In this document: positions 1 to 64,000 of the stretch, one piece after another
How positions within the stretch are numbered: position 1 is the first letter of the stretch
Layout: each line of letters opens with the position of its first letter
Assembly: GCF_001483135.1 (NCBI RefSeq)
Contig: NZ_LNAL01000003.1
Coordinates: 496,001 to 560,000 of the forward strand
Length of the DNA stretch: 64,000 nt
Reading direction: 5' to 3'
Source: Solirubrum puertoriconensis
GTDB taxonomy: Bacteria > Bacteroidota > Bacteroidia > Cytophagales > Hymenobacteraceae
The notes under the pieces: model-generated
Told to the model about the DNA's origin: nothing
The model's database searches: none
Seen by the model: the letters and a program-made list of their open reading frames with translations, nothing else
Made by a program: the position numbers and the translations under genes

Positions 1-133
1 TAATCGGTGGATCGACGCTCGGGTACTCACGTACCGATAGGTAGCGGTAGCCGATTACGCCGAAGAGCACAATGACCAGACTCATCACGATGGCGAGTAC
101 TGGCCGGCTAATGCTGGTGGATGATAAACTCAT
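1..133 (-). CDS. RND efflux permease, N-terminal fragment
   Basis: Only the first 44 codons are in the window; the gene runs off the left edge. The protein starts MSLSSTSISRPVLAIVMSL, followed by one hydrophobic helix (about residues 10-30) and then YRYLSVREYPSVDPP. This matches the N-terminus of inner-membrane RND (HAE1/AcrB-type) drug and solute:proton antiporters, where SxxxIxRPV precedes TM1 and REYPxVDPP leads into the periplasmic porter domain. The adaptor gene lies 225 bp upstream on the same strand, the usual adaptor-pump order. Substrate cannot be inferred. Confidence 0.85.
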   Translation of the reverse strand, partial: MSLSSTSISRPVLAIVMSLVIVLFGVIGYRYLSVREYPSVDPPI

Positions 134-358
134 CTATGAAAGCTTCGGTGAAATACTAGAAAGTAGAAAGACGCTGCACGCCTAGGTTGTTGGACAACCC
201 AACTCGCCAAAGGCTTAATCAGGCGCTTAAAGGTTCGCGCCGCCGCTCCGCCCACTACGTGCACAACTCCATCGGCGTGGTAGCTGTTCGGTAGCGACCC
301 TAGGTAAGATGGGAAGGCTGCAACCAAGGAGCGCAAAGCAGGCGTACTGGCTGAGGTG

Positions 359-1558
359 CTAAAGCGCCTCGTTGGTGCTCTTCTGTACTTTGATTTTGTC
401 GCCGGGCTTAACCTGCAAAATGCCGGTGCGCAGCACGGTGTCGCCGGCCGCCAAGCCCTCGGTTACTTGAATCAGTTTCTCCGAGCGGATGCCAATTTTC
501 ACCTGTTGGGGCTGGGCCTTGCCACCTACCACTTTGTACACGCGGTAGCCGTTGGCTTCGGGCGAAACCGACTCAGTCGGAATTTGGATGGCCTGCTCTA
601 CTTGGCCGATTTGCAGGTTGACGCGCACAAACGCGCCGGGGCGCAACTCTTGCTTGGTGTTGGGATAGGTAGCGCGTACCGAGAGCGTGCGCGAAACCGG
701 GTCGATTTGCGGGTTGATAGCGTAAACCTTGGCTTCGAACTTCTTGCCGCTGGCTTCGTCGAGTACTTCTACCTGGTCGCCCACCTTCACGGCGGCGGCG
801 TAGCGGCCCGGCACGGCAAAGTCAATCTTAACGGGGGTAATGCGCGATACCGTGGTAATGGGCGTGTTGGGCGACACATAGGCACCTTGCGACACGGAGC
901 GCAGGCCCGCTATGCCGCTAAAGGGCGCCCGCACATAGGCTTTGGCCAGTTGAGCCTGCAGCGCCAGCAAATCGGCCCGGGCGGTAAGCAGCTGGTTGTT
1001 GCTTTGCTCGTACTCTTGCTGGCTGATATATTCTTTCTCGAGCAGGGTGCGCTGGCGCTTTTCCTGGTCGCTGAACAGCTTGATGTTGTAGCGGAGTTTC
1101 TGCAACTGCGCCTGAATCTCATCGGCGTTGATGGTGAGCAACAGCTGGCCTTTGCTCACGGGTTGTCCCTCGCGGAAGTTGAGGCTGGTGATGCGTCCGT
1201 TGATTTCGCTGCGAATCGTAACCTGCTCATCGGCCAGTACCGAGCCGGTTGCGGCTACGGCATCGGTTAAGCGGGTAGCCTGCACCACAAACACCTGCGC
1301 CGGTACCGCTCCGCCACGGCCTGCGCCACCGGGCCCACCACCTTTGGCAGCACCAGCGCCGGGGCCGCCTTTGCCACCGCCACCGCCTTTGCCGCCCTCA
1401 GCCGAAGGAGCCGGGAAATACTTAAACTTAACGAAAGCCAACGCGGCAACCACGGCCGCAGCCAGCAGCCACCAACGCCACGCTCCGCCTCGGCGGGGCT
1501 CGTGGTCGTACTCGTTATGCACGTTTGCGGAGTCGGTTAACGGCTCAATTTGAGGCAT
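359..1558 (-). CDS. RND efflux periplasmic adaptor (membrane fusion protein)
   Basis: A 399-residue HlyD/AcrA-type adaptor that would link an RND pump to an outer-membrane channel. It has a cytoplasmic head, one N-terminal membrane anchor (about 27-45), an unusual Gly/Lys-rich linker (about 55-84), then the biotinyl-lipoyl-like half motif (GRITSLNFREGQPVSKGQLL), a helical hairpin, and a second half motif (YVRAPFSGIAGLRSVSQGAYV). Beta-barrel and membrane-proximal domains follow, ending GDKIKVQKS. An in-frame upstream start at 1612 would add 18 residues. I prefer the ATG at 1558 because it directly precedes the acidic head and anchor. It sits upstream of the RND permease and probably forms an operon with it. 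Confidence 0.9.
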   Translation of the reverse strand: MPQIEPLTDSANVHNEYDHEPRRGGAWRWWLLAAAVVAALAFVKFKYFPAPSAEGGKGGGGGKGGPGAGAAKGGGPGGAGRGGAVPAQVFVVQATRLTDAVAATGSVLADEQVTIRSEINGRITSLNFREGQPVSKGQLLLTINADEIQAQLQKLRYNIKLFSDQEKRQRTLLEKEYISQQEYEQSNNQLLTARADLLALQAQLAKAYVRAPFSGIAGLRSVSQGAYVSPNTPITTVSRITPVKIDFAVPGRYAAAVKVGDQVEVLDEASGKKFEAKVYAINPQIDPVSRTLSVRATYPNTKQELRPGAFVRVNLQIGQVEQAIQIPTESVSPEANGYRVYKVVGGKAQPQQVKIGIRSEKLIQVTEGLAAGDTVLRTGILQVKPGDKIKVQKSTNEAL

Positions 1559-1691
1559 GACAGGGGTGAATGGTGAAGCAAAAAAGGTCGGTCTTGCCGC
1601 CACAATCGGCAAGACCGGCTATAACAGCAAAGGGCAGGTATAAAGTTTGGCGTGGGCACAACCCCGCCCCATGCTCAGCTTCTACGGACAC

Positions 1692-1721
1692 AAAAAAAGC
1701 CTGCGCGTTGCAGGCTTTTTT
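1692..1721. terminator. Bidirectional hairpin terminator
   Basis: Inverted repeat GCCTGC/GCAGGC with a GCGTT loop, flanked by an A run on the left and a T run on the right, so it reads as a rho-independent terminator on both strands. It lies just downstream of the minus-strand DUF892 gene. Confidence 0.8.
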
Positions 1722-1751
1722 GGAAAAAACGGGGCCGGCTGCCCGCGTTTG

Positions 1752-2255
1752 TTACATAGCACGCTGGTTGATGTAGCCTTTGGCTAAATCATTCAGCTTG
1801 GTGTCAGTGAGTTGTTCTTCTTGCAGGGTTTGCGAAAGCAGCGAGGCAGCTTCGGTGTGGCCCAACCGCTCAGCAAAGTGGCGCGCCGTGCCGTAGCCCG
1901 AAATTTCGTAGTGCTCGATGCGCTGCGAAGCGGCAATCAGAGCAGCGTCTTTCACCTCATCGGTAGCATTCTCGCTCAGGGTTTCTTTGCCTTCAGCTAC
2001 CAGGCCTTGCATGGCTTTGCAGGTGTGGCCACCGAGGTCCACATTGAGGCCGCGGCCAATCTGCTCGAGGCGGGCAACTTGGTTCTGGGTTTCCTGCAGG
2101 TGCGTTTCAAAAGCTTGGCGCAGGCGCGGGTCGCGGGCTTCCTGGGCCATCATTGGCAACGCCTTCACCAATTGGGTTTCGGCGCTGTACAGGTCTTTCA
2201 GTTGCTCGGCGAACAGGTCTTCGAGCGTATTCAGTTTGCCTTCAAAGAATGACAT
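1752..2255 (-). CDS. Ferritin-like DUF892 (YciE/YciF family) protein
   Basis: A 167-residue all-helical protein of the YciE/YciF (DUF892) ferritin-like family. It opens with LEDLFAEQLKDLYSAETQL, which holds the first metal-ligand-type Glu residues, and contains HTCKAMQGL, IAASQRIEHYEISGYGTA and LLSQTLQEEQLTD, the typical E/H positions of this fold. Family members are linked to general stress and stationary phase; their catalytic activity is not established. A second copy of similar length lies at 38976-39473. The gene has its own terminator. Confidence 0.9.
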   Translation of the reverse strand: MSFFEGKLNTLEDLFAEQLKDLYSAETQLVKALPMMAQEARDPRLRQAFETHLQETQNQVARLEQIGRGLNVDLGGHTCKAMQGLVAEGKETLSENATDEVKDAALIAASQRIEHYEISGYGTARHFAERLGHTEAASLLSQTLQEEQLTDTKLNDLAKGYINQRAM

Positions 2256-2438
2256 AGCGAATGAGGTTTAGGTGATTGGGAACGGGTTTTGGTAGAGTCA
2301 GTGAGTAATGATGCGGCGTAGTGGGCTTGGTGTACGAACCCTGTCAGCGGAGGGTTGAGAACCGGCGCCAGCTTCTGTGTTTATTAACCGCAAATTGATG
2401 ATGAGCGGCCCGCGCCGTTTCTGTACCTTGCAGGTTGC

Positions 2439-3941
2439 ATGGCTCTTCGTAGTTCCCGTCGTACTGCTGCTCCGCAGCTTCCGCTGGCGCCCGTGCCCCT
2501 GGCCGAGCTACTGCGCCGCGTGCGCGATGTTCTGGCTTTGGCCTTCGACGACGCCTATTGGGTAACCGCCGAAATTGCCGAGCTTACGTTGCCGCGCTTT
2601 GGAGCGGGCCACTGCTACCTTACCCTCACCGACCCCACCACTGGGGTAGGAGGGGCCGAAGTCCGTACGCAGGTGCGCGCCACCATTTGGCGCAACCGCT
2701 ACGAACTGTTGGGGCCACACTTCGAGCAGCAAACCGGGCAGCCGTTGCGTGCCGGCATGCGCGTGCTGGCCCGCTGCCAGGTGCGCTTTCACGAGCAGTA
2801 CGGCCTCAGCCTCGACATCATTGCCCTCGATGCTTCGTACACCGTTGGCGACCTAGCCCGGCAACGCGCCGAAACTATTGCCAAGCTCGAAGCGCGCGAC
2901 CTGCTGCAGCGCAACAAGCGCTTGTCGTTGGCTTTGGCACCGCAGCGCTTGGCGGTAATCTCGTCGGCCACGGCGGCTGGTTGGCAGGATTTTGTGCGCC
3001 AACTCGAAGAAGCACCGTATGCTTTTAATGTGGCCTTGTTTCCGGCCGCTATGCAAGGCCAGGAGGCACCAGCTAGCATCCTAGGTGCGCTGGAGCAAAT
3101 CAAGCGGCAGCGCAAACACTTCGATGCGGTTATCATCATCCGCGGTGGCGGCTCGCGCACCGATTTGCTATGCTTCGACGACTACGGCCTGGCGGCGGCC
3201 ATTGGTGCTTTCCCGCTGCCCGTGCTTACCGGCATCGGCCACGACCGCGACGAAGCCGTCGCCGACCTAACTGCCCACACCGCCCTGAAAACGCCCACCG
3301 CCGTGGCTATTTTCCTGGTCGAGCGGCTGGCTCGCCTCGAAGCTGCCCTCAACGGCTACGGCGTGCGCATTCATGAGCTGTGCACGCAGCAGTTGGGGCA
3401 GTATAGCGCTGGGCTGCAGCGCCTAGGTCGGCAACTGGTGCAAAGCAGCCAAGGGCGCCTCAGCCAGGAGCAAAATACCTTGCGCCAGCGCCTGCGCCGC
3501 GCCACCGAAATACCCCGCGAGGCCTTAGCGCGCGAAAGCCGCCAGCTAGCTACGCAGCAACAGCATTTGCGCCGCGCCGCCCTGCATGCTGCCGACCGCC
3601 AGCGCCGCCACGTGCGCCACCTAGGGCGCTTGGTGTTGCGGCGATTCCGGCAGCTGCACCAGCGCCGCCGCGAGGCCTTGCTGCGCCAGCGCTACCAACT
3701 CGAGGTAGCCGCAGTGCGCGCTACTGCTCGCCATGCCTTGGCGTTGGCTGCTGCCGTTACCCGCCACGCCTCCCTCGACCCCATGCACCTAGGGCAGCGC
3801 GGCTACTTGCGCGCCGATAGTTTGCACCCCATTTCCCCGTCTTCGCCGCCCGGTACGCTGCTGCTGCTGCAACTGCCCGACGGCCCTTTGCCGGTACAAG
3901 TGGTTGATCTGGCCACTACTCCCGATCCGCATACACGCTAA
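2439..3941 (+). CDS. xseA: Exodeoxyribonuclease VII large subunit
   Basis: A 500-residue XseA, the catalytic subunit of exonuclease VII, which degrades single-stranded DNA from both ends. An N-terminal OB-fold (YWVTAEIAELTLPRFGAGHC through about residue 130) is followed by the catalytic core: IRGGGSRTDLLCFDDYGLA, then GIGHDRDEAVAD near 266-277, and LKTPTAVAIFLVE. The C-terminal half is Arg/Gln-rich and helical, as expected for the part that carries XseB. The ATG at 2439 is the first start; a TACCTTGC box lies only 6 bp upstream, so the mRNA may be nearly leaderless. xseB follows after one base. Confidence 0.95.
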   Translation: MALRSSRRTAAPQLPLAPVPLAELLRRVRDVLALAFDDAYWVTAEIAELTLPRFGAGHCYLTLTDPTTGVGGAEVRTQVRATIWRNRYELLGPHFEQQTGQPLRAGMRVLARCQVRFHEQYGLSLDIIALDASYTVGDLARQRAETIAKLEARDLLQRNKRLSLALAPQRLAVISSATAAGWQDFVRQLEEAPYAFNVALFPAAMQGQEAPASILGALEQIKRQRKHFDAVIIIRGGGSRTDLLCFDDYGLAAAIGAFPLPVLTGIGHDRDEAVADLTAHTALKTPTAVAIFLVERLARLEAALNGYGVRIHELCTQQLGQYSAGLQRLGRQLVQSSQGRLSQEQNTLRQRLRRATEIPREALARESRQLATQQQHLRRAALHAADRQRRHVRHLGRLVLRRFRQLHQRRREALLRQRYQLEVAAVRATARHALALAAAVTRHASLDPMHLGQRGYLRADSLHPISPSSPPGTLLLLQLPDGPLPVQVVDLATTPDPHTR

Positions 3942-3942
3942 T

Positions 3943-4194
3943 ATGTCCACCGACGCTACCTCGCCCGACCGTACCTACCGCGACGCCATTTCCGAGCTCG
4001 AAACTTTGCTTCGCCGCCTCGAAACCGAAAACGTGGATGTCGATGACCTTACGGCCAATGCCCAGCGGGCCGCCGAGCTTATCCGTTTCTGCAAGCAGCG
4101 CCTGCGCACCGCCGAAGCGACCCTAGACCGCGTGTTCGATGCCCTCGACGAAGAAGACGAGGAGCCTGCGGATTCCGACGACGATTCGCTGTAA
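3943..4194 (+). CDS. xseB: Exodeoxyribonuclease VII small subunit
   Basis: An 83-residue XseB that forms a helical stalk on XseA. The diagnostic region YRDAISELETLLRRLETENV, then DDLTANAQRAAELIRFC, is present, followed by RTAEATLDRVFDAL and a very acidic tail (DEEDEEPADSDDD). The ATG at 3943 comes one base after the xseA stop (TAA 3939-3941), implying translational coupling. A longer reading from 3904 overlaps xseA and adds residues the family lacks, so it was not used. Confidence 0.93.
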   Translation: MSTDATSPDRTYRDAISELETLLRRLETENVDVDDLTANAQRAAELIRFCKQRLRTAEATLDRVFDALDEEDEEPADSDDDSL

Positions 4195-4539
4195 GCCAAC
4201 CGGCGGCCAGCAACCCTAGGTGTAACGTGGGTACCGCCACAAAAGGGGGTAGCTTGGGCAACCCAGTCCAAGTTCTTGCACATGATTTAGTTAGGTGGTG
4301 TAATATCCCAGTCAGGGGCACCGAGTGCTATTTGGCACTCCTTGCGAAACAGCCGAGCTTGGTGCACTACTTGTCTGCCTAGACCATTCCGTTGAAGGCC
4401 CGTCCACGTGTGTTACTGCGTTTAGCACGCAGTACATGGCCACACAGTTATTACATTTGAATAATAATATATTTGTGCGCCTTAATCATAAGGTTTATTG
4501 CTCTTCTCTCATTTTACCTCTCAACAACCTCTACCCAAA
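4195..4539. other. Intergenic region upstream of the small-protein/7-TM/kinase cluster
   Basis: 345 bp without a convincing gene. It contains one CCTAGG site (4214-4219), two small hairpins (GAGTGC/GCACTC near 4323-4340 and ACTGCG/CGCAGT near 4411-4433), and an A+T-rich stretch from 4440 holding a promoter-like TATATTTG. A 72-codon reading at 4325-4543 has no family features and was not accepted. Confidence 0.5.
4468..4475 (+). promoter_or_regulatory. Bacteroidota-type -7 promoter box
   Basis: TATATTTG matches the Bacteroidota sigma consensus TAnnTTTG exactly and lies in an A+T-rich stretch 64 bp before the ATG of the next gene. No clear -33 TTTG stands at 19-21 bp upstream; a TTTG at 4456-4459 is too close. 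Moderate support. Confidence 0.5.
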
Positions 4540-4851
4540 ATGACATTTACCGGCGACGAAGGCAGCTTCATTAGCGAAGCAGATGGTGTAGCCCTCACGA
4601 AGCGCTACCAAGAGTGCGGCATTAACCCCAATAGAGCTTTATTCCTAGGTAAAGAACACCTGCTCAAACTTTTGGAGCAAGATGGGGCGAAGGGCATTCG
4701 TTTTTATTTCGGACTGAAAGACGACGAAAAGCTCACGTTGGTAGCCGTAGCAGCCAGCGCCGAGGGCGAGGATCTAACCTCACTGGTGCTGAACCGCGGC
4801 TTCGAGTGCCCTGATGGCTGCGCCCACAACAGCCCGTTCTACACGGAATAA
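4540..4851 (+). CDS. Small conserved-type protein with C-terminal Cys motif, unknown function
   Basis: 103 residues, no signal peptide or membrane segment. Visible features are an N-terminal FTGDEGSFISEADGVAL, a middle segment ALFLGKEHLLKLLEQDGAKG, a strand-rich part (IRFYFGLKDDEKLTLVAVA), and a C-terminal CPDGC followed by HNSPF. The two cysteines could bind metal or form a disulfide. The ATG at 4540 was chosen over an upstream in-frame start at 4498 because FTGDEG looks like the natural start and the extension is low complexity. It is 16 bp upstream of a 7-TM protein and is probably co-transcribed with it. I recall similar small proteins in other Bacteroidota but cannot name a domain. Confidence 0.7.
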   Translation: MTFTGDEGSFISEADGVALTKRYQECGINPNRALFLGKEHLLKLLEQDGAKGIRFYFGLKDDEKLTLVAVAASAEGEDLTSLVLNRGFECPDGCAHNSPFYTE

Positions 4852-4867
4852 CCCCTCACCTCACGTT

Positions 4868-5557
4868 ATGCCAATGCCCATTCCTGAGTGGCTCAATATC
4901 CTGAGCACGGCTTTAAACCGCGCATCCATGTTTGGCGTGCTCGTGCCCACGGTGCTGGGAGTGTGGCGTTGGCGTAGCCTGTCTAAATCGGCCCGCATCC
5001 TGGTTTGGTACTTCGCGTTTTGGAGCGCCGATGCCTTTGTGGATATGTGGAGTCGCAAGGTGCTGCACACCAACATTTATCTATTCCACGTAACGGTGCT
5101 CGTCGAAACCTGGCTGCTTGGCTGGGCTTACTACCACGCGCTGAACCAAGCTTGGGTAAAACGCTGGCTGCCGGTGGCAGGGGTAATCTTTACACTGGTG
5201 TGCCTGGCCGACGCTTTTTGGTGGTCGGGCATACACCACCTCAACATATACGCCCGCGCCGTGCAGGTGGTGCTGATGATTACTCTTGTGCTGCTCTATT
5301 TTGAGCAATGGCTGCTGCAACTGCGCGCCATTAACCCCTGGTACGACTTTATGTTTCTGGTGAGCGTGGCGCAGGCAATCTATTACGCGGGCTCCGTAAC
5401 CAGCTACATCATGAAGAACGAGAAAGGAATTGCCAATCGTTGGATGGGTGTAATTATTGACGGGACTTACATAATCGGTTTGGTGCTGATGACGCTGGCT
5501 TTGTGGCGTGAAGGCCGCGTGCTCCGTGAAAACCAGAAAAAATATAGTGCTGCCTAA
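4868..5557 (+). CDS. Seven-helix membrane protein, unknown function
   Basis: 229 residues with seven predicted membrane helices (about 15-32, 42-58, 66-86, 95-115, 124-144, 152-172, 184-205) and a short basic C-terminus (REGRVLRENQKKY). Many Trp/Tyr residues lie at helix ends. No transporter or enzyme motif was recognised. The ATG at 4868 follows the previous stop by 16 bp, so the two genes look like one operon. The kinase and regulator genes follow on the same strand after a 203-bp gap. A sensory role with that kinase, which has no input domain of its own, is conceivable but only inferred from position. Confidence 0.7.
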   Translation: MPMPIPEWLNILSTALNRASMFGVLVPTVLGVWRWRSLSKSARILVWYFAFWSADAFVDMWSRKVLHTNIYLFHVTVLVETWLLGWAYYHALNQAWVKRWLPVAGVIFTLVCLADAFWWSGIHHLNIYARAVQVVLMITLVLLYFEQWLLQLRAINPWYDFMFLVSVAQAIYYAGSVTSYIMKNEKGIANRWMGVIIDGTYIIGLVLMTLALWREGRVLRENQKKYSAA

Positions 5558-5760
5558 ATGTGCACATGAGCGATATTCAAAGCTTAGCAATTGGCGCTCA
5601 GAAGGCCAGGATAGATATTTTAGGCGTCTTTGTGTAGTTTTAGTGCTTCAAGCTGATTGACTTACGGCTTGTAACGGAAGAGTATTGCCGATATATTGAA
5701 TTCTTGTTTACATTAGATTGTGGCTATGTTTAAGCCGTGTTTTTATCCGCTTAGTGTTTG

Positions 5761-6594
5761 ATGAGTCCTTTGCTTACATCGTTACTGCTTGTAACCCCAG
5801 TGCTGTTAGCGCTGACCCTAGGCATTGTGGGTTTTGTGTTGCGCTATCAACGCCGGCTGCTGTTGCAGCAAGAAGAGTTGCGACAGCAGCGCGAGCAAGC
5901 TCAATCGCAGGCGCTTGAGGCTGCGTTACTCGCTCAGGAAGACGAACGTCGCCGCATTGCTGCCGATTTGCACGATGCCGTGGGCACTATGCTCTCCATA
6001 GTGAAGCTGCACCTGAGCGCTATGCCTGAGTCGTCGGCCACCAGCGAAATGTCGGCCATGCTCGATCAGGCCATTTCCGAGGTGCGGCGCATTTCGCGCA
6101 ACCTACTGCCGGCCGTCCTCGAAAAATTCGGCTTGTCATTCGCACTCGAAACCCTGAGCCGCGCCGTGCCCGAAGGTGGGCCTCGAGTGGTGCTGCAACA
6201 GGTAGGAGAGCCCAAGCGCATGCCCGCCCATCACGAGCTGGCGGTGTACCGGGTGGTGCAAGAGCTGATCGGCAACGGCCTAAAGCACGCTCAAGCCAAC
6301 GAAATTGTGGTGCGCCTGCAATTTGGGCCCGATCGGCTAGGTATCGAATACTCCGACGACGGCGTGGGCTTTAACCTAGCCGCTGCCGATGCGCAACCCA
6401 CCCCCGAAGCACGTTCGGGCTTGGGTTTAACCAACTTACGTAGTCGGGTTGTGGTTTTGCGGGGTATATTGCGCCACGAGTCGGCCCCCGGAGCCGGCAC
6501 CCGCGTCTGGATTTCTTTTCCGGCCACTTACCTGCCTACCCCTGCTACCGCCGATCCTGCTGCAACACCTATTTCCGTATCTCTAGCCTCATGA
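5761..6594 (+). CDS. NarL/DesK-type sensor histidine kinase without a sensor domain
   Basis: 277 residues. One N-terminal membrane helix (about 5-27) is followed by a Gln/Glu-rich coiled coil (about 30-60). A HisKA_3 dimerisation box has DERRRIAADLHDAVG with phospho-acceptor His71. The HATPase domain has ELIGNGLKHA (Asn172), SDDGVGF (199-204) and SGLGLTNLRSR (219-229). No periplasmic loop or other input domain exists, so the signal must come through the membrane helix, the coiled coil or a partner. The ATG at 5761 is used; the preceding TTG is in frame. The stop overlaps the next start (ATGA), which couples it to the response regulator. Confidence 0.92.
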   Translation: MSPLLTSLLLVTPVLLALTLGIVGFVLRYQRRLLLQQEELRQQREQAQSQALEAALLAQEDERRRIAADLHDAVGTMLSIVKLHLSAMPESSATSEMSAMLDQAISEVRRISRNLLPAVLEKFGLSFALETLSRAVPEGGPRVVLQQVGEPKRMPAHHELAVYRVVQELIGNGLKHAQANEIVVRLQFGPDRLGIEYSDDGVGFNLAAADAQPTPEARSGLGLTNLRSRVVVLRGILRHESAPGAGTRVWISFPATYLPTPATADPAATPISVSLAS

Positions 6595-6986
6595 GCCCTA
6601 TTATTCGAGTAGCTATAGCCGACGACCACATCCTGTTTCGCAAGGGCCTACGGGCGCTCCTCACCGCCTTCGACGAGGTAGATGTACTATTTGAAGCGGG
6701 CGACGGGCAAGAATTGCTGGAGCGCATTGATGCCCTGACACATCACCCCGATGTGGTGCTGATGGATTTGCAAATGCCCGTGCTCGATGGCCTGCAAACT
6801 ACCCGTTTACTGCGTGTGCAATACCCCGGCATTCGGGTTATTATTATATCGATGCACGATGAGCCTGAACTTATCGAAAGCTTGAAGGCCGAGGGCGCGT
6901 ACGGCTACCTGCTGAAGAACGCCAACCCCGAAGAAATGCGCCGAATGATTAAAGGCGCAGTGGCACATACGGTTGCGGTATCGTAG
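6591..6986 (+). CDS. NarL-type response regulator receiver lacking the HTH domain
   Basis: 131 residues forming a complete receiver domain: acidic pocket Asp11-Asp12, phospho-acceptor Asp59 in VVLMDLQMP, a Ser/Met beta-4 end (IIISMHDE) and Lys109 in YGYLLKNA. The sequence matches NarL/FixJ-family receivers, which normally continue into a LuxR-type helix-turn-helix and total about 210 residues. Here translation ends in IKGAVAHTVAVS and no HTH is found downstream in any frame up to the next gene. It is thus either a truncated regulator or one acting by protein contact. It overlaps the kinase gene by 4 bp. Confidence 0.88.
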   Translation: MSPIIRVAIADDHILFRKGLRALLTAFDEVDVLFEAGDGQELLERIDALTHHPDVVLMDLQMPVLDGLQTTRLLRVQYPGIRVIIISMHDEPELIESLKAEGAYGYLLKNANPEEMRRMIKGAVAHTVAVS

Positions 6987-7061
6987 CTTTGCAGCATAAC
7001 ACCCCGCTAGTCTGATACTGCCCTTAAGCATGTCGCTAGGGGCTGTTCTGTCTTTTGTTAT

Positions 7062-7628
7062 ATGTTGCTCGATATGGCGCATTTGCGCTTTGCTCTGCTA
7101 GTTGCTGCCATAAGCGTAACCACGTCGGTTACGGTATGCCGTGCGCAATCAGCGGCAAACCTAGGTGCCCCAAGGGCCGCGCTTGGCCAGGAGCTAGCCT
7201 TGTTAACCAAGCCGCGCGCATCCGCAACCGATCCTACCGGAACGGGCAAGAAGAAAACGGACACCGCCACACCACATACCCACACCGACAGCACCCGCTT
7301 GGTAGTGTTTCATCGGCCCGTAAGCACCCAGCCCGATGTGGAGGTGAGCATCAACGGCGACATCGTAGGCAACATTGCCGATAAAGGCTTTGTACTGGTG
7401 CTATGGCCCAATGCCCACAACGAGTTAAGCCTGTGCCCCAACGCGCGGTCGGCTACCGGCGTAGCGGTGCATCCGCAGCACTGCCGCATCAATTATTACG
7501 AGCTTGTGCCGGGCTCTGGCAAGCACGCCGCTACTTTAAAACCGGTTTCGGCCAAGGAGGGCGAGTTTTACGTGCGCTTGCTGCAACAGCGCGCGAAGGA
7601 GCAAAGCATGCAGGCTGCCCGCCGCTAG
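7062..7628 (+). CDS. Exported protein of unknown function
   Basis: 188 residues with a signal peptide (hydrophobic core LRFALLVAAISVTTSVTV, likely cleavage after CRAQ), then a low-complexity Thr/His/Lys linker (KKKTDTATPHTHTDST). A folded part starts near residue 80 (RLVVFHRP, VEVSINGDIVGNIADKGFVLV) and ends in a basic helical tail. The 'sequence N G x x V' strand pattern recalls small beta-sandwich exported proteins, but no family was identified. An alternative ATG at 7074 (MAHLRF) would give a more typical signal peptide. The gene is preceded by the kinase-regulator pair on the same strand with a 75-bp gap. Confidence 0.65.
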   Translation: MLLDMAHLRFALLVAAISVTTSVTVCRAQSAANLGAPRAALGQELALLTKPRASATDPTGTGKKKTDTATPHTHTDSTRLVVFHRPVSTQPDVEVSINGDIVGNIADKGFVLVLWPNAHNELSLCPNARSATGVAVHPQHCRINYYELVPGSGKHAATLKPVSAKEGEFYVRLLQQRAKEQSMQAARR

Positions 7629-7643
7629 CACTTGCTGCGGCAC

Positions 7644-8000
7644 CTAGGGCTGAAGCTCGGTACTGGGGTCCCAGAAGCGCTGGGTAAAATCCTGCACTTT
7701 ATCATCGATGACGGGCACGCCTTCAGCCTCCAAGGCCTCTTGCATGGCCGAGGGCGGGTTGTAGAACTGCTTGCCCGTGAGCACGCCCAAGCGGTTGATA
7801 ACGCGGTGGCAGGGCACGTACTCGTCGCCGCGTAAGTCGTGCGCCGCCTGCATGGCCCAGCCTACCGTGCGGGCGCCTTGTTTGCTACCTAGGTAATGCG
7901 CAATGGCACCGTACGTAGAAACGCGCCCCGGCGGAATAAGGCGCACTACTTCGTACACATCCTGAAAGAAGTTGCGGTAACGTTCGTTGGGTTCCTTCAT
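7644..8000 (-). CDS. MGMT-family DNA alkyltransferase domain protein
   Basis: 118 residues corresponding to the DNA-binding and active-site domain of O6-alkylguanine-DNA alkyltransferases. It has FFQDVYEVVRLIPPGRVSTYG, the recognition helix region (GARTVGWAMQAA) and PCHRVI with Cys64. Alkyltransferase-like proteins of the YbaZ type have Trp in place of this Cys (PWHR), so here the methyl-acceptor is retained. The N-terminal RNase H-like domain of Ogt/Ada-C is absent. It could be a minimal repair enzyme or a damage-recognition protein that kept the cysteine. Confidence 0.85.
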   Translation of the reverse strand: MKEPNERYRNFFQDVYEVVRLIPPGRVSTYGAIAHYLGSKQGARTVGWAMQAAHDLRGDEYVPCHRVINRLGVLTGKQFYNPPSAMQEALEAEGVPVIDDKVQDFTQRFWDPSTELQP

Positions 8001-8141
8001 CAGCCCGAAGATACGTGCCCTAGGTAAGCTGTGGCCGAACTTGGTACGGCAGCAGCAGGTTTTGGCCCAAGCAGAGCAGGAATTAATGCAACCATCTGCC
8101 TACCTTACAAGCCAAATCTCACCCTCACCACTTAGTTCTGT

Positions 8142-10268
8142 ATGAAAAACCGCAACCGCGTGTCGATCGTGGTGGCTGCCTGGGGCGCCTTGGCGCTGTG
8201 GGGCTGCGCATCTAGCTCCAAAACCGCCAGCACTACCACAACCACCACGCAGACGACGGCAAGCACCACAACCGCAGCTCCGGCTGCCGAATCGTACCCC
8301 GCCGGCGTGGGCCTGAACGTGGCCAACATCGACAAGTCGGTGTCGGCCTGCGACGATTTCAACCAGTACGCTTCGGGTAATTGGTACAAAAACAACCCCA
8401 TTCCGGCTGCTGAGGTACGTTGGGGCTCGTTCAACGAGCTGGCCGACAAGAACAACGCCGTAATGCGGCAAATTCTGGACGAAGCTGCCGCCAACAAAAA
8501 CGCCGCGAAAGGCACCAATGCCCAAAAAGTAGGCGACTACTATGCTTCGGCCATGGATACGGCCGCTATCGAGGCGGCCGGCCTCAAGTATCTGCAGCCC
8601 GAGTTGGCCCGCATCAGCGCCACCAAGGACCTGAAGAGCCTGCAGAACCAACTGGTGCGTGCGCAAATGCTGCAAACCGGAGCCGTGTTCAGCACCTACG
8701 TTGGGCAGGACGATAAAATTAGCTCGCAGTACGCCGTAAATCTGTATCAAGGCGGCCTGAGCCTGCCCGACCGCGACTACTACCTGAAAGAGGATGCGCG
8801 CTCGAAAGGTATTCGGGCGGCGTACATGACGTACCTGACGAACACCTTTAAGCTGCTCGGCGACAGCGAGGCCACGGCCAAAAAGAACGCCGCAACGGTG
8901 ATGCGCCTCGAAACGCGCTTGGCCAAAGCCTCGAAGAGCCGTGTGGACCTGCGCGACCCGTACGCCAACTACAACAAAATGACGGTGGCCGAAGCCAATA
9001 AGCGCTTCCCCAACCTAGGGCTATCGGCCATGCTACCGCAGCTGGGCCTGGGCTCAGCCAAAGAAGTAATCGTGGGCCAGCCGGCATTCTTCCAGGAGGC
9101 TAGCAACGCCCTGAAAGCCGAGCCGCTCAACGACTGGAAAACCTACCTGCGCTGGCACCTGGTGTCGTCGGTGCCGTCGGCGCTGCCGCAAGCGTTCAAC
9201 GACGAGTCGTTCCGTTTCCAGCAAGTACTCACGGGTGCTAAAAAGCAGCAGCCCCGCTGGAAGCGCATGATCCGCGCTACGGATGGTGCCCTGGGCGAAG
9301 CTTTCGGCCAGCTGTATGTTGACAAGGCCTTCACCCCCGAGGCGAAAGCCAAGGCCATGGAGATGGTCAGCAACATCAAGGAGGCCATGGGTGAGCACAT
9401 TCAGAGCAACGACTGGATGAGCGACGCCACCAAGAAGGAAGCCATGAAAAAGCTGAATGCCTTCACGGTGAAAATTGGCTACCCCGACCAGTGGAAGGAC
9501 TACTCGGCGCTGAACATCTCGCGCGAGTCGTACCTGAAAAACGTGCTGGCTTCGCGCGAGTGGGCTTACCGCGACATGACCAGCAAGTTTGGCAAGCCCA
9601 TCGACCGCAAGGAGTGGGGCATGACGCCGCCCACCGTAAACGCCTACTACAATCCGTCGATGAACGAGATTGTGTTCCCGGCCGGCATCATGCAACCGCC
9701 GTTCTTCGATCCGAAGGCTGACGACGCCGTGAACTACGGCGGCATGGGCGCGGTAATCGGCCACGAAATCACGCACGGTTTCGACGACCAGGGCCGCCAG
9801 TACGACGCCGAAGGCAACCTGAAAGACTGGTGGACCAAGGAAGACGCCGAAAAGTTTGAGGCTCGTGCTGCCGTAGTAGGCAAGCAGTACTCGGCCTTCC
9901 AGCCGCTCGACTCGGTGTACGTGAACGGCAAGCTAACCATGGGCGAAAACCTGGCCGACCTGGGTGGCCTGAGCATTGCCCACTCGGCCCTGCAAAAGCA
10001 GCTGAAAAAGCAGTACCCCAACGGCAACGTGCCTAAGTACGACGGCCTCACGCCCGACCAGCGTTTCTTCCTGGCCTGGGCGCAGATCTGGCGTACCAAC
10101 ACGCGTCCGGAGTTCCTGCGTCAGCAAGTACTTACCGACCCGCACTCGCCGGCGCAGTTCCGTACCAACGGCCCGCTGATGAACATGCCGCAGTTCTTTG
10201 AGGCTTTCGGCTGCAAAGAGGATGCAAAAATGGTACGCGCCAAAACCGAGCGTGCCAAAATTTGGTAA
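8142..10268 (+). CDS. M13-family zinc metallopeptidase (neprilysin/PepO-like lipoprotein)
   Basis: 708 residues. A lipoprotein signal (LALWGCASS, lipidated Cys) is followed by a Thr-rich linker and the M13 peptidase body starting SACDDFNQYASGNWYKNN. Zinc and catalytic residues are visible: HEITH at 541-545 and GENLADLGG with the third ligand Glu602. The family substrate-binding sequences NAYYNPSMNEIVFPAGI and the C-terminal FFLAWAQIW are also present. The enzyme should cleave peptides at the cell envelope or outside. It ends in a strong terminator and appears monocistronic. Confidence 0.96.
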   Translation: MKNRNRVSIVVAAWGALALWGCASSSKTASTTTTTTQTTASTTTAAPAAESYPAGVGLNVANIDKSVSACDDFNQYASGNWYKNNPIPAAEVRWGSFNELADKNNAVMRQILDEAAANKNAAKGTNAQKVGDYYASAMDTAAIEAAGLKYLQPELARISATKDLKSLQNQLVRAQMLQTGAVFSTYVGQDDKISSQYAVNLYQGGLSLPDRDYYLKEDARSKGIRAAYMTYLTNTFKLLGDSEATAKKNAATVMRLETRLAKASKSRVDLRDPYANYNKMTVAEANKRFPNLGLSAMLPQLGLGSAKEVIVGQPAFFQEASNALKAEPLNDWKTYLRWHLVSSVPSALPQAFNDESFRFQQVLTGAKKQQPRWKRMIRATDGALGEAFGQLYVDKAFTPEAKAKAMEMVSNIKEAMGEHIQSNDWMSDATKKEAMKKLNAFTVKIGYPDQWKDYSALNISRESYLKNVLASREWAYRDMTSKFGKPIDRKEWGMTPPTVNAYYNPSMNEIVFPAGIMQPPFFDPKADDAVNYGGMGAVIGHEITHGFDDQGRQYDAEGNLKDWWTKEDAEKFEARAAVVGKQYSAFQPLDSVYVNGKLTMGENLADLGGLSIAHSALQKQLKKQYPNGNVPKYDGLTPDQRFFLAWAQIWRTNTRPEFLRQQVLTDPHSPAQFRTNGPLMNMPQFFEAFGCKEDAKMVRAKTERAKIW

Positions 10269-10291
10269 GCTAGTCAGCTCCAGGTAGATAA

Positions 10292-10325
10292 GGCGGTCCG
10301 CGCTAAATGCGCGGGCCGCCTTTTT
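10292..10325 (+). terminator. Rho-independent terminator of the M13 peptidase gene
   Basis: Twelve-base stem (GGCGGTCCGCGC paired with GCGCGGGCCGCC, one G-T pair) followed by TTTTT, 23 bp after the peptidase stop. Confidence 0.85.
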
Positions 10326-10407
10326 CTTTGCTGCAACTTTGTAACTCGCCGTATAGCCATCGATTGGCCTAGGTACCTATGGCCGCATGTTTACTAACCC
10401 TCGTTGC

Positions 10408-10848
10408 ATGAACAAGTTTCTATTTGCCGCCCTAGGTGTGCTGTTGCTCCTGAGTGCCTGCCAGCGCAAGGATGCGCTTAAGACGGATGCCGCCAGTACA
10501 ACACCGGCCACTCCTGCCACGGCACCTGCGCCAACCCCCACCGACCGCACCGCCGAATACCTCAGCAACCCGCAAGTTGGCGACGTGCTGGTAGTGCGCT
10601 TTTTCCCGGAAGGTGGCGCGCAGGAGCAGTTTTACTTCTACCGCATTTTTCGCGTGAGCGGCGACAGTATACTTACCAACCCGGCCCGGCAGCCGGCCAC
10701 CAGCGCCACCGCCGATGTAAGCGGCATGGAGGTGTTTGCGCCCCAAGCCGTGCGCGCCTACACCCGTCAGGAGTTGGTTGATTTTCAAAAAGAAGACCCC
10801 ACCGATCCGCAGCACTCCAAGTTGGTGCAGATTCGGCGGGGCCAGTAA
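10408..10848 (+). CDS. Lipoprotein of unknown function
   Basis: 146 residues. The lipoprotein signal is MNKFLFAALGVLLLLSAC with Cys18 as lipidation site, followed by a Thr/Ala/Pro linker (about 28-50). The folded part begins near QVGDVLVVRFFPEGGAQEQF and has alternating strands (FYFYRIFRVSGDSIL). It ends in a charged tail (KLVQIRRGQ). The ATG at 10408 was preferred to 10387 because it starts the signal peptide. It converges with the cyclophilin gene 15 bp downstream. No family was recognised. Confidence 0.7.
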   Translation: MNKFLFAALGVLLLLSACQRKDALKTDAASTTPATPATAPAPTPTDRTAEYLSNPQVGDVLVVRFFPEGGAQEQFYFYRIFRVSGDSILTNPARQPATSATADVSGMEVFAPQAVRAYTRQELVDFQKEDPTDPQHSKLVQIRRGQ

Positions 10849-10863
10849 GCAGAGGCGAGGTAG

Positions 10864-11634
10864 CTATTTCAGGATTTCCACCTTCATGCCCACATCCTTC
10901 AGCGGCCAATTGTAAGCATCAACGGGCACCTGGTTGATTTTCTCAACCACATCCATGCCTTCTACCACTTCGCCAAACACGGTGTACTGGCCATCGAGGG
11001 CGGGCACGCCGCCTTCGGTGGTGTATACCTTAAGCTGCTCGGGCGTGAGCTTGCGGCCGGCTACTCCTTGTGCCTGAAAAGCTTCCATAGGCTTGCCTAC
11101 AGTAAAGTAAAAGTCATGCGAGGAGGAGAGGCGGCCGGGGTTCTTCTCGTCGTCGTAGCGGGCCATGCCCACGGCGCCGCGGCGGTGGAAGTACTCGGGC
11201 TTGATTTCGGGCGGCAGGTGGTACTTGCCTAGGCTTATGGTGCGCTTATCGGAATTGCCGCCCTGCACCACAAAGCCCTTCTCAATGCGGTAGAACACCG
11301 TCTGATCGAGGTAGCCCTTGTTGGCCAGCAGCAGAAAATTGGCGCGGTGCAGCGGCGTATCCTTGAACAAGCGCACCTTCACCGGGCCCATGTCCGTTTT
11401 TATCAGCACCTGGGTTTGCGGATGTTCCTGGCCGTACTTCGTCAGGATTTCCACCACGTTCTGATCGTTGATCTTGGTCAGGTCGGGGCCGGGGCGGTTC
11501 GAGCCATCGGCCGAAAGAGGGGTGGCTTGTTCCTGGGTAGGCTGTTGCTGGTTGCAAGCAGTAACCGACAGCAGGGCTGCACCTAGGGCAGCCTGGGCGA
11601 GGGTGGGGCGAAGGCGGGCAAGAGCGGTGGTCAT
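10864..11634 (-). CDS. Peptidyl-prolyl cis-trans isomerase, cyclophilin type, lipoprotein
   Basis: 256 residues. The N-terminal lipoprotein signal ends in LLSVTAC (Cys27). A 50-residue linker precedes the cyclophilin fold, which carries VKVRLFKDTPLHRANFLLLA, FYRIEKGFVVQGG (the catalytic-arginine region of cyclophilins normally reads FHRVIxxFMxQGG, here FYRIEKGFVVQGG), AVGMARYDD, HDFYFTV and YTVFGEVVEGMDVVEKI. It probably acts on proline-containing proteins in the periplasm. An inserted segment (about 140-165, rich in K/P/E) is common in Bacteroidota cyclophilins. A CCTAGG site lies in the signal-peptide codons. Confidence 0.93.
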   Translation of the reverse strand: MTTALARLRPTLAQAALGAALLSVTACNQQQPTQEQATPLSADGSNRPGPDLTKINDQNVVEILTKYGQEHPQTQVLIKTDMGPVKVRLFKDTPLHRANFLLLANKGYLDQTVFYRIEKGFVVQGGNSDKRTISLGKYHLPPEIKPEYFHRRGAVGMARYDDEKNPGRLSSSHDFYFTVGKPMEAFQAQGVAGRKLTPEQLKVYTTEGGVPALDGQYTVFGEVVEGMDVVEKINQVPVDAYNWPLKDVGMKVEILK

Positions 11635-11700
11635 AGCAGCAAGAAAAATCCCCCGAACCTAGGGCGGGTCCGGGGGACAAACATACACGGCTTCGGCAAC

Positions 11701-12603
11701 TCAGAGCTTGATGCCCAGTTTTTTCGCGATATCCTTGAACATGTCCGGGTCGAAGTCTTCGGCGCCGGGGGCGTTCAACTGAGGTTCTTCTTCGAGATTG
11801 GGGTAGGGGGCGCCTTCGGGCGAGCCTTGCACCACCTGCAGTTCCTGGCCGTCTTCGGGGTGCGGGCCGTTCCAAATCAGGCCGGCCTGCAGGTAATCCT
11901 CGGGGCTGAAGGTGTAAAGCTTCAGGTGCAAGCCTTTTTGCTCGTGCTTGCGCGCTTCCGGAAAAGCCTTATTGCTAAGGTCGGGCACGGGAACCAGCTT
12001 GGTCACGGCCACGCCGGTAAGCACCTCCAGGGCGCGGGCGTAGGCCACAATGTGCACGCCGCCGCGTACCAATAAGTAGCCCACCATTTCGCGGGCGGTG
12101 CGGTCGGTTACCATTTCGTACACGCGCATTTTGTTGGCGCGGGCGCCGCACTCCAGAAAGAAGTTGTGCAGCAAATCCATTTTCAGGTTGCCAGTATTCA
12201 CCACATTTTGCCCCGTCCAGGGCAGGCCCATCGAGTCGACGGGCAGGGCACCCTGGCCACTGGCAATAAAGTGGTAGGAGTTGCGCGCATCCACCGCGTT
12301 TTGCAGCGGGCCGGGCTCGGGGTCGTGGCCGCGCTTGGTGGTGCCCGTCAGGAGCAGGTTAATAGCATACGACACCGCTTCGATATGGCCGTACTCTTCG
12401 GCCGCAATGCTGGCAACCAATTCGTAAAACGGCCGCAGCCGCTTGCGCCCCCTGAAGTTGAACGACTGGAAAGTGTAGTTCATCAGGGTCGACATCTCCC
12501 CGAACTTGCCACCAAGCAACTCCTGAACGGCCGCGGCATCGTTGGCCGATGGGTTTTTGGGCGTAGGGAGCTCCAGCGCCAGTCTATCGATGCGGTGTAT
12601 CAT
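11701..12603 (-). CDS. Manganese catalase
   Basis: 300 residues of the non-haem dimanganese catalase family, which dismutates hydrogen peroxide. Ligand regions are visible: LLGGKFGEMSTLMNYTFQS (first Glu), IAAEEYGHIEAVSY (Glu and His), FFLECGARANKMRVYEM and DRTAREMVGYLLVRGGVHI. The C-terminal part is Pro/Glu-rich and ends KDIAKKLGIKL. An upstream in-frame ATG at 12633 adds MDYPNHTLYT. The ATG at 12603 (MIHRIDRL) fits the usual MFxHxKxL start. It fits an oxidative-stress role; the two DUF892 proteins elsewhere in the window may share that context. Confidence 0.94.
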   Translation of the reverse strand: MIHRIDRLALELPTPKNPSANDAAAVQELLGGKFGEMSTLMNYTFQSFNFRGRKRLRPFYELVASIAAEEYGHIEAVSYAINLLLTGTTKRGHDPEPGPLQNAVDARNSYHFIASGQGALPVDSMGLPWTGQNVVNTGNLKMDLLHNFFLECGARANKMRVYEMVTDRTAREMVGYLLVRGGVHIVAYARALEVLTGVAVTKLVPVPDLSNKAFPEARKHEQKGLHLKLYTFSPEDYLQAGLIWNGPHPEDGQELQVVQGSPEGAPYPNLEEEPQLNAPGAEDFDPDMFKDIAKKLGIKL

Positions 12604-12676
12604 GGTATAAAGGGTGTGGTTGGGATAATCCATTGCTTAACGGTTGTATAGTCAGGTAGTTATAGATGAGATAAAC

Positions 12677-12705
12677 AAAAAAGCCCCTGCCAGGCAGGGG
12701 CTTTT
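12677..12705. terminator. Hairpin terminator between catalase and nuclease genes
   Basis: Nine-base stem GCCCCTGCC/GGCAGGGGC with a single-base centre, A run on the left and T run on the right. It lies downstream of the minus-strand nuclease gene and would stop transcription from it before the catalase gene. Confidence 0.85.
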
Positions 12706-12733
12706 GAGTAAGCAAGTAGCCAGATGCAGCTGG

Positions 12734-13924
12734 CTATTTATCGTTGAAAGGGCTGTTGTCGTCCTTTTTCTTGGCCTTGGTTTTCTCCTTCTGCTTGTCG
12801 TTGTCGCGCTTCTCCTTGGTCTTCGCCTTGTCGGCTTCGGGCGTAGGGGCTGGGGAGGCTGCCGGCGCCGCAGCTTCGGCGGCCGGAGCTGGAGCGGCGC
12901 CGTCGGCCGAGCCTACTACGTCGGGTTTCTCGGCAGCCTTCTCTTTCTGCAGCGAAAGCAGCATGTTCAGCGGCACGAGTTGGTTGTCTTTCCAAGCCTC
13001 AAGCTGCTCGTCGAGAAGCTTTTTCTCCTCCTTGCTCAATTTGCCGGGGCGCATCATCGCACCCAGATCGGGGCTGCCGGCATCTTTCCAGGCCGTGTAC
13101 CACATGGAGGCTACCAGCGTGGGCGCCCCTTTGAGGCGGTAAGCCACCATGCCGCCCACTTTTTTGTGGTACTCCTTGGCGAAGGCATCGGAGTAGGAGC
13201 GGCGGGTTTTGCCGTACTTATGCGAGTAGGTGTATTTCTTCTCGGTGGTGTAGTTCTTGCTCAGCTCCATCTCGTAGTCGAAGGTGGCACCCAGGAAGCC
13301 GTACGAATCCTGCACCACTTTCCAGATAGCCGACTTGGGGTCTTTGATGTAATCGGCCTTATCCGAATCGAGCTTGTACTCGGCAATAAACATCTCAGGC
13401 AGCTTCGACTCCCACAACGAGTGCAGGCCGGTTTGCTTGGTGAGCTGGCCGTCGTAGTTCTCGGTGGTGTGCAGCGGCACAAAGGCGTCGGCCACGTAGT
13501 GGTTCAGGTCGGCCGAGAGGGCAATGATGGCTGTGGTATCGCGCTGCTTAAAAGCTTCGGTTAGCTTCTCCTTGGTTTCGAGCACCACCCACGGCACCAC
13601 GCCGTACTTCTTCAGCGTGTCGGCGGTGTACTTGGCTACGGCCTTGTCGTAGTCTTTCGGCATCATCCCGAAGGGGTTGTCGCCGAAGTGGTCCATGTCG
13701 ATGAAGTGCTTGGTGGCCTCGGTGGGGTCGTCGTTGCGGCGCTCGTCGGGGGCGGTGCTCAGCTTTACCAGCTGCGGCATGTGGCGGTAGTAGAAGGCCT
13801 GCATGCTCGAGGGCAGCGCGTACACGGCTATCTGCGTGATGGTGCGGTGACCAAAAAAGCCCCAACCGGGCGACAACACCGGCACCAGCATGGCCAGCGC
13901 TAAGGAGAATAAAGCTTTTTTCAT
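12734..13924 (-). CDS. Exported S1/P1 nuclease-like zinc enzyme
   Basis: 396 residues. A signal peptide ends at LSPG so that the mature protein would begin WGFFGHRT, as in S1/P1 nuclease and phospholipase C-type zinc enzymes where the N-terminal Trp and nearby His bind zinc. Further ligand-type motifs are HFIDMDHFG and LNHYVADAFVPLHTTEN (compare HYVGDxHQPLH of P1). The last 75 residues are an Ala/Pro/Lys-rich tail (KAKTKEKRDNDKQKEK) that looks disordered. It probably hydrolyses nucleic acid or phosphoester substrates outside the cytoplasm; the exact substrate is uncertain. Confidence 0.85.
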   Translation of the reverse strand: MKKALFSLALAMLVPVLSPGWGFFGHRTITQIAVYALPSSMQAFYYRHMPQLVKLSTAPDERRNDDPTEATKHFIDMDHFGDNPFGMMPKDYDKAVAKYTADTLKKYGVVPWVVLETKEKLTEAFKQRDTTAIIALSADLNHYVADAFVPLHTTENYDGQLTKQTGLHSLWESKLPEMFIAEYKLDSDKADYIKDPKSAIWKVVQDSYGFLGATFDYEMELSKNYTTEKKYTYSHKYGKTRRSYSDAFAKEYHKKVGGMVAYRLKGAPTLVASMWYTAWKDAGSPDLGAMMRPGKLSKEEKKLLDEQLEAWKDNQLVPLNMLLSLQKEKAAEKPDVVGSADGAAPAPAAEAAAPAASPAPTPEADKAKTKEKRDNDKQKEKTKAKKKDDNSPFNDK

Positions 13925-14232
13925 GGAAGAATGCCAAAAGGCGGGAAAAGGCCGATAAAGTTCGGGAAATTTTGGCGTAGATGCTTCGCAAACAGCGGCT
14001 AGGATGGTTGGTTTTGGCGCCTGCCGTAGCAGAGCATTGTCGGCAATGCTGGCGCAGCTCAGCTACTGGCTAGCAATTGGTTGCCCTAGGTGGCTACGTT
14101 TGGCCAGCGCAACAACAAGTACAAGGAATACTAGGTGCACCAAAAAGCGCGTAAGCCGTTGCTTCGCCAGAAGCTCAGCTGCAGCCCCGAAAATTTCGTT
14201 CTTGTACCATTACATCTGCCCCGCCACCCGCC
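13925..14232. other. Divergent intergenic region
   Basis: 308 bp between the nuclease start and the divergent gene at 14233. It contains one CCTAGG site (14084-14089) and no clear exact TAnnTTTG box or hairpin. A TTG-to-TTG reading on either strand shows no family features. Promoters for both flanking genes are expected here but could not be placed. Confidence 0.4.
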
Positions 14233-15267
14233 TTGAACGAAATATCCAAAAAGAAGCCTTCGTACCGCATTAGCCAGCCGTTGCGCGAGTACTTGCACCT
14301 TTACGACCGCGAAACGCGCCTGCCCGTCACCTACGGCGATTTGCTGCGCTCCACGGGTTCGTTTCCGCTGCTCGACCGCCAAGGCACCGACACCCTCTGG
14401 GAAACCGTGCATTACGAGCCGCACACGTTGTTGGAGCTGAGCCAGGGCCTGACGCAGGTGTATGCGCTGTTGAAAACCGACGGCGACTTGTCATTTACGG
14501 AGCACCTAATTGCCGACCGCGTGGATTACTGCCGGTTTGGTAACTCCAATCCGTTTCGGGTGCGCATCGTCAACCAGTTCAACGATAACTACGACTACTT
14601 CTACGTGAAGCGGGCCGACGCCTCGCGCGTGTACGGGCTGGAGCTGGAGCACCTGTTGTCGCCCAACAGCATCAACTTTCTGGTGGCCGGTGACACGCTC
14701 ATCGAGGAGCACATTGCCGGCATTCCGGGCGACGACTTTATTCGCACGCGCCTCGATCGGCCGCACCTCAACCAGGTGCGCATTGCCAAGGAGTTTGTGA
14801 AGTTCAACGAGCGGTGCTTTGCGCGCCTGCTCGGCGACATGCGCTCCTACAACTACGTTATCGACGTGACGCCCGACTTCGAGGACGAGCAATACCGCGT
14901 GCGGGCCATCGACTTCGACCAGCAGAGTTACGAGGGGCACAAGGCCATGTACCTGCCGCAGTACTTCCGCGACAACCGCCCCGTGGTGGAGCTGGTGCGG
15001 CAGCTACTTTCGCCCGAAACCATTCGGCAATACCAAACCGAGGAGCGCACTCTGATGGCCCGCCGCGCCCGCGCCGAGCGTTACCGCCTGAAAGACCTGG
15101 TTGATTGCATGCGGCAGGAGGAGCTTTCGCCGCCCGATAAAATTGCGCAGCTGAAAAAGGAGCTGAACTTACACCACCAAACCAGCGAATTTGACCGCTG
15201 CGACTCCGTGGGCGACGTGGTGCGCATGAACTTGCGCTTGGTGCTCGGCCGACCCAGGTCCGCCTAG
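14233..15267 (+). CDS. Conserved-type cytosolic protein of unknown function
   Basis: 344 residues, no signal peptide or membrane helix. Visible blocks are ISQPLREYLHLYDRETRLPV near the start, DGDLSFTEHLIADRVDYCRF, FNDNYDYFYVKRADASRVYG, EHIAGIPGDDFI, and a distinctive YNYVIDVTPDFEDEQYRV then RAIDFDQQSYEG. The order of a 'K in strand', 'IxGIPGDDF' and 'DFDQ' recalls a kinase-like fold but this is weak. The only plausible start is TTG at 14233, since the first in-frame ATG would remove most of the conserved-looking part. It ends in a CTA-GG-free Arg-rich tail. Function unknown. Confidence 0.7.
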   Translation: MNEISKKKPSYRISQPLREYLHLYDRETRLPVTYGDLLRSTGSFPLLDRQGTDTLWETVHYEPHTLLELSQGLTQVYALLKTDGDLSFTEHLIADRVDYCRFGNSNPFRVRIVNQFNDNYDYFYVKRADASRVYGLELEHLLSPNSINFLVAGDTLIEEHIAGIPGDDFIRTRLDRPHLNQVRIAKEFVKFNERCFARLLGDMRSYNYVIDVTPDFEDEQYRVRAIDFDQQSYEGHKAMYLPQYFRDNRPVVELVRQLLSPETIRQYQTEERTLMARRARAERYRLKDLVDCMRQEELSPPDKIAQLKKELNLHHQTSEFDRCDSVGDVVRMNLRLVLGRPRSA

Positions 15268-15332
15268 GCGCCGGCATCAACTTCGGAGCACGGCACCGAT
15301 CCGCACCTCAGATGAGCTTCAGCAAGCCGAGC

Positions 15333-15992
15333 TTAGTACCCCAAACCAATCAGAAACCCCAGCGACACCTCCGGCCCGCCCGGTCCGAAGAAGCGCACGA
15401 GGCTGCGCATTTCCTTGCTGGGGCGGCCGTAGGTGGCATAGTGGTAAGTGGCCGGGTCGCCGGTGAAGACCAAGCCGTATCCAAAGGTGCCCAGCATACC
15501 AAAGCGGCCGGGCTGCCAGCGCAAGCCCGTGCGCAAGTGCAGTACGCCGCTTGGCCGTAGCGAGTACTGAACTTCCTCGTCGTCGATGGCAAGCGTAACG
15601 TTGGCAAAGCGACCCGAACGCGCCAGATTGGCGCCAAAAAAGGGCGACACCCGTTTGGTAGGCTCGATGTAGTACCGCACACCCACGCCAATCTTACCAC
15701 CAAGGCCAACGCCCAAACCCCCGTTTACCTCGAGGTTGGGCGACACCAGTTGGCTGTATTCGAAGCCCCAGCCGTAGGGCGCGCCCCAGCCCAGGCTCAT
15801 ACCTAGGGAGCTTGGCCGGTACAGCGGAGGGCGGCCCGCCGCCGCCGAAGCCGCAGGTGGCGGTAGCGGCCGCGCGGTCAGCCTGCTGGTGTCGGGCTTG
15901 GCGGCTAATTCCGATTGGGCCTGCAGCGGCAAAGTAGTGAATACGGCCAAGCTAAAAGCGGCCCCGATAGCACGAATAGTAGGTGTAATCAT
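15333..15992 (-). CDS. Outer-membrane beta-barrel-like protein
   Basis: 219 residues. A signal peptide (AIGAAFSLAVFTTLPLQAQ) precedes a Pro/Ala-rich linker and an 8-10-strand amphipathic beta pattern (LGMSLGWGAPYGWGFEYSQL, GGKIGVGVRYYIEP, VLHLRTGLRWQPGRFGM, GTFGYGLVFTG). It ends in alternating Gly/aromatic residues (VSLGFLIGLGY) with a C-terminal aromatic, typical of outer-membrane barrels. No specific family was recognised. The ATG at 15992 was chosen; the upstream GTG adds two residues. Confidence 0.7.
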   Translation of the reverse strand: MITPTIRAIGAAFSLAVFTTLPLQAQSELAAKPDTSRLTARPLPPPAASAAAGRPPLYRPSSLGMSLGWGAPYGWGFEYSQLVSPNLEVNGGLGVGLGGKIGVGVRYYIEPTKRVSPFFGANLARSGRFANVTLAIDDEEVQYSLRPSGVLHLRTGLRWQPGRFGMLGTFGYGLVFTGDPATYHYATYGRPSKEMRSLVRFFGPGGPEVSLGFLIGLGY

Positions 15993-16004
15993 GGCCACAA
16001 AAAT

Positions 16005-16037
16005 GCGCGAAAGCAGCCGAGGTTGGCTGCTTTCGCG
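16005..16037 (-). terminator. Terminator of the CinA-like gene
   Basis: Inverted repeat GCGAAAGCAGCC with its complement around a GAGGT loop. Read on the minus strand it is followed by GCATTTTTG, a U-rich tail, downstream of the gene ending at 16059. Confidence 0.75.
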
Positions 16038-16058
16038 GGCATTTTGGTAGCAAAAAGT

Positions 16059-16574
16059 TTAGCTGCCCTTTACGCTTTCGCTGGGGCTGTTTTGGCGTCG
16101 ATCGAGCAGCTCGCCGAGCTTGGCGTAAATGAAGTCGGCGGCTAAGTCGCGCAGTTTGTCGGTAGGGCCTTTGAGCACCTCGCGGTACTCGTGGGCGCGG
16201 CCTTCGAGCAAAATGGTAACGAAGACGGTGCCCGAAGGCTTATCGGGAGTTTCGGAGGCGCCGGGGCCAAACAGGCCGGTAATGGCCACGCACACATCGG
16301 CGGGTAGTTGCTTATGTAAGCCCTCCACCATTTCGTTGGTGGTTTGCTGGCTTTCGGCCGAGTACTCCTCCAGGGTTTTTTTCTTGACACCCAGCAGGCG
16401 TTGCTTGGCCTCGCCGTGGTAGGTAACCACCGAGCCCAGCAGCACATTGCTTACGCCCTGGGCCGGTGCCAGCTGGGCAGCTACCCAGCCGCAGGTGCAG
16501 CTCTCGGCCAGCGCCAGCGTGAGCTTGTGTTGCAGGAATTTCTTAACGAGCGAGTCGACGTCGGGACTTTTCAT
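16059..16574 (-). CDS. pncC: CinA C-terminal domain protein (nicotinamide-nucleotide amidase type)
   Basis: 171 residues covering the CinA-C/PncC domain, which hydrolyses nicotinamide mononucleotide to the acid form in NAD recycling. Characteristic segments are LTLALAESCTCGWVAAQL, VSNVLLGSVVTYHGEAKQ, LLGV, SAESQQTTNEMVEGL, CVAITGLFGPGASETPDKP and GTVFVTIL. The N-terminal competence-damage domain found in full-length CinA is absent. A TTTGAGCTCAAA palindrome lies at 16641-16652 upstream. Symbol assigned from domain identity only. Confidence 0.88.
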   Translation of the reverse strand: MKSPDVDSLVKKFLQHKLTLALAESCTCGWVAAQLAPAQGVSNVLLGSVVTYHGEAKQRLLGVKKKTLEEYSAESQQTTNEMVEGLHKQLPADVCVAITGLFGPGASETPDKPSGTVFVTILLEGRAHEYREVLKGPTDKLRDLAADFIYAKLGELLDRRQNSPSESVKGS

Positions 16575-16682
16575 AGCAGTAGGGGCGCGGCATGCTGCCT
16601 TACGCGTACAAACACGGCTGAGTTAATTTCAAGCCTGAGTTTTGAGCTCAAACCAGCCGTCGGGCCGCGCCCTACTTCAAGT

Positions 16683-17987
16683 TTACTCCTGCCGGTACAC
16701 CACGCCTTGTTTCATTACAAAGCGTATGCGTTGCATGGTTTTGATGTCCTGCAACGGGTTGCCATCCACAGCTACCACATCGGCCAGCTTGCCGGGCTCG
16801 AGGCTGCCTAGGTTGGGCGTTTGGCCCAGGAGCTCGGCAGCATTGAGGGTGGCGGCACGCAAGGCCTCCAGCGTCGGCATGCCCGCCTCCACCATGTACT
16901 GAAACTCCATGGCGTTTACGCCGTGCCGGAACACCGAGGCATCGGTGCCAAAGGCAATTTTAACACCTGCTTTGTAAGCTTTGCCGAAGGTGCCCTGCAG
17001 CTTCGGCCCAATGGCCAGGGCTTTGGGCGTAACCAGCGGCGGGTAGTAGTTGGGGTACTTGGCGGCCGAGTCGGCTACGGATTTGCCGGCCGTAATAGTG
17101 GGCACGTACCACGTGCCGTACTTCTTCATCAGCTTAATGGTCTCGTCGTCCATCAGGGTGCCGTGCTCGATGCTCGTAACCCCGGCCCGGATGGCGCGCT
17201 TCATGCCCTCGGCGCCGTGGGCGTGGCAAGCCACGTTCAGGCCTAGGTCGCGGGCGGTTTCTACCACGGCCTTAATCTCCTCTTCGGTAAACTGCGGGGC
17301 CGAGCCATCTTTGGCTACCGACAGTACGCCGCCCGTGGAGGCAATTTTGATGAGGTCGGCGCCGCGTTTGTACTGCTCGCGCACGGCTTGGCGGCATTGA
17401 TCGGGGCCGTTGGCCACGCCGTCGGCCGGGCCGGGTACGCCCATCAAATCGAGGCGGTAGCCGTTGGTGGGGTCCATGTGGCCGCCCGTGCCGCTGATGG
17501 CCTTGCCTACCGTAAAGATGCGCGGGCCAGCCACCTGCCCGCGGTTGATGGCGTTGCGCAACGAAATGTTGATGCCCGAGCCGCCTAGGTCGCGCACGGT
17601 GGTAAAGCCGGCCAGCAGGGTGGTGCGGGCGTGGGCCTCGGCCGAGTAGGCCACGTCGCCGGGGTTCTCGGTGAACTCCTTCAGAAAATTGTCCTTGCTG
17701 GTTTCGCCCTCCACGTGCACGTGGCAATCGATGAGGCCGGGCAGCACCGTGCGATTTTTCAGGTCGACGACCTTATCGGCCGCACCGCCGGGCGCAGCGT
17801 AGCCCGCTTGCACCGCCTGCACGCGGCCGTTTTCAATAACCAGCGTTTGCTCCGTAAGTAGCTTGCCGGCGCGTACATCGAGCAGGCGGCCGCAGTGCAG
17901 GTAAGTTTTTTGCGCGAAGGCGGCCGTGCTCAGGCCGAGCAGCAACGCCGTACTAAACAAGTGTTTGGCAGGAGTAGAAAGGGACAT
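16683..17987 (-). CDS. Exported metal-dependent amidohydrolase (imidazolonepropionase/prolidase-like)
   Basis: 434 residues. A signal peptide (HLFSTALLLGLSTAAFAQ) precedes an amidohydrolase-superfamily TIM barrel with flanking beta domain. Metal-site motifs: VLPGLIDCHVHVEGE (HxH), a Lys candidate in DLIKIASTGG, NVACHAHGAEG, ITSIEHGTLMDD-type SIEHGT and IAFGTDASV (catalytic Asp). The C-terminal NLGSLEPGKLADVVAVDGNP is typical. Bacteroidota homologues are annotated as exported dipeptidases or imidazolonepropionase-like proteins; the substrate is unclear. The ATG at 17987 begins the signal peptide; a longer reading to 18032 was rejected. Confidence 0.92.
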   Translation of the reverse strand: MSLSTPAKHLFSTALLLGLSTAAFAQKTYLHCGRLLDVRAGKLLTEQTLVIENGRVQAVQAGYAAPGGAADKVVDLKNRTVLPGLIDCHVHVEGETSKDNFLKEFTENPGDVAYSAEAHARTTLLAGFTTVRDLGGSGINISLRNAINRGQVAGPRIFTVGKAISGTGGHMDPTNGYRLDLMGVPGPADGVANGPDQCRQAVREQYKRGADLIKIASTGGVLSVAKDGSAPQFTEEEIKAVVETARDLGLNVACHAHGAEGMKRAIRAGVTSIEHGTLMDDETIKLMKKYGTWYVPTITAGKSVADSAAKYPNYYPPLVTPKALAIGPKLQGTFGKAYKAGVKIAFGTDASVFRHGVNAMEFQYMVEAGMPTLEALRAATLNAAELLGQTPNLGSLEPGKLADVVAVDGNPLQDIKTMQRIRFVMKQGVVYRQE

Positions 17988-18060
17988 GGCGGAGGAAATT
18001 CGGTGAGTAGCCGCCCAAGGTAAGCTATCCACGGCATCGGATGAATGCGTATGTTAGGCG

Positions 18061-18076
18061 TGCCGAATATTCGGCA
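18061..18076. promoter_or_regulatory. Perfect 16-bp palindrome, candidate operator
   Basis: TGCCGAATATTCGGCA is a perfect palindrome in the divergent region between the amidohydrolase (start 17987) and the acyl-CoA-binding protein gene (start 18102). It is 25 bp before the latter start codon. Size and placement suit a dimeric repressor site. No regulator is encoded nearby. Confidence 0.45.
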
Positions 18077-18101
18077 GCGTATCTAACCCGCAATCAGCCC
18101 C

Positions 18102-18362
18102 ATGGCCACCTTAGAAGAATTTGAACAAGCTGCCCAACGTGCTCAGCAACTGCCCAAAAAGCCCGACAACATGACGCTGCTGAAGCTCTACGCTTTGTAC
18201 AAGCAAGCTTCGGAAGGCGATGTAAGCGGCGACCGTCCGGGCGGGTTCGACTTCAAAGCCATTGCCAAGTACGACGCCTGGTCAAACCTCAACGGCAAAA
18301 GCCAGGACGAAGCCCGGCAGGAGTACGTTGACCTCGTAAACCACCTTTTTCAGCAAGCCTAA
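18102..18362 (+). CDS. Acyl-CoA-binding protein
   Basis: 86 residues of the ACBP fold, a four-helix bundle that binds long-chain acyl-CoA. It has FEQAAQRAQQLPKKPDNMTL, LLKLYALYKQASEGDV, PGGFDFKAIAKYDAW and NLNGKSQDEARQEYVDLV, covering the Tyr/Lys ligands of the family (YxLYKQA, KxDAW, Y in the last helix). Length equals the family norm. It is preceded by a 16-bp palindrome and followed by a bidirectional terminator shared with the CDGSH gene. Confidence 0.95.
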   Translation: MATLEEFEQAAQRAQQLPKKPDNMTLLKLYALYKQASEGDVSGDRPGGFDFKAIAKYDAWSNLNGKSQDEARQEYVDLVNHLFQQA

Positions 18363-18380
18363 GCCGCCGCTTATAACTGC

Positions 18381-18414
18381 AAAGCCCGCCTTGGTGCAAA
18401 CCAGGGCGGGCTTT
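18381..18414. terminator. Bidirectional terminator
   Basis: Ten-base stem AAAGCCCGCC/GGCGGGCTTT around a TTGG-CCA-containing loop. It lies between two convergent genes and has A and T tracts at its ends. Confidence 0.8.
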
Positions 18415-18439
18415 GTTGCGGTTGCCAACAACGGCGGCA

Positions 18440-18664
18440 CTACACTTTTTTGGGCGGCAAATCGAAGGCTACGGCGTTGTGCTCGAAATGACCCTTGTGC
18501 GAACCGTCGCAAAAGGGCTTGTTGCTCGAGAGGCCGCAGCGGCAGATGCTGACGAGGGTGCGGCCCTGCAGGCCGTACTCGTTGCCCTGGGCATCGACGA
18601 TGATAAAGTCTTCGCCTTCGACGCGCAAAGAGCCGTTGTTGTTGACGGTGAGTTTCGTGGGCAT
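18440..18664 (-). CDS. CDGSH-type iron-sulfur protein
   Basis: 74 residues. The [2Fe-2S] binding motif of CDGSH proteins is complete: Cys41-x-Cys43, then Cys52 in PFCDGSH with His56 (3Cys-1His). Upstream strands (LTVNNNGSLRVEGEDFIIVD, YGLQGRTLV) are typical of the short bacterial forms. It is soluble, since no membrane helix is present. It probably has a redox or Fe-S transfer role. It converges with the ACBP gene. Confidence 0.92.
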   Translation of the reverse strand: MPTKLTVNNNGSLRVEGEDFIIVDAQGNEYGLQGRTLVSICRCGLSSNKPFCDGSHKGHFEHNAVAFDLPPKKV

Positions 18665-18720
18665 GGTAAAGGGTGAGTGAGTTGAGGCGTTGAATGCCTA
18701 GGTAGTTGCTGATGAAGTGC

Positions 18721-19278
18721 CTAGGAGATAGGCAGAATTTTGGCCTGCAGCGGCTTACGCATTACGTAATCGTTCATCCAGTAGGGGCCAATCGGTATGT
18801 CCTCTTCGCGGTGCTGCTGAAAGCCCAAGTGTTCGTAGAAACCCAGAGCAGGGTTGTGGCGGTTTACGTTCAGTTCGAGCCACTCGCCGCCGGCCTCGCG
18901 GGCCGCGTCCTCCACGGCCGCCACGAGTTGCTGACCTAGGCGCCGACCTTGGTGCGAGGGCAGCACGTATAGCTTGTGTAGCTTAAACGTGCCCGGTTCG
19001 GTAGCCCGTTCGCTAAACGAAGCATAACCAGCTGGATGCCCCTCGCAGTGCAGCACCAGAAAGCGGTGGCCCTCGTCGGTCATCTGCCGCTCCAGCGAGG
19101 CCGGCGTGTAAATGACGCGGTACATGTACTCGATTTGCTCCCGCGAGATGATGAAGCGGTAAGTGGGTTCCCAAGTGGCTTCGGCCAGCTCAATTATGGT
19201 CGGAATATCGGCCAGCGTGGCGGGTTGTATAGCTACGGTAGCGGCTGCTGAATCGGGCATAAGGCGCAAAAAGGGCAT
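18721..19278 (-). CDS. GNAT-family N-acetyltransferase
   Basis: 185 residues. The GNAT acetyl-CoA site is clear: KLHKLYVLPSHQGRRLGQQL (motif A with Q/RxxGxG/L). The downstream WLELNVNRHNPALGFYEHLG covers motif B with the Asn-x-x-A-x-x-F/Y-Y pattern. The N-terminal part (TLADIPTIIELAEATWEPTY) is the acceptor side. Substrate unknown. An alternative ATG at 19260 would shorten it by six residues. Two CCTAGG sites lie just upstream and inside. Confidence 0.9.
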   Translation of the reverse strand: MPFLRLMPDSAAATVAIQPATLADIPTIIELAEATWEPTYRFIISREQIEYMYRVIYTPASLERQMTDEGHRFLVLHCEGHPAGYASFSERATEPGTFKLHKLYVLPSHQGRRLGQQLVAAVEDAAREAGGEWLELNVNRHNPALGFYEHLGFQQHREEDIPIGPYWMNDYVMRKPLQAKILPIS

Positions 19279-19399
19279 AATTTCGCTAAAAAACGAACGT
19301 TTTACGGCTGCGGGCGCATGTTTGGCCCGAATTTTAGATAGTACGTACCTATGCCCAGGCTTTGGCCCAGGCCTTCATTAGCAACCTCACTCCTTCAAT

Positions 19400-20149
19400 A
19401 TGAAATCCACCGTTCTTTCAAGCCTGTTTGCTGCCTCGGTGCTTGCCTGCCTGGCGCCCGGTGCGTCGGCGCAAACGCGCCCGGCCGCTACGCCGCCCGC
19501 GTCGCAGTCGCAACAGAAGCCGCAGCCGCAGCAGGCCCCGACGCAAAAGCCCGCTACTCGGCCAGCTACCAGCTCCACGAGCTCCGAGGTGCGGCAGGCA
19601 GCTACGTCGGTTGAGCGCGACCTAGGCATTTTCCGCGACTGGGTAAACGACAAGATCGACCGCGCCGAAACCGGTGCCCGCCGCGACTTGCCGCGTGTGA
19701 TGGACGAATTCGACTACCAGAGCAAGCGCATCGACAAGGCCGTGGATAGCCTCTCGGCACAAGGCAAGCGCGAGTACGGCAACCTCAAGAGCCGTTACCA
19801 CAACTGGGAGTCCGAGCAGCGCCGCCTGCAAGAAGGCGCCAGCCAGCCCCGAACGGCGCAGCAAGCCCAAACAGAAATGCTGGGCGAAAACGTGAACCTG
19901 GCCGCGGCCCGCGCCACGGAAATGCACGACCTGTACGGCCGCTTTATCGACTACGTGCGCGTAAACCGCCGCGAGTGGGACGAGGAGGACTGGGCTGTGG
20001 CCAGCAACGTGCTCACCAAGCTCAACACCCGCTACGAGAAAGTGCGCGAGCAAATTCCGATGGAGGAGCGCCTGCGCATCCGCTCGTGGCAAGCCGAGTT
20101 CCGCACGCTCGAAAAGGCCAAGCAAACCAAGAAAGCCCTCGACGAATAA
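19400..20149 (+). CDS. Exported helical protein of unknown function
   Basis: 249 residues. A signal peptide ends in ACLAPGASAQ. It is followed by a Gln/Pro/Thr-rich linker (about 25-65), then a long helical region with regular heptad-like charge pattern (DWVNDKIDRAETGARRDLPR, DYQSKRIDKAVDSL, YVRVNRREWDEEDWAVASNV, EERLRIRSWQAEFRTLEKAK). No Cys and no enzyme motif is seen. It probably acts in the periplasm as a coiled-coil protein. The gene is followed by a 57-bp near-perfect hairpin shared with the convergent gene. Confidence 0.7.
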   Translation: MKSTVLSSLFAASVLACLAPGASAQTRPAATPPASQSQQKPQPQQAPTQKPATRPATSSTSSEVRQAATSVERDLGIFRDWVNDKIDRAETGARRDLPRVMDEFDYQSKRIDKAVDSLSAQGKREYGNLKSRYHNWESEQRRLQEGASQPRTAQQAQTEMLGENVNLAAARATEMHDLYGRFIDYVRVNRREWDEEDWAVASNVLTKLNTRYEKVREQIPMEERLRIRSWQAEFRTLEKAKQTKKALDE

Positions 20150-20163
20150 TCCGGCTTTACGCC

Positions 20164-20220
20164 TAACCGCCAACGGGCGGCCCGAACCAACTGCTGGTTT
20201 GGGCCGCCCGTTGGCGGTTA
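20164..20220. terminator. Very long hairpin between convergent genes
   Basis: Two 26-base arms (20164-20189 and 20195-20220) with a single mismatch and a 5-base loop. There is no strong T tract. It lies between convergent genes and probably ends transcription in both directions. Confidence 0.6.
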
Positions 20221-20252
20221 TGGCACCTAGGTGCTTGGGCTTAATGCAGCGG

Positions 20253-20744
20253 TTAGGCAGCCGATGTTTTCTCCATTCGCTGTGTCCGCTGCCGCAACCA
20301 CCTCCAAGCAGTGGGCAGGCTGTAAAACATGCGCAACTCTATTTCTTCGCCAATGGCATTGGCTACGCCCGCGTTTTCAAACGACATAGTGGTAGCCGGG
20401 TCTATCACGTAGGCAAAGGCAAACATCCCGTTTTGCTTGGCCCGCGGCAGCCACTCAAACTGTATCCAGTCGACGGAATCGCCCCACTCGCCGGTGGAGC
20501 CGCGCTTGTCGTTTACGAGGCCCAACGGGTGCAGCTGCTCAATCCAAGGTAGGCTGGCTTCGGCCACCCGTATTACCAACTCGCCCGTAAGGTGGCCGTG
20601 CCAGCACACGTACAGCACGCGCTCAGCCGCGAAGTAGTTAAAGTCGGCCACAATAGCGCCGGAAGAATCTGTTACGCGGTGCACCAGCTCGGCGGTCGAG
20701 TGTGCTCTCGGGCCGCGCTGCTGAGGACTTAAGGGTTGCAGCAT
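20253..20744 (-). CDS. Cytosolic protein of unknown function
   Basis: 163 residues, no signal peptide or membrane helix. The core has VADFNYFAAERVLYVCWHGH, LTGELVIRVAEASLPWIEQL, LVNDKRGSTGEWGDSVDWIQ and PRAKQNGMFAFAYVIDPAT. The order of strand, 'GxL' and helix with a following DxR resembles a STAS/SpoIIAA-like fold, but this is only a structural guess. The ATG at 20744 was preferred to an upstream in-frame start at 20780. It is divergent from the kinase gene at 20856. Confidence 0.65.
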   Translation of the reverse strand: MLQPLSPQQRGPRAHSTAELVHRVTDSSGAIVADFNYFAAERVLYVCWHGHLTGELVIRVAEASLPWIEQLHPLGLVNDKRGSTGEWGDSVDWIQFEWLPRAKQNGMFAFAYVIDPATTMSFENAGVANAIGEEIELRMFYSLPTAWRWLRQRTQRMEKTSAA

Positions 20745-20818
20745 GTGACTTAAGTTACAATAATTTGCAACAGCCGCCAATGCGCAGCAACAACGCTAAT
20801 CAGCTGATGGGTTTGCCT

Positions 20819-20826
20819 TACTTTTG
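20819..20826 (+). promoter_or_regulatory. Bacteroidota-type -7 promoter box
   Basis: TACTTTTG, an exact TAnnTTTG match, 30 bp before the ATG of the deoxynucleoside kinase gene. No clear -33 TTTG was seen at 19-21 bp upstream. Confidence 0.55.
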
Positions 20827-20855
20827 TGCGCTCATTTCTGATTTCGCCCTCGCTC

Positions 20856-21479
20856 ATGCACATCGCCATCGTTGGCAATATAGGTGCCGGTAAAACCACG
20901 CTCGCTCACAAGCTGGCCCACCACTTCAATTGGGAAGTGTTTCTGGAAGACGTCGACCACAATCCTTACCTCAAGGATTTTTACGACGACATGCCCCGCT
21001 GGGCCTTCCACCTGCAGGTGTATTTCCTCAACAGCCGCTTCCGCCAAACGCAGCGCATCAAAGAGATGAAGCAGCTTGGCAAAGGCGTAATCCAGGACCG
21101 CACCATTTACGAGGACGCCCACATCTTCGCGGCCAACCTGCACGAGTCGGGCATGATGATCGAGCGCGACTACCAGAACTACCTAGGGTTGTTCGAGTCG
21201 ATGATCAGCATGGTCGACCCGCCCGATTTGCTGCTATATCTCAAGGCCGATTTGCCCAAGCTCATCCATCAGATTGAGAAGCGCGGCCGCGACTACGAGA
21301 ACAACATGCGCATCGAATACCTACGCAACCTCAACGAGCATTACGAGCGTTGGATCAGCAACTACAAGGACGGCAAACTGCTGATTGTAGATGTAAGCCA
21401 GCTCGATTACGTAAGCCGCCCCGAAGACCTAGGCACCATCATCGAGCGAATCCAGGCCGACCTGTTCGGCTTGTTCTAA
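20856..21479 (+). CDS. Deoxynucleoside kinase
   Basis: 207 residues of the deoxyadenosine/deoxyguanosine/deoxycytidine kinase family, which phosphorylates deoxynucleosides for salvage. The P-loop is GNIGAGKTT (7-15). The Glu region is FLEDVDHNPYLKDFYDD. The DRT/ERS-type catalytic motif is VIQDRTIYEDAHIF. The LID-like Arg motif is KRGRDYENNMRIEYLRNLNE. The protein starts MHIAIVGNIG at 20856; an upstream GTG start at 20826 lies on the promoter box and was rejected. It ends at a large bidirectional terminator. Confidence 0.94.
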   Translation: MHIAIVGNIGAGKTTLAHKLAHHFNWEVFLEDVDHNPYLKDFYDDMPRWAFHLQVYFLNSRFRQTQRIKEMKQLGKGVIQDRTIYEDAHIFAANLHESGMMIERDYQNYLGLFESMISMVDPPDLLLYLKADLPKLIHQIEKRGRDYENNMRIEYLRNLNEHYERWISNYKDGKLLIVDVSQLDYVSRPEDLGTIIERIQADLFGLF

Positions 21480-21515
21480 GAAGGTGCTGGTTGTCAGCTC
21501 ACAATATTCGGGAGT

Positions 21516-21564
21516 AAAAACCGCGGGCCCGCATCCAAAGCTTTGGATGCGGGCCCGCGGTTTT
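21516..21564. terminator. Bidirectional terminator with a perfect 40-bp palindrome
   Basis: Perfect palindrome at 21521-21560 (20-base arms meeting at AGCT), with AAAAA before and TTTT after, giving U-tracts on both strands. It lies between convergent genes. Confidence 0.9.
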
Positions 21565-21612
21565 CGATGGTATCCGAAGCCGAGCAACCGTTTCGCCGAC
21601 TACTAAATTGGA

Positions 21613-22326
21613 TTATCCTTCTTGCATAGCTTCGTTGAGGAAGTGCACTAGCGGTTGGGCGGCTTTCCAGGCGCTTAACACACGCTCGGGAAAATCAGGG
21701 CGAAGTACTTCTTTGTCGGGGAAGCTGCGCCACACGAAATAGCTTTTGAGCCGCAGCCACTCAATGTCAGGGTCGTTGCGGTCGTAGCCCTTTGGGGCGG
21801 TGCGTAGCGACTGGCTCATGTCGAGCCCCTTCGGAAACTCGCGCAGCAAACCTGGGTCTTGGCGGAGGGCATGAAAGGCATCGGCGTTGTAGTGAATTTC
21901 TTGCCGGATGCGGGCCAGCTGCTGCGGCTCGGGTTGCCAGCGGCCCGCGCCCACGTAGGTCTCGCCGCCGGGCTCGATGGCTACGAAAAAGCCCGCCCAC
22001 GGCGACTGGCGTCCGTCGCGCTTCAGGCCTGCGCCCATGTGGCGTTTGTAGGGCTCGTCGCTTTGCTGAAACCGGTCGTTTTTGTTGATGCGGTACATCA
22101 CATCGGAGGGCGAGAGCGGCAGCAGGGTCGGCTCCAACTGCTGGGCACGTGCCAGCAAATCGGTTACCAACGCCGTGAACACTTTACGGGCTTGCTGGTA
22201 ATCGGCGCGATGCGCATCCATCCAAGGCTTGTTGTTGTTCTGGGCTAGCTGGCCCAAAAACTCAAGCAAAAAGGCTAGGTCCTTCAAGGCGTGGGAACAA
22301 AGGAGTAATGGAAAACGAAACAGCAA
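21613..22326 (-). CDS. DUF2461 (TIGR02453-type) protein
   Basis: 237 residues of DUF2461, a broadly conserved cytosolic family of unknown activity. Family segments: LAFLLEFLGQLAQNNNKPWM, MYRINKNDRFQQSDEPYKRH, FFVAIEPGGETYVGAGRW, and an ending LKSYFVWRSFPDKEVL. The conserved N-N-N-K-P-W and R-F/D-x-x-Y-K positions are intact. Starts upstream of LKDLAFLLEF are ambiguous; the ATG at 22326 gives an 11-residue hydrophobic lead-in that may not be real. Confidence 0.88.
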   Translation of the reverse strand: MLFRFPLLLCSHALKDLAFLLEFLGQLAQNNNKPWMDAHRADYQQARKVFTALVTDLLARAQQLEPTLLPLSPSDVMYRINKNDRFQQSDEPYKRHMGAGLKRDGRQSPWAGFFVAIEPGGETYVGAGRWQPEPQQLARIRQEIHYNADAFHALRQDPGLLREFPKGLDMSQSLRTAPKGYDRNDPDIEWLRLKSYFVWRSFPDKEVLRPDFPERVLSAWKAAQPLVHFLNEAMQEG

Positions 22327-22345
22327 AGGTGCAGCCCCAAAACAA

Positions 22346-22373
22346 AACAGCCGCTTCGGCGGAAGCGGCTGTT
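22346..22373 (-). terminator. Terminator of the DUF547 gene
   Basis: Stem AACAGCCGCTTC with its complement around CGGC/GG, followed on the minus strand by TTTTGTTTTG. It lies 13 bp after the DUF547 stop. Confidence 0.75.
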
Positions 22374-22385
22374 GGTTGAGGAGGC

Positions 22386-23180
22386 TTAGCGCTTGCGTTG
22401 GGCTACTACGCCGGGGCCGTGCGAATCGTTGAGCGTCCAGTCATAAGGCACGTAGGCCACGGTAGCGGTGGGCTCGATTTGCGTTTTGGCGTAGCGGTTG
22501 ATAAACTCAATCAGCTGTGCTTTGTCGCCGAAATCGACTGCAAACCAATCGAACAAGCTGGAGATTTGCACGCTGCCTGCTGCCAGTACGTTGCGCGCCG
22601 AGTCGTTGATGAAGCGGGCGGTTTGTTGCGTAAGCTGCGTATCAAGGCGGCCACCTTCGTAGGGCTCGGGCAGCAGCGTGGGCGACGAGGTTGCCGCGCA
22701 GTGCAGGGCAAAGTGGCGGCGCGGTTCGTTGGGCAACAGCTCGGGCAGGATTTCGCGCTCAATCTGCTTTAGGGTATACTGCTTCCCGCCTACGGTTACT
22801 TCGGGTGCATCCCACACCGAGCGGTAGCCGCCCACGCTCTTGATCTTGATGTCGCTGAGGCGCTCGACGGGGTAGTACTGAACGGCCAGGTACAGTGTGT
22901 AGGCATTGTAGGCGTTCAGCCAAAACGCGGCCTGATCGTAGCGGCTCCAGCTGGGCAGGGGCGGATGGCTGCTCAGGGTTTTGAGGTAAGCGAGCAGTTG
23001 CTCTTCCTCCTCGGCCAAGCCCTCGTAATCCACGCGGCCATCGGGCAGCACATGGCGCTTCAGCAACTCCTCGTAGGAATTTTGCGCGGCTTGTGGCGCC
23101 GGCTGGTTGGCTCGAGCCACAGTGCTCGTGAGCAGCACCAGCCAAAGCAGGAGCTGCCGAAAGAAATAGTTGTGCTGCAT
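22386..23180 (-). CDS. Exported DUF547 protein
   Basis: 264 residues. A signal peptide (FFRQLLLWLVLLTSTVARA) precedes the DUF547 domain: FWLNAYNAYTLYLAVQYYPV, SIWD-type RSVWDAPEVTVGGKQYTL, and the conserved RRHFALHCAATSSPTLLPEP, with Cys in a 'HFALxCA' block that suggests a papain-like fold. The C-terminus has AFINRYA-type FINRYAKTQI and VPYDWTLND. Function of DUF547 is not established. The ATG at 23180 starts the signal peptide; a longer reading to 23270 was rejected. Confidence 0.9.
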   Translation of the reverse strand: MQHNYFFRQLLLWLVLLTSTVARANQPAPQAAQNSYEELLKRHVLPDGRVDYEGLAEEEEQLLAYLKTLSSHPPLPSWSRYDQAAFWLNAYNAYTLYLAVQYYPVERLSDIKIKSVGGYRSVWDAPEVTVGGKQYTLKQIEREILPELLPNEPRRHFALHCAATSSPTLLPEPYEGGRLDTQLTQQTARFINDSARNVLAAGSVQISSLFDWFAVDFGDKAQLIEFINRYAKTQIEPTATVAYVPYDWTLNDSHGPGVVAQRKR

Positions 23181-23517
23181 TAGGTGATGGTGGGGCGGGG
23201 CGGGCCCAACCGCTGCTGAAAACCTAAGCCTTGGGCTATTGGCTTTTCGGCAGACGAGTTGGATATCCAAAAGTACTCGGCGTGCAGTGCTTTATCAATA
23301 TGAATTAACTTTTTCTGGGAAATATTTAATGGGTTAAAAGCCTAGAGGCGCGCAGCTTAGTTTGCTGCGGCCCTTGGCTTGCCGATGTTTATTTTCCGAC
23401 CTAGCTAAGCAGGCGCTGCAGAGCCGTTCTGGTACAAAATACTGTCGCCGTTCGGCAGCGCCTAGGTGCTACCGAACGGCGACTGATGCAAGAGCAAGCG
23501 CAGCGCTGGGGTAGTGC
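23181..23517. other. Intergenic region with A+T-rich segment
   Basis: 337 bp. It holds an A+T-rich segment (about 23288-23345), probably promoter DNA for the DUF547 gene, and at 23445-23482 a hairpin for the MOSC gene. No gene was found. Confidence 0.5.
23445..23482. terminator. Hairpin with CCTAGG at its centre
   Basis: Stem TCGCCGTTCG/CGAACGGCGA, with a second inner stem AGC/GCT flanking CCTAGG (23461-23466). It lies 35 bp downstream of the minus-strand MOSC gene. No good U tract, so the terminator role is moderate. Confidence 0.55.
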
Positions 23518-24342
23518 TTAGTTGCGGTAACTGAGCACCTCAATGGCGTCGCCTACCCGCAGCAGGCCTTGTTCGGGGCCTACCGTGTTCAACCCAAACA
23601 TTACGCTATTGTCTACCGTGCGGTATTGCGCCAGTGTGCGGAGCGGCTCGGGCGTGCGTTCGGCGGTTTGCTGGTCGGTGGTCGTGAGTACGCAGCGGCC
23701 GCAGGGGCGCACGCCCTCAAAATGGTTGCCGCCAATGCTGAAGTTGTGCCAAGTGTCTTCGGCGTAGGCCGCGGCGCCGCGCACTACTATGTTGGGCCGG
23801 AAGCGGTTCATGGGCACGGGTTGCGCCAAGCGTTGATTTAGGTCGTCGAGCGACGCCTGGCCGATAACCAGAAACGGGTACGCATCGGCGAAGCTTACCA
23901 GGCCGCGGGCATCTCCGCCATCGGGGGCACGCAGGGCCGCTTCGGGCATGTGCACCATGCGGCAGTTTAGGCCGAGGGCTTCCGAAAACCATTCGTCGTG
24001 TTCGCGCAGGCCCCGAAAGGCAAATACCATATCATCCCACACGGTTACGAACTGCGTGCCTTTGTGCTCGGCCTCGAAGGGTACCAGCAGCGGCTTCAGC
24101 TCGGGGCGCTCGATGTGCCGCACGATAAAGCCATTGTGGGCGTACTCGAGGTGCAGCAAGGCCATTTTGGGCAGGGTGCGCTGCGTCAGGAACTTGCCGC
24201 GTTCATCAACGAGCAGCCAGCGCCGGTCATGGCGCAGGCCCCGCGGCTCGATGGCCGCCTCGGACACGCGAAAACCACCTAGGGACTTGACGGGGTAGAG
24301 GTAAAGATCGGAAAGCGTAAGCAGGGCGCTAGTATCAGCCAT
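23518..24342 (-). CDS. MOSC-domain protein (YcbX/mARC-like)
   Basis: 274 residues with an N-terminal MOSC beta-barrel domain (LSDLYLYPVKSLGGFRVSEA) and the catalytic MOSC domain. It contains RHDRRWLLVDERGKFLTQR, the Mo-cofactor Cys region VRPCGRCVLTTTDQQT, and NRFRPNIVV. Family members reduce N-hydroxylated compounds or transfer sulfur with a molybdenum cofactor. The likely Mo-ligand Cys is one of the two in PCGRC. A TACCTTCG box lies only about 5 bp before the start, similar to the arrangement before xseA. Confidence 0.92.
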   Translation of the reverse strand: MADTSALLTLSDLYLYPVKSLGGFRVSEAAIEPRGLRHDRRWLLVDERGKFLTQRTLPKMALLHLEYAHNGFIVRHIERPELKPLLVPFEAEHKGTQFVTVWDDMVFAFRGLREHDEWFSEALGLNCRMVHMPEAALRAPDGGDARGLVSFADAYPFLVIGQASLDDLNQRLAQPVPMNRFRPNIVVRGAAAYAEDTWHNFSIGGNHFEGVRPCGRCVLTTTDQQTAERTPEPLRTLAQYRTVDNSVMFGLNTVGPEQGLLRVGDAIEVLSYRN

Positions 24343-24420
24343 AAGGCGAAGGTAAGGCTTGCGTGGCAGTCGGAAAGCAGGTAAACTGCATAGCCGGTGC
24401 CTAATAAACTGATATAGCCT

Positions 24421-25251
24421 ATGTTGCCGCTCAGTACCCCCGCCATGGTTGCCGAGGCCGCCCCAACCGCGGTGGCCGCTTCGCCTTTAGTTGCCGAGCA
24501 GTGCCTAAACTGCGAGCAGCCTTTGGCCACCGGGCCGTTTTGCCCCAGCTGCGGCCAGCAGCGGCCGCATCGGCTAAGCACCGCCCACGTGCTGCACGAG
24601 CTGGTACACGTGTTTACGCATGCCGACAAAAGTATTTTTGGGTACGCCGGGCAGGTGCTACTGCACCCCGGCCGCGTGGTGGCCGATTACCTCCGCGGCC
24701 GGCGCAAGCACTACTTCAACCCGTTTCAGTTTCTGCTGATTATGGTGGGCCTGGTAACCACTGCAGGGTTGCTGCTGCACTTTTATGAGGGAACGGGAGC
24801 GGGCGTGGTGCAGTCTATGGCCAAGCACGGGGTATCGGCCGAGCGGTTGGCGCGCGTGAGCAAGTACTTTGCCTATATCAGCAAGTACCACAACGTGTGG
24901 TGGCTGTTGCTGCTGCTGCCGCTTTACTCGCTGGTTACGTGGGGTATGTACCGGCGGCGGCTCAACTTTGCCGAGGCCTTTTTTGTGCACGTGGTAATTG
25001 GCTCGGCCTTCCATGTGCTGCTGCTACTGGCCATGTTGCCTATTTTGTGGCTTACCAAGGGGCAGCCCGGCAACCAAGCCAGCTTGTTTCAGTCGGTGGT
25101 GGTGTGTGGCTACCTGGTTGCCATTGGCCGGCAGGCGCTTGGCCTGAGTTGGGGCGGGGCCTTTTGGCGGGCCGTGGCCGTGGTGGTATTGGGCATAGCC
25201 CTCAGTTGGCAGCTGAACGGCTTGGTATTCCGGTGGTATGTGTTTGGCTAA
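24421..25251 (+). CDS. DUF3667 membrane protein with zinc ribbon
   Basis: 276 residues. A zinc ribbon (Cys28, Cys31, Cys41, Cys44: CLNCEQPL, FCPSCGQQRPHRL) is followed by a helical region and about five membrane helices (near 100-120, 155-180, 185-210, 220-240, 250-270). The arrangement, with HxxHELVHVFTHADKSIFGY after the ribbon, is characteristic of DUF3667, common in Bacteroidota and of unknown role. The ATG at 24421 or the one at 24445 may be used. Confidence 0.87.
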   Translation: MLPLSTPAMVAEAAPTAVAASPLVAEQCLNCEQPLATGPFCPSCGQQRPHRLSTAHVLHELVHVFTHADKSIFGYAGQVLLHPGRVVADYLRGRRKHYFNPFQFLLIMVGLVTTAGLLLHFYEGTGAGVVQSMAKHGVSAERLARVSKYFAYISKYHNVWWLLLLLPLYSLVTWGMYRRRLNFAEAFFVHVVIGSAFHVLLLLAMLPILWLTKGQPGNQASLFQSVVVCGYLVAIGRQALGLSWGGAFWRAVAVVVLGIALSWQLNGLVFRWYVFG

Positions 25252-25293
25252 TGTGCAGTCTGCCTAGGTGGCGCACCTGCTTAGTGCGGCAGC

Positions 25294-26256
25294 TTAGTGT
25301 AGGGGCTTCTTCTTAATTACGCCGCCGTGCGTGTCCTTGATGCTGTGCATCAGAATAAACGCTTGGTGGTCAATAGCCTCTACTTCGGCTTTGAGGCGCG
25401 TGAGCTCAAGGCGGGTAACGGCCGTGAACACGATATCGAGCGACTGACGCTGCACGCCGTTGGCGCTGTAGCCGGTGCGGCCGCTGTAAATGGTAACGCC
25501 GTGGCCTAGGTCTTCGGTGAGTACGCGCCGAATGGCTTCGCTGCGCTTTGAAATGATGGTGACGCCGGTGTATTCCTCCAAACCGTCGATCATGAAATCG
25601 ACGGTTTTGGCGGCCGACAGATAGGCCAGAATGGAGTACATGGCGGCTTCGACGGACAGCAGCAGAGCCGCCACGCCGAAGATGAAAATGTTGATAACCA
25701 AAATAACGTCGCCGACGCTCATGGGGCTTTTGCGGCTGATGAACACCGACAAAATCTCGGTGCCATCGAGCACGCCGCCTCCTCGGATGGTCAGGCCGAT
25801 ACCAGCACCTAGGAAAAAACCCCCGAACACCGAAATAAGCAGCTTATCGTGGGTGAGTACTGGAAAGGAAACCAGCCACAGCACTACGGCCAGCCCGGTA
25901 ATGGCCAGCATGGTTTTTACGGCCACTACGCGGTCGAGGTGAAAATACGCCAGGGCCACAAACGGCGCATTGATAATCAAAATCAGTACCGATAGTGGCA
26001 CGCCCGTAACCTGCGCCGTTAGCAGCGAAATCCCCGTTACGCCGCCATCGATAAAGCCATTGGGCAGCAGAAAGCCTTTCAGACCTAGGGCCGCTGAGAA
26101 AATGCCTGTTACCACCAATGCGGTGTTGGTGAGCTGCCGCCGCAGCAGGCGCAACGCAAACTGCAGAATGGGGCCACCACCCTTGTAGCCGGGTGGCAAG
26201 CCTTGCGGGTATTTTTTGCGCAGAATACTCTGAACGATAAGTTGCTGGAACAACAT
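25294..26256 (-). CDS. YitT-family membrane protein
   Basis: 320 residues. Five or six membrane helices (about 44-64, 74-95, 101-120, 130-150, 157-175, 195-220) are followed by a cytosolic DUF2179 domain (about 238-310). Family features include GFLLPNGFIDGGVTGISLL, GAGIGLTIRGGGVLDGTEIL, VDFMIDGLEEYTGVTIIS and ILMHSIKDTHGG. YitT proteins are conserved integral membrane proteins with no proven substrate. The first 30 residues are basic. Confidence 0.92.
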   Translation of the reverse strand: MLFQQLIVQSILRKKYPQGLPPGYKGGGPILQFALRLLRRQLTNTALVVTGIFSAALGLKGFLLPNGFIDGGVTGISLLTAQVTGVPLSVLILIINAPFVALAYFHLDRVVAVKTMLAITGLAVVLWLVSFPVLTHDKLLISVFGGFFLGAGIGLTIRGGGVLDGTEILSVFISRKSPMSVGDVILVINIFIFGVAALLLSVEAAMYSILAYLSAAKTVDFMIDGLEEYTGVTIISKRSEAIRRVLTEDLGHGVTIYSGRTGYSANGVQRQSLDIVFTAVTRLELTRLKAEVEAIDHQAFILMHSIKDTHGGVIKKKPLH

Positions 26257-26328
26257 GCAGGTATGGTTGTGGGGTTACACGGCGGTGCTCCGCAAAAGCG
26301 GAGCAACCAAGGCGGCTAATAAACAAAA

Positions 26329-26356
26329 ACGGGCAACGGCGTTTGCCGTTGCCCGT
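26329..26356 (-). terminator. Terminator of the subtilisin-like protease gene
   Basis: Twelve-base stem ACGGGCAACGGC with complement around GTTT; on the minus strand it ends in GTTTTTGTTT. It lies 35 bp after the protease stop. Confidence 0.85.
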
Positions 26357-26390
26357 AACTCGTAAGCAGCGTGCCTAGGTGCGCAGGAGC

Positions 26391-28067
26391 CTAGCGGCCC
26401 GAAGCACTGGGAGTGGCCGCCGCTTTGGTGCCCTGCTGGCCGGCCAGCTGTACGGCGCGGTACAGGTTGATAACCCCACCCGTGCTCGAAAGCTGCGCGA
26501 AATCGATGGTTTTCTTGTCGCCGGGCTTTTGCACCTTGGTGTGCACTGGCTCAGCCGATTGCATGATGATGCGCTTAAGGTCGGTGGCTGTAAGCTGCGG
26601 GTAATAGGCTTTCAGAACAGCCGCTACGCCCGAGGCCGTCGGCGCTGCCATGCTGGTGCCGCTTTCGTTGCCGTATTTGCTGCCGGGTAGCGTGGAGTAG
26701 ATGTTTACGCCGGGTGCAAATACATCCACGCGCTTACCGTAATTACTGAATTCGGCCACCAGCTTGTCGTTGTTTTTGTTGGCCGAAGCGCCCACCGTCA
26801 GCAGGTTAGGATGAGCGGTTTTTCCGTCCTTCGCTACCGGCGAGGGAAAGTGCGTTACCACGTCGATGTTGTTCGACTCGTTGCCGGCGGCGTGCACCAG
26901 CAGCACGCCTTTCTGGCCGGCGTACTTGATGGCGTCGTCAACGGCTGGGCGCTGCGGCGAGTAGTACTTGCCAAAGCTCATGTTGATGATCTGCGCTCCG
27001 TTATCCACAGCGTAGCGAATGGCGTTGGCAATGTCCTTGTCGTGCTCGTCGCCGTTGGGCACCGCACGCAAGGTCATGATGCGTACCGGGGCATCGGCCA
27101 CGCCCAAAATGCCCAGGTTGTTTTGGCGGTCGGCGGCGATGATGCCCGATACGTGCGTGCCGTGCGTGGGGTCGGGGCCCATCACATCGGGGTTGCCGTA
27201 GCCGCGCTCTTGCACATTGTCCTCGTTGTCCTGTACAATCTCAGCCCGTGGGTTAAACTTCAGGTTCAGCGAGTACTCCACGCGCTTTTTGGCTTCCGCC
27301 GAAGCATCGCGCATCTGTATTACCACCGATTCCATATCGGGCGCGCCCGATTGGATGAGGCTGCCGTAGAGCTGCTCGGTAATCTGCAAAATGGCCGGCT
27401 CTTTCGTGGGTGGGCGGCGCAGCACGGCCGTATCGAGGCGCTCTACGCCCAGCACTTGCTTTAGCTGGCCCGTAATGCCATCGAGCTGCTCGGCCAGGGG
27501 GCCTAGCTGCTGGTATTGCTCGGTGTCGTCTTTTACCTTCTTTTCGTAATCCTTCTTCACGCGCAGGTACAGGTCGTACTCGGCTTGTTTGGCTTTGGGT
27601 ACGCTGGTGCGCGATTTGCCCTCGTACAGCGGCTGTAGCTTGGCCAGCAGGCGGGTTTCCTCGTAGGTGTCCACGTCCACGTTGCGGCCGTCCTTGCCGC
27701 CCAGGAAGTTCCAGCCGTGCACATCGTCGACGTAACCGTTCTGGTCGTCGTCCTTGCCGTTGCCGGCAATTTCCTTGCTGTTGCGCCACAGCACGCGCTT
27801 CAGGTCCTCGTGCGTGGTATCGATGCCCGCGTCAATCACGGCCACAATCACCGGCGAAGGCTGCCAGTTTTTCAGCAGCTCGGCGTAGGTGCGCTCCGTG
27901 CTGATGCCCATTACGCGGTCGGCTTTGGGGTCGAGGTGCGTCCATTGCTGCACCGGGGCGGCGGGCTTAGCTGCAGCGGGCGGGGTGCTTTGGGCAAAAG
28001 AGGCTGCGGGCTGCAACAGCAGCGTCAGACCTAGGGCCGATAACCAAGGACGGGAAGATAAGCTCAT
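26391..28067 (-). CDS. Exported subtilisin-like (S8) serine peptidase with a long insertion
   Basis: 558 residues. A signal peptide (ALGLTLLLQPAASFAQ) precedes the S8 domain. Catalytic triad: Asp79 (VIVAVIDAGIDTTHEDL), His302 (DPTHGTHVSGI) and Ser472 (SGTSMAAPTASG); oxyanion Asn395 (HAAGNE). About 220 residues separate Asp and His, against a few tens in typical subtilisins. The insertion (about 135-280) is Lys/Glu/Gln-rich and probably helical. It lacks an obvious secretion-sorting C-terminal domain. It should act in the periplasm or outside. Confidence 0.94.
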   Translation of the reverse strand: MSLSSRPWLSALGLTLLLQPAASFAQSTPPAAAKPAAPVQQWTHLDPKADRVMGISTERTYAELLKNWQPSPVIVAVIDAGIDTTHEDLKRVLWRNSKEIAGNGKDDDQNGYVDDVHGWNFLGGKDGRNVDVDTYEETRLLAKLQPLYEGKSRTSVPKAKQAEYDLYLRVKKDYEKKVKDDTEQYQQLGPLAEQLDGITGQLKQVLGVERLDTAVLRRPPTKEPAILQITEQLYGSLIQSGAPDMESVVIQMRDASAEAKKRVEYSLNLKFNPRAEIVQDNEDNVQERGYGNPDVMGPDPTHGTHVSGIIAADRQNNLGILGVADAPVRIMTLRAVPNGDEHDKDIANAIRYAVDNGAQIINMSFGKYYSPQRPAVDDAIKYAGQKGVLLVHAAGNESNNIDVVTHFPSPVAKDGKTAHPNLLTVGASANKNNDKLVAEFSNYGKRVDVFAPGVNIYSTLPGSKYGNESGTSMAAPTASGVAAVLKAYYPQLTATDLKRIIMQSAEPVHTKVQKPGDKKTIDFAQLSSTGGVINLYRAVQLAGQQGTKAAATPSASGR

Positions 28068-28223
28068 GCGAAAATTCGGTTGAATAGGGTGGGGCGCACC
28101 CGAATGCGCGGTAAGTTATGCCACCGACGGCAGCCGGGCCGCAACCGTTGCGGCAAAGTCGGGTTTTTATCCCGCCTACTTAAACCAATACCTTTACGCC
28201 CCTCGTTCCATTCGCTTTCCCGA

Positions 28224-30749
28224 ATGCTCCTGACTCGCCTCCGCGCAGTTGCCGTAGCGCTGCTTTTGCCCCTAGGTGCTTTTGCCCAAGCACCCAAAAC
28301 ATATTCGTCGTCGGAAATCCTGCTGGGCCTGAAAAAGCTCAACGTGCTGGGCTCGGTGCTGTACATCGCCGCGCACCCCGACGACGAGAACACCCGCATG
28401 ATTGCCTACCTCGCCAACGGTCGGCTCATGGAAACCGGCTACTTCAGCTGCACCCGCGGCGACGGCGGCCAGAACCTCATCGGCCCGGAGCTGCGCGAGG
28501 CCCTAGGTGTAATCCGGACGCAGGAGCTGCTGGCAGCCCGGCGCATCGATGGCGGGAAGCAATTCTTCTCGCGCGCCAACGATTTTGGCTTCAGCAAAAC
28601 CGCCGAAGAAACCTTCACCATCTGGGATAAGGAGCAGGTGCTGGCCGATATGGTGTGGGTAATCCGGCAGCGCCGCCCCGATGTGCTCATCACCCGCTTT
28701 CCGCCCGATAGCCGCGCTGGCCACGGCCACCACACCGCCTCGGCCATGCTCGCCCTCGAAGCCTTTGATGCCGCCGGCGACCCAAAGCGCTTTCCGGAGC
28801 AGCTGCAATACGTGCAGCCCTGGCAGCCCAAGCGTTTGTTCTGGAACACCGGCTCGTTTTTCGTGAAGCCCGGTGAGGACATGAGCGGCTACCTGAAGGT
28901 GGATGCCGGTGGGTACAATGCGCTCCTAGGCCAGAGCTACGGCGAAATTGCCGCCCGCAGCCGCTCGCAGCACCAAAGCCAGGGCATGGGCGCCAGCGCC
29001 ACCCGCGGTGAGGCTATTGAGTACCTGCAGCAGATGAAGGGGGAGAAAGTCAGCAAAGATCCATTTGAGGGCATTGATGTGACTTGGCGGCGCTTGCAAG
29101 GCAAACAATCGTTGGGCGGTTATAACATGGATAAGCTCACTAGCGAGGTTATTCGCAAATACGACCCGAACAATCCTGCCGCCTCAGTCGCCGGGTTGAT
29201 AGAGATACGCGAGCTTCTTATGAAGCTAACTGGCGATGGAAGTGATGCGAAGGATAATCATTTGTTATGGGCCAAGTTGCAATCCGTCAATGATTTGATA
29301 CGTGCCTGCTTGGGGTTGCATTTGGAGGTAACGGCTGCCGAGGCATCGGTCGTTCCAGGTCAGGTATTGCGCTTCAATGTTGAAGCAGTTAACCGCTCCG
29401 CAACTCCTATTGAAGTTCAATCTGTGCATATCGGACGTCTAAATGAGGCGAAATCAGACACTGTGTTGCGCAAATTACTGAGGGCCGAAGAAGCAATGCG
29501 CCTTCAGTTGAAGTATACAGTGCCAGTTACTTACACCGTCTCGCAGCCTTACTGGTTACGCCAACCTGGTACTACTGGCATGTACGTTGTTGCCGATCAG
29601 GTACAACGCGGTGACGCTGAAAACGGAGAAGCAGTAAATGTGGCGGTTAGTGTGAAAATGGGTAAGAACACTATTCCATTCTTGCTTTCCGCTCAATACA
29701 AGCGCACCGACCCCGTTTACGGTGAGCTGTACCGCCCGCTCACGGTGGTGCCGCCCGTAGCCGTAAACCTCATCGGCCACGCCTACGTGTTTGCCGAGAA
29801 CCAGCCCAAAACGGTGCCGGTAACGCTAAAAGCCGGCCGCGCCAACGCCAAAGGCACGGTTGCCCTGCAGGTGCCGGCCGGTTGGAAAGTGGAGCCTGCC
29901 AGCATTCCGTTCGAGCTGAAAAACAAGGACGAGGAGCGCACGGTGGAGTTTCAGGTGCAGCCTACTGGCAATCAGGAAAGCGCCGGCCAACTGCGCGCCG
30001 TAGCTACCGTTGACGGGCAGCAATATTCGCGCGGCATCCAGAATATCAACTACACCCACATTCCGGCCCAAACGCTGTTCCCCGAAGCCGTTGCGCCGCT
30101 GGTAAAGCTTGAGCTGAAGCGCAAAGCCAACAACATCGGCTACCTCATGGGCGCCGGCGACGAAGTGCCCGATGCCCTGCGCCAGATTGGCTACTCGGTA
30201 ACGCTGCTCAAGCCCGAGGATATATCGGCCCAAAGCCTGCGCCGCTTCGATGCGGTGGTGCTGGGGGTGCGCGCCTACAACACCGTGGAGCGCCTGCGTT
30301 ACCTGCAGCCCGTGCTGCTCGACTACGTGGAGAAAGGCGGCAACTTGGTGGTGCAGTACGTGGTGAACCGCGGCACCGTGCTGCCCGAAATTGGCCCGTA
30401 CCCGCTAAAGCTCTCCTCGGAGCGCGTAACCGTAGAAAACGCCCCGGTCAAGTTCCTGAAGCCCCAGCACCCACTGCTCAACGCCCCGAACAAGATTACC
30501 GAACGCGACTTTCAGGGCTGGGTGCAGGAGCAAGGCTTGTACTACCCCAGTTCCTGGGATGCCAAGTACCAAACCATCATCAGCAGCAACGACCCCGGCG
30601 AATCGGCCAAGGAAAGCGCCATCTTGGTGGCCGAGTACGGCAAAGGGCACTACATCTACACGGGGCTGTCGTTCTTCCGCGAGTTACCTGCGGGCGTGCC
30701 CGGCGCTTACCGCCTGTTCACCAATATGATTGAGCTAGGCAAGAAGTAG
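28224..30749 (+). CDS. Exported PIG-L-family deacetylase with large C-terminal extension
   Basis: 841 residues. A signal peptide (AVAVALLLPLGAFAQ) is followed by a LmbE/PIG-L domain. Zinc motif AHPDDE is at 50-55 and the second ligand His lies in RAGHGHHTAS (H167/H169). The long C-terminal part resembles an NPCBM/beta-sandwich and a glutamine-amidotransferase-like region (RFDAVVLGVRAYNTVERLRY near the end). It may deacetylate sugars. A promoter-like TACCTTTA lies at 28189-28196. Between about 29100 and 29700 the base composition drops and codon choice changes while the reading frame stays open. The ATG at 28224 was chosen over an upstream TTG. Confidence 0.88.
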   Translation: MLLTRLRAVAVALLLPLGAFAQAPKTYSSSEILLGLKKLNVLGSVLYIAAHPDDENTRMIAYLANGRLMETGYFSCTRGDGGQNLIGPELREALGVIRTQELLAARRIDGGKQFFSRANDFGFSKTAEETFTIWDKEQVLADMVWVIRQRRPDVLITRFPPDSRAGHGHHTASAMLALEAFDAAGDPKRFPEQLQYVQPWQPKRLFWNTGSFFVKPGEDMSGYLKVDAGGYNALLGQSYGEIAARSRSQHQSQGMGASATRGEAIEYLQQMKGEKVSKDPFEGIDVTWRRLQGKQSLGGYNMDKLTSEVIRKYDPNNPAASVAGLIEIRELLMKLTGDGSDAKDNHLLWAKLQSVNDLIRACLGLHLEVTAAEASVVPGQVLRFNVEAVNRSATPIEVQSVHIGRLNEAKSDTVLRKLLRAEEAMRLQLKYTVPVTYTVSQPYWLRQPGTTGMYVVADQVQRGDAENGEAVNVAVSVKMGKNTIPFLLSAQYKRTDPVYGELYRPLTVVPPVAVNLIGHAYVFAENQPKTVPVTLKAGRANAKGTVALQVPAGWKVEPASIPFELKNKDEERTVEFQVQPTGNQESAGQLRAVATVDGQQYSRGIQNINYTHIPAQTLFPEAVAPLVKLELKRKANNIGYLMGAGDEVPDALRQIGYSVTLLKPEDISAQSLRRFDAVVLGVRAYNTVERLRYLQPVLLDYVEKGGNLVVQYVVNRGTVLPEIGPYPLKLSSERVTVENAPVKFLKPQHPLLNAPNKITERDFQGWVQEQGLYYPSSWDAKYQTIISSNDPGESAKESAILVAEYGKGHYIYTGLSFFRELPAGVPGAYRLFTNMIELGKK

Positions 30750-30825
30750 CCAAGCCGAATGCTGAGGCTATCCGAGCAGCTTTTGGCCATTCTTCCCGTT
30801 CTTCGTAGAGTTCCTAGTTCCTGCC

Positions 30826-30966
30826 ATGCCGCATTCCACCCACTCGCACTCCGACAACAAACCTCCGCTGCTGCCCACGTGGCGCGCGTGGTACTTGTTG
30901 GTGCTGGGAGCATTGGCCGCCGAAATTGGGGTGTTTGTGTGGCTTAGCCGCTGGTTTGCAACGTGA
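30826..30966 (+). CDS. 46-residue single-helix membrane micro-protein
   Basis: ATG at 30826, stop TGA at 30964-30966. The protein has a polar His/Ser-rich head (MPHSTHSHSDNKPPLLPTW), then one membrane helix (about 22-41, WYLLVLGALAAEIGVFVWL) and a short basic end. Its stop overlaps the GTG start of the symporter gene (GTGA), which strongly suggests translation. Small TM proteins encoded just before sodium:solute symporters are known (for example YhdT with PanF), so it could be an accessory subunit. It is inferred here from context and overlap only. Confidence 0.7.
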   Translation: MPHSTHSHSDNKPPLLPTWRAWYLLVLGALAAEIGVFVWLSRWFAT

Positions 30967-32687
30967 GTGCGCTTGATTGGCTGGTGCTCACGGGCACCTT
31001 GGCATTTATTATCGGCTACGGTACGTGGCGCACGCGCACGGCCGGCTCCTCGCTCGATGGCTACCTGTTGGGCGGGCGGCAAACGCGGTGGTGGGGCGTG
31101 GGCCTCAGCATTATTGCCACGCAGGCATCGGCCATTACCTTTTTGAGCACGCCAGGGCAGGCCTTTGCCGATGGCATGCGCTTTATCCAGTTCTACTTCG
31201 GTCTGCCGGTGGCCATGGTGCTCATTGCCATTGTGGCGGTGCCTATTTACCATAGGCTGCGCGTATACACGGCCTACGAGTACCTGCAGCGGCGCTTCGA
31301 TAAACGCACGCGTACGTTGGCGGCGGGGCTGTTTTTGCTGCAACGGGGGCTTAGCAACGGTCTTTCGCTGTATGCGCCGGCCTTGGTGCTGTCGGCCATT
31401 TTGGGCTGGAACACCACTGTTACGGTCTGTCTCCTAGGTGCTGCTATTATCGGCTACACCGTGAGCGGGGGCACCCGTGCCGTTACGGTAACGCAGCAGG
31501 GGCAAGTGGCGGTAATCTTCAGCGGAATGGCCATTGCGGGTTATTTGCTAGTGCATTACCTGCCGCCGCAAGTAGGCTTTGCCGATGCCATGCACGTGGC
31601 CGGGCGCATGGGCAAGCTCAACCTCGTCGACTTCAATTTTGATTGGCAGAACCGTTACAACTTCTGGACGGGCATGACGGGCGGCTTGTTCCTCGCCTTA
31701 TCGTACTTCGGTACCGACCAAAGCCAAGTGCAGCGTTACCTGTCGGGCCAAAGCATCACGCAAAGTCGCCTTGGTTTGCTGATGAACGGGCTCATTAAGG
31801 TGCCCATGCAGTTCGGCATTCTGCTGATTGGCGTGCTGCTGTTCGTGTTTTACTTGTTTCAGCCAGCGCCGCTCACCTTCAACCGGCCGGTGTACGAGAA
31901 GGTGATGAGCAACCCGGCCCTCTCGGCCGAGGCACGCCAGCTCGAAAGCCAGCACACCGAGGTGCAAGCTGCTCAGCAAGAGGCCGCCACGGCTTTAGTA
32001 GCTGCTCGACAAGGCCAGGATGCGCAGCTGCAAGCCACCGCCCAGCAACGGCTCCAAACCACTCAAGCTGCGGCTAGCGGCCTACGGAAATCATGGGAAG
32101 CGCTGGTGAAACGAGCCGATCCGGCGGCCGATAGCAAGGATACCGATTACGTGTTCATCTCGTTTGTGCTGCGCTACTTGCCGCGCGGGTTGGTGGGGTT
32201 GTTGGTGGCTGTAGTGCTAAGCGCTGCCATGAGCAGTGCCGCCGGGGGACTGAATTCCCTAGGTTCAACCACCCTCATCGACTTGTACCGGCCTTTCACG
32301 CGCCGACAGCACTGCACCGAGGCGCACTTGGTGCGGGTTTCGCGCTGGGCCACGGTAGGGTGGGGCACACTGGGCGTAGGCTTCGCGCTGTTTGCCAGCC
32401 GCATGGAAAACCTCATTCAAGCCGTCAACATATTAGGGTCGTTGTTCTACGGTACCATCCTGGGCATTTTCGCGGTGGCGTTTTTTCAGAAGCACGTGCA
32501 CGGCCGGGCCGTGTTTTGGGCAGCTGTTGTTACCCAAGTGGCTACGGTGTTGGCCTTTTGGCTGACGGACATTGCCTACCTGTGGTACAATATCCTGGGG
32601 TGCTTTGCTGTGATGCTGCTTGCCGAGCTACTGCAGAAGCTAATGCCCGAGCCCGTGGAGGCCATGCAGGAAAGCCTGGCCACCTAG
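30963..32687 (+). CDS. Sodium:solute symporter (SSS family) with a soluble loop insertion
   Basis: 574 residues with about 13 membrane helices in the SSS/LeuT-like arrangement. Landmarks: YLLGGRQTRWWGVGLSIIAT (first substrate/sodium helix region), FSTPGQAF-type LSTPGQAFADGMRFIQFYFG, and SYFGTDQSQVQRYLSG. Near 309-395 an 85-residue hydrophilic Ala/Gln/Glu-rich insertion, probably helical, separates two membrane helices. The later part has SAAMSSAAGGLNSLGSTTLI. Start GTG at 30963 overlaps the stop of the 46-residue protein by 4 bp. Substrate unknown. Confidence 0.9.
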   Translation: MSALDWLVLTGTLAFIIGYGTWRTRTAGSSLDGYLLGGRQTRWWGVGLSIIATQASAITFLSTPGQAFADGMRFIQFYFGLPVAMVLIAIVAVPIYHRLRVYTAYEYLQRRFDKRTRTLAAGLFLLQRGLSNGLSLYAPALVLSAILGWNTTVTVCLLGAAIIGYTVSGGTRAVTVTQQGQVAVIFSGMAIAGYLLVHYLPPQVGFADAMHVAGRMGKLNLVDFNFDWQNRYNFWTGMTGGLFLALSYFGTDQSQVQRYLSGQSITQSRLGLLMNGLIKVPMQFGILLIGVLLFVFYLFQPAPLTFNRPVYEKVMSNPALSAEARQLESQHTEVQAAQQEAATALVAARQGQDAQLQATAQQRLQTTQAAASGLRKSWEALVKRADPAADSKDTDYVFISFVLRYLPRGLVGLLVAVVLSAAMSSAAGGLNSLGSTTLIDLYRPFTRRQHCTEAHLVRVSRWATVGWGTLGVGFALFASRMENLIQAVNILGSLFYGTILGIFAVAFFQKHVHGRAVFWAAVVTQVATVLAFWLTDIAYLWYNILGCFAVMLLAELLQKLMPEPVEAMQESLAT

Positions 32688-32774
32688 GGCGTCCGCAACG
32701 ACCTCGTCCTGACGAATATGGGCAACGATTGCGGCGACTGCGGCTCACGCCTTCGCCACCACGAACCGGGTATC

Positions 32775-32882
32775 GAAAATCCGTTCCGCAAAGCACCACG
32801 GGCGCGTATGTGGCATTGCACAACTCTAAACGCTTGCTCGTTACCGAATACTAACCAATAGCGCACCGCGGAACGGATTTTC
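32775..32882. repeat. 108-bp element with 15-bp perfect terminal inverted repeats
   Basis: GAAAATCCGTTCCGC at 32775-32789 is exactly complementary to GCGGAACGGATTTTC at 32868-32882, with 78 bp between. The interior has no clear gene or strong further pairing, and no obvious target duplication flanks it. The layout is MITE-like. It sits directly before a 33-bp hairpin. No second copy was found in the window. Confidence 0.55.
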
Positions 32883-32884
32883 AC

Positions 32885-32963
32885 GCTACACTGCTTCCTA
32901 AACACACAACGGCCCGGCTGCTATTTGCAACCGGGCCGTTGTGTGTTTAGGAAGCAGTGTAGC
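32885..32963. terminator. 79-bp hairpin with perfect 33-bp arms
   Basis: Arms 32885-32917 and 32931-32963 pair without mismatch; the loop is CTGCTATTTGCAA. It ends 6 bp before the stop codon of the minus-strand DUF2911 gene. There is no clear U tract. It may terminate transcription between convergent genes, or be part of a repeat element. Confidence 0.6.
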
Positions 32964-32969
32964 TCCCGA

Positions 32970-33854
32970 TTACAGCTTGCCAACTTTCTTGGCTTCCACA
33001 ATCAGGTCTTCGTTCATCTTCACGTAGTCGGCGTTCTTGGCGTCGAGGGCCAGTTTGCGCGACTGCTCAGCGGAGGTTACGGCACCTTTGTAATCCTTCA
33101 TTTTCATGCGGATTTTGGCCTCCGTGTGCACGTTCCAGAACTTCGGATCGTTGGCGTTGGCCTTCTGAATCCACTCCAGGGCCTGCTTCTGATCCTTGTT
33201 GTTGTCGAAGTAGTACACCGCGGCAGCGGCCAGGTCGTTGGCGCTGGGGTTGGCATTCTTCACTACCTTCTCGTCGATCTGGGCCATTACTTTGGGCTCC
33301 ACGTCGGAGGTAACCTTGAACTTAGCACCCGTCAGCTCCCACTGCATATCCACGTTGGCGGTGGCAGGGGTAATGTCGGTGAAGTTGATGGTAAAGGTTT
33401 CAACCTTCGAGGGCACTTTGTAGGGCTTGATGGAGAAGCGCGCCACATCCTGGTCGTCCTTGAAGTTCTCCACATCGGCGCCGCGCTTGGTGTCCTTGTT
33501 CAGCACAACCAGCCACTCCGTTTTGTTCGGAATGGTGTAGATGCCGTACTCGCCGGCCGGCACCTTTTTGCCCTCCACCGTTACCTCGTCGGAAAACTTG
33601 ATGGTGGTAGTTTGGTTGGCACCCGTGCGCCAGCGGCGGCCAAAGGGCACCAGCGTACCAAACACCGTCCGGCCTTTCGCGCTGGGGCGCGAGTAAGTAA
33701 TGGTTACGTCGGTGAGGCCCACGCGCTGCTGCACGGTGCTTTTGGGGCTGGCAGCAGGGGTGCTGAGCTGAGCTTGAGCGGCCGGAGCCGAGAAAAGGAT
33801 TGCGCCTGCCAGTGCGGTGCCCGCCAGTAGCGTAGTCCGGTTCTTTAGCAACAT
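32970..33854 (-). CDS. Exported DUF2911 protein with C-terminal helical repeats
   Basis: 294 residues. A signal peptide (TTLLAGTALAGAILFSAPAAQAQ) is followed by the DUF2911 domain: STPAASPKSTVQQRVGLTDV, TITYSRPSAKGR, FGTLVPFGRRWRTGANQTTT and VPAGEYGIYTIPNKTEWLVV. The last 90 residues form helix pairs (ALEWIQKANANDPKFWNVHT, EAKIRMKMKDYKGAVTSAEQ) like TPR repeats. DUF2911 is frequent in Bacteroidota and of unknown function. The ATG at 33854 starts the signal peptide. An TACTTTTA box lies about 33 bp upstream. Confidence 0.92.
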   Translation of the reverse strand: MLLKNRTTLLAGTALAGAILFSAPAAQAQLSTPAASPKSTVQQRVGLTDVTITYSRPSAKGRTVFGTLVPFGRRWRTGANQTTTIKFSDEVTVEGKKVPAGEYGIYTIPNKTEWLVVLNKDTKRGADVENFKDDQDVARFSIKPYKVPSKVETFTINFTDITPATANVDMQWELTGAKFKVTSDVEPKVMAQIDEKVVKNANPSANDLAAAAVYYFDNNKDQKQALEWIQKANANDPKFWNVHTEAKIRMKMKDYKGAVTSAEQSRKLALDAKNADYVKMNEDLIVEAKKVGKL

Positions 33855-33950
33855 AGGAATGGGTAGAGAGGGTTGATTAGCTGCGGTAAAAGTACAGTTT
33901 TCGCGCAATGCGGCGCGTGCTTTTTGCTAATGCTGTTGGCCTAGGTGGTT

Positions 33951-34199
33951 TCAGGCCGAGTACACCCGGCCATCCACCAGCAAGCGGGCGAACGGGTCGT
34001 GGCGGTGCAAGAGGCGGTAAAACCTGAACAACGACTGCTCGGTGCGGTAGCCATATACCACAAACGACACCATGTTGCGCCCTAGGTTGCGGCCGCGGCT
34101 TACGCGGGCATCGGCATCGAGGCACTCGTAAAACAGGCGGCGCACGGTTTCAACGTCGAGGTAGTTTTCGTTGAAAGTGGCCGTGACGCGGGTTTGCAT
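33951..34199 (-). CDS. Small basic protein of unknown function
   Basis: 82 residues, no signal peptide. It is rich in Arg/Tyr/Phe (FYECLDADARVSRGRN, MVSFVVYGYRTEQSLFRFYR). The ATG at 34199 is preferred over a TTG at 34214. It lies 21 bp downstream of the YcxB-like gene on the same strand, so the two are likely co-transcribed. No family recognised. Confidence 0.6.
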   Translation of the reverse strand: MQTRVTATFNENYLDVETVRRLFYECLDADARVSRGRNLGRNMVSFVVYGYRTEQSLFRFYRLLHRHDPFARLLVDGRVYSA

Positions 34200-34220
34200 G
34201 GGCTTGGGTGCCAACCGAAC

Positions 34221-34724
34221 TTACTTCAAGCCGATGCCTTTATCGGACAGCAACTGCAGCAGTGCGGCCTCGGTAGCTGGGGCTTGCAGGCGGCCTAGGT
34301 CGATGAGGTGCGTGGCTGGCGCGGTGGTGGTGAGCAGCAGCCAATTGTTGCGGCGTTGGGCTTCGCTGATGGTGTCCCAGCGCACTTCAAGCGGGTCGCT
34401 GTGCTGGCCGGTTACGGTTATGCGCTTCGGCTCGAACGTGTAATCAAGCGCCTCGTCGGCCAAGCCCGAGGCCTCGTAGCTTTTTCTGATTTGCCCTAGG
34501 TAGTACACCAGCCCCGCCGTAACTAGAGCCAGCACCAGCACCAAAGGCGGACCGTAGAACCAAGGTGTGGCGAGGTATTTCACGTTGCCCAGGGCAATAA
34601 TGATACCCACCACTATAACTAACGGTACCGCGAAATACATCATCGACCGGTACGTGAGCGAGAAATAGAGCCGGCGGTACTCGGCAAATGGTACCCGTAC
34701 TCCGGAAACAACAATCGGCTGCAT
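34221..34724 (-). CDS. YcxB-like membrane protein
   Basis: 167 residues. Two adjacent membrane helices (about 29-48 and 53-72, YFAVPLVIVVGIIIALG and PLVLVLALVTAGLVYYLG) are followed by a cytosolic strand-rich part: PKRITVTGQHSDPLEVRWDT, ISEAQRRNNWLLLTTTA. This layout (two TM helices then a PH-like beta domain with 'W..I' and 'F/W LLL') matches the YcxB-like family. Function unknown. It is upstream of the small gene at 33951. Confidence 0.8.
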   Translation of the reverse strand: MQPIVVSGVRVPFAEYRRLYFSLTYRSMMYFAVPLVIVVGIIIALGNVKYLATPWFYGPPLVLVLALVTAGLVYYLGQIRKSYEASGLADEALDYTFEPKRITVTGQHSDPLEVRWDTISEAQRRNNWLLLTTTAPATHLIDLGRLQAPATEAALLQLLSDKGIGLK

Positions 34725-34780
34725 GCGGCCAAGTTAGCCACAGGCAGCCGATTTGGGCTGATAATACACAGATGCTAATC

Positions 34781-36631
34781 TTAGGTCAGCTCAAACTGCA
34801 GCTTCAGCAGGTTGGCGTACAGGCCGTTCTCGTTTTCGCTTAGCTCTTCGTGCGAGCCTTGCTCAACGATGCGGCCGCCGTCGATAACCAGAATCTTATC
34901 GACCTTGCGGATGGTGCTGAGGCGGTGCGCGATGATGATGCTGGTGCGGTTCTGCATCAGCTCGTCCATGGCGGCTTGCACCAATTTTTCGCTTTCCGAG
35001 TCGAGGGCCGAGGTGGCTTCGTCGAGCAGCAGAATGGCCGGGTTTTTCAGAATAGCGCGGGCAATGGCAATGCGCTGGCGCTGCCCGCCCGAAAGCTTAA
35101 TGCCACGTTCGCCCACTACGGTTTCGAGCCCCTCGGGGAACGACTGAATGAACTGCCAGGCGTTGGCGCGGCGGGCCGCGTCGATTACCTCCGCTTCGGC
35201 GGCATCGGGGCGGCCGTAGAGGATGTTTTCGCGAATGGTGCCGCCAAACAGCATCGTCTCTTGTGGCACGATGCCGATGTTGCGCCGCAGGTCGGTTAAG
35301 TCGATCTGATCCAGATCGTAGCCATCAATGCGGATTTGTCCGCCGCTGAGCTTGTAGAAGTGCATCAGCAATTGCACGATGGTGCTTTTGCCTGCTCCCG
35401 ACGGGCCTACCAATGCCACCTTTTCACCGGCCTCGATGCTGAAGCTGATGTCCTTGAGCACGGCTAAATCGGGGCGCGTGGGGTAGCGGAACTGCACGTT
35501 AGCGTACTCAATGTCGCCGCGCAGCTGCACCGGCGCTACACCCGTCGGCTTGACGGTGTGTACCGGCTCCGACTGCTCATCCAGGATTTCCAGAATGCGC
35601 TCCGAGGCACCTAGGCTGCTCTGAATTTTGCCGTACATCTCACCTAAGCCTCCTACAGAAGCGCCGACAAACATGGTGTAGACGATGAACGATACCAAGT
35701 CTCCCATGGGTAGGTAGCGAGGATCGTTATGAGGCAGAGCCACATAGGTAGCCCCTCGCCAGAGCACCAGAAAGATGCCGCCGAAGATGGCTACGATGAT
35801 AAACGACACGAAGCCCCCGCGGAACACGCTGGCTTTCAGGGCAGCCTGCACGGTGCGGTTGAGGCCGGCGCCGTAGCGGCTCACCTCGTGCTGCTCGCTC
35901 GTAAAGGCTTTCACCGAGTTGATGCCCTGCATCGTTTCCTCCACGATGATGTGGGTTTTGGCCAATTCATCCTGGGTTTGCTTCGAGAGCTTTCGGATGC
36001 TGCGCCCAAATAGAAAAGCCAGCAATACCAAGGGCGGGAACGTAGCCAGCATAAACAGCGATAGGCGCCACGATTCCCACATTATAAAGGCCACTGCGGC
36101 TAAAAGCGTCAGAATCTGCCGTACAAACTCTGCCAAAGTCAGCGTAAACGTGTCCTGAATGTTGGCTACGTCGGAAGTCAGGCGGGAGGTGATTTCGCCC
36201 ACCCGGCGCTGCTCGAAAAACGGGATCGGCAGCGTAACGAGCTTCTGGTAGAGCGTGCGGCGAATGTCGCGCACCGAAAACTCGCTAACCCGCGAGAAAA
36301 AGTAGATGCGAAAAAAGGAAAAGACCCCTTGCAGCAGCACCACGCCAAACAGCACCAAGGCAATGCCGGTAATGGTTTTGGGCAGAAAGGCCGGCAGTGT
36401 ATCGGTCTGGTGATTGGCGATGTTGACGAGGTAACCCAGCATTTTGGGCATTACCATCGTGGATACGCTACTGAACAGCAGCAACATTAGCCCCGCAATA
36501 AACGGGGCCTTGTAAGGCAGCACAAAACGGAAAATCCGCATGCCGCGCTTGAAGTTCTCTTTGGTAAGCTTGACTTTGGGTACTTCGGCATCTGCTGTAC
36601 CGCTCGTGTTCAATCCGCTTCTGGCTGCCAT
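34781..36631 (-). CDS. ABC transporter, fused membrane and ATPase domains
   Basis: 616 residues, a half-size ABC exporter. Six membrane helices (about 40-330) precede the ATPase: Walker A ALVGPSGAGKSTIVQLL, Q-loop PQETMLFGG, signature LSGGQRQRIAIARA, Walker B ILLLDEATSALD and H-loop IIAHRLSTI. The D-loop and switch His are intact. It resembles MsbA/LmrA-type exporters of lipids or drugs; the substrate is not evident. It would act as a homodimer. It is immediately downstream of a TonB-like gene with a 58-bp gap. Confidence 0.95.
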   Translation of the reverse strand: MAARSGLNTSGTADAEVPKVKLTKENFKRGMRIFRFVLPYKAPFIAGLMLLLFSSVSTMVMPKMLGYLVNIANHQTDTLPAFLPKTITGIALVLFGVVLLQGVFSFFRIYFFSRVSEFSVRDIRRTLYQKLVTLPIPFFEQRRVGEITSRLTSDVANIQDTFTLTLAEFVRQILTLLAAVAFIMWESWRLSLFMLATFPPLVLLAFLFGRSIRKLSKQTQDELAKTHIIVEETMQGINSVKAFTSEQHEVSRYGAGLNRTVQAALKASVFRGGFVSFIIVAIFGGIFLVLWRGATYVALPHNDPRYLPMGDLVSFIVYTMFVGASVGGLGEMYGKIQSSLGASERILEILDEQSEPVHTVKPTGVAPVQLRGDIEYANVQFRYPTRPDLAVLKDISFSIEAGEKVALVGPSGAGKSTIVQLLMHFYKLSGGQIRIDGYDLDQIDLTDLRRNIGIVPQETMLFGGTIRENILYGRPDAAEAEVIDAARRANAWQFIQSFPEGLETVVGERGIKLSGGQRQRIAIARAILKNPAILLLDEATSALDSESEKLVQAAMDELMQNRTSIIIAHRLSTIRKVDKILVIDGGRIVEQGSHEELSENENGLYANLLKLQFELT

Positions 36632-36689
36632 ATGGGTTCGGTCGGGGCGAGGCTACCGCGCTTCGGCAGTCTCTGCTTTCCAGACGTCT

Positions 36690-37214
36690 CTATTCAAACT
36701 TTACTTTACTCTTCTCTACCTGCAGCGTTGCGGAGTTGCCGAACGGAATGGGCACCTGCACCTGCACGGCCACGGGCTGGCCTTTGCGAGTGGCGGGTTT
36801 CCAGGCCGGCATCAGGCTTAGCACCCGCAGGGCTTCGGCGTCGCACTCGGGCGAGAGGCCTTGCACTACCTTAGGCTGGGTTAATTTGCCATCGGTGGCT
36901 ACCACAAAGGTGGTGAGCACGTGGCCGCTGAGCTGCTTGCTGCGTGCTGCCTCGGGGTACTGCACTTGCTCTTGCACAAACTGACCTAGGGCCTTCTGGC
37001 CACCCGGAAACTGCGGCGCTACATCGGGGCGGTTGGCCGCTGGGCGCGCTTGCGCCTGCATGTGGCGCGGGCGCAACACCGTGGGCTGCTTAGCCGACGC
37101 CGCTGGGGTAGTTTGCGCCGAGGCGGTACAAGCTAGCAGCGAAAGGATGACAAGTAGGTGATATCTCACGGGCAAGGCAGAATGTAGCGCGAACCGCAGG
37201 GTTGGCAAAGGCAA
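36690..37214 (-). CDS. Exported TonB C-terminal-domain protein
   Basis: 174 residues. A hydrophobic N-terminal segment (YHLLVILSLLACTASAQ) looks like a signal peptide. The C-terminal TonB domain is clear: VAPQFPGGQKALGQFVQEQV, QYPEAARSKQLSGHVLTTFV, DGKLTQPKVVQGLSPECDAE and VLSLMPAWKPATRKGQPVAV. Such stand-alone domains are common in Bacteroidota. True TonB is membrane-anchored and spans the periplasm; this form lacks a Pro-rich spacer and may instead sense or bind partners in the periplasm. Start could also be GTG at 37169. Confidence 0.88.
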   Translation of the reverse strand: MPLPTLRFALHSALPVRYHLLVILSLLACTASAQTTPAASAKQPTVLRPRHMQAQARPAANRPDVAPQFPGGQKALGQFVQEQVQYPEAARSKQLSGHVLTTFVVATDGKLTQPKVVQGLSPECDAEALRVLSLMPAWKPATRKGQPVAVQVQVPIPFGNSATLQVEKSKVKFE

Positions 37215-37285
37215 GCTCCCGCATCGCGTATGGCTGAACGATAACGCTTTAACGATACCGATGCAGCAATACGCGAAGCGGGAGC
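37215..37285. terminator. Inverted repeat between symporter and TonB-like genes
   Basis: Arms GCTCCCGCATCGCGTA (37215-37230) and TACGCGAAGCGGGAGC (37270-37285) pair with one mismatch. It lies downstream of the minus-strand symporter stop and overlaps the leader of the TonB-like gene, so it may act as terminator or leader structure. Confidence 0.5.
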
Positions 37286-37300
37286 CTCGCGCTGCGGGCG

Positions 37301-37308
37301 CAAAGGTA
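37301..37308 (-). promoter_or_regulatory. Bacteroidota-type -7 promoter box
   Basis: On the minus strand the sequence reads TACCTTTG, an exact TAnnTTTG match, in the short gap after the symporter stop. It points toward the TonB-like gene. The -33 element would fall inside the symporter coding end and is not clear. Confidence 0.5.
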
Positions 37309-37312
37309 CGCC

Positions 37313-38833
37313 CTAGCTAACCAATTCGCGGGCTATGGGGTTCACTGCCTCTTCAACCTCTGCTTTGCGCGAAATCAGCCACAGACCCACAAACGTGAGC
37401 AGGCCGTTGTAGATCAGTTTTTCGAAGCCGATTTCGTAGCCGCCAAACCACGCTGCCGAGTTCTTTACCAGCGCCCAGGTAATAATGGGCGACAGCACGC
37501 AGATGATGGGTACCCAGGTATCCTGCGGACGGCGGCGGGTATAGAGACCAAAGGCGTAAAGGCCCAGTAGGGGCCCGTAGGTGTAGCCCGCCGCATCGAA
37601 CACGGCCGATACCACGTTCTGGTCGTTGAGGGCGCGGAAGATGAGAATAATCACGATCAGCACCACCGTAAAGGCTAAGTGCGCGGCCTGGCGCATGGTT
37701 TTCTGCTGCGCCTCGGGGTAACGGCTGATGTTGAGGAAATCGACGCAGAACGAGGTGGTAAGCGCCGTAAGGGCCGAGTCGGCCGAGGCGTAGGTTACGG
37801 CAATGATGCCGAGCACAAACACGACGCCCGCGAACAGCGAGAAGTGCGTGGTGGCCAAATACGGAAACACCTTGTCGGTGTCGAGGTTGCCTTTGACGTT
37901 GAGCAGGCTAGGAATCTGATCAAGGGCTATGCCCTTCACCTCGGCAAACTTAAACAGTAGCACCCCTAGGGAGAGGAACAGCAGGTTTACGAACACCAGC
38001 GTAAGCGTAAACCAGAACATGTTCTTCTGAGCATCGCGCAAGTTGCGGCAGCTCAGGTTCTTCTGCATCAGGTCCTGGTCGAGGCCCGTCATGGTGATGG
38101 TGATGAACATGCCGGCCGCGAACAGCTTCCAGAAGTACTTCTTGTCGTTAGCATCGGCGAAGAAGAACGTTTCGGATAGGGGCGATTCGCGCACGGTTTG
38201 CACCAGGCCCGCCCACCCTAGGTTCAGCTCGTGGCCAATGAGCCCGATACTGACAATTACGCACAGCAGCATGGCCAGCGTCTGGAAGGTGTCCGTCCAG
38301 AGAATGGTTTTGAGGCCACCGCGGAAGGTGTAGAGGTAGATCAGCAGAATGCTGACGGTAACGGTAACGGCGAAGGGCACGCCCATTTGCTCGAATACAA
38401 TTACCTGCAGCACGCCCGCCACCAGAAACAAGCGGAAAGCTGCGCCAATTGCCCTGGAAAGCAAAAAGAAAAACGCCCCGGTTTTGTAGCTCCAAAACCC
38501 AAAGCGCTGCTCCAGATAGGTGTAAATACTGATGAGGTTGAGGCGGTAGTACAGCGGCAGCAGCACGGTGGCAATTACCGCGTAGCCGGCCACGTAGCCC
38601 AGCACCATGCCCATGTAGCTCCACTGGCCCGTAAGCACTTGCCCCGGCACCGAAACGAACGTAACGCCCGAAAGCGAGGTGCCAATCATGGCGAAGGCCA
38701 CCATGTACCACGGTGCATTGCGGTTGGCTACGAAGAAGGAGGCGCTGGTGGCCTTGCGCGAGGTGAGCAAGGCAATGATGATGAGCACGACAAAGTAGCC
38801 GGCTATCAGACTCAGGACTAGGGAGGGCGACAT
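37313..38833 (-). CDS. Sodium:solute symporter (SSS family)
   Basis: 506 residues, about 13 membrane helices, SSS family. Landmarks: FVANRNAPWYMVAFAMIGTS, LSGVTFVSVPGQVLTGQWSY, LEQRFGFWSYKTGAFFFLLS, TGLDQDLMQKNLSCRNLRDA, and YASADSALTALTTSFCVDFL with the sodium-site Ser/Thr cluster. It lacks the hydrophilic insertion of the symporter at 30963. Substrate unknown. Confidence 0.93.
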   Translation of the reverse strand: MSPSLVLSLIAGYFVVLIIIALLTSRKATSASFFVANRNAPWYMVAFAMIGTSLSGVTFVSVPGQVLTGQWSYMGMVLGYVAGYAVIATVLLPLYYRLNLISIYTYLEQRFGFWSYKTGAFFFLLSRAIGAAFRLFLVAGVLQVIVFEQMGVPFAVTVTVSILLIYLYTFRGGLKTILWTDTFQTLAMLLCVIVSIGLIGHELNLGWAGLVQTVRESPLSETFFFADANDKKYFWKLFAAGMFITITMTGLDQDLMQKNLSCRNLRDAQKNMFWFTLTLVFVNLLFLSLGVLLFKFAEVKGIALDQIPSLLNVKGNLDTDKVFPYLATTHFSLFAGVVFVLGIIAVTYASADSALTALTTSFCVDFLNISRYPEAQQKTMRQAAHLAFTVVLIVIILIFRALNDQNVVSAVFDAAGYTYGPLLGLYAFGLYTRRRPQDTWVPIICVLSPIITWALVKNSAAWFGGYEIGFEKLIYNGLLTFVGLWLISRKAEVEEAVNPIARELVS

Positions 38834-38903
38834 AGGCGGGGAAATAGGATGTAAAGATAACGCTCCGGCGCATGTGTACTCGGTGCCGCTCGCAGGTGCC
38901 CAA

Positions 38904-38940
38904 ACAAAAGCCCCAACCGCAAAACGGCCGGGGCTTTTGT
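38904..38940. terminator. Hairpin terminator
   Basis: Eleven-base stem ACAAAAGCCCC/GGGGCTTTTGT with an inner CCG/CGG pair. It lies between the DUF892 gene's stop side (38976) and the symporter start. On the minus strand it ends the DUF892 transcript. Confidence 0.75.
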
Positions 38941-38975
38941 TGGCAGCTTTACCAAGGCGTTGCGTCCTAGGTGGC

Positions 38976-39473
38976 TTACATCGCTTTTTGGTTGAGGTAG
39001 TTCTTCGCTAAGTCGTTCAGGCGAGTATCGGTGTCCTGCTCTTCTTCCAGCGACTTGCGCAGCAGCTGCGCCACCTGCGTGTGGCCCAGGCGGTCGGCGT
39101 AGTGGTGGGCGGTGCCGTAGCTGGCAATTTCGTAATGCTCAATCTTTTGCGAAGCGGCAATCAAGGCGGCATCCATTACCTCGTCGGTAGCCCGCTCCGA
39201 CATGGTGGCCTGGCCTTCCTTGATTAGGCCTTTCATCGCCACGCAGGTGTGCCCGTCGAGGTCCACGTCGAGGTCTTTGGCAATGCGCTCGAGGCGCTCT
39301 ACTTGGCGTTCGGTTTCGTGCAAATGCCGCTCGAAGCCCCGACGCAGGCGGCCGTCTTTTGCGGCTTCGGCCATTTGGGGCAGGGCTTCCACCAACTGCT
39401 TTTCGGCGCTGTAGAGGTCTTTTAACTGCATGACGAGCAAGTCGTCGAGCGTTTCTAGTTTATCGAACAACAT
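38976..39473 (-). CDS. Ferritin-like DUF892 (YciE/YciF family) protein, second copy
   Basis: 165 residues, closely similar to the protein at 1752-2255 (shared LETLDDLLVMQLKDLYSAEK, HTCVAMKGLIKEG, IAASQKIEHYEIASYGTA, DRLGHTQVAQLLR). The Glu/His ligand pattern is intact. The ATG at 39473 (MLFDKLETL) matches the start of the other copy; a reading extended to 39596 has a foreign-looking Cys/Ser-rich lead and was rejected. Both copies end in DLAK-Y-NQ-AM, showing recent or well-conserved duplication. Likely stress-related. Confidence 0.9.
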   Translation of the reverse strand: MLFDKLETLDDLLVMQLKDLYSAEKQLVEALPQMAEAAKDGRLRRGFERHLHETERQVERLERIAKDLDVDLDGHTCVAMKGLIKEGQATMSERATDEVMDAALIAASQKIEHYEIASYGTAHHYADRLGHTQVAQLLRKSLEEEQDTDTRLNDLAKNYLNQKAM

Positions 39474-39537
39474 AGGCGTAGGGGTTGGTAGCACTGTGCC
39501 TACGCACCACCTAGGAGCAGGTTGCCCTAGGGTATGG

Positions 39538-40566
39538 CTACTCCATTTCGGCGACGTTAAGCGGCTCGCCCGCAGCCGGCACGTGCAGCTCGGCACTCAG
39601 CCAACCTTCCGATACAATTTGCTCCAGTAAGCGCAGCGGTTCCGAAGCTGGTTCGTCGGAGAGGTCATAAGTACCATAGTGCATGGGTATCAGGTGCCCG
39701 GCTCGCAGCTGGTTGCTCACTTTGGCGGCCTCGTGAGGGTTCATGTGCGAGCGGTTCATCATAAAGGCCGGTTTGTAGGCCCCGATGGGCAGCAGCACAA
39801 TGTCCAAGGGGCCAAATTGCTCCTCGATTTGGTAGAAATGCGGGCCCTCGGCCGAGTCGCCGCCGAAGTACAGCGTACGGCCCGTGGCAACTTCGCGCAG
39901 CAAAAACGAGCCCCAAAGCACGGTGTTCAGGTCGCCAATGCCGCGGCGGTGCCAGTGCGCAGCCGGTAGGTAAAACACCTCGATGGGCGCATCGGGCCCT
40001 AGGTCGAACTGCTGCCACCAGCCGGCCTCTTGCGTAGGGGGCAGCATGCCGGCCGTACGCTTCAGCAGCTTAGCCGCGCCGAGCGGGCCTAATACTTGCA
40101 TTTTGGGGTTCTGCCGCGCCAGTAGCCGAATGGAGTCATCGTCGAGGTGGTCGCGGTGGCCGTGCGAGAGCAGCAGGTAGTTGATGCCAGTGAGGTCGGT
40201 AGGGGCGCAGGGCAGGGCGTGGCGGCGCTTTATCAGGGGCAAATCGAACAGTACCGGGTCGAACAGAAACGTGAGGCCGTTCCAGCACAGCCAGAACGAT
40301 GCGTGGCCTAGCCAGATCAGCGTATCGGGTAGTCGCTGGCGAATCACTTCGGTGCAAGGCTGCACAGCGGGTGCCCAGGTGTCCTGTTTTTTCTCCTGGG
40401 CCTGCGGGTTTTTAGTCAGAAATTTCCAACGCAGCACATTCGAAAACGTGGGTTCGTAAAGTTCCTCGCCAACGTTGGTGAACTCGCGCCCGATCATCAG
40501 ATTGCCTTCGTAGCGAGAGCGAATGATGCGCAGCTTCTCATTGCGGACGCGGTGGCTTGTAGGCAT
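39538..40566 (-). CDS. MBL-fold metallo-hydrolase (NAPE-PLD/UlaG-like)
   Basis: 342 residues. The metallo-beta-lactamase zinc motif is present as LLLSHGHRDHLDDDSI; other ligands are in AAHWHRRGI, LYFGGDSAEG and MHYGTYDL. Before it stands WLGHASFWLCWNGLTFLFDPV, typical of the NAPE-hydrolysing phospholipase D and L-ascorbate lactonase-like branch. Likely substrates are phosphodiester or ester bonds; not specified. The ATG at 40566 fits the family start; a reading to 40638 was rejected. Confidence 0.92.
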   Translation of the reverse strand: MPTSHRVRNEKLRIIRSRYEGNLMIGREFTNVGEELYEPTFSNVLRWKFLTKNPQAQEKKQDTWAPAVQPCTEVIRQRLPDTLIWLGHASFWLCWNGLTFLFDPVLFDLPLIKRRHALPCAPTDLTGINYLLLSHGHRDHLDDDSIRLLARQNPKMQVLGPLGAAKLLKRTAGMLPPTQEAGWWQQFDLGPDAPIEVFYLPAAHWHRRGIGDLNTVLWGSFLLREVATGRTLYFGGDSAEGPHFYQIEEQFGPLDIVLLPIGAYKPAFMMNRSHMNPHEAAKVSNQLRAGHLIPMHYGTYDLSDEPASEPLRLLEQIVSEGWLSAELHVPAAGEPLNVAEME

Positions 40567-40698
40567 GGAGTAATTGTGGTTTAAGCAAGAAAATAATGCA
40601 ATGCGCAGAACTGCTAATTGTATGTGAGGTGCAATCAACTACTTTAGGATCAGTATTACTTGTCAACCGCCTTAACTGTCGCTATACCGCCACTGCGT

Positions 40699-41433
40699 AT
40701 GCAAGAAATTGTACCCCAAGAAGGTCAGGAGCCACAATCTGCACTAGCAACTTTAAGCGCCGAGCAAGTAGCCGACATACAGGCTTATTTCATGACGCAG
40801 GTACTCGGCTGGCTTACCGGCGCACTTACACTTTCGGGCGGTTTGGCTATGCTAGTAGCTGCCTCGCCCGAGCTGCAAGCGCTGTTGTTTGGTACGGCAT
40901 GGGTGTTTGTAGGCGTGGTGGCAATATTGCTCATGGCAGGGTTGGTGGTAGCGCGCCGGGCGGCTGCAAGAAATACCATTACAACGATAACTGCTTTTGT
41001 GGCCTGCGTGTTGGCCGGCGGTTTGGCCCTCGGGGTGGTATTTCGGGAATACTCGGCGTATTCATTGGGCATAACCTTCTTTATCGCGTCGGGCGTAGCG
41101 GGCGCCATGATGCTGTACGGGTACTTTGCACGCATCAAAATGAGCACCTGGACGGGTACGCTGCTGGTGCTGCTGATTACGCTGGCGTTGGTCGCAGCTT
41201 CTAACCTAGTATGGCCGAACTTACTGGCTGCAGGCCTCAGCAGCTTTGCCGGCGTGCTGTTGTTTGTGCCGCTCATCGCCTACGATGCTCACAAGCTGAA
41301 AGGCAAAGCTTTTCTGGGGCTAGGCAACGAGGATACCGACCGCAAGGTGGCGGTTCGGAGTGCCTTTGGGTTGTATTTCAACTTGCTATGCTTGTTCCTG
41401 AGCTTGCTCAGCTTCACGGGAGTACACATCTGA
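40699..41433 (+). CDS. Bax inhibitor-1 (BI-1/YccA) family membrane protein
   Basis: 244 residues with seven membrane helices (about 46-66, 72-92, 102-121, 127-148, 152-172, 177-198, 220-241). Family features: YFMTQVLGWLTGALTLSGGL near the start, FIASGVAGAMMLYGYF, and the C-terminal YDAHKLKG, FGLYFNLLCLFLSLLS. BI-1 proteins are pH-sensitive calcium-leak channels or stress-associated membrane proteins. The ATG at 40699 is preferred to a TTG at 40660. Confidence 0.92.
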   Translation: MQEIVPQEGQEPQSALATLSAEQVADIQAYFMTQVLGWLTGALTLSGGLAMLVAASPELQALLFGTAWVFVGVVAILLMAGLVVARRAAARNTITTITAFVACVLAGGLALGVVFREYSAYSLGITFFIASGVAGAMMLYGYFARIKMSTWTGTLLVLLITLALVAASNLVWPNLLAAGLSSFAGVLLFVPLIAYDAHKLKGKAFLGLGNEDTDRKVAVRSAFGLYFNLLCLFLSLLSFTGVHI

Positions 41434-41466
41434 TCGGTATTCAGGCTTGCTAGGCAAGTATGTTGG

Positions 41467-41512
41467 CAAGCCCGGTCGGTGCGCTACACCGGCCGGGCTT
41501 GTCGTTTGGTTT
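41467..41512. terminator. Hairpin terminator between convergent genes
   Basis: Fifteen-base arms (41467-41481, 41487-41501) around CGCTA, with one G-T-type pair, followed by TCGTTTGGTTT. It lies between the BI-1 and MFS genes. Confidence 0.8.
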
Positions 41513-41516
41513 AGCA

Positions 41517-42758
41517 TCAGCTGAGGGCGCTGGCGGGTTCTGGCTCAGGTGCGTTGATATGTCGGCTCATTAGCCAGGCTACTCCGGCCAGGCACAGGGT
41601 AAACCACAGCCAAGGCAAGCGTAAATCAAGCGCCGAAAGGGCCGCAAATACCAACGTGGAGGCAAAGCTGGCCAGGCCCTGCACCGCTTGGTTCAGCCCA
41701 AAAATCTCGCCGCGGTCGGTGGAGGTGGTGCGCCGGGCAATCAGGCCTTCGAGTAATCCTTGGATCAGGGAAAGCGTGAAGCAGTCGAACACCACGATAA
41801 AGTACAAACCCACGCGCGAGCTGCCCACCAGCCCGTAGGCCAGCAGCACCGGTACACCTAGGGTAGCAAACCACTGAACGGCCCGGCGCTGGTTGATACG
41901 GTCGGCAATACGCCCGAAGAAAATGTAGTTGATGGCGATGCTGAGCGCCCCGAAAAACATAAAGAAGTACGAGATGGCGCGGGCATCCATGCGCAACTCG
42001 CCCAGGCTGATGTAGGGCACAAAGTAGTAGTAGCACCCTAGGCTGAGCGTGAGCAGGGCCTGGGTGGCTACCAATTGCAGCAGCCCCGGATGGGCTTGGT
42101 TTTTGATTTTGAGACGGTGCCACAACGACGGCAGGTGCAAGGCCTCGGCCACCGCGGCACCTAGGGCGCTGCGGCTTACGCCGGTGTGCTGCGCGTGCGG
42201 CTCGCGGATAATCAGGCTCAGGCCCACGTTCAGCAAAGCCAACGCCACGCCCAAGCCCACCACCACCTGCACTTGCCGGGCGGCTTCTACGTCGAACACC
42301 GTCAGCATCAGCCCCGAAGCCATGGGGCCGAGCACAAAACCCAGTGAGATGATAGCGCCCTCGAACCCCAGGTTGCGGAACAGGCGCTCGGGCGGGGAGA
42401 GGTCGGTAATGGCCGCGCGAACGGTGGCGTACATGCCATTGGTAAGCCCATCGGACACGCGGTTGGCGAAATACAAACCGGCCCGCACCGGCCACAGCAG
42501 GCAGTTGGCCGCCAGCGTACCTATGGCCGACAAAATGAGCACAGGCCGCCGGCCGTAGCCATCGGAGAGCTTGCCCAGCAGCGGCGCCGAAAACAACTGA
42601 ATGCCCAGGAACAGTCCAATGCCCAACGACAGCCACAACTGCGGCCGCGGCAGCCCTCGCACAAATGCAGGCATAACCGGACCTAGGGCCGCACCCGCCA
42701 CCACATCGATCAGGATAATGGCGTAGATGAGCAGTAAGCGGCGGTCGGGGCGGGGCAT
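41517..42758 (-). CDS. Major facilitator superfamily transporter (TetA-like)
   Basis: 413 residues, twelve membrane helices. The loop 2-3 motif GKLSDGYGRRPVLILSAIGT is the MFS signature (G-x-L-S-D-x-x-G-R-R-P-x-L). The matching loop 8-9 motif is FGRIADRINQRRAVQWF. The first helix (LLLIYAIILIDVVAGAALGPVMP) starts like TetA/Bcr-type exporters. Substrate not evident; drug or tetracycline-type export is a family inference. The ATG at 42758 was chosen; the reading open to 43181 overlaps the divergent gene and was rejected. Confidence 0.92.
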   Translation of the reverse strand: MPRPDRRLLLIYAIILIDVVAGAALGPVMPAFVRGLPRPQLWLSLGIGLFLGIQLFSAPLLGKLSDGYGRRPVLILSAIGTLAANCLLWPVRAGLYFANRVSDGLTNGMYATVRAAITDLSPPERLFRNLGFEGAIISLGFVLGPMASGLMLTVFDVEAARQVQVVVGLGVALALLNVGLSLIIREPHAQHTGVSRSALGAAVAEALHLPSLWHRLKIKNQAHPGLLQLVATQALLTLSLGCYYYFVPYISLGELRMDARAISYFFMFFGALSIAINYIFFGRIADRINQRRAVQWFATLGVPVLLAYGLVGSSRVGLYFIVVFDCFTLSLIQGLLEGLIARRTTSTDRGEIFGLNQAVQGLASFASTLVFAALSALDLRLPWLWFTLCLAGVAWLMSRHINAPEPEPASALS

Positions 42759-42900
42759 GGAATAGTTATAACGTGTCGAAAGTAAAGGCGTTGTGGGCAA
42801 CCGCCGAGCCGCAAGTGGAGTAGGGTACAGTACCGGCGCTGCGTAAAACCATGCAGCCCAGGTGCTTCGTTCTTTTTCAGCCCAACCAAACCACTGTTCT

Positions 42901-43953
42901 ATGTTGCATAGCTTTACGCCGCGGCTGCTAGCCGCACTTCTCGTGATTATGGCCGCTTGCGGCCGGCAGTCAGAAACTGTAGCACCCAGCCGATCGGCTA
43001 CTTTGGTGCAGAATGCCACCGGCACGCTGGGCCTCGTAGGCGACGCCGCCGACGTAACGACCACCACCAGCGGCGGCACCGTGCTCATGGGCGGTGGCAC
43101 CGATGTAGATGCGGCCATGCGCTGGATGGTAAGCAAATCATGGGGTGGCGACTTTTTGGTGCTGCGCGCTACCGGCACCAATGCTTACAACAGCTACATC
43201 TACGGGCTGGGCGGGGCTAATTCGGTGGAGACACTGCTGATCAACTCCCGCACTCTCGCCAACGACCCCGAAGTAGAGGCTAAAATCCGGGGCGCCGAAG
43301 CCGTGTTCATTGCCGGCGGCGACCAAGCCAACTACGTCAATTTCTGGAAGGATACCCGTGTCGAATCGGCCCTTAACTACCTGCGCAACACCAAGCAGGT
43401 GCCCATCGGCGGTACCTCGGCGGGCTGTGCCATACAGGGTAATTACTACTTCTCGGCCGTGGTGGGCACCATTACTAGCAGCGAGGCCCTGGCCAACCCC
43501 TATAACAGCAAGCTAACGCTCGGCCGCAACGATTTTCTGTCGAATCCTTACCTAGCCGCTACCATCACCGATACGCACTTCAACAACCCCGACCGGCGGG
43601 GCCGATTGCTGACGTTTATGGCGCGCATGAGCCAGGATGATGGTGTGCTGCCGCAGGGCATTGGGGTTGATGAGCAAACGGCCGTGTGCACCGAGCCCAA
43701 CGGTACGGGCAAAGTGTTCGGGAGCGGTTATGCGTTCTTCTGCCGGCAAAACGGCAGCAGCTACACCCCCGAGCGTTGCCTCAGCGGCTCCTCGCTGGAT
43801 TGGTACCGCTCGCGCCAAGCCGTGCGGGTGTATAAAGTGCCGGGCAACAGCACGGGCAGCAATACCTTCAGCCTGAGCAGTTGGGGCAGCGGTAGCGGTG
43901 GCAGTTGGCAGTATTACTACGCCGACCGCGGCGCGTTCGGGTTGTCGTACTGA
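42901..43953 (+). CDS. Cyanophycinase-like S51 peptidase, lipoprotein
   Basis: 350 residues. A lipoprotein signal ends in LLVIMAAC. The S51 fold shows GTVLMGGGTDVDAAMRWMVS, AVFIAGGDQANYVNFWKDT, and the nucleophile elbow IGGTSAGCAIQGNYYFSA (Ser in GTSAG). Asp/His region DTHFNNPDRRGRLLTFMARM follows. Cyanophycinases degrade Arg-Asp polymers; other members act on isoaspartyl peptides. The C-terminus is Ser/Gly-rich with aromatic residues. The start at 42901 leads straight into the signal peptide. Confidence 0.88.
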   Translation: MLHSFTPRLLAALLVIMAACGRQSETVAPSRSATLVQNATGTLGLVGDAADVTTTTSGGTVLMGGGTDVDAAMRWMVSKSWGGDFLVLRATGTNAYNSYIYGLGGANSVETLLINSRTLANDPEVEAKIRGAEAVFIAGGDQANYVNFWKDTRVESALNYLRNTKQVPIGGTSAGCAIQGNYYFSAVVGTITSSEALANPYNSKLTLGRNDFLSNPYLAATITDTHFNNPDRRGRLLTFMARMSQDDGVLPQGIGVDEQTAVCTEPNGTGKVFGSGYAFFCRQNGSSYTPERCLSGSSLDWYRSRQAVRVYKVPGNSTGSNTFSLSSWGSGSGGSWQYYYADRGAFGLSY

Positions 43954-44002
43954 AACGCGCCGTAACCGTTAGCTACAACCACCAAGCCGCCTAGGTGCAT
44001 AA

Positions 44003-44037
44003 CAACAGCGCCCGACCAGAGTAGTCGGGCGCTGTTG
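44003..44037. terminator. Hairpin terminator between convergent genes
   Basis: Fourteen-base arms CAACAGCGCCCGAC and GTCGGGCGCTGTTG around a 7-base loop, with TTGTTATG following on the minus strand. It lies just beyond the M61 peptidase stop. Confidence 0.7.
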
Positions 44038-44040
44038 GTG

Positions 44041-45945
44041 CTACTGGGCTTTGCTGCCCAGCCAAGCCTTGCGGAACGCAAGTTGCTCGGGCGTGGGCTG
44101 CTGGCCGGCTTGCTCGGCCGGCACCACCTCCAGCGTGGGGTCGGCAGCCAGGGCAATTTGGGCGGTGCGCACCTGCCCCCGCGAGCGGTATTCCAGCGGC
44201 ACAGTGTCGGTGGGTTCGTGCTTCTTCAGAATGGCAGCCAAGGCTTTTTCGTCTTTCAGCAGCTTGCCATCGAGCTTCAGCAGTTCATCGTCGCGGTCGA
44301 GGCCAGCTTGGTACAGCGGCGTACCCACCAGCGTGTTGTAGGTAATAAGGCAGCGGCCGTTCACAAAATCTATTTGGCCTGGCATGCCTAGGGCAGCCAC
44401 ATTGGGCTTGGCCTGCCGCACCACAACGCCAGCCGGGGCCAGCAGCGCGGCATAGTCGTGGGGCGTAGCGTTGTAGATGTGCTGGCGGAAAAACTGCCCG
44501 GCAAAAGCGGTATCCTTGCTCACCTCGCCCAAAATGCGCTGCAGATCGGGTACGGTATAGGGGCGTTCGGGTGCGTGGTTTTTTTGCGGTTTGCCGTGCT
44601 GCTGCCATACGGCGCGCATGTAAGTATCAAGGTCGGTGCGGTACTTCTGGCGCAGCAGCAAATCGAGGGCAAGGGCATTGGCTCCGCCCACGTAGTAGTA
44701 CGACTGATACGTGTTGGCGCGGTTGCTGGGGTCGATGGATTTGGCGGCGTCGACAAACGGCGCCTGCTGGCTCATGTAAATGGCGCCGTAGCGCTTAGCG
44801 CCTGGTACTTCCATCGAGTTTATTAAACCCGTTAGGGCCTCCTGGGCATACTGCGCATCGGTGGTGTAGGCGCCCGAGCGGCGCAGCAGCAGCTCGCCGT
44901 AGTACTGCGTAAAGCCCTCGGCAAACCAGAGCATGTCGCTCATGTTGGCGCGGTCGAAGTCGAACGGCTCCAGGTCGCTGGGGCGAATGCGCTCCACGTT
45001 CCAGCTGTGCACAAACTCGTGCGACACGGTGCCTAGGTTATCGAGCATACCGGGGCCACCAAGGGGGCGCGAACTGGTAACCGAGGTGGAGTTGCGGTGC
45101 TCCATACCGTCGCCGCTGACCTGGGGCAAGTAGTTGGCTACAAAAGTGTAGCGACCAAAATCGAAGGTCGGCAGCTCGCCAAATACAGCTTGCGCCTCGC
45201 GCACCACGTTCTTGGTCAGGTCGGCGTAACGGTCGAGGTCGGCGTCGGAGCCGGCGTGCAGCACCTGCATTTCAATTTGCTGCCCGTTTACCTGCCAGGC
45301 GCGCGTTTTTTGGGCGCCCAGCGAAGTAGGCGAATCCATGAAGTACTGCAGGTGGGGCGCAAAGTAGCGGCCCGGTACTTTCTGGCCGTTTTCGTTTACC
45401 TCCTGCAGCTGCGTGGCCACTTTCCAATCGGCGGGCAGCTGCTCGAAGTTTACGTACACCGGGCGTTGCTCCAGTCCGCGGGCGTAGGCAAACGTGGCCG
45501 GAATGTTCAGGTGGGCGTGTTGGGCATCGATGCCCGCGTAGGTACCGTCGGTACGGTCGCCGTAGAGCGTGTAGCTAAAGCGCACGGTGCCATCGGGGCC
45601 CGGCGTTACTTCCCAGCCGTAGGGGTCGGAGTGCCGGGTGGGCAGCGGCTTGCCCTGGCCGTCGGTGGCCCGCACGTTGTACACGTTCTTAGCAAACTCG
45701 TGCAGGGCATAGCGGCCCGGCGAAGAGCGGGCCATGCGCACCTGCAGCGGCCGCCCAGCGGGTACTTTCTGAAAGGTAGCCACTACTTGCGCCTCGTGGT
45801 GCACGGCATTCGGAAACTGAATACTGTACTGCACCGGCGCTTCGGGGGCGGCGGTGCGGGGTGCGGTGTTTTGAGAAATCCCAACCAGCGGGGCCGAAAG
45901 CAAACCTAAGCCCAGTACAAACCGGGCAGCTGATGATAGAAGCAT
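44041..45945 (-). CDS. Exported M61-family metallopeptidase (glycyl aminopeptidase type)
   Basis: 634 residues. A signal peptide (ARFVLGLGLLSAPLVGIS) precedes the M61 N-terminal beta domain. The zinc motif is VSHEFVHSWNVERIRP (HExxH near residue 308) and the third ligand Glu is in MLWFAEGFTQYYGELLL. A PDZ-like domain is present at the C-terminus (TLVGTPLYQAGLDRDDELLK, LDGKLLKDEKAL). M61 enzymes remove N-terminal Gly or Ala. The ATG at 45945 starts the signal peptide; the longer reading to 45990 was rejected. Confidence 0.93.
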   Translation of the reverse strand: MLLSSAARFVLGLGLLSAPLVGISQNTAPRTAAPEAPVQYSIQFPNAVHHEAQVVATFQKVPAGRPLQVRMARSSPGRYALHEFAKNVYNVRATDGQGKPLPTRHSDPYGWEVTPGPDGTVRFSYTLYGDRTDGTYAGIDAQHAHLNIPATFAYARGLEQRPVYVNFEQLPADWKVATQLQEVNENGQKVPGRYFAPHLQYFMDSPTSLGAQKTRAWQVNGQQIEMQVLHAGSDADLDRYADLTKNVVREAQAVFGELPTFDFGRYTFVANYLPQVSGDGMEHRNSTSVTSSRPLGGPGMLDNLGTVSHEFVHSWNVERIRPSDLEPFDFDRANMSDMLWFAEGFTQYYGELLLRRSGAYTTDAQYAQEALTGLINSMEVPGAKRYGAIYMSQQAPFVDAAKSIDPSNRANTYQSYYYVGGANALALDLLLRQKYRTDLDTYMRAVWQQHGKPQKNHAPERPYTVPDLQRILGEVSKDTAFAGQFFRQHIYNATPHDYAALLAPAGVVVRQAKPNVAALGMPGQIDFVNGRCLITYNTLVGTPLYQAGLDRDDELLKLDGKLLKDEKALAAILKKHEPTDTVPLEYRSRGQVRTAQIALAADPTLEVVPAEQAGQQPTPEQLAFRKAWLGSKAQ

Positions 45946-46009
45946 AGGTGGAAATAGGAGTGGCCCGAATGTACACCACCGCCGCCACAAGCCGCATATA
46001 GCATGCCGC

Positions 46010-46663
46010 TCAGGTACGCCCAGCGTATACGCTGGCCTCTACCAGGCCGCCCCGCCATTGCTGTTGCCACCTAGCGGCCAGGCCCAGCGTAGCCATAGCG
46101 GCGGTAATGTTGGGCAGGCGCCGCCCGCGCACTCCGGCCGTCAGCCCAAAAAAGAAATACATAAGCCAATGCAGCCAGCGTTGCCACCAGCGGCGGGGCG
46201 GGGCAAAATCGGCTACCAGCCACTGGGTACCGGCGTGCGTATGGCGGCGCAGGTGGTTCAGCAAGGCAGCTAGTTCAGCCTCCGGAAACAAATCGAACAA
46301 GAAAAAGGCCACTACTACATCGAACTGCTCGTTGGCGCGCAGGCTGGTTTCGGTGCCGTGCCGAAAGCTGATGCGCCGCCCTGCACTGTTGAGCTGCTCG
46401 CGCACCAGGGTTTGCGCCTGCTCCAGCATGTTGGCCGAAGCCTCGAGGTACAGCACCTCGGCCATGGGGCGCAGCGTAACTAAATCGGCCAGCACCTGGC
46501 CGGTGCCACCGCCAATAAACAGCACCCTAGGTGCGCCAGCGGGCAGGCCCTCGGCCAGGGCCTGTCGTTGGGCTTGCAGCAGTGTGTTGCCAAACGCCAG
46601 CTGCGCCAGCGGGTCGTAAAAGCGGGCTACACGGTCGAAGTTGGGCGTGGACACAGGCGGCAA
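46010..46663 (-). CDS. Class I SAM-dependent methyltransferase
   Basis: 217 residues. Rossmann methyltransferase motifs: VLFIGGGTGQVLADLV (motif I), VLYLEASANMLEQAQ (acidic loop), and DVVVAFFLFDLFPEAELAAL (motif IV region). The N-terminus FDRVARFYDPLAQLAFG is typical of UbiE-like small-molecule methyltransferases. A hydrophobic helix (WLHWLMYFFFGL) near 160-175 suggests membrane contact or a lipid/quinone substrate. Divergent from the PAP2 gene at 46762. Confidence 0.9.
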   Translation of the reverse strand: MPPVSTPNFDRVARFYDPLAQLAFGNTLLQAQRQALAEGLPAGAPRVLFIGGGTGQVLADLVTLRPMAEVLYLEASANMLEQAQTLVREQLNSAGRRISFRHGTETSLRANEQFDVVVAFFLFDLFPEAELAALLNHLRRHTHAGTQWLVADFAPPRRWWQRWLHWLMYFFFGLTAGVRGRRLPNITAAMATLGLAARWQQQWRGGLVEASVYAGRT

Positions 46664-46761
46664 GGCTGTTGATGCTGCAACTTACGTAAGCCAATTGGGG
46701 GCGGGCACATCCTAAGCCCAACGGTTTGCGTTTTTGCAGCATCCACCAACACTCATTCTGC

Positions 46762-47478
46762 ATGACTGGCTTTCTCCGACGGCTGCTGGCCGGTGCTGCG
46801 CTGTTTGTGACCGAGTTTGCCCTCATCCTGATTATCGGCACGGTAGGGGTGGTGCTGTTCCTGTTGCTGGGCCGGCAGGTGCTGGGCGATGGGCAGCTCG
46901 ATTTCGACGAGGGCGCGTTTGCGTGGTCGCACAGCTTTTTGGGCGAAAACAACCGCCGTTGGGTTAATTTCTTCACGTTTCTGGCGTCGCGCAACTTCAT
47001 CATTGTAGCCGCGCTAGCCATAATCGGCTACTTTCTGCTTATTCGGCAACACCGCTGGTACTCGCTCAAGGTGCCTGTAGTAGCCCTAGGTAGTATCACC
47101 CTCAACTTGCTACTGAAGGAGTTTTACAACCGGCCCCGGCCCATGCTACCGCTTACGTCGGCATCGGGCCTGAGCTTCCCGAGCGGCCACGCCATGATTT
47201 CGGCTTCGTTTTACGGGTTGCTGATTTACCTTACCTGGCGCCACGTCCAGAACCGCTCGTTGCGTTGGTTGCTGGTGCTGCTGCTCACGGTGCTTATCCT
47301 GCTCATTGGCCTTACCAGGGTATACCTGCGCGTGCACTACGCCTCCGATGTGCTGGCTGGTTTTGCCGCCGGTGGGCTGTGGCTGCTGCTCGCCATACCG
47401 CTGCTCAACCGGCTTGAGCAGGTAATTAAGCGGCGCGTACGCACCGCCATGCCCGCCGATAGCGCCCTCAACGAGTAA
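46762..47478 (+). CDS. PAP2-family membrane phosphatase
   Basis: 238 residues, six membrane helices. The three-part phosphatase motif is complete: KEFYNRPRP (motif 1), SFPSGHAMISA (motif 2, catalytic His) and RVYLRVHYASDVLAG (motif 3, nucleophile His). It probably dephosphorylates undecaprenyl pyrophosphate or phosphatidic-type lipids. An N-terminal stretch resembles the protein at 47809, and the two genes flank a tRNA-Leu. The ATG at 46762 is preferred to an upstream start at 46726. Confidence 0.93.
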   Translation: MTGFLRRLLAGAALFVTEFALILIIGTVGVVLFLLLGRQVLGDGQLDFDEGAFAWSHSFLGENNRRWVNFFTFLASRNFIIVAALAIIGYFLLIRQHRWYSLKVPVVALGSITLNLLLKEFYNRPRPMLPLTSASGLSFPSGHAMISASFYGLLIYLTWRHVQNRSLRWLLVLLLTVLILLIGLTRVYLRVHYASDVLAGFAAGGLWLLLAIPLLNRLEQVIKRRVRTAMPADSALNE

Positions 47479-47538
47479 AATTTGTGCCTGACAATCAGCC
47501 CCTAGGTAACATTGGGGTAAAAAAGTTTAAGCTGGTGC

Positions 47539-47570
47539 TTGACAACAACAGCAAGCTTGCTCTACTTTTG
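47539..47570 (+). promoter_or_regulatory. Promoter of tRNA-Leu
   Basis: TTGAC at 47539-47543 (-33 region) and TACTTTTG at 47563-47570 (exact TAnnTTTG) are separated by 21 bp, matching the Bacteroidota promoter layout. The tRNA begins 50 bp downstream of the -7 box. Confidence 0.75.
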
Positions 47571-47619
47571 TATCACAATTCGCCGCTGCCTTACCAACAG
47601 CGGCTAGTTTTTGAAAGCT

Positions 47620-47701
47620 GCGGTTGTGGCGAAATTGGTAGACGCGCTGTCTTCAGGCGGCAGTTCCGAAAGGTGTGAGAGTTCGAGTCTCTCCGACCGC
47701 A
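47620..47701 (+). tRNA. tRNA-Leu (anticodon CAG)
   Basis: 82-nt tRNA. The acceptor stem GCGGTTG pairs with CGACCGC; discriminator A at 47701. The D-arm holds TGGCGAAATTGGTAGACGC. The anticodon stem is CTGTC/GGCAG around TTCAGGC, giving anticodon CAG for Leu CUG codons. The long variable arm (TTCCGAAAGG) and T-arm (GAGAG TTCGAGT CTCTC) fit a class II tRNA. CCA is not encoded. Upstream promoter and downstream terminator make it a single transcription unit. Confidence 0.97.
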
Positions 47702-47705
47702 CAAC

Positions 47706-47744
47706 AGAAAGCCGGTTCCGAAAGGGCCGGCTTTCTTGTTTTTA
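47706..47744 (+). terminator. Terminator of tRNA-Leu
   Basis: Stem AGAAAGCCGG/CCGGCTTTCT with a CCGAAAGG-containing loop followed by TGTTTTT, 4 bp after the tRNA. Confidence 0.85.
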
Positions 47745-47808
47745 GTCCTTTGGGGTTGATGGTACCTAGGCAGCCACAAAACGCTAGGATTGTGCATCCG
47801 CTTGTGTC

Positions 47809-48486
47809 ATGAACCGCCTCACGCAATTTCTGCTACGCCTTACCGGCCAGCTCACGGCCGAGTTGCTCGTGGTGGGCGGCGCTTTCATCGGCAGCTTTTT
47901 CGCGTTTGTGCTGCTTACACGGCTCGTGTTTGTGGCCGGCCCCGAGCAGTTCGACCAAGCCGCTTTCAATGTCTTCGATGAGTTGCGGGCCGGACTGCCC
48001 GGGCTTACGCCTTGGGTGCTGCGCATCACGTTTTTCGGCTCGGCGCTTTGGTTTGTGGTGGTAGCCTTGCTGCTGCCCGCTTGGTTGTGGTGGCGCAAGC
48101 ACCGCCGCGAAGCCGTAGAGCTATTTGCCGCTATTGCCGGCGCCGCCTTGCTCAATCAGCTGCTCAAAACCACATTCGGGCGCGTGCGGCCGCTCACGGC
48201 TCTTATCTACCAGCCCGGCCTGAGCTTTCCGAGCGGCCACGCCATGATTGGCTTGGCCATGTACGGAATGCTGGCCTGGCAGCTGTGGCGCTACCGCCGC
48301 CACCCCGTATGGGCCGCCTTGCTGCTTTTGTGGGCGTTGGTAATTGGTCTTACGCGGGTGTACTTGCATGTGCACTACGCCACCGATGTACTGGCCGGTT
48401 TTGCCGCCGCCGTAGTGTGGGTGGTGCTAGTGCGTACGGCCGTGCGGCAGCGCCTGCGCCGCATGGGGCAGATAGACCAGACGTAA
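47809..48486 (+). CDS. PAP2-family membrane phosphatase, second copy
   Basis: 225 residues, six membrane helices, with motifs KTTFGRVRP, SFPSGHAMIGLA and RVYLHVHYATDVLAGFAA. It is a paralogue of the protein at 46762 and shares the motif 2-3 spacing. The ATG at 47809 is the first start. The segment WWRKHRREAVELFAAIAGAA lies between helices 3 and 4. Likely lipid phosphatase. Confidence 0.93.
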   Translation: MNRLTQFLLRLTGQLTAELLVVGGAFIGSFFAFVLLTRLVFVAGPEQFDQAAFNVFDELRAGLPGLTPWVLRITFFGSALWFVVVALLLPAWLWWRKHRREAVELFAAIAGAALLNQLLKTTFGRVRPLTALIYQPGLSFPSGHAMIGLAMYGMLAWQLWRYRRHPVWAALLLLWALVIGLTRVYLHVHYATDVLAGFAAAVVWVVLVRTAVRQRLRRMGQIDQT

Positions 48487-48537
48487 GCAAAGGCGACGAC
48501 AGTTGCCCTGCTAATGATTGGCCAGGCCACAAATCAC

Positions 48538-50883
48538 CTAGAGCTTCACCTTCACGCGCAGGGCCATTAGGCCTTTTACGCCTTGCAACTCTTCCAACTC
48601 AAATTCCTCTACCTCGGGCTCGAGCATGCTGCGGTCTTGCAGGTAATCGATGTATTCCTGGTATTCAGCGGCTTCGCGGGCTTGGGCGTACACCAGTGCT
48701 ATGTAGCCCGGCTGCGTTAGCCGCTCGCCCGTACCCGCCACCGTAGCCTTATCGATGCGTTTTTTAATGATTTCGTAACGGATGTTGTAAGCACCATCCA
48801 CGTCGAACTGGCGCTCATCGGTGCGGAAGCGGATGCTTAGCGCTTGGCTGTGGATAAGGATAAGCTGGGTGGTGTCGAGCGGAACGGGGAGGGTGGGCTT
48901 CAGGCGGTGCGTGAGGCGCGTAATCTCGCAGCTCACCAGCAACTGCCACAAGCGCAGGTTTTTAAGGAAAATCAGGTCGAAGGTTTTGTCGTGCACCAAG
49001 GAGGCGCCGATGTAGATATTGTACTCCACGCCATCGGTTTTGAAGCGCTGGAAGTAGTGCGGAAACATCTGCTGCGCCCGGCGATTCTCCTCGTCTAGGT
49101 AGTCGCTTACGGCATCGTTCAGCTGCGTAATGCTCTGCTCGAAGGCTTTGCGGCGCTTGTACAAAATGCCTAATTCAGGGTCGATATTCGACCAATAGTC
49201 GCTGATGACGGGCCGCAGCTCGGGGGTGTGCTGGGCCAGGTACTCGAACAGCGGCTCCACCTCGGTTTTCACCGATTCCAGAATGTTTACTTCGTCGCCC
49301 GAAAGGATGCCCTGGCGCAGGCGACGCAGGTTTTTGGTGACGTAAAATTTCAGCTCATCGAGGATGGGCAGCGCCTGGTACTCCGTGGCCTTTTTGAGCA
49401 CGCGGTTGGCCAGCGTGAGGTGCTCCACTAGGTCGCCTTGAATGGCCTCGTTGCGGGCTGTGCTGGAGCCGCGCACATCGGAAGAGCCGTAGAGCGGGTA
49501 CACATCGTGGAACACGATGGGCTCCATTTCGGCGTTTTTGTTGCCTTCGTCGAGCTTTTCGAGCAAGTTGATGGCCGCATCCGTAAAGCGCCACTCCAGG
49601 CTCGGGTGTATAGCGGTAAACTTCTCCTTGATGATGGACTGCACCCGCGTCTGGATTTCCTCGGCGTTGCGCTTTACAGCCACCGCAAACAGCGGCAAAA
49701 AGGCATTCACGTTGTCGAGGGCAAACTCATCCAGGTCGCCGGCTTTGGGCGAGCCTAGCTCCAGCAAGCCTACGGCATCGTCGCCGTAGGGCAGGAGCGC
49801 CAAAATGGCCGAGCGAATGCCGATGCTCAGGAGCTGCTCGCGCAAATCCTCCGGAATATCGGCGGTTTGCACATCCTCCAGCACCAGAGGCCGCCGCTGC
49901 TGCGTTACCTGGGCATAGATGCGCCGAAAGCCGGAGTTGGCATCCTGCCGCTGCAGCTGCTTCATCAGGAAGCTGTGGTTGATTTTGCGGCCGAAGTCGA
50001 CAAAAGCTTTCTTTTTCTCGTCGTAGGCGGCAATGCCGAGCTGCAAAAACGGCCGCCCAAACAGTACCCGCAGCTTTTCTTGGATTTGCTCAAGGCGGTC
50101 GGAGGCTTGCAGCACGTCGCGCTCCAGCAAGTCGTACTTCAGCTCCGACAGGATTTCCTGATTTGTAACGTCGCTGAGGTGCAGCACGTTGAAACCTTCC
50201 AGGGCGAAGTTCTCGGGCGGTAGCAACTCGCGCCACAAGTCGATGTTGAAGGGGTTGCGTCGTAGCTGCTCCATCTGCTCCACCGACAGTTCGGGCCGCT
50301 GGCCCACCACCCGGATATCGAGGAAAGCCGAGTTGAACGACACGCTGTAGTGGCGGTAGAGGCCAATGTGGTAATCGGGTACCGTGAAGATGACGGCGCC
50401 GTTGATGTCGGGCAGATCGAAACCGTAGAGCTTTTCCAGAATTTGGGCGTACACCATGTGCACCATGTGGCGCTCCATGGTGGCCGTATCGATGTTGAGC
50501 GGCTGCTTTACGCGCTTATCGGGGGCGAGTAGCACCTCCGCAAACCTAGGGGTGTGGTAAAAGCTGTAGCGCTGGAAAGGCGGAATTGCTCCGCTGATTT
50601 CGATATCGAACGAAGCAGGCGGAAACACGGCCACCATGAGGGCCTGCACCAGCGTTTGGTGCGTATCGAGCACGCTTGGGTTGGTAATGGTGCCGCGCAG
50701 CTCGGGCACCCGCTCTACCTCGCGCACAATGCCGCGGGCCAGCAGCGCAATGCCGGGGTTGGCATCTTCGGTGCGGGCCTGCCACCACGCAATTATGGGT
50801 TCGAGGCTTAGGGTAGTCTGAAAAAAGAATATCGGCGCGGGGGCCGTAGTTACGTCGGAAGACTGAGGCATAGGGGAGGGCAA
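48538..50883 (-). CDS. Large GAF-like domain protein of unknown function
   Basis: 781 residues, no signal peptide or membrane helix. An N-terminal domain (about 20-260) of unknown type precedes a helical linker and a probable GAF domain (about 290-420: FGRPFLQLGIAAYDEKKKAF, IRSAILALLPYGDDAVGLLE, LGSPKAGDLDEFALDNVNAF). A long C-terminal helical part follows (NEAIQGDLVEHLTLANRVLK, VNILESVKTEVEPLFEYLAQ, FKTDGVEYNIYIGASLV). No output domain such as a kinase or cyclase was found. Families of this size recur in Bacteroidota as 'GAF domain-containing'. The start may be the second Met at 50871. Confidence 0.75.
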   Translation of the reverse strand: MPSPMPQSSDVTTAPAPIFFFQTTLSLEPIIAWWQARTEDANPGIALLARGIVREVERVPELRGTITNPSVLDTHQTLVQALMVAVFPPASFDIEISGAIPPFQRYSFYHTPRFAEVLLAPDKRVKQPLNIDTATMERHMVHMVYAQILEKLYGFDLPDINGAVIFTVPDYHIGLYRHYSVSFNSAFLDIRVVGQRPELSVEQMEQLRRNPFNIDLWRELLPPENFALEGFNVLHLSDVTNQEILSELKYDLLERDVLQASDRLEQIQEKLRVLFGRPFLQLGIAAYDEKKKAFVDFGRKINHSFLMKQLQRQDANSGFRRIYAQVTQQRRPLVLEDVQTADIPEDLREQLLSIGIRSAILALLPYGDDAVGLLELGSPKAGDLDEFALDNVNAFLPLFAVAVKRNAEEIQTRVQSIIKEKFTAIHPSLEWRFTDAAINLLEKLDEGNKNAEMEPIVFHDVYPLYGSSDVRGSSTARNEAIQGDLVEHLTLANRVLKKATEYQALPILDELKFYVTKNLRRLRQGILSGDEVNILESVKTEVEPLFEYLAQHTPELRPVISDYWSNIDPELGILYKRRKAFEQSITQLNDAVSDYLDEENRRAQQMFPHYFQRFKTDGVEYNIYIGASLVHDKTFDLIFLKNLRLWQLLVSCEITRLTHRLKPTLPVPLDTTQLILIHSQALSIRFRTDERQFDVDGAYNIRYEIIKKRIDKATVAGTGERLTQPGYIALVYAQAREAAEYQEYIDYLQDRSMLEPEVEEFELEELQGVKGLMALRVKVKL

Positions 50884-50914
50884 CTGCCGGGTGGCAAACC
50901 GGGGCGGTTTGCGG

Positions 50915-50929
50915 TAGTACTAAGTACTA
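50915..50929. promoter_or_regulatory. 15-bp palindrome upstream of the GAF-like gene
   Basis: TAGTACT-A-AGTACTA, with 7-base arms and a single central base, 32 bp before the GAF-like gene start. It may be an operator, or chance in an A+T-rich spot. Confidence 0.35.
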
Positions 50930-50967
50930 TACGCAGTTGACGAGGCCCTGGACGTAGCCCCGCCCTC

Positions 50968-51540
50968 CTAGCGAGTCAGGGTTGTTTCGATGGGCGGGTT
51001 GCCGGGGCCACTTGTTGCCTCCACAAAGGTATTGTTGAGGTAAAAAGACTTCTGGGTGTTCTCGTAGCAGGTGCAGCAGCCATCGGCCTCAACCTTGCCG
51101 GTGAGGGTGATGCCGCCAATGAAGTAGCGCTTGCGCACCGGCGAGTTGCGCGCGGCCCCCGTAAGCAAAATGGCGTAGCGGTGCGAGTTGCGCGGCTCCG
51201 ACGTACCTAGCTTACGCCCGAAGCGTTGCGTGAAGGGCTCGGTGTTGTCGATGACAACGGGCGTGAAAGCCGTGGCGCGCGTACGCGTTAAGCGTACGGT
51301 ATCGGTTTTCTGCAGATTAAGCGAGTCACCGGGGCGGATGCTGTTGTAGCGCACCAACACAACGTTGGTCAGCTCGGCGGCTCTGAAACCGGTGCCGCCG
51401 GTCGAGTCGGCGCTAAACCGGAAGATGAGCGCATCGGTGCGGTAGTTTTGGCAGTCGCAGGCTACCGAACCGCAGCAGCCGGCAAAAAGGGCCGCACTCA
51501 GCAGCGGCAGCACAAACAGCAAAAGCAAACGACGAAGCAT
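50968..51540 (-). CDS. Cys-rich lipoprotein of unknown function
   Basis: 190 residues. The signal LLSAALFAGC ends in a Cys pair region (GCCGSVACDC), so lipidation is likely at the first Cys. Later cysteines lie in DGCCTCYEN. A strand-rich middle (IVLVRYNS-type VVLVRYNSIRPGDSLNLQKT, VRLTRTRATAFTPVVIDNTE) is seen. No family recognised. The ATG at 51540 is preferred to 51558. Confidence 0.65.
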   Translation of the reverse strand: MLRRLLLLFVLPLLSAALFAGCCGSVACDCQNYRTDALIFRFSADSTGGTGFRAAELTNVVLVRYNSIRPGDSLNLQKTDTVRLTRTRATAFTPVVIDNTEPFTQRFGRKLGTSEPRNSHRYAILLTGAARNSPVRKRYFIGGITLTGKVEADGCCTCYENTQKSFYLNNTFVEATSGPGNPPIETTLTR

Positions 51541-51608
51541 AGTGCGAAGGTAACGCACCCAAGCTACGGCTAGTACCTAGGGCCTGCGGAACATTGCCAG
51601 AAAGCAAC

Positions 51609-51633
51609 AGGCCGCCCCTGGGTGGGGCGGCCT
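51609..51633 (-). terminator. Terminator of the T9SS cargo gene
   Basis: Stem AGGCCGCCCC/GGGGCGGCCT around TGGGT; on the minus strand followed by GTTGCTTTC. It lies 32 bp after the stop of the gene at 51665. Confidence 0.7.
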
Positions 51634-51664
51634 GGGCCAGAATATGGGAAGTGCGTTGCGGTGT

Positions 51665-52600
51665 TTACTCCTTCACGAACCGTCGGGTTTCGGTGTTGCC
51701 CTTGGTGCTGATTTTGTAGAGGTAGGTACCGCGGCCTAGGTCGGCGAGGTTTACATCAAGCGAGTGGGTGCCTTTGTCCTGCTTGCCATCAAAAAGGGTG
51801 CGCAGGGTTTTGCCGCGCTCATCGAGCAACTCCACCTTCACGTTGCCATCTTTCTTTACCTCGTATTCGAGGCGTTGCGAGCTGCTGGCCGGGTTGGGGT
51901 ACAGGGCGGCGCGGCCGTTGCCAGTGTTGCGCTCGGCTTTGACTTGGGCGTTGGGGTTCATCAGCAAGAAGCGCGACGGACCAAAGAAATTTTGGCGGGT
52001 GCCGGGGCCGGTACCCCGCTTCTGCTGCCACTGCGCACGCTTTTGCTGCTGCTCGGGCGTGAGGTTTTTCTGCGACAGAGCTTTCAGGTCGGCGGCCCAT
52101 TTCTCGCGCTGCGGCTTCACTTCTTCGGCCAAGCGGTTGATTTGCGCGTCGTACTTCTGCGCCAGGCGAGCTACGTTTTCCATCACGGCCTTGCGCTCGG
52201 TGCGCAGCTGCTGCAATTGCTGCTTTTGCGCATCGGTCAGCGGCACGCGCTGGCCTTTAGGCGTGCCCTCGGGGCGGAAGCTCTTGCGCAACGCCACTTG
52301 CCGCTCACCTAGGCTTTTCAGCTGGCCGCGGTAGGTTTCGAGCTGGGTTTTATCGGCGCCGCTCATTTGTGCATCCAGCTTTTGGCGCTGCTGACGCACC
52401 ACGGGCATTACGTTTTCGCGCAGGTAGGCGCGCACTTCGGGGTTGCCTTTGCGCTGGCCGCCGCGGTGGCCGTGTTTGCCAAAGCCTTGAGTGTTTTGCT
52501 GAGTGCCGGGGGCCTGTGCCCAAGCCGTGCTAACAGCGGCAGTAGCGGGCAATAATGCGAACGAAAGAGCCAGCGCCTTCAGCCAAGAATTGGTTTTCAT
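51665..52600 (-). CDS. Spy/CpxP-like exported protein with T9SS C-terminal sorting domain
   Basis: 311 residues. A signal peptide (LALSFALLPATAAVSTAWAQ) is followed by a Gln/Arg/Lys-rich helical domain (RAYLRENVMPVVRQQRQKLD, VPLTDAQKQQLQQLRTERKA, NLTPEQQQKRAQWQQKRGTG) with LTxxQ-like motifs as in CpxP/Spy. The last 80 residues are a type A T9SS sorting domain: ALYPNPASSSQRLEYEV, VKVELLDERGKTLRTLFDGK, and DVNLADLGRGTYLYKISTKG. It would be exported by the type IX system and anchored or released outside. Start at 52600 leads into the signal peptide. Confidence 0.87.
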   Translation of the reverse strand: MKTNSWLKALALSFALLPATAAVSTAWAQAPGTQQNTQGFGKHGHRGGQRKGNPEVRAYLRENVMPVVRQQRQKLDAQMSGADKTQLETYRGQLKSLGERQVALRKSFRPEGTPKGQRVPLTDAQKQQLQQLRTERKAVMENVARLAQKYDAQINRLAEEVKPQREKWAADLKALSQKNLTPEQQQKRAQWQQKRGTGPGTRQNFFGPSRFLLMNPNAQVKAERNTGNGRAALYPNPASSSQRLEYEVKKDGNVKVELLDERGKTLRTLFDGKQDKGTHSLDVNLADLGRGTYLYKISTKGNTETRRFVKE

Positions 52601-52767
52601 GCTTATGTGAGTAGGAGGGGTTGTTGCCTGTTTTCTGCTCTTATAGATGTTGGCGCAGGCCCGAAGTTTAAAGCTCAACCAAAAATTTCCTTTGCCAGCC
52701 GGGTTGGTCGGCAGTACCCTAGGTGTTTGCAGTGGCCACGGGCTTCGGGATAGGTGCCACAAAAGCT

Positions 52768-52801
52768 GCGGGTCCGCCGAGCCTAGGCTCGGCGGACCCG
52801 C
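52768..52801. terminator. Hairpin, perfect 34-bp palindrome centred on CCTAGG
   Basis: 17-base arms 52768-52784 and 52785-52801 with CCTAGG at the centre; AAAA precedes and TTT follows. It lies 25 bp after the M16 peptidase stop on the minus strand. Confidence 0.8.
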
Positions 52802-52825
52802 TTTCAAATAGGCGGCAGTAGTGGC

Positions 52826-54385
52826 TTACTTAAAGGTGTCTTTCGTGTCCACAATCTTCACGGTGGTCACATTCAGCTTGTAATTGGCCACTTGCTCGTC
52901 TTCGGCTACTACCTCTTTGGGCAAGCCTTCGCGCACTACCTTGGCGTAGCTCATGGGCGAGGGCGTGTTGTTCTTGAGCACCTCGGCCAGGGGCTGGGCT
53001 TCGCTGTCGTCGGTTACGATGGTAACGTACATGTTCTGCGTTTGCCAGTGCTTCCGGATGGCCTTGTTTACGTCGTCGAGCGTGAGCTTGGCCAGTTGGC
53101 CGTCGAGCTCCTGCAGCCAGTTTTTGCGGCCGTAAAATTTGGAGTCGAGCAGGAAGCCGAGCTGCTTGGCCGGCGTCATGCCGTAGAGCTTGGTGTAGGA
53201 GCGCAGGAAGGTGCGCGTTAGCTCAAAATCTTCCTTGCTCATGCCGTTCTTCACCAGCCCATCCATTTCGCGCATGGCCAGCCGGAAGGCGAAGGGCGCG
53301 TGGCCCACTTTCAGGTCGCCGAGCTCGGTGGGGTACTGCTTGCGCAGGCCCTCGGCAATTTGCACCGGCCGAATCCAGATGCTGGCGTAGTTGGTGCGGC
53401 GGGCAGTGCCCGGTACGGGCAGCATGTTGTTGCCGCCGGCCTCGTACCACTCGATGTAACTGTAGTCGCCGTAGTTCATCGAGCGCGTGGTGCGGATCTT
53501 GTCGTAGAGCTTGCCGTAGCTTTTGCGGTGCTCCCCTAGGTAGGAGTTGGCTACCATCAGGGCGGCAAAGTCGTCTTTGGCGCGGGTAGTCTCGATGGGG
53601 AAGCCGGCGTACACCGCCGAACCTAGGGCGTCGGGCTTGGTCACGATTTCAACCTGCACGCCTTTGGGCTTGCTCACCTTGGGCACTGCGGGCTTGAGGC
53701 TAGCCGTGGGCAACGTTTCCATGTCCTTCTGCAACTGCTTGGCAAACGCCTCGGGGTAGTTGCCGGCCAGGCCGATGGTGAGGTTGTTTTTGCCGTAGGC
53801 TTTGGCGTAAAACTGCTTTACGTCATCGAGCGTGATGCTTTTTACGCCCGCCGAGTTGCCGCGCGTCATGTGCTGGTAGCGCGTGCCGCGGAACAACTGA
53901 TCCTCCAGCGCAAACTTGCTGTAGTCTTCGTCGGAAGAGGCCCGGATTACCTGCTCCACGTAGTTCAGCTGGTTCGACTTCAGGCGGTTGAAATCGGCCT
54001 CGGTGAATGTGGGCGTCTGCATCAGGCCCTTCAGCACCGGGTAAAACTTATCGAGGTGGTCGCGGTGCACCTCGAAGGTGAAGGTGGTTACCTCCTTATC
54101 GGTGAAGGCGCCGTAGCGGGCCGCCATCGGGTACAGCAGGTCTTTGATATGCGTGGAGGTCAGCTCCTTGGTGCCGCCTTCGGTGAGCAGTTGAGCCGTG
54201 AGGTAAGCCAAGCCTTCTTTGCCTTTGGGGTCGGAGGCCGAGCCGTTGTTGAAGCGCAGCATCACGACCACTTTGGCCGAGTTGGGCTGGCGCAGTTCTA
54301 CCACGTCGGCGGCCACGGCAGCGGGCTGAGCCAACGGAGCCGCCGCCAACAGCAGGAAGGCGGCCCGGATCAATATCTTTTTCAT
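52826..54385 (-). CDS. M16-family peptidase-like protein lacking the zinc motif
   Basis: 519 residues. A signal peptide (AAFLLLAAAPLAQPAAVAA) precedes two M16 domains (about 30-250 and 260-480). Where active M16 proteins have HxxEH, this one has GLAYLTAQLLTEGGT, so the zinc ligands are missing. The second domain has the typical KLYDKIRTTRSMNYGDYSYI. It should be the non-catalytic partner of the neighbouring HFFEH protein, as in paired bacterial M16 heterodimers. Upstream of it lies a REP-like pair. Confidence 0.9.
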   Translation of the reverse strand: MKKILIRAAFLLLAAAPLAQPAAVAADVVELRQPNSAKVVVMLRFNNGSASDPKGKEGLAYLTAQLLTEGGTKELTSTHIKDLLYPMAARYGAFTDKEVTTFTFEVHRDHLDKFYPVLKGLMQTPTFTEADFNRLKSNQLNYVEQVIRASSDEDYSKFALEDQLFRGTRYQHMTRGNSAGVKSITLDDVKQFYAKAYGKNNLTIGLAGNYPEAFAKQLQKDMETLPTASLKPAVPKVSKPKGVQVEIVTKPDALGSAVYAGFPIETTRAKDDFAALMVANSYLGEHRKSYGKLYDKIRTTRSMNYGDYSYIEWYEAGGNNMLPVPGTARRTNYASIWIRPVQIAEGLRKQYPTELGDLKVGHAPFAFRLAMREMDGLVKNGMSKEDFELTRTFLRSYTKLYGMTPAKQLGFLLDSKFYGRKNWLQELDGQLAKLTLDDVNKAIRKHWQTQNMYVTIVTDDSEAQPLAEVLKNNTPSPMSYAKVVREGLPKEVVAEDEQVANYKLNVTTVKIVDTKDTFK

Positions 54386-54423
54386 GTAGGAAGTCGAGGG
54401 AGGTGGTACGCGCCGTTGCCTAG

Positions 54424-54536
54424 TGTAGCGCGGGCTCTGTAGTCCGCGTCCGCCGGACGAATGCCGCTGGGCAACCTAGGTGCGCACAGTTGGTAATTTC
54501 TATTTGTGGGCTGCGGACTACAGAGTCCGCGCTACA
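54424..54536. repeat. REP-like inverted pair (BIME-like)
   Basis: Two 24-base units lie head-to-head: 54424-54447 and 54513-54536, complementary with one mismatch. The right unit contains the self-complementary core GCGGACT-ACAG-AGTCCGC; the left unit has the same core with one changed base. About 65 bp with a CCTAGG site separate them. The right unit ends one base before the stop codon of the next gene. I recall this family from other Hymenobacter genomes, but could not verify it here. Confidence 0.7.
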
Positions 54537-55907
54537 TTATTGCACGCCGCCCGAGGCGTTGGGGCCGATAGTGCCCACGGTGAGGTGCTCGGGCACGAAA
54601 TACTTCTTGGCCACGGCCTGAATGTCGGCCGCGGTAACCTGGTCGTACAGCGCGCTAAAGCGGTTTATGGCTTGCGCATCGCCCGTCAGCCAGATAAACT
54701 GCGACATGGCATTGGCAATGTTATCGGGCGAGTCGAGGCTCATCAGGTTGCCGTATTTCAGCGCCGATTTGGTGTCGGCTAGCTTTTTGGCATCTACGGG
54801 CTTGGTTTTCATTTCCTCCAAAGCCTGCGTAATGCGCTGCTTCACGTACGGAATGTCGTCGGCCTTCACCACCGAGGTGCGCACGCTGATGAGCTGCGGG
54901 TCGCGAGTGAAGTTGGGCGAACCGCCCACAAAGCGCACTTTCTGCTCCTTTACCACCAGCTGTTGGTACAGCTCGGAGTTCTCGGCAAACAGCATGGTCA
55001 TCAGCACATCCAAGGCGGGCAGCTCCTTGCTTTCGGCCGAGAAAGCAGGGCCTTTGTAGCTCAGGCTCAGGAAGGGCGGGAAATTGGGGTTTTGGATGTG
55101 CACGTAGCGCGTGCTCGTCTGCTCGGGCTCCTGGGCCATGTTGGGCACGTAGGAGCCGCGCTTCCAGTTGGCGAAATACTTTTGGGCCAGCTGGTTCACT
55201 TCGGCGGCCTTTACATCGCCCACCACCAGCAAGGTGGTGTACTCGGGGCGGTAAAACCGATCGAAAAACACCTTGGAGTACTCGTACTGGTTGGGCATGT
55301 CCACCACGTCTTTGAAGAAACCCATGGTGGTGTGCTCGTAGGTGTGCTTATCGAAAGCGGCGTCGGCTACCTTCTCGTTGAGCTGGGTGTAGAGCGAGGC
55401 CGAGTTCTTGGTGTATTCGCCCTTTACGGCCCCGGCTTCGGTTTTGAAGTCGTGCTCGGAGTACTTCAGGTTCTGGAAGCGGTCGGCCTCAACTTCGAAC
55501 ATCTTTTCCAGCATGCGGGCGTTGCCGGTCATGTGGTAAATGGTGCGGTCGAGCGAGGTATTGGCGTTGGCCGCGGCACCTAGGCTTTTCAGCACCTGGT
55601 CGTACTGCTCTTTGGTGTACTTCTCGGTGCCCCGGAACATTACGTGCTCGAAGAAGTGCGCAAAGCCCGTTTTGCCAGCCTCAACTTCGTCGCGCGAGCC
55701 GGCGCGCACTACCAGGAAGAACGAGGCCAGCCCCGGCGAGTCGTAAGGTACGGTAACCACCTTCAGGCCATTGGGCAGCTGTTGCTGATCGATGGGGTAG
55801 GGGAAGGCCGCCGTGGTGGCAGCCGCTGCCTGCTGCGCCTGCGCCGCGGGTGCGTTGGCCGCCAGAAGCGCCGCAGCCAAGCCGAGCGCCCAAAACGTAT
55901 GTTTCAT
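54537..55907 (-). CDS. M16-family zinc peptidase (catalytic subunit)
   Basis: 456 residues. A signal peptide (WALGLAAALLAANAPAAQAQ) is followed by two M16 domains. The inverted zinc motif is complete: GFAHFFEHVMFRG with His84, Glu87 and His88; a downstream Glu in GAVKGEYTKNS fits the third ligand. The second domain ends KYFVPEHLTVGTIGPN. It pairs with the non-catalytic protein at 52826, with the REP-like element between them. The ATG at 55907 starts the signal peptide; the reading to 56015 was rejected. Confidence 0.93.
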   Translation of the reverse strand: MKHTFWALGLAAALLAANAPAAQAQQAAAATTAAFPYPIDQQQLPNGLKVVTVPYDSPGLASFFLVVRAGSRDEVEAGKTGFAHFFEHVMFRGTEKYTKEQYDQVLKSLGAAANANTSLDRTIYHMTGNARMLEKMFEVEADRFQNLKYSEHDFKTEAGAVKGEYTKNSASLYTQLNEKVADAAFDKHTYEHTTMGFFKDVVDMPNQYEYSKVFFDRFYRPEYTTLLVVGDVKAAEVNQLAQKYFANWKRGSYVPNMAQEPEQTSTRYVHIQNPNFPPFLSLSYKGPAFSAESKELPALDVLMTMLFAENSELYQQLVVKEQKVRFVGGSPNFTRDPQLISVRTSVVKADDIPYVKQRITQALEEMKTKPVDAKKLADTKSALKYGNLMSLDSPDNIANAMSQFIWLTGDAQAINRFSALYDQVTAADIQAVAKKYFVPEHLTVGTIGPNASGGVQ

Positions 55908-56065
55908 GCTAAAAAACGGGAATGTAAAAGGCAAAAACGCGCCGCCTCGTTGCCGGGGCGGCGCTCCAAAGAAACAGGTGGAGCAAAAACGTTGCAGCCC
56001 TAGGTGTAGCCGCACCTGGTGGAGTGAGGCAGCTGCGCCTTGGGGCTAGTGCCGGGCGCGGCGGC

Positions 56066-56980
56066 TTAGGGTGCTGTTATTTGATCGGCTACCTCATCGG
56101 CAGTAATGAATAGCCAGCGTTGGGGCGGCTTGCCCGGCAAGTGGTGCCGCACTTGCTCGCTGCGCCAGCTATAAGCTCGAAACACACCGAATACCTCGCG
56201 CGCTACCGGCGAGCCGCTGCCGGCATAGATTACCGCCCCGGCGGGTGCCGTTTGGCGGAAGGAATCGTCGGTGCGTGCTATTTGCGCCGGCAGTGTCAGG
56301 GTTTGTTTTGCTTTTGGCGCCACCAGAAAAAACACGCCCTCATTTGGGGTAGCGGTGCGCAGTAAGCCCGTGGCAAGCGGCTTGGGCCTGGCCAGCATGG
56401 GCACATCTTGCTTTAGCGAGTACTGATACACCTGCTGCCGCTCGTCGTTGTAGAGCGACTGATCGACTTCGGGCGCCTGAAACTCGTACGGGTGCGGGTA
56501 GGGGTATACCGTTCGCAGCGGTTCGGTTTGGTATTTGGCTACGGCATTGTTGCCTTCCGTCGACCACAAGGGGCCATCGGGGGAGCTAGTGGCAGCGGCT
56601 TGGGCCCACGCGGTGGTTTGGGTGCGCCAATACTGGCCCGCGCCGTAGCGGGGGTGGGGCTCGGTGCGCAACGGCACCCCATGAAACAGGATTTTCAGGT
56701 TGGCAGTGCTGTTGTTCCGGCACACGGCCTCGGCGTAGTACACCTCGCGCTGTGCGGGCGGGCCGCCATCTTTGGTCGAAAACGGCATGCGGCTGCGCAC
56801 GGCCAGCAGCACCACATCGTAGCTGCCGCCGGCTTGGGTAATTACCTTATCGAACTCCAGCGGAAAGGCCGAGGGCACCACCATCAGCTTAGCCGGCTCC
56901 GTTTGCCGCGCCGACCTAGGTGCCGAGCCCGGCAACAGCAGTAAGGCAGCCAACGCACCTAGGGCAACGATTTTTTGCAT
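56066..56980 (-). CDS. Exported protein of unknown function
   Basis: 304 residues. A signal peptide (IVALGALAALLLLPGSAPRS) precedes strand-rich sequence: LMVVPSAFPLEFDKVITQAG, YYAEAVCRNNSTANLKILFH, YPYPHPYEFQAPEVDQSLYN and EGVFFLVAPKAKQTLTLPAQ. No family recognised. The ATG at 56980 is the start chosen; a reading to 57130 would overlap the neighbouring gene. Confidence 0.65.
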   Translation of the reverse strand: MQKIVALGALAALLLLPGSAPRSARQTEPAKLMVVPSAFPLEFDKVITQAGGSYDVVLLAVRSRMPFSTKDGGPPAQREVYYAEAVCRNNSTANLKILFHGVPLRTEPHPRYGAGQYWRTQTTAWAQAAATSSPDGPLWSTEGNNAVAKYQTEPLRTVYPYPHPYEFQAPEVDQSLYNDERQQVYQYSLKQDVPMLARPKPLATGLLRTATPNEGVFFLVAPKAKQTLTLPAQIARTDDSFRQTAPAGAVIYAGSGSPVAREVFGVFRAYSWRSEQVRHHLPGKPPQRWLFITADEVADQITAP

Positions 56981-57053
56981 GACGCCGGGCAAGTAGTGCT
57001 TGGGATACGATCTGATAATTAGATAATGGCGACCCGTGCCGTGCGAGGCTAAG

Positions 57054-57764
57054 CTAATAGCGCACTTGCCTAAAAGTACCCCGCAGGTGCACCGACACCG
57101 CCGGCGAGCCATCGGCCGGGAAGGTGGCATCTACCTGCCCATCCACAACCCGACCGGCGCGGTCGAGGGCCTCAATAGTGGCGGAGCCTTGCGGCTGGCC
57201 AAACGAGCGCGCCTCAAAACCGGTCGCGTTGCCGGTTTTCAGGTCGCCGCTGTCCCAGAGTTGCGCCTTGCTGCCGGTGCCGCGCACGCTTCCGCTCAGC
57301 TCGCCACGCAAGCCCGAGGCGAGTGGAATGCGCACCGGCATGTTGGCCACGTTTTCGGGCGTGAGCGGGAGGCGAAGTACCAGCCGCGAGCCTACCTGGC
57401 CGGGGAGCCCCACCCGAAAGCGCAGTGTTAGCTCCTCGTGCTGGCCCAGCAAATCGGGACCCGAAAAGGCCTCTACGCTATCGGGCACCCACGTTAGGCC
57501 GTTGGCCGTGGCCGTGAACGTAGCGCCGGAGTTGAGCACCAATGGGCTGGTGGTAGTAGGCACATCCACCGAAGGTGCATCGTCGTGCGGGTCGCCGGAG
57601 GGCGCGGGCAGGTTTTCGGCATCGGCTACGGGGCGGCCCACTTCGGTATCGGGCACAGCTGCTGGCGTAGCGGCCTGGGCAGCTGTTTGCTGGCTAGGCG
57701 CCGACTGGCAAGCAGCCAATGCCGCTACTAAAGTGCTCAGCAGGATTGTAGCGTAGGTTTTCAC
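57054..57764 (-). CDS. Lipoprotein of unknown function
   Basis: 236 residues. The lipoprotein signal (LLSTLVAALAAC, Cys19) is followed by a Thr/Pro/Ala/Asp-rich linker to about 75. The rest is beta-rich: GATFTATANGLTWVPDSVEA, LTLRFRVGLPGQVGSRLVLR, and GTGSKAQLWDSGDLKTG. The C-terminal region ends SVHLRGTFRQVRY. No enzyme motif. Next to two further exported proteins on the same strand. Confidence 0.65.
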   Translation of the reverse strand: MKTYATILLSTLVAALAACQSAPSQQTAAQAATPAAVPDTEVGRPVADAENLPAPSGDPHDDAPSVDVPTTTSPLVLNSGATFTATANGLTWVPDSVEAFSGPDLLGQHEELTLRFRVGLPGQVGSRLVLRLPLTPENVANMPVRIPLASGLRGELSGSVRGTGSKAQLWDSGDLKTGNATGFEARSFGQPQGSATIEALDRAGRVVDGQVDATFPADGSPAVSVHLRGTFRQVRY

Positions 57765-57846
57765 TGGATGGGCTTGTCGTGGGCTTCTCGAAAATTATTG
57801 TAGCCGATAGCCAGGGTGCATATTCAAGAGCTAAGCACCTAGGACT

Positions 57847-58353
57847 CTACCTTTTCGTAAAGGCCACGTCGAAGCGGCCATCGGTGAGCTGGAGATTATC
57901 CGACGGTACCTCGCCCATGCCTTTTACGCGCACCAATTTGCCGCTGAAACTGCCCGCAATGGTGCGTGTGGCCGCATCGTAGCGCGTAACGGTAAGGGTG
58001 CCGCCCTTAACCGAGGTATAGTAGTTCAGGGCGTCTTTGGTGCCCTTGGGGTAGTAAAACACCTTAACGAACTTCTCCACGCTCTGCACGCCCATCGGCA
58101 GGGTGGTGGGCAGCGTTGGAAACGATGCAGGCATAATCTCCACCATCACGTGGCTGCCGTCGGCCATGTCGCCGCCAAGGGTTAAGGCATTCATCATCAG
58201 AATGCATGTGTTGAAACCTGGCTTGCCCGTAAGTGCTTTGCCATTCACCTTAACGCTAAAGGTGTTGGTGGCGGCTGGCGGCTCTGCCCGAAAGCCGAAT
58301 ACCGTTAGCAGCAAGACCGGCGCTGCCACCCGGGCGAGTACAGATGCTTTCAT
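57847..58353 (-). CDS. Exported beta-rich protein of unknown function
   Basis: 168 residues. A signal peptide (ARVAAPVLLLTVFGFRAE) is followed by NTFSVKVNGKALTGKPGFNT, MMNALTLGGDMADGSHVMVE, VEKFVKVFYYPKGTKDALNY and ATRTIAGSFSGKLVRVKGMG. The 'ISGTFS'-like strand and final strand pattern resemble small lipocalin-like exported proteins of Bacteroidota. No name can be assigned. Confidence 0.65.
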   Translation of the reverse strand: MKASVLARVAAPVLLLTVFGFRAEPPAATNTFSVKVNGKALTGKPGFNTCILMMNALTLGGDMADGSHVMVEIMPASFPTLPTTLPMGVQSVEKFVKVFYYPKGTKDALNYYTSVKGGTLTVTRYDAATRTIAGSFSGKLVRVKGMGEVPSDNLQLTDGRFDVAFTKR

Positions 58354-58811
58354 AGTCGGAAGGGTTTTGGGAGTAAGAAGATGAGCCTAACGCGGGTAAC
58401 GTGTATTGGCTGATCTGGCTTGCTGCCCACGGCGCCCGCACAGAGTCGGAATATTGTCAACAGCGAAATAGAATAGTTAATAACTGGTATATAATTCAGG
58501 TTGTATTGTAAAAATCGGACACAGTACTGCCGCTCCACACCCAGCGGCAACAGTGCGGTGCTTTTGAGTAGTGTATGTTGACGTTTATAGTCTGATGATA
58601 GGTACAGCTGTAATGTTTATTGCACCTAGGCAGCACAGTAGGCCATAGCATGACAAGAAAGCCTTGAAAGTGCCTCAACCACGTACTAGTTGAGCTTATC
58701 AAGCTGCTAATCATGCAAAAGCAACAGCCCGGGCCCCGCACGTTGCGGAACCCGGGCTGTTGTCTTATTTGCCGTGTGGCTACTACCTAACGCGTAGCAC
58801 CTAGGGCTGGC
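58354..58811. other. Intergenic region between exported-protein and DAACS genes
   Basis: 458 bp. A segment of lower G+C (about 58440-58700) probably holds the promoter for the gene at 57847, but no exact TAnnTTTG was found. CCTAGG sites are at 58624-58629 and 58799-58804, and the hairpin at 58722-58762 ends the DAACS transcript. Readings on the minus strand at 58350-58741 show no family features. Confidence 0.5.
58722..58762. terminator. Terminator of the DAACS transporter gene
   Basis: Twelve-base stem CAACAGCCCGGG/CCCGGGCTGTTG with a second inner stem CCGCA/TGCGG; on the minus strand followed by CTTTTGC. It lies about 50 bp after the transporter stop. Confidence 0.8.
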
Positions 58812-60236
58812 TTAGTGATTGTGCGAGGCAGCTACCGGCGTGCTCGTTTCTTCTTCGAATAAGTCGTCGACCGGCTCACCTTGGTAGTTATCCACAAACT
58901 CGCCTTCCCAGCGGGCAATTACGGCCGTAGCCAAGCAGTTGCCCATCACGTTTACGGCGGTGCGGGCCATATCCATCAGGGCGTCGATGCCGAGGATGAT
59001 GAACACCGGCCACGAGGGCAGGTTAAACGAAGCCACCGTAGCCAGCAGGATTACCAGCGAAGCGCGCGGCACACCGGCTACACCTTTAGAGGTGAGCATC
59101 AGCGTGAACACCATTACCAATTGCTGGCCTAGGGTTAGCTCGATGCCTGCGGCCTGGGCCACAAATACTGCGGCCAACGAGAGGTATAGCGTGGTGCCAT
59201 CGAGGTTGAAGGAGTAACCCGTGGGCATAACGAAAGCCACGACGCGGCGCGGTACGCCGATGCTTTCCATGGCCTCCATGGCGCGGGGCAGCGCGGCCTC
59301 CGATGAGGTGGTAGCAAAAGCAATGCTTACCGGCTCGGCAATTGCCTGCACGAAGCGCTTGATCGGAATGCGTGCAATCAGGGCCATCGGCAGCAGAATC
59401 AGCACCACGAAAGCAATAAGCGCGACGTAGAGCGTCAGGAGGAGTTGCAGCGCGTTGAGCAGCGGCGCGAAGCCCATTTTGCCCACCGTGTAAGCAATGG
59501 CACCGCCCACACCTAGGGGAGCGAAGAACATTACTACGTTGGTGAACTTAAACATCACCTCCGACAGGCTCTCCGACCACTCCAGTATGGGTTTGCGGTG
59601 CTGCTCCTTCACCATAGCCAAGCCAATGGCGAAGATGATGGCAAACACCACCACTTGCAGCACTTGCCCTTCGGCTACCGATTTGGCAATGTTCTCTGGG
59701 AAGATGTGCAGAATAATGTCGGCCGTGGTTTGCTTCACGGTCTGTAGGGTCTCGGTTTCGGCGTTGCCAGCCTGGCTAATACCCACGCCAGCGCGCGAAA
59801 GGTTGATGGCCGCCAGGCCGATGAACAGCGCGAAGGTGGTGACTACCTCGAAGTAGATCAGGGCTTTGAGGCCCATGCGGCCAACCTTCTTGAGGTCGGA
59901 GTGGCCGGCAATACCTACCACCAGCGTGGCAAATACCAACGGAGCAATGATGGTTTTAACCAGGCGCAGGAATACATCGGACAGAACCTTGAGGCTTTGA
60001 GCCACATCTGGTCTGTCGGCACCTATTTCGGCGCCAACCAGCATGCTCACCACAATCCAAAAGGTGAGGGAGCGACGGGCCGAAGCCCAAACGATGATGG
60101 CCAGCAGGGCTACCCAGCGGGCGGCCATGGGTACGGCGGGTGGCAGGGCAACCACGCCGTAATGAGACAAGGCGGTGAGGAGGGCAGCCAGCAGCAGCAA
60201 GGCTACCGCCGGCACAGCAACGCGCGTAAGCTTCAT
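58812..60236 (-). CDS. Dicarboxylate/amino acid:cation symporter (DAACS family)
   Basis: 474 residues with eight membrane helices and two re-entrant loops. Diagnostic sites: FATTSSEAALPRAMEAMES (HP1 Ser region), VMPTGYSFNLDGTTLYLSLA (TM7 sodium and substrate site), SKGVAGVPRASLVILLAT (HP2) and DALMDMARTAVNVMGNCLAT (TM8 with the Asp/Arg that select the substrate). The Arg in TM8 favours acidic substrates such as glutamate or dicarboxylates. The acidic, His-ended C-terminal tail is unusual. The ATG at 60236 was chosen. Confidence 0.95.
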   Translation of the reverse strand: MKLTRVAVPAVALLLLAALLTALSHYGVVALPPAVPMAARWVALLAIIVWASARRSLTFWIVVSMLVGAEIGADRPDVAQSLKVLSDVFLRLVKTIIAPLVFATLVVGIAGHSDLKKVGRMGLKALIYFEVVTTFALFIGLAAINLSRAGVGISQAGNAETETLQTVKQTTADIILHIFPENIAKSVAEGQVLQVVVFAIIFAIGLAMVKEQHRKPILEWSESLSEVMFKFTNVVMFFAPLGVGGAIAYTVGKMGFAPLLNALQLLLTLYVALIAFVVLILLPMALIARIPIKRFVQAIAEPVSIAFATTSSEAALPRAMEAMESIGVPRRVVAFVMPTGYSFNLDGTTLYLSLAAVFVAQAAGIELTLGQQLVMVFTLMLTSKGVAGVPRASLVILLATVASFNLPSWPVFIILGIDALMDMARTAVNVMGNCLATAVIARWEGEFVDNYQGEPVDDLFEEETSTPVAASHNH

Positions 60237-60374
60237 AAACAGCAATAAGTCCAGTCTTCGGCTCGGATGGGGGTACCGAAGGTGGACAAAGATAGACGTT
60301 TGGGCGGCAGTCCGCTGATGTGCGTAGCAGGCTTAATTTGCACCCCCGCCCGAGTAGGGTCGTATTGCTCCGTT

Positions 60375-61424
60375 ATGCTGCACTGGTCCATTAGCTCGCT
60401 CGAGCTGCCGCTTCGCTTCACCTGGAAGATTTCGCGCAACGCTTCCGACGCCAAAACCAACTTGCTGGTGCGAGTAGGCGAGGGCGCGCACACGGGCTGG
60501 GGCGAGGCTGCGCCCAACGTGCGCTACGCCGAAACCCCCGAGCTGCTGCTGGCGCAGTTTGCTGCCCTGCAGCAAGCCGGCCTAGGTAACGTGCAGCACC
60601 TCGACGACCTCACGGCCCTGCTCGATGCCGCTAATCCGGCCCACGCGCTGCGCTTCGCGGTGGAGTCGGCGTACGTGCACTACCAAGCCCGCAAGCAAGG
60701 GCTAAGCGTGCCCGCCCTGCTACAAGTGCCCACGCCCGCCGCGGCTGTGCCCACGGCGTTTACCTTGCCCATTATGGAGCCCGGCGCGGTGGCCGGCTTT
60801 GTGCAGGCGCAAGGCATGGCGCGCTTTCCGCTGCTGAAGGTGAAAGTAAATCAAGAGAGCGGCGCCGATTTACTCCGTGAGCTAACGCGGCTGCTTCCCG
60901 GCCACGCGCTATTGGTTGATGGCAACGAAGCCTGGCACGACGCCGACGGCCTGTTGCGCTTCGTGGAAGCCGTACGCGACTTACCAGGCCTGAATGTGCG
61001 CTTGCTCGAACAACCACTGCCCGCTACCTGCGCCGACGATTACCGCTACCTGCACAGCCGCAGCCCCTGGCCGCTCATTGCCGACGAATCGGTAACCGAC
61101 GCGGCCGATTTTGCGGCCATTGCGCAGCAATTTCATGTTCTAAACATGAAATTGATGAAAGCCGGCGGCTACCACAACGGCGTGCGGTTACTACGGCAAG
61201 CCCAGGCGCACGGCCTGCGTACCATGATTGGCTGCATGGTTGAGACGAGCCTAGGTATTTGGTCGGCGCTGCAAGTAAGCGGCCTGGCCGAAGTGTGCGA
61301 CCTAGACGGCTTCCTGATAGTGCGCAACGAGCCTTACGGCTTGGTGCACGAAACAAACGGGCACCTGGCTGCCCAGGCGCAGGTGCCCGAGTTGCCAGGT
61401 GCCCCGTTTGTGCCAAGCACCTAG
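60375..61424 (+). CDS. Dipeptide epimerase (enolase superfamily, L-Ala-D/L-Glu type)
   Basis: 349 residues. Enolase-superfamily barrel with the muconate-lactonising subgroup motifs: KVKV at 155-158 (first catalytic Lys), DGNEAW (Asp182), EQPLP (Glu212), ADES (Asp238) and NMKLMKAGG (second catalytic Lys near 259), then GCMVETSLG. L-Ala-D/L-Glu epimerases of murein peptide recycling share exactly this pattern. The N-terminal cap has RNASDAKTNLLVRV. The ATG at 60375 is used; the open reading to 60267 has a foreign lead. The neighbouring exported peptidases may supply peptides, but this is only inferred. Confidence 0.9.
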   Translation: MLHWSISSLELPLRFTWKISRNASDAKTNLLVRVGEGAHTGWGEAAPNVRYAETPELLLAQFAALQQAGLGNVQHLDDLTALLDAANPAHALRFAVESAYVHYQARKQGLSVPALLQVPTPAAAVPTAFTLPIMEPGAVAGFVQAQGMARFPLLKVKVNQESGADLLRELTRLLPGHALLVDGNEAWHDADGLLRFVEAVRDLPGLNVRLLEQPLPATCADDYRYLHSRSPWPLIADESVTDAADFAAIAQQFHVLNMKLMKAGGYHNGVRLLRQAQAHGLRTMIGCMVETSLGIWSALQVSGLAEVCDLDGFLIVRNEPYGLVHETNGHLAAQAQVPELPGAPFVPST

Positions 61425-61441
61425 GCAGCCGCCAATGCGGC

Positions 61442-62038
61442 TTACTTCACGTTGCGCAGTTGTTCGTCCAAGGCCTTTATCTGGCCATCAAGCTGGCTGG
61501 TATCGGGCAGTTTGGGGTGGCCTTGGCTCAGCAGCGTAATTTTCTGGTTGAGCAGCTGCAGCTTCTGGGCCATCAGATCTACGCGGCGGCCTAGGTCGGC
61601 AATACGTTGGTCGGCCTCGGCTGTGCTGGGCACTGCGCCTTGGTCAATGCTGCCGAACTTGGCATCGGCCGGGGCGGTTTCGCCCCGCGCGGCGGCAGCA
61701 CTCTGCGGCGTGGCATACACAATGCTGCCATCGGAGCGCACGTAGTCGCCCTCTTTCAGGGTCGTGATTTTGCCGCCGGGCAGCTCAACAATGCCGCTTT
61801 TCACGTTTACCTTGGTGCCGTTGGGCAGGCGCACGTTCTGGCTCAGGCCGGTGGTTTGATTGCCGCTGCGCTTTACTACCGAGCCGTTTTGCATCACAAA
61901 CTGGTCGGTATTTTGCAGCTCGCGCTGATTATCTTGCTGTGCAGCTTTGGTTTGTCCTGGCGCGTCTTGGGCCTGAGCGGCTGCGGCCGTGGTTAGCAGG
62001 GCGCCAAAAACGAGCAGGAAAGAAGTCAGCTGTTTCAT
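61442..62038 (-). CDS. Exported DUF6799 protein
   Basis: 198 residues. A signal peptide (SFLLVFGALLTTAAAAQAQ) is followed by DUF6799-type repeats: DQFVMQNGSVVKRSGNQTTG, VRLPNGTKVNVKSGIVEL, TTLKEGDYVRSDGSIVYATP. The second half is helical (QRIADLGRRVDLMAQKLQLL, LNQKITLLSQG). DUF6799 is known only from Bacteroidota and of unknown function. The ATG at 62038 starts the signal peptide. It ends 17 bp from the convergent epimerase gene, with a small AGCCGC/GCGGCT hairpin at 61427-61442 overlapping the stop. Confidence 0.85.
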   Translation of the reverse strand: MKQLTSFLLVFGALLTTAAAAQAQDAPGQTKAAQQDNQRELQNTDQFVMQNGSVVKRSGNQTTGLSQNVRLPNGTKVNVKSGIVELPGGKITTLKEGDYVRSDGSIVYATPQSAAAARGETAPADAKFGSIDQGAVPSTAEADQRIADLGRRVDLMAQKLQLLNQKITLLSQGHPKLPDTSQLDGQIKALDEQLRNVK

Positions 62039-62146
62039 AAAAAGGAGGAGTGTGGTCTGATTTGTGCTACTTCCGCACGCCCTCCATACGGGAACTGCCA
62101 AACAAAAGGTAGGTCAAGCAGCTTATGAAAAAATAATGGAACAATG

Positions 62147-62181
62147 TTGCTACATATAATGTATGTACATATATTTGCAAC
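62147..62181 (+). promoter_or_regulatory. Promoter with overlapping operator upstream of marR-type gene
   Basis: -33 TTG at 62147-62149 and exact -7 TATATTTG at 62170-62177, 20 bp apart. Within it lie inverted repeats: TACATA-TAATG-TATGTA (62151-62167) and the palindrome TATGTACATA (62162-62171); the outer GTTGC/GCAAC (62146-62150, 62177-62181) also pairs. A MarR dimer bound here would block its own promoter. The start codon is only 20 bp downstream. Confidence 0.7.
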
Positions 62182-62197
62182 GCATTCCAAATAACGC

Positions 62198-62647
62198 ATG
62201 AAGCTCGAAGACGAAATACAGCAGCGGGTGTTCAAGAGCCCCTACCAAAAAGCCTACTTAAACGTGGTTTTTACGGCAGGCTGGCTGCAACAACGCTTGG
62301 CTGCAGCCTTCAAGCCATATGGCATTACGCTGCCGCAGTACAACGTGCTGCGCATTTTGCGGGGCCAGCACCCCAAGCCCGCTACCGTGAACCTGCTCAT
62401 CGAGCGCATGCTCGATAAAACCAGCAACGCCTCGCGCATTGTGGATAAGCTAGAGGCCAAAGGACTGGTAACGCGCCAGGTGTGCCCCAGTAACCGCCGC
62501 GCCGTGGATATCCGCATCACCGAGGCCGGGCTTGATTTGCTGCTGCGCACCGAGGAGCTGGCCAACGCCCAACACAGCGGGCTGGAGAACCTTAGCGGCG
62601 ATGAGGCCGCGCAACTCAGCGACTTACTTGATAAAATTCGCAGCTAA
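62198..62647 (+). CDS. MarR-family transcriptional regulator
   Basis: 149 residues. The winged helix-turn-helix is visible: YNVLRILRGQHPKPATVNLL, ERMLDKTSNASRIVDKLEAK, GLVTRQVCPSNRRAVDIRIT. Recognition helix is near 70-88, wing near 92-108 (with Arg98/Arg99). The flanking helices form the dimerisation part. It is followed 46 bp later by a YceI gene on the same strand, an arrangement common in Bacteroidota, and preceded by an operator-like site. Probably autorepressed. Confidence 0.93.
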   Translation: MKLEDEIQQRVFKSPYQKAYLNVVFTAGWLQQRLAAAFKPYGITLPQYNVLRILRGQHPKPATVNLLIERMLDKTSNASRIVDKLEAKGLVTRQVCPSNRRAVDIRITEAGLDLLLRTEELANAQHSGLENLSGDEAAQLSDLLDKIRS

Positions 62648-62693
62648 TACTGGGCTGCTCGCATTACAACCGTTCTCTCACTCTCTCTAAATC

Positions 62694-63350
62694 ATGAAAA
62701 AAGTAATTCTGCCCCTGCTGCTCGTAGGCGCTCTGTTTACGGCTCCGGCCCACGCTCAGGAGAAATTCGGCGTTAAGAAAACCACTCCGGGCACCGCTAA
62801 GGCCAATAACAATGCCTACGCTGTGCAGCCGCAGCTGAGCACCCTAGGTTGGTTGGGCAAGAAAGTAGGCGGTCAGCACAACGGTACCGTAGCGCTGAAA
62901 GATGGCCAGGTGCTGGTGCGTGGCAACCAGGTAACGGGCGGCACTTTCACCTTCGATATGAACTCGATTAAGGTGGAAGACATTAAGGACGCCGACTACA
63001 ACGGCAAACTGGTGGGCCACCTGAAGAACGACGACTTCTTCAGCTCGGAGAAGTACCCCACCGCCACTTTCGTAATCACGAACCTGAAGCCCCTGAAAGG
63101 CGATGCCAACGGCAACAACGCCCTGGTAACCGGCAACCTCACCATCAAAGGCAAAACCGGCGTGGTAAGCTTCCCGGCTAAAGTAGGCGTGAAGGACGGC
63201 GTGGCTTCGGCCTCGGGCGTGGCTACCGTCGACCGCACCAAGTACGACGTGAAGTACGGCTCGACCTTGTTCGGCGCTGCTGCCGACAAAGCCATCGACG
63301 ACAATTTCACGCTGAGCTTCAATGTAATTGCTAAGCAACAAGCTCAATAA
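62694..63350 (+). CDS. YceI-family exported lipid-binding protein
   Basis: 218 residues. A signal peptide (MKKVILPLLLVGALFTAPAHAQ) precedes a YceI-like lipocalin fold: LGWLGKKVGGQHNGTVALKD, GGTFTFDMNSIKVEDI, HLKNDDFFSSEKYPTATFVI, NLTIKGKTGVVSFPAKV, and VDRTKYDVKYGS. YceI proteins bind polyisoprenoid or other amphiphilic lipids in the periplasm. Likely co-transcribed with the MarR gene upstream, and closed by a strong terminator. Confidence 0.95.
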   Translation: MKKVILPLLLVGALFTAPAHAQEKFGVKKTTPGTAKANNNAYAVQPQLSTLGWLGKKVGGQHNGTVALKDGQVLVRGNQVTGGTFTFDMNSIKVEDIKDADYNGKLVGHLKNDDFFSSEKYPTATFVITNLKPLKGDANGNNALVTGNLTIKGKTGVVSFPAKVGVKDGVASASGVATVDRTKYDVKYGSTLFGAAADKAIDDNFTLSFNVIAKQQAQ

Positions 63351-63372
63351 TTGACCTCTTACTTAGGTAAGA

Positions 63373-63427
63373 CCAAAAGCGAGAACGGCCCCACCTGCAG
63401 TGCAGGTGGGGCCGTTCTCGCTTTTGG
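63373..63427. terminator. Bidirectional hairpin, perfect 27-bp arms
   Basis: Arms 63373-63399 and 63401-63427 pair without mismatch around one central base (G at 63400). CCAAAAG starts it and CTTTTGG ends it, so both strands get a T-rich end. It lies between convergent genes. Confidence 0.85.
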
Positions 63428-63449
63428 CACCTAGAGTTTGTACCCTAGG

Positions 63450-64000
63450 TTAATTCTGGCCGCCACTGTTGCTAGGAGCAGGGCTAGTGGCAGGGGCAGC
63501 AGCGGGTGCGGCTTGGGGCTCGGCAGCAGGAGCCGCTGGCGTGGCAGCAGTGCTGTTGCGTAGTACTACGCGCAGCGGGGCCACGTTAGTTTCGCGCAAC
63601 GGCAGGATGCCATGCACCGTTTCGCCCGGCTTAATTACTTTGTTGGTAAGGTCGTATGTGGCAAACTCGTTGCGCAGGTTCTTGTTGGCGCCGCTGGCAC
63701 CCAGCATGTTGCCCACCGCTACCACAGGACCCCACGGAAACAGTGTACCACCAGTGGTTTGACCGGTCATGGGGTCAGTGGAACCGCCTACGCGACCAAT
63801 TCCGAGCACGTAGAGCAGGTAAATGGCCACGCCCTGTTTCAGGTCGTTAGCGGCCTGCACCGACGGCACGGCCTGCACCGGACGGTCGCCGAAGTACAAT
63901 TCCAAATCGCGCGAAAAGTTGATGTCGGCGCTGGTGTTGTTTTTCACGCTCACGGCCACCACTTGGTAGCCTTGCTTGCGCTCCTTCTTAACGTATTTTT
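63450..64000 (-). CDS. Protein of unknown function, 5' end outside the window
   Basis: The reading frame is open to the right window edge (upstream codons read YVKKERKQGYQVVAVSV), so the start is missing. The visible part has ADINFSRDLELYFGDRPVQA, NDLKQGVAIYLLYVLGIGRV, TDPMTGQTTGGTLFPWGPVV and KVIKPGETVHGILPLRETNV. The last 45 residues are Ala/Pro-rich and probably disordered. The strand pattern around ETVHGILP suggests an exported or lipoprotein beta-sandwich. No family recognised. Confidence 0.7.
   Translation of the reverse strand, partial: KYVKKERKQGYQVVAVSVKNNTSADINFSRDLELYFGDRPVQAVPSVQAANDLKQGVAIYLLYVLGIGRVGGSTDPMTGQTTGGTLFPWGPVVAVGNMLGASGANKNLRNEFATYDLTNKVIKPGETVHGILPLRETNVAPLRVVLRNSTAATPAAPAAEPQAAPAAAPATSPAPSNSGGQN

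What the first reader, a model, noticed from the sequence alone, without database searches (positions are those of the whole stretch)
1..64000. CCTAGG is a highly iterated palindrome, mostly as ACCTAGG/CCTAGGT
By manual count CCTAGG occurs about 90 times in 64 kb, roughly one per 700 bp. If G+C is near 60 %, base composition alone predicts about 20, and CTAG is usually avoided in bacteria. About 80 of the copies have A before or T after (ACCTAGG on one strand). In every intragenic copy I translated (for example 4649, 5818, 7160, 19621, 21182, 28270, 31433, 47085, 61250 and minus-strand copies at 11581, 16807, 17240), the site is read in frame as CTA-GGN, Leu-Gly, although CTA is otherwise rarely used. 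Copies between genes are denser (about 30 in roughly 8 kb), so selection acts on DNA rather than protein. The pattern is like HIP1 (GCGATCGC) of cyanobacteria and could be a methylation, segregation, repair or uptake motif.
Basis: partly seen in the sequence, partly recalled or inferred. Interest (0 to 1): 0.88.

Follow-up and report, generated by a model that had tools for sequence, protein, structure and literature searches.

The report
Iterated DNA word CCTAGG in Hymenobacter
Thousands of copies of a short DNA word, built on CCTAGG, are kept across the chromosome of a few Hymenobacter bacteria and are rare in most of their relatives; it behaves like a genome-wide signal whose reader is still unknown.

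Summary
CCTAGG occurs 93 times in the window (shuffles: mean 14.3, 0 of 100 reach 93) and 6,212 times in the 4.80 Mb genome. The palindrome is not the full unit: the preferred word here is asymmetric, ACCTAGG followed by G, C or A (31.6x, 12.4x, 11.6x), while the palindrome ACCTAGGT is only 5.0x. Of 204 Hymenobacteraceae genomes, 9 hold over 5,000 copies, scattered on a marker tree, with lineage-specific outer bases. A few other lineages iterate TAGGCCW instead. Between three related species the word is kept: CTA codons inside it survive 65-79%, other CTA codons 11-15%; intergenic copies are conserved too. It is therefore probably an actively maintained DNA-level signal. A HIP1-like methyltransferase is not supported: none of five Pfam families is found in all three species. 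Type IV pilus ATPases pass the cut-off in 0 of 20 genomes, and there is no strand bias. My leading, unproven reading is a lineage-specific self-DNA tag, as in DNA uptake sequences, read by an unidentified factor; rivals are an intracellular reader and an undetected modification enzyme.

The parts
1..64000. The set of 93 CCTAGG sites spread over the window (all start positions are listed, from 181 to 63444)
   Evidence: 93 copies, shuffled mean 14.28, 0 of 100 shuffles reach 93
3619..3626 (+). ACCTAGGG, the preferred 8-base form in this genome, inside a gene
   Evidence: ACCTAGGG is 31.6x its order-2 expectation in 404 kb; ACCTAGG kept in G004 and G015
21181..21187 (+). Intragenic ACCTAGG
   Evidence: same word in G004 and G015, other words in low relatives G010 and G035
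16807..16813 (-). ACCTAGG on the minus strand; kept in G004 and G015, ACCTGGG in the low relative G010 (G035 not aligned)
45032..45038 (-). ACCTAGG on the minus strand; kept in G004 and G015, ACCTGGG in both low relatives (one transition away)
19620..19626 (+). ACCTAGG probably gained in this species: ACCTGGG in G004, G015 and G035 (G010 not aligned)
47501..47507 (-). Intergenic ACCTAGG kept in G004 and G015, different in both low relatives
7887..7894 (.). ACCTAGGT, the palindromic octamer, the weakest A-flanked form here (5 in the window, 242 in the genome)
52768..52801 (.). CCTAGG at the centre of a long perfect inverted repeat (intergenic; terminator-like); no flanking A or T, so probably separate from the word
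   Evidence: Sequence; one site with a 17-base arm found

Best explanation
The window belongs to one of a few Hymenobacter lineages whose chromosomes carry a short maintained DNA word: core CCTAGG with lineage-specific outer bases, here ACCTAGG followed by G, C or A. Shown: it is far above chance, genome-wide, on both strands, inside and between genes, densest between convergent genes, and preserved between species far better than the same codon elsewhere. Inferred: it works as a self-DNA tag, read in a sequence-specific way when DNA is taken up or recombined, so that alleles carrying the word are favoured and the word accumulates (molecular drive, as proposed for DNA uptake sequences of Neisseria and Haemophilus). 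When a lineage changes or loses the specificity, unprotected copies decay quickly (CTA codons outside the word are kept only 11-15% between these species), which would explain the scattered distribution, the changed outer bases and the use of another word in some sister lineages. The reader protein is not identified. A type IV pilus receptor of the known kind is unlikely, because no pilus ATPase was found.
For: Abundance and significance. Maintenance: CTA codons inside the word kept 65% (G004, n=194) and 79% (G015, n=190), other CTA codons 11% (n=395) and 15% (n=396), CTA-GGN outside CCTAGG 17% (n=36) and 24% (n=33), CCTAGG without a flanking A/T 21% (n=28) and 35% (n=26). In intergenic DNA CC..GG kept in 78% of 78 and 74% of 68 against 46% of 89 and 54% of 83 for other CCNNGG. 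146 of 177 words shared by G004 and G015 are intact in G000 (82%) against 31-69% for 12 control words. No clear forward hotspot: ACCTGGG became ACCTAGG 4 of 16 times, against 3/31, 5/42 and 4/36 for matched transitions. No strand bias: 247 against 279. Poisson-like spacing, CV 0.97, n=549. Intergenic density 3.7/kb convergent, 2.4 tandem, 1.1 divergent. Dialects and another word. Stretches of contigs C5 and C4 carry few copies. Competence with a largely unknown machine in another Bacteroidota: P. gingivalis needs ComEA, ComEC and ComF (PMC11532111, abstract and passages).
Against: No uptake, competence or binding was tested. T2SSE-family ATPases, needed by known uptake-sequence systems (recalled), score over cut-off in 0 of 20 genomes. 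One-mismatch words are not clearly enriched here (0.5-1.6x by Markov; 0.6-4.7x against low relatives for words outside CCTAGG), whereas those of a known uptake sequence are (947 against 86 expected; PMC1939737, passages). The core is palindromic and short. The distribution is sporadic (9 of 204). As a raw 7-mer the word's retention is outstanding against G015 (rank 38 of 1,847) but not against G004 (rank 407 of 1,821), and common Leu codons CTG and CTC are kept about as well as CTA in the word (60-80%). In intergenic copies the leading A is kept only slightly better than flanking As (0.72 against 0.67 and 0.65). In G000 the aligned region shows more losses (31) than clear gains (11, of 41 words seen only in G000).
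Confidence: 0.36

Rival explanations
1. Intracellular reader: the word is the site of a chromosomal DNA-binding or processing protein (nucleoid protein, Chi-like recombination signal, or self-mark for a nuclease), and each copy is under weak selection.
For: Conservation in coding and intergenic DNA; a rather strict threshold, with one-mismatch words near expectation in this clade (0.5-1.6x); half-site preferences (ACCT paired with CCCT or GCCT in G000, 42% and 34% of sites; ACCT twice in G079, 55%; CCCT twice in G058, 52%) look like a protein reading two half sites.
Against: No strand polarity, unlike Chi or KOPS (recalled); spacing is random, not even; lowest in divergent (promoter) gaps; most congeners do without it.
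Confidence: 0.27
2. HIP1-like: a methyltransferase acting on CCTAGG, possibly with biased mismatch repair, creates and keeps the sites.
For: Palindromic core, density and sporadic replacement by other words parallel HIP1 and alternate HIPs; in Oscillatoria three of the four rCCGGy forms are over-represented, a comparable asymmetry (PMC4390886, sections 7, 12 and 18 part 1).
Against: No family among PF00145, PF01555, PF02086, PF07669 and PF02384 has a match in all of G000, G004 and G015: G000 has one match (PF01555, on the 12.5 kb contig C4), G015 one over cut-off (PF02384) and one PF07669 match below it, which G004 and the low genomes G020 and G035 also show in frames of similar length. TAGGCCW is not a palindrome. 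Vsr shows no association: 7 of 34 genomes (G004, G079, the intermediate G514 and four low ones). Methyltransferase families other than these five were not searched.
Confidence: 0.18
3. Mutation bias: CCCAGG/CCTGGG mutates to CCTAGG unusually fast, with no function.
For: Only CCCAGG/CCTGGG is clearly depleted among one-mismatch hexamers (0.52-0.54x); the donor words ACCTGGG and ACCCAGG are the least kept of the 12 control words (31% of 16, 40% of 10); a very hot site at equilibrium could mimic codon retention.
Against: CC and GG, outside the hot position, are conserved in intergenic copies; forward change is not clearly raised (4/16 against 12/109 pooled; small numbers); many copies stand where the low relatives have words two or more steps away.
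Confidence: 0.09
4. Chance, composition or an inserted repeat family.
For: None found.
Against: flanks carry little information; where low relatives align, most sites differ by substitutions and only a few by gaps.
Confidence: 0.01

Closest known systems
HIP1 (GCGATCGC) and alternate HIPs of cyanobacteria
   Same: One short palindromic core far above expectation, about one per kb, with outer-base variants and other words in some lineages (PMC4390886, abstract and sections 7, 12 and 18 part 1)
   Different: Bacteroidota; core CCTAGG; asymmetric preferred form in this clade; no shared methyltransferase found
DNA uptake sequences (Neisseriaceae DUS, Pasteurellaceae USS)
   Same: Many copies without orientation bias, more in non-coding DNA than expected (PMC1939737, passages); dialects (recalled)
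   Different: 6-8 bases with a palindromic core, one-mismatch forms not clearly enriched, no type IV pilus ATPase found, sporadic within the genus
Chi and KOPS
   Same: Over-represented short chromosomal words read by DNA-processing machines (recalled)
   Different: No strand bias; palindromic in G079 and G058
AvrII/BlnI/XmaJI recognition site CCTAGG
   Same: Identical hexamer (enzymes named in a passage of PMC1939737)
   Different: Restriction would favour avoidance; the 9 high genomes are enriched

Membership tests
HIP (highly iterated palindrome) | A palindromic word is the most over-represented word of its class | tested here: met
   CCTAGG 7.4x, next palindromic hexamer 2.0x in 404 kb
HIP (highly iterated palindrome) | Full word, outer bases included, is a palindrome | tested here: not met
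   ACCTAGGG 31.6x against ACCTAGGT 5.0x in G000; met in G079 (ACCTAGGT 52.9x) and G058 (CCCTAGGG 40.0x)
HIP (highly iterated palindrome) | Frequency of about 500-2500 per million bases (PMC4390886, section 7) | tested here: met
   6,212 in 4.80 Mb, about 1,290 per million
HIP (highly iterated palindrome) | A methyltransferase able to act on the word in the genomes that have it | tested here: not met
   No family matched in all of G000, G004 and G015 among five Pfam methyltransferase families; other families not searched, specificities not known
HIP (highly iterated palindrome) | The word is methylated | not testable with these tools
   No modification data
DNA uptake sequence | Many copies on both strands without orientation bias | tested here: met
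   247 against 279 asymmetric sites on 19 stretches of contig C3; 170 against 154 in G004 and 182 against 171 in G015 stretches
DNA uptake sequence | Type IV pilus machinery and ComP-like receptor (recalled) | tested here: not met
   PF00437 over cut-off in 0 of 20 genomes, against 13 of 14 control genomes; other pilus families not searched
DNA uptake sequence | Graded enrichment of one-mismatch forms | tested here: inconclusive
   0.5-1.6x in this genome by Markov; weak excess of some forms against low relatives; in G079 ACCTAGCT is 82x the low baseline
DNA uptake sequence | Preferential uptake of DNA carrying the word | not testable with these tools
   Needs an experiment
Chi or KOPS | Orientation bias along the replichore (recalled) | tested here: not met
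   No strand bias in 19 C3 stretches, 16 of them of positive GC skew, nor in the G004 and G015 stretches; ori and ter not mapped

The most novel reading that the evidence does not exclude
Hymenobacter lineages mark their own chromosomes with interchangeable short words containing CTA/TAG (CCTAGG with changing outer bases, TAGGCCW, perhaps GGGGTAG), kept by an unknown reader that needs neither a recognised methyltransferase nor a type IV pilus: a third kind of genome-wide self-tag beside HIP1 and uptake sequences.
Probability: 0.3. Interest if true: 0.9.

Novelty: new variant of a known kind. Interest (0 to 1): 0.74.

Why it matters
The cause of highly iterated words is unsettled (mutation, methylation, repair and uptake have all been proposed; PMC4390886 and PMC1939737, parts read). 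Here congeners differ about 25- to 50-fold in the same word, with several lineages, dialects and orthologous alignments, so gain, loss and gene association can be tested directly. A self-tag in Bacteroidota would also bear on how these bacteria exchange DNA, and the word would be worth including when designing DNA to transform Hymenobacter.

Tried and rejected
Methyltransferase association with five Pfam families: no family in all three related high genomes. Vsr: 7 of 34 genomes, no pattern. Type IV pilus ATPase: over cut-off in 0 of 20, high and low alike. Strand polarity: none. Hairpin context: 109 intergenic sites fold slightly more stably than 600 random intergenic windows (mean -14.8 against -11.7 kcal/mol), not controlled for composition, not pursued. 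A genome-wide gene association was not run. Literature: nine searches (listings only, one search showed 20 of 43 papers and 12 of 17) showed no report of this word in Hymenobacter; the library is open-access only. Two methylome papers listed hold CCTAGG only in the title of a cited 1982 lambda paper (PMC7988955, PMC12016153, passages). The first genome search, with ACCTAGG, under-counted H. polaris (G058) because of its different outer bases; the CCTAGG searches corrected this.

Rows dropped before counts: L018 (all N) and L020 from the tables; L018-L020 (contigs C1, C4, C5); the AT-rich L008 as well; L131, L147, L153 and L155 from the low baseline; loci of 12 kb or less, and L190-L195; L156, L163, L165, L186 and L190-L195 from the tree. 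One search tabled 56 named loci.
Full report
Observation. CCTAGG occurs 93 times in the window, against 20.4 from base composition and 0-55 for the 23 other palindromes of the same composition; dinucleotide shuffles give 14.28 on average and at most 25. In the whole genome (4.80 Mb, 8 contigs) it occurs 6,212 times. In 404 kb sampled from the genome it is 7.4 times an order-2 Markov expectation, and the next palindromic hexamer reaches 2.0.

The true unit. Splitting the sites by the two outer bases shows that the palindrome is not what is preferred in this genome. ACCTAGGG is 31.6x, ACCTAGGC 12.4x and ACCTAGGA 11.6x; the palindrome ACCTAGGT is only 5.0x, CCCTAGGG 5.4x, TCCTAGGA 2.1x, and the remaining forms are 0.3-1.3x. 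G004 and G015, the two closest relatives found, are similar (ACCTAGGG 40.4x and 43.7x, ACCTAGGT 1.4x and 1.3x). Beyond these eight bases the flanks carry little information (at most 0.13 bits per position; 0.45 bits at the eighth base).

Distribution. Among 204 Hymenobacteraceae genomes CCTAGG counts reach 5,325-8,806 in nine (G000, G004, G015, G058, G079, G137, G467, G495, G506), 2,027-2,331 in three (G469, G470, G514) and 1,209 in one (G510); the other 191 have at most 888. In 390 genomes of the order, five (all among these nine) exceed 5,000 and the next has 1,349. In 69 titled loci around one protein, three are clearly high: H. cavernae, H. polaris and H. crusticola. On a tree of that protein (62 rows) the six high rows need at least four changes of state, and well-supported branches force at least three. 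The low congeners G010 and G035 avoid the word (about 0.1x).

Dialects and other words. Outer bases differ: ACCTAGGT in G079 (52.9x), H. cavernae and G506, and less purely in H. crusticola; CCCTAGGG in H. polaris (40.0x); ACCTAGGG with CCCTAGGG in G137 and G495. The few stretches read of G467, G495 and G506 were poorer in the word (2.4-3.6x) than the other high genomes. Three of the four genomes with 1,209-2,331 copies, G470, G510 and G514, and H. fodinae instead iterate TAGGCCW (G470 141 copies in 60 kb, 5.6x; H. fodinae 54 in 21.8 kb, 5.3x; G510 3.7x; G514 2.8x); the fourth, G469, gave only 12 kb of unmasked sequence, with CTAGGCCA among its top words. GGGGTAG is raised 6-10x in H. ginkgonis, H. 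latericoloratus, H. sediminis and strain HSC-4F20, but also 3-5x in many other species, H. polaris included, so it may be partly a genus-wide composition effect and is the weakest of the three. Many species show no outstanding word in about 20 kb.

Maintenance. I aligned 264 kb of this genome to G004 and G015 (87-88% identical). The word is kept in 186 of 303 and 209 of 283 alignable cases; among all frequent 7-mers this ranks 38 of 1,847 against G015 but only 407 of 1,821 against G004, because 7-mers at constrained codons are also well kept. The matched comparison is with the same codon: CTA inside the word is kept 65% and 79%, other CTA codons 11% and 15%, CTA-GGN outside CCTAGG 17% and 24%; the common codons CTG and CTC are kept 60-80%. 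CTA encodes 43%, 28% and 35% of leucines before glycine in G000, G004 and G015, but 1% and 3% in G035 and G010. In intergenic DNA the outer CC and GG are kept together 78% and 74%, against 46% and 54% for other CCNNGG; the leading A is only slightly better kept than flanking As. Where G004 and G015 both have the word, G000 has it in 146 of 177 cases; 12 control words are kept 31-69%. Only CCCAGG/CCTGGG is clearly depleted relative to low genomes (0.52-0.54x), so these are the main donors; forward change is not clearly faster than matched transitions (4/16 against 3/31, 5/42 and 4/36), but the numbers are small and the donor words ACCTGGG and ACCCAGG are the least kept controls. I read this as biased retention of the word rather than a mutation hotspot, though a hot site cannot be wholly excluded. 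In G000 losses (31) exceed clear gains (11, of 41 words seen only in G000) in the aligned region, so this genome may be drifting from its peak.

Layout. The word is in genes (1.11/kb) and between them (1.94/kb), with 3.7/kb between convergent, 2.4 in tandem and 1.1 in divergent gaps; in tandem gaps 48 lie along and 44 against the genes, within genes 159 and 202. Spacing is random (CV 0.97) and strands are equal (247 against 279). Stretches of contig C5 hold 1, 3 and 13 copies per 20 kb and C4 two in 12.5 kb, which would fit DNA not long under the process.

What reads it. Five Pfam families of DNA methyltransferases were searched in 17-20 genomes each. G000 has a single match, on contig C4; G015 has one over cut-off, in another family, and one below it; no family is matched in all of G000, G004 and G015. 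This argues against the HIP1 model, in which all cyanobacterial genomes with an over-represented word have a putative methyltransferase able to act on it (PMC4390886, sections 7, 12 and the first part of 18 read). Type IV pilus or type II secretion ATPases reach the cut-off in none of 20 genomes, so the receptor type of Neisseria and Haemophilus is probably absent; but P. gingivalis, also a Bacteroidota, is naturally competent with ComEA, ComEC and ComF and an otherwise largely unknown machine (PMC11532111, abstract and passages).

Verdict. The function is open. I put a self-tag with uptake-like drive first (0.36), an intracellular reader second (0.27), an undetected HIP1-like enzyme third (0.18) and mutation alone fourth (0.09).

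Noticed in passing
H. fodinae locus L131; G470 (L294-L296), G514 (L297-L299), G510 (L300): A different iterated word, TAGGCCW, at 2.8-5.6x its expectation in four genomes where CCTAGG is weak.
   Followed up: partly
L134, L139, L141, L159: GGGGTAG/CTACCCC is raised 6-10x in H. sediminis, H. latericoloratus, strain HSC-4F20 and H. ginkgonis, and 3-5x in many other species.
   Followed up: partly
G137 stretches, G058 stretches, L155, L185; window: GATC is almost absent in the G137 stretches (0.03/kb) and absent from the H. polaris (L085-L087, L155) and H. siberiensis (L185) stretches; GGATCC is absent from the window. A separate avoidance.
   Followed up: no
G079 stretches L069, L071-L077: CTCGAG occurs 0 times and CTGCAG 2 times in 160 kb, where about 30 and 79 are expected.
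   Followed up: no
G000 contig C5 (L020, L067, L068) and contig C4 (L019): Parts of a 259 kb contig and a 12.5 kb contig nearly lack the word; C4 carries the genome's only PF01555 match. Possibly acquired DNA.
   Followed up: partly
window 52768-52801: A long perfect inverted repeat with CCTAGG at its centre, terminator-like.
   Followed up: no
L180 (Pontibacter ruber): AAGTATAA occurs 25 times in 21.8 kb, mostly between genes (16 intergenic, 8 coding).
   Followed up: no
L170 (H. rubripertinctus): Several 8-base words occur 25 times each, as in a CRISPR or tandem array.
   Followed up: no
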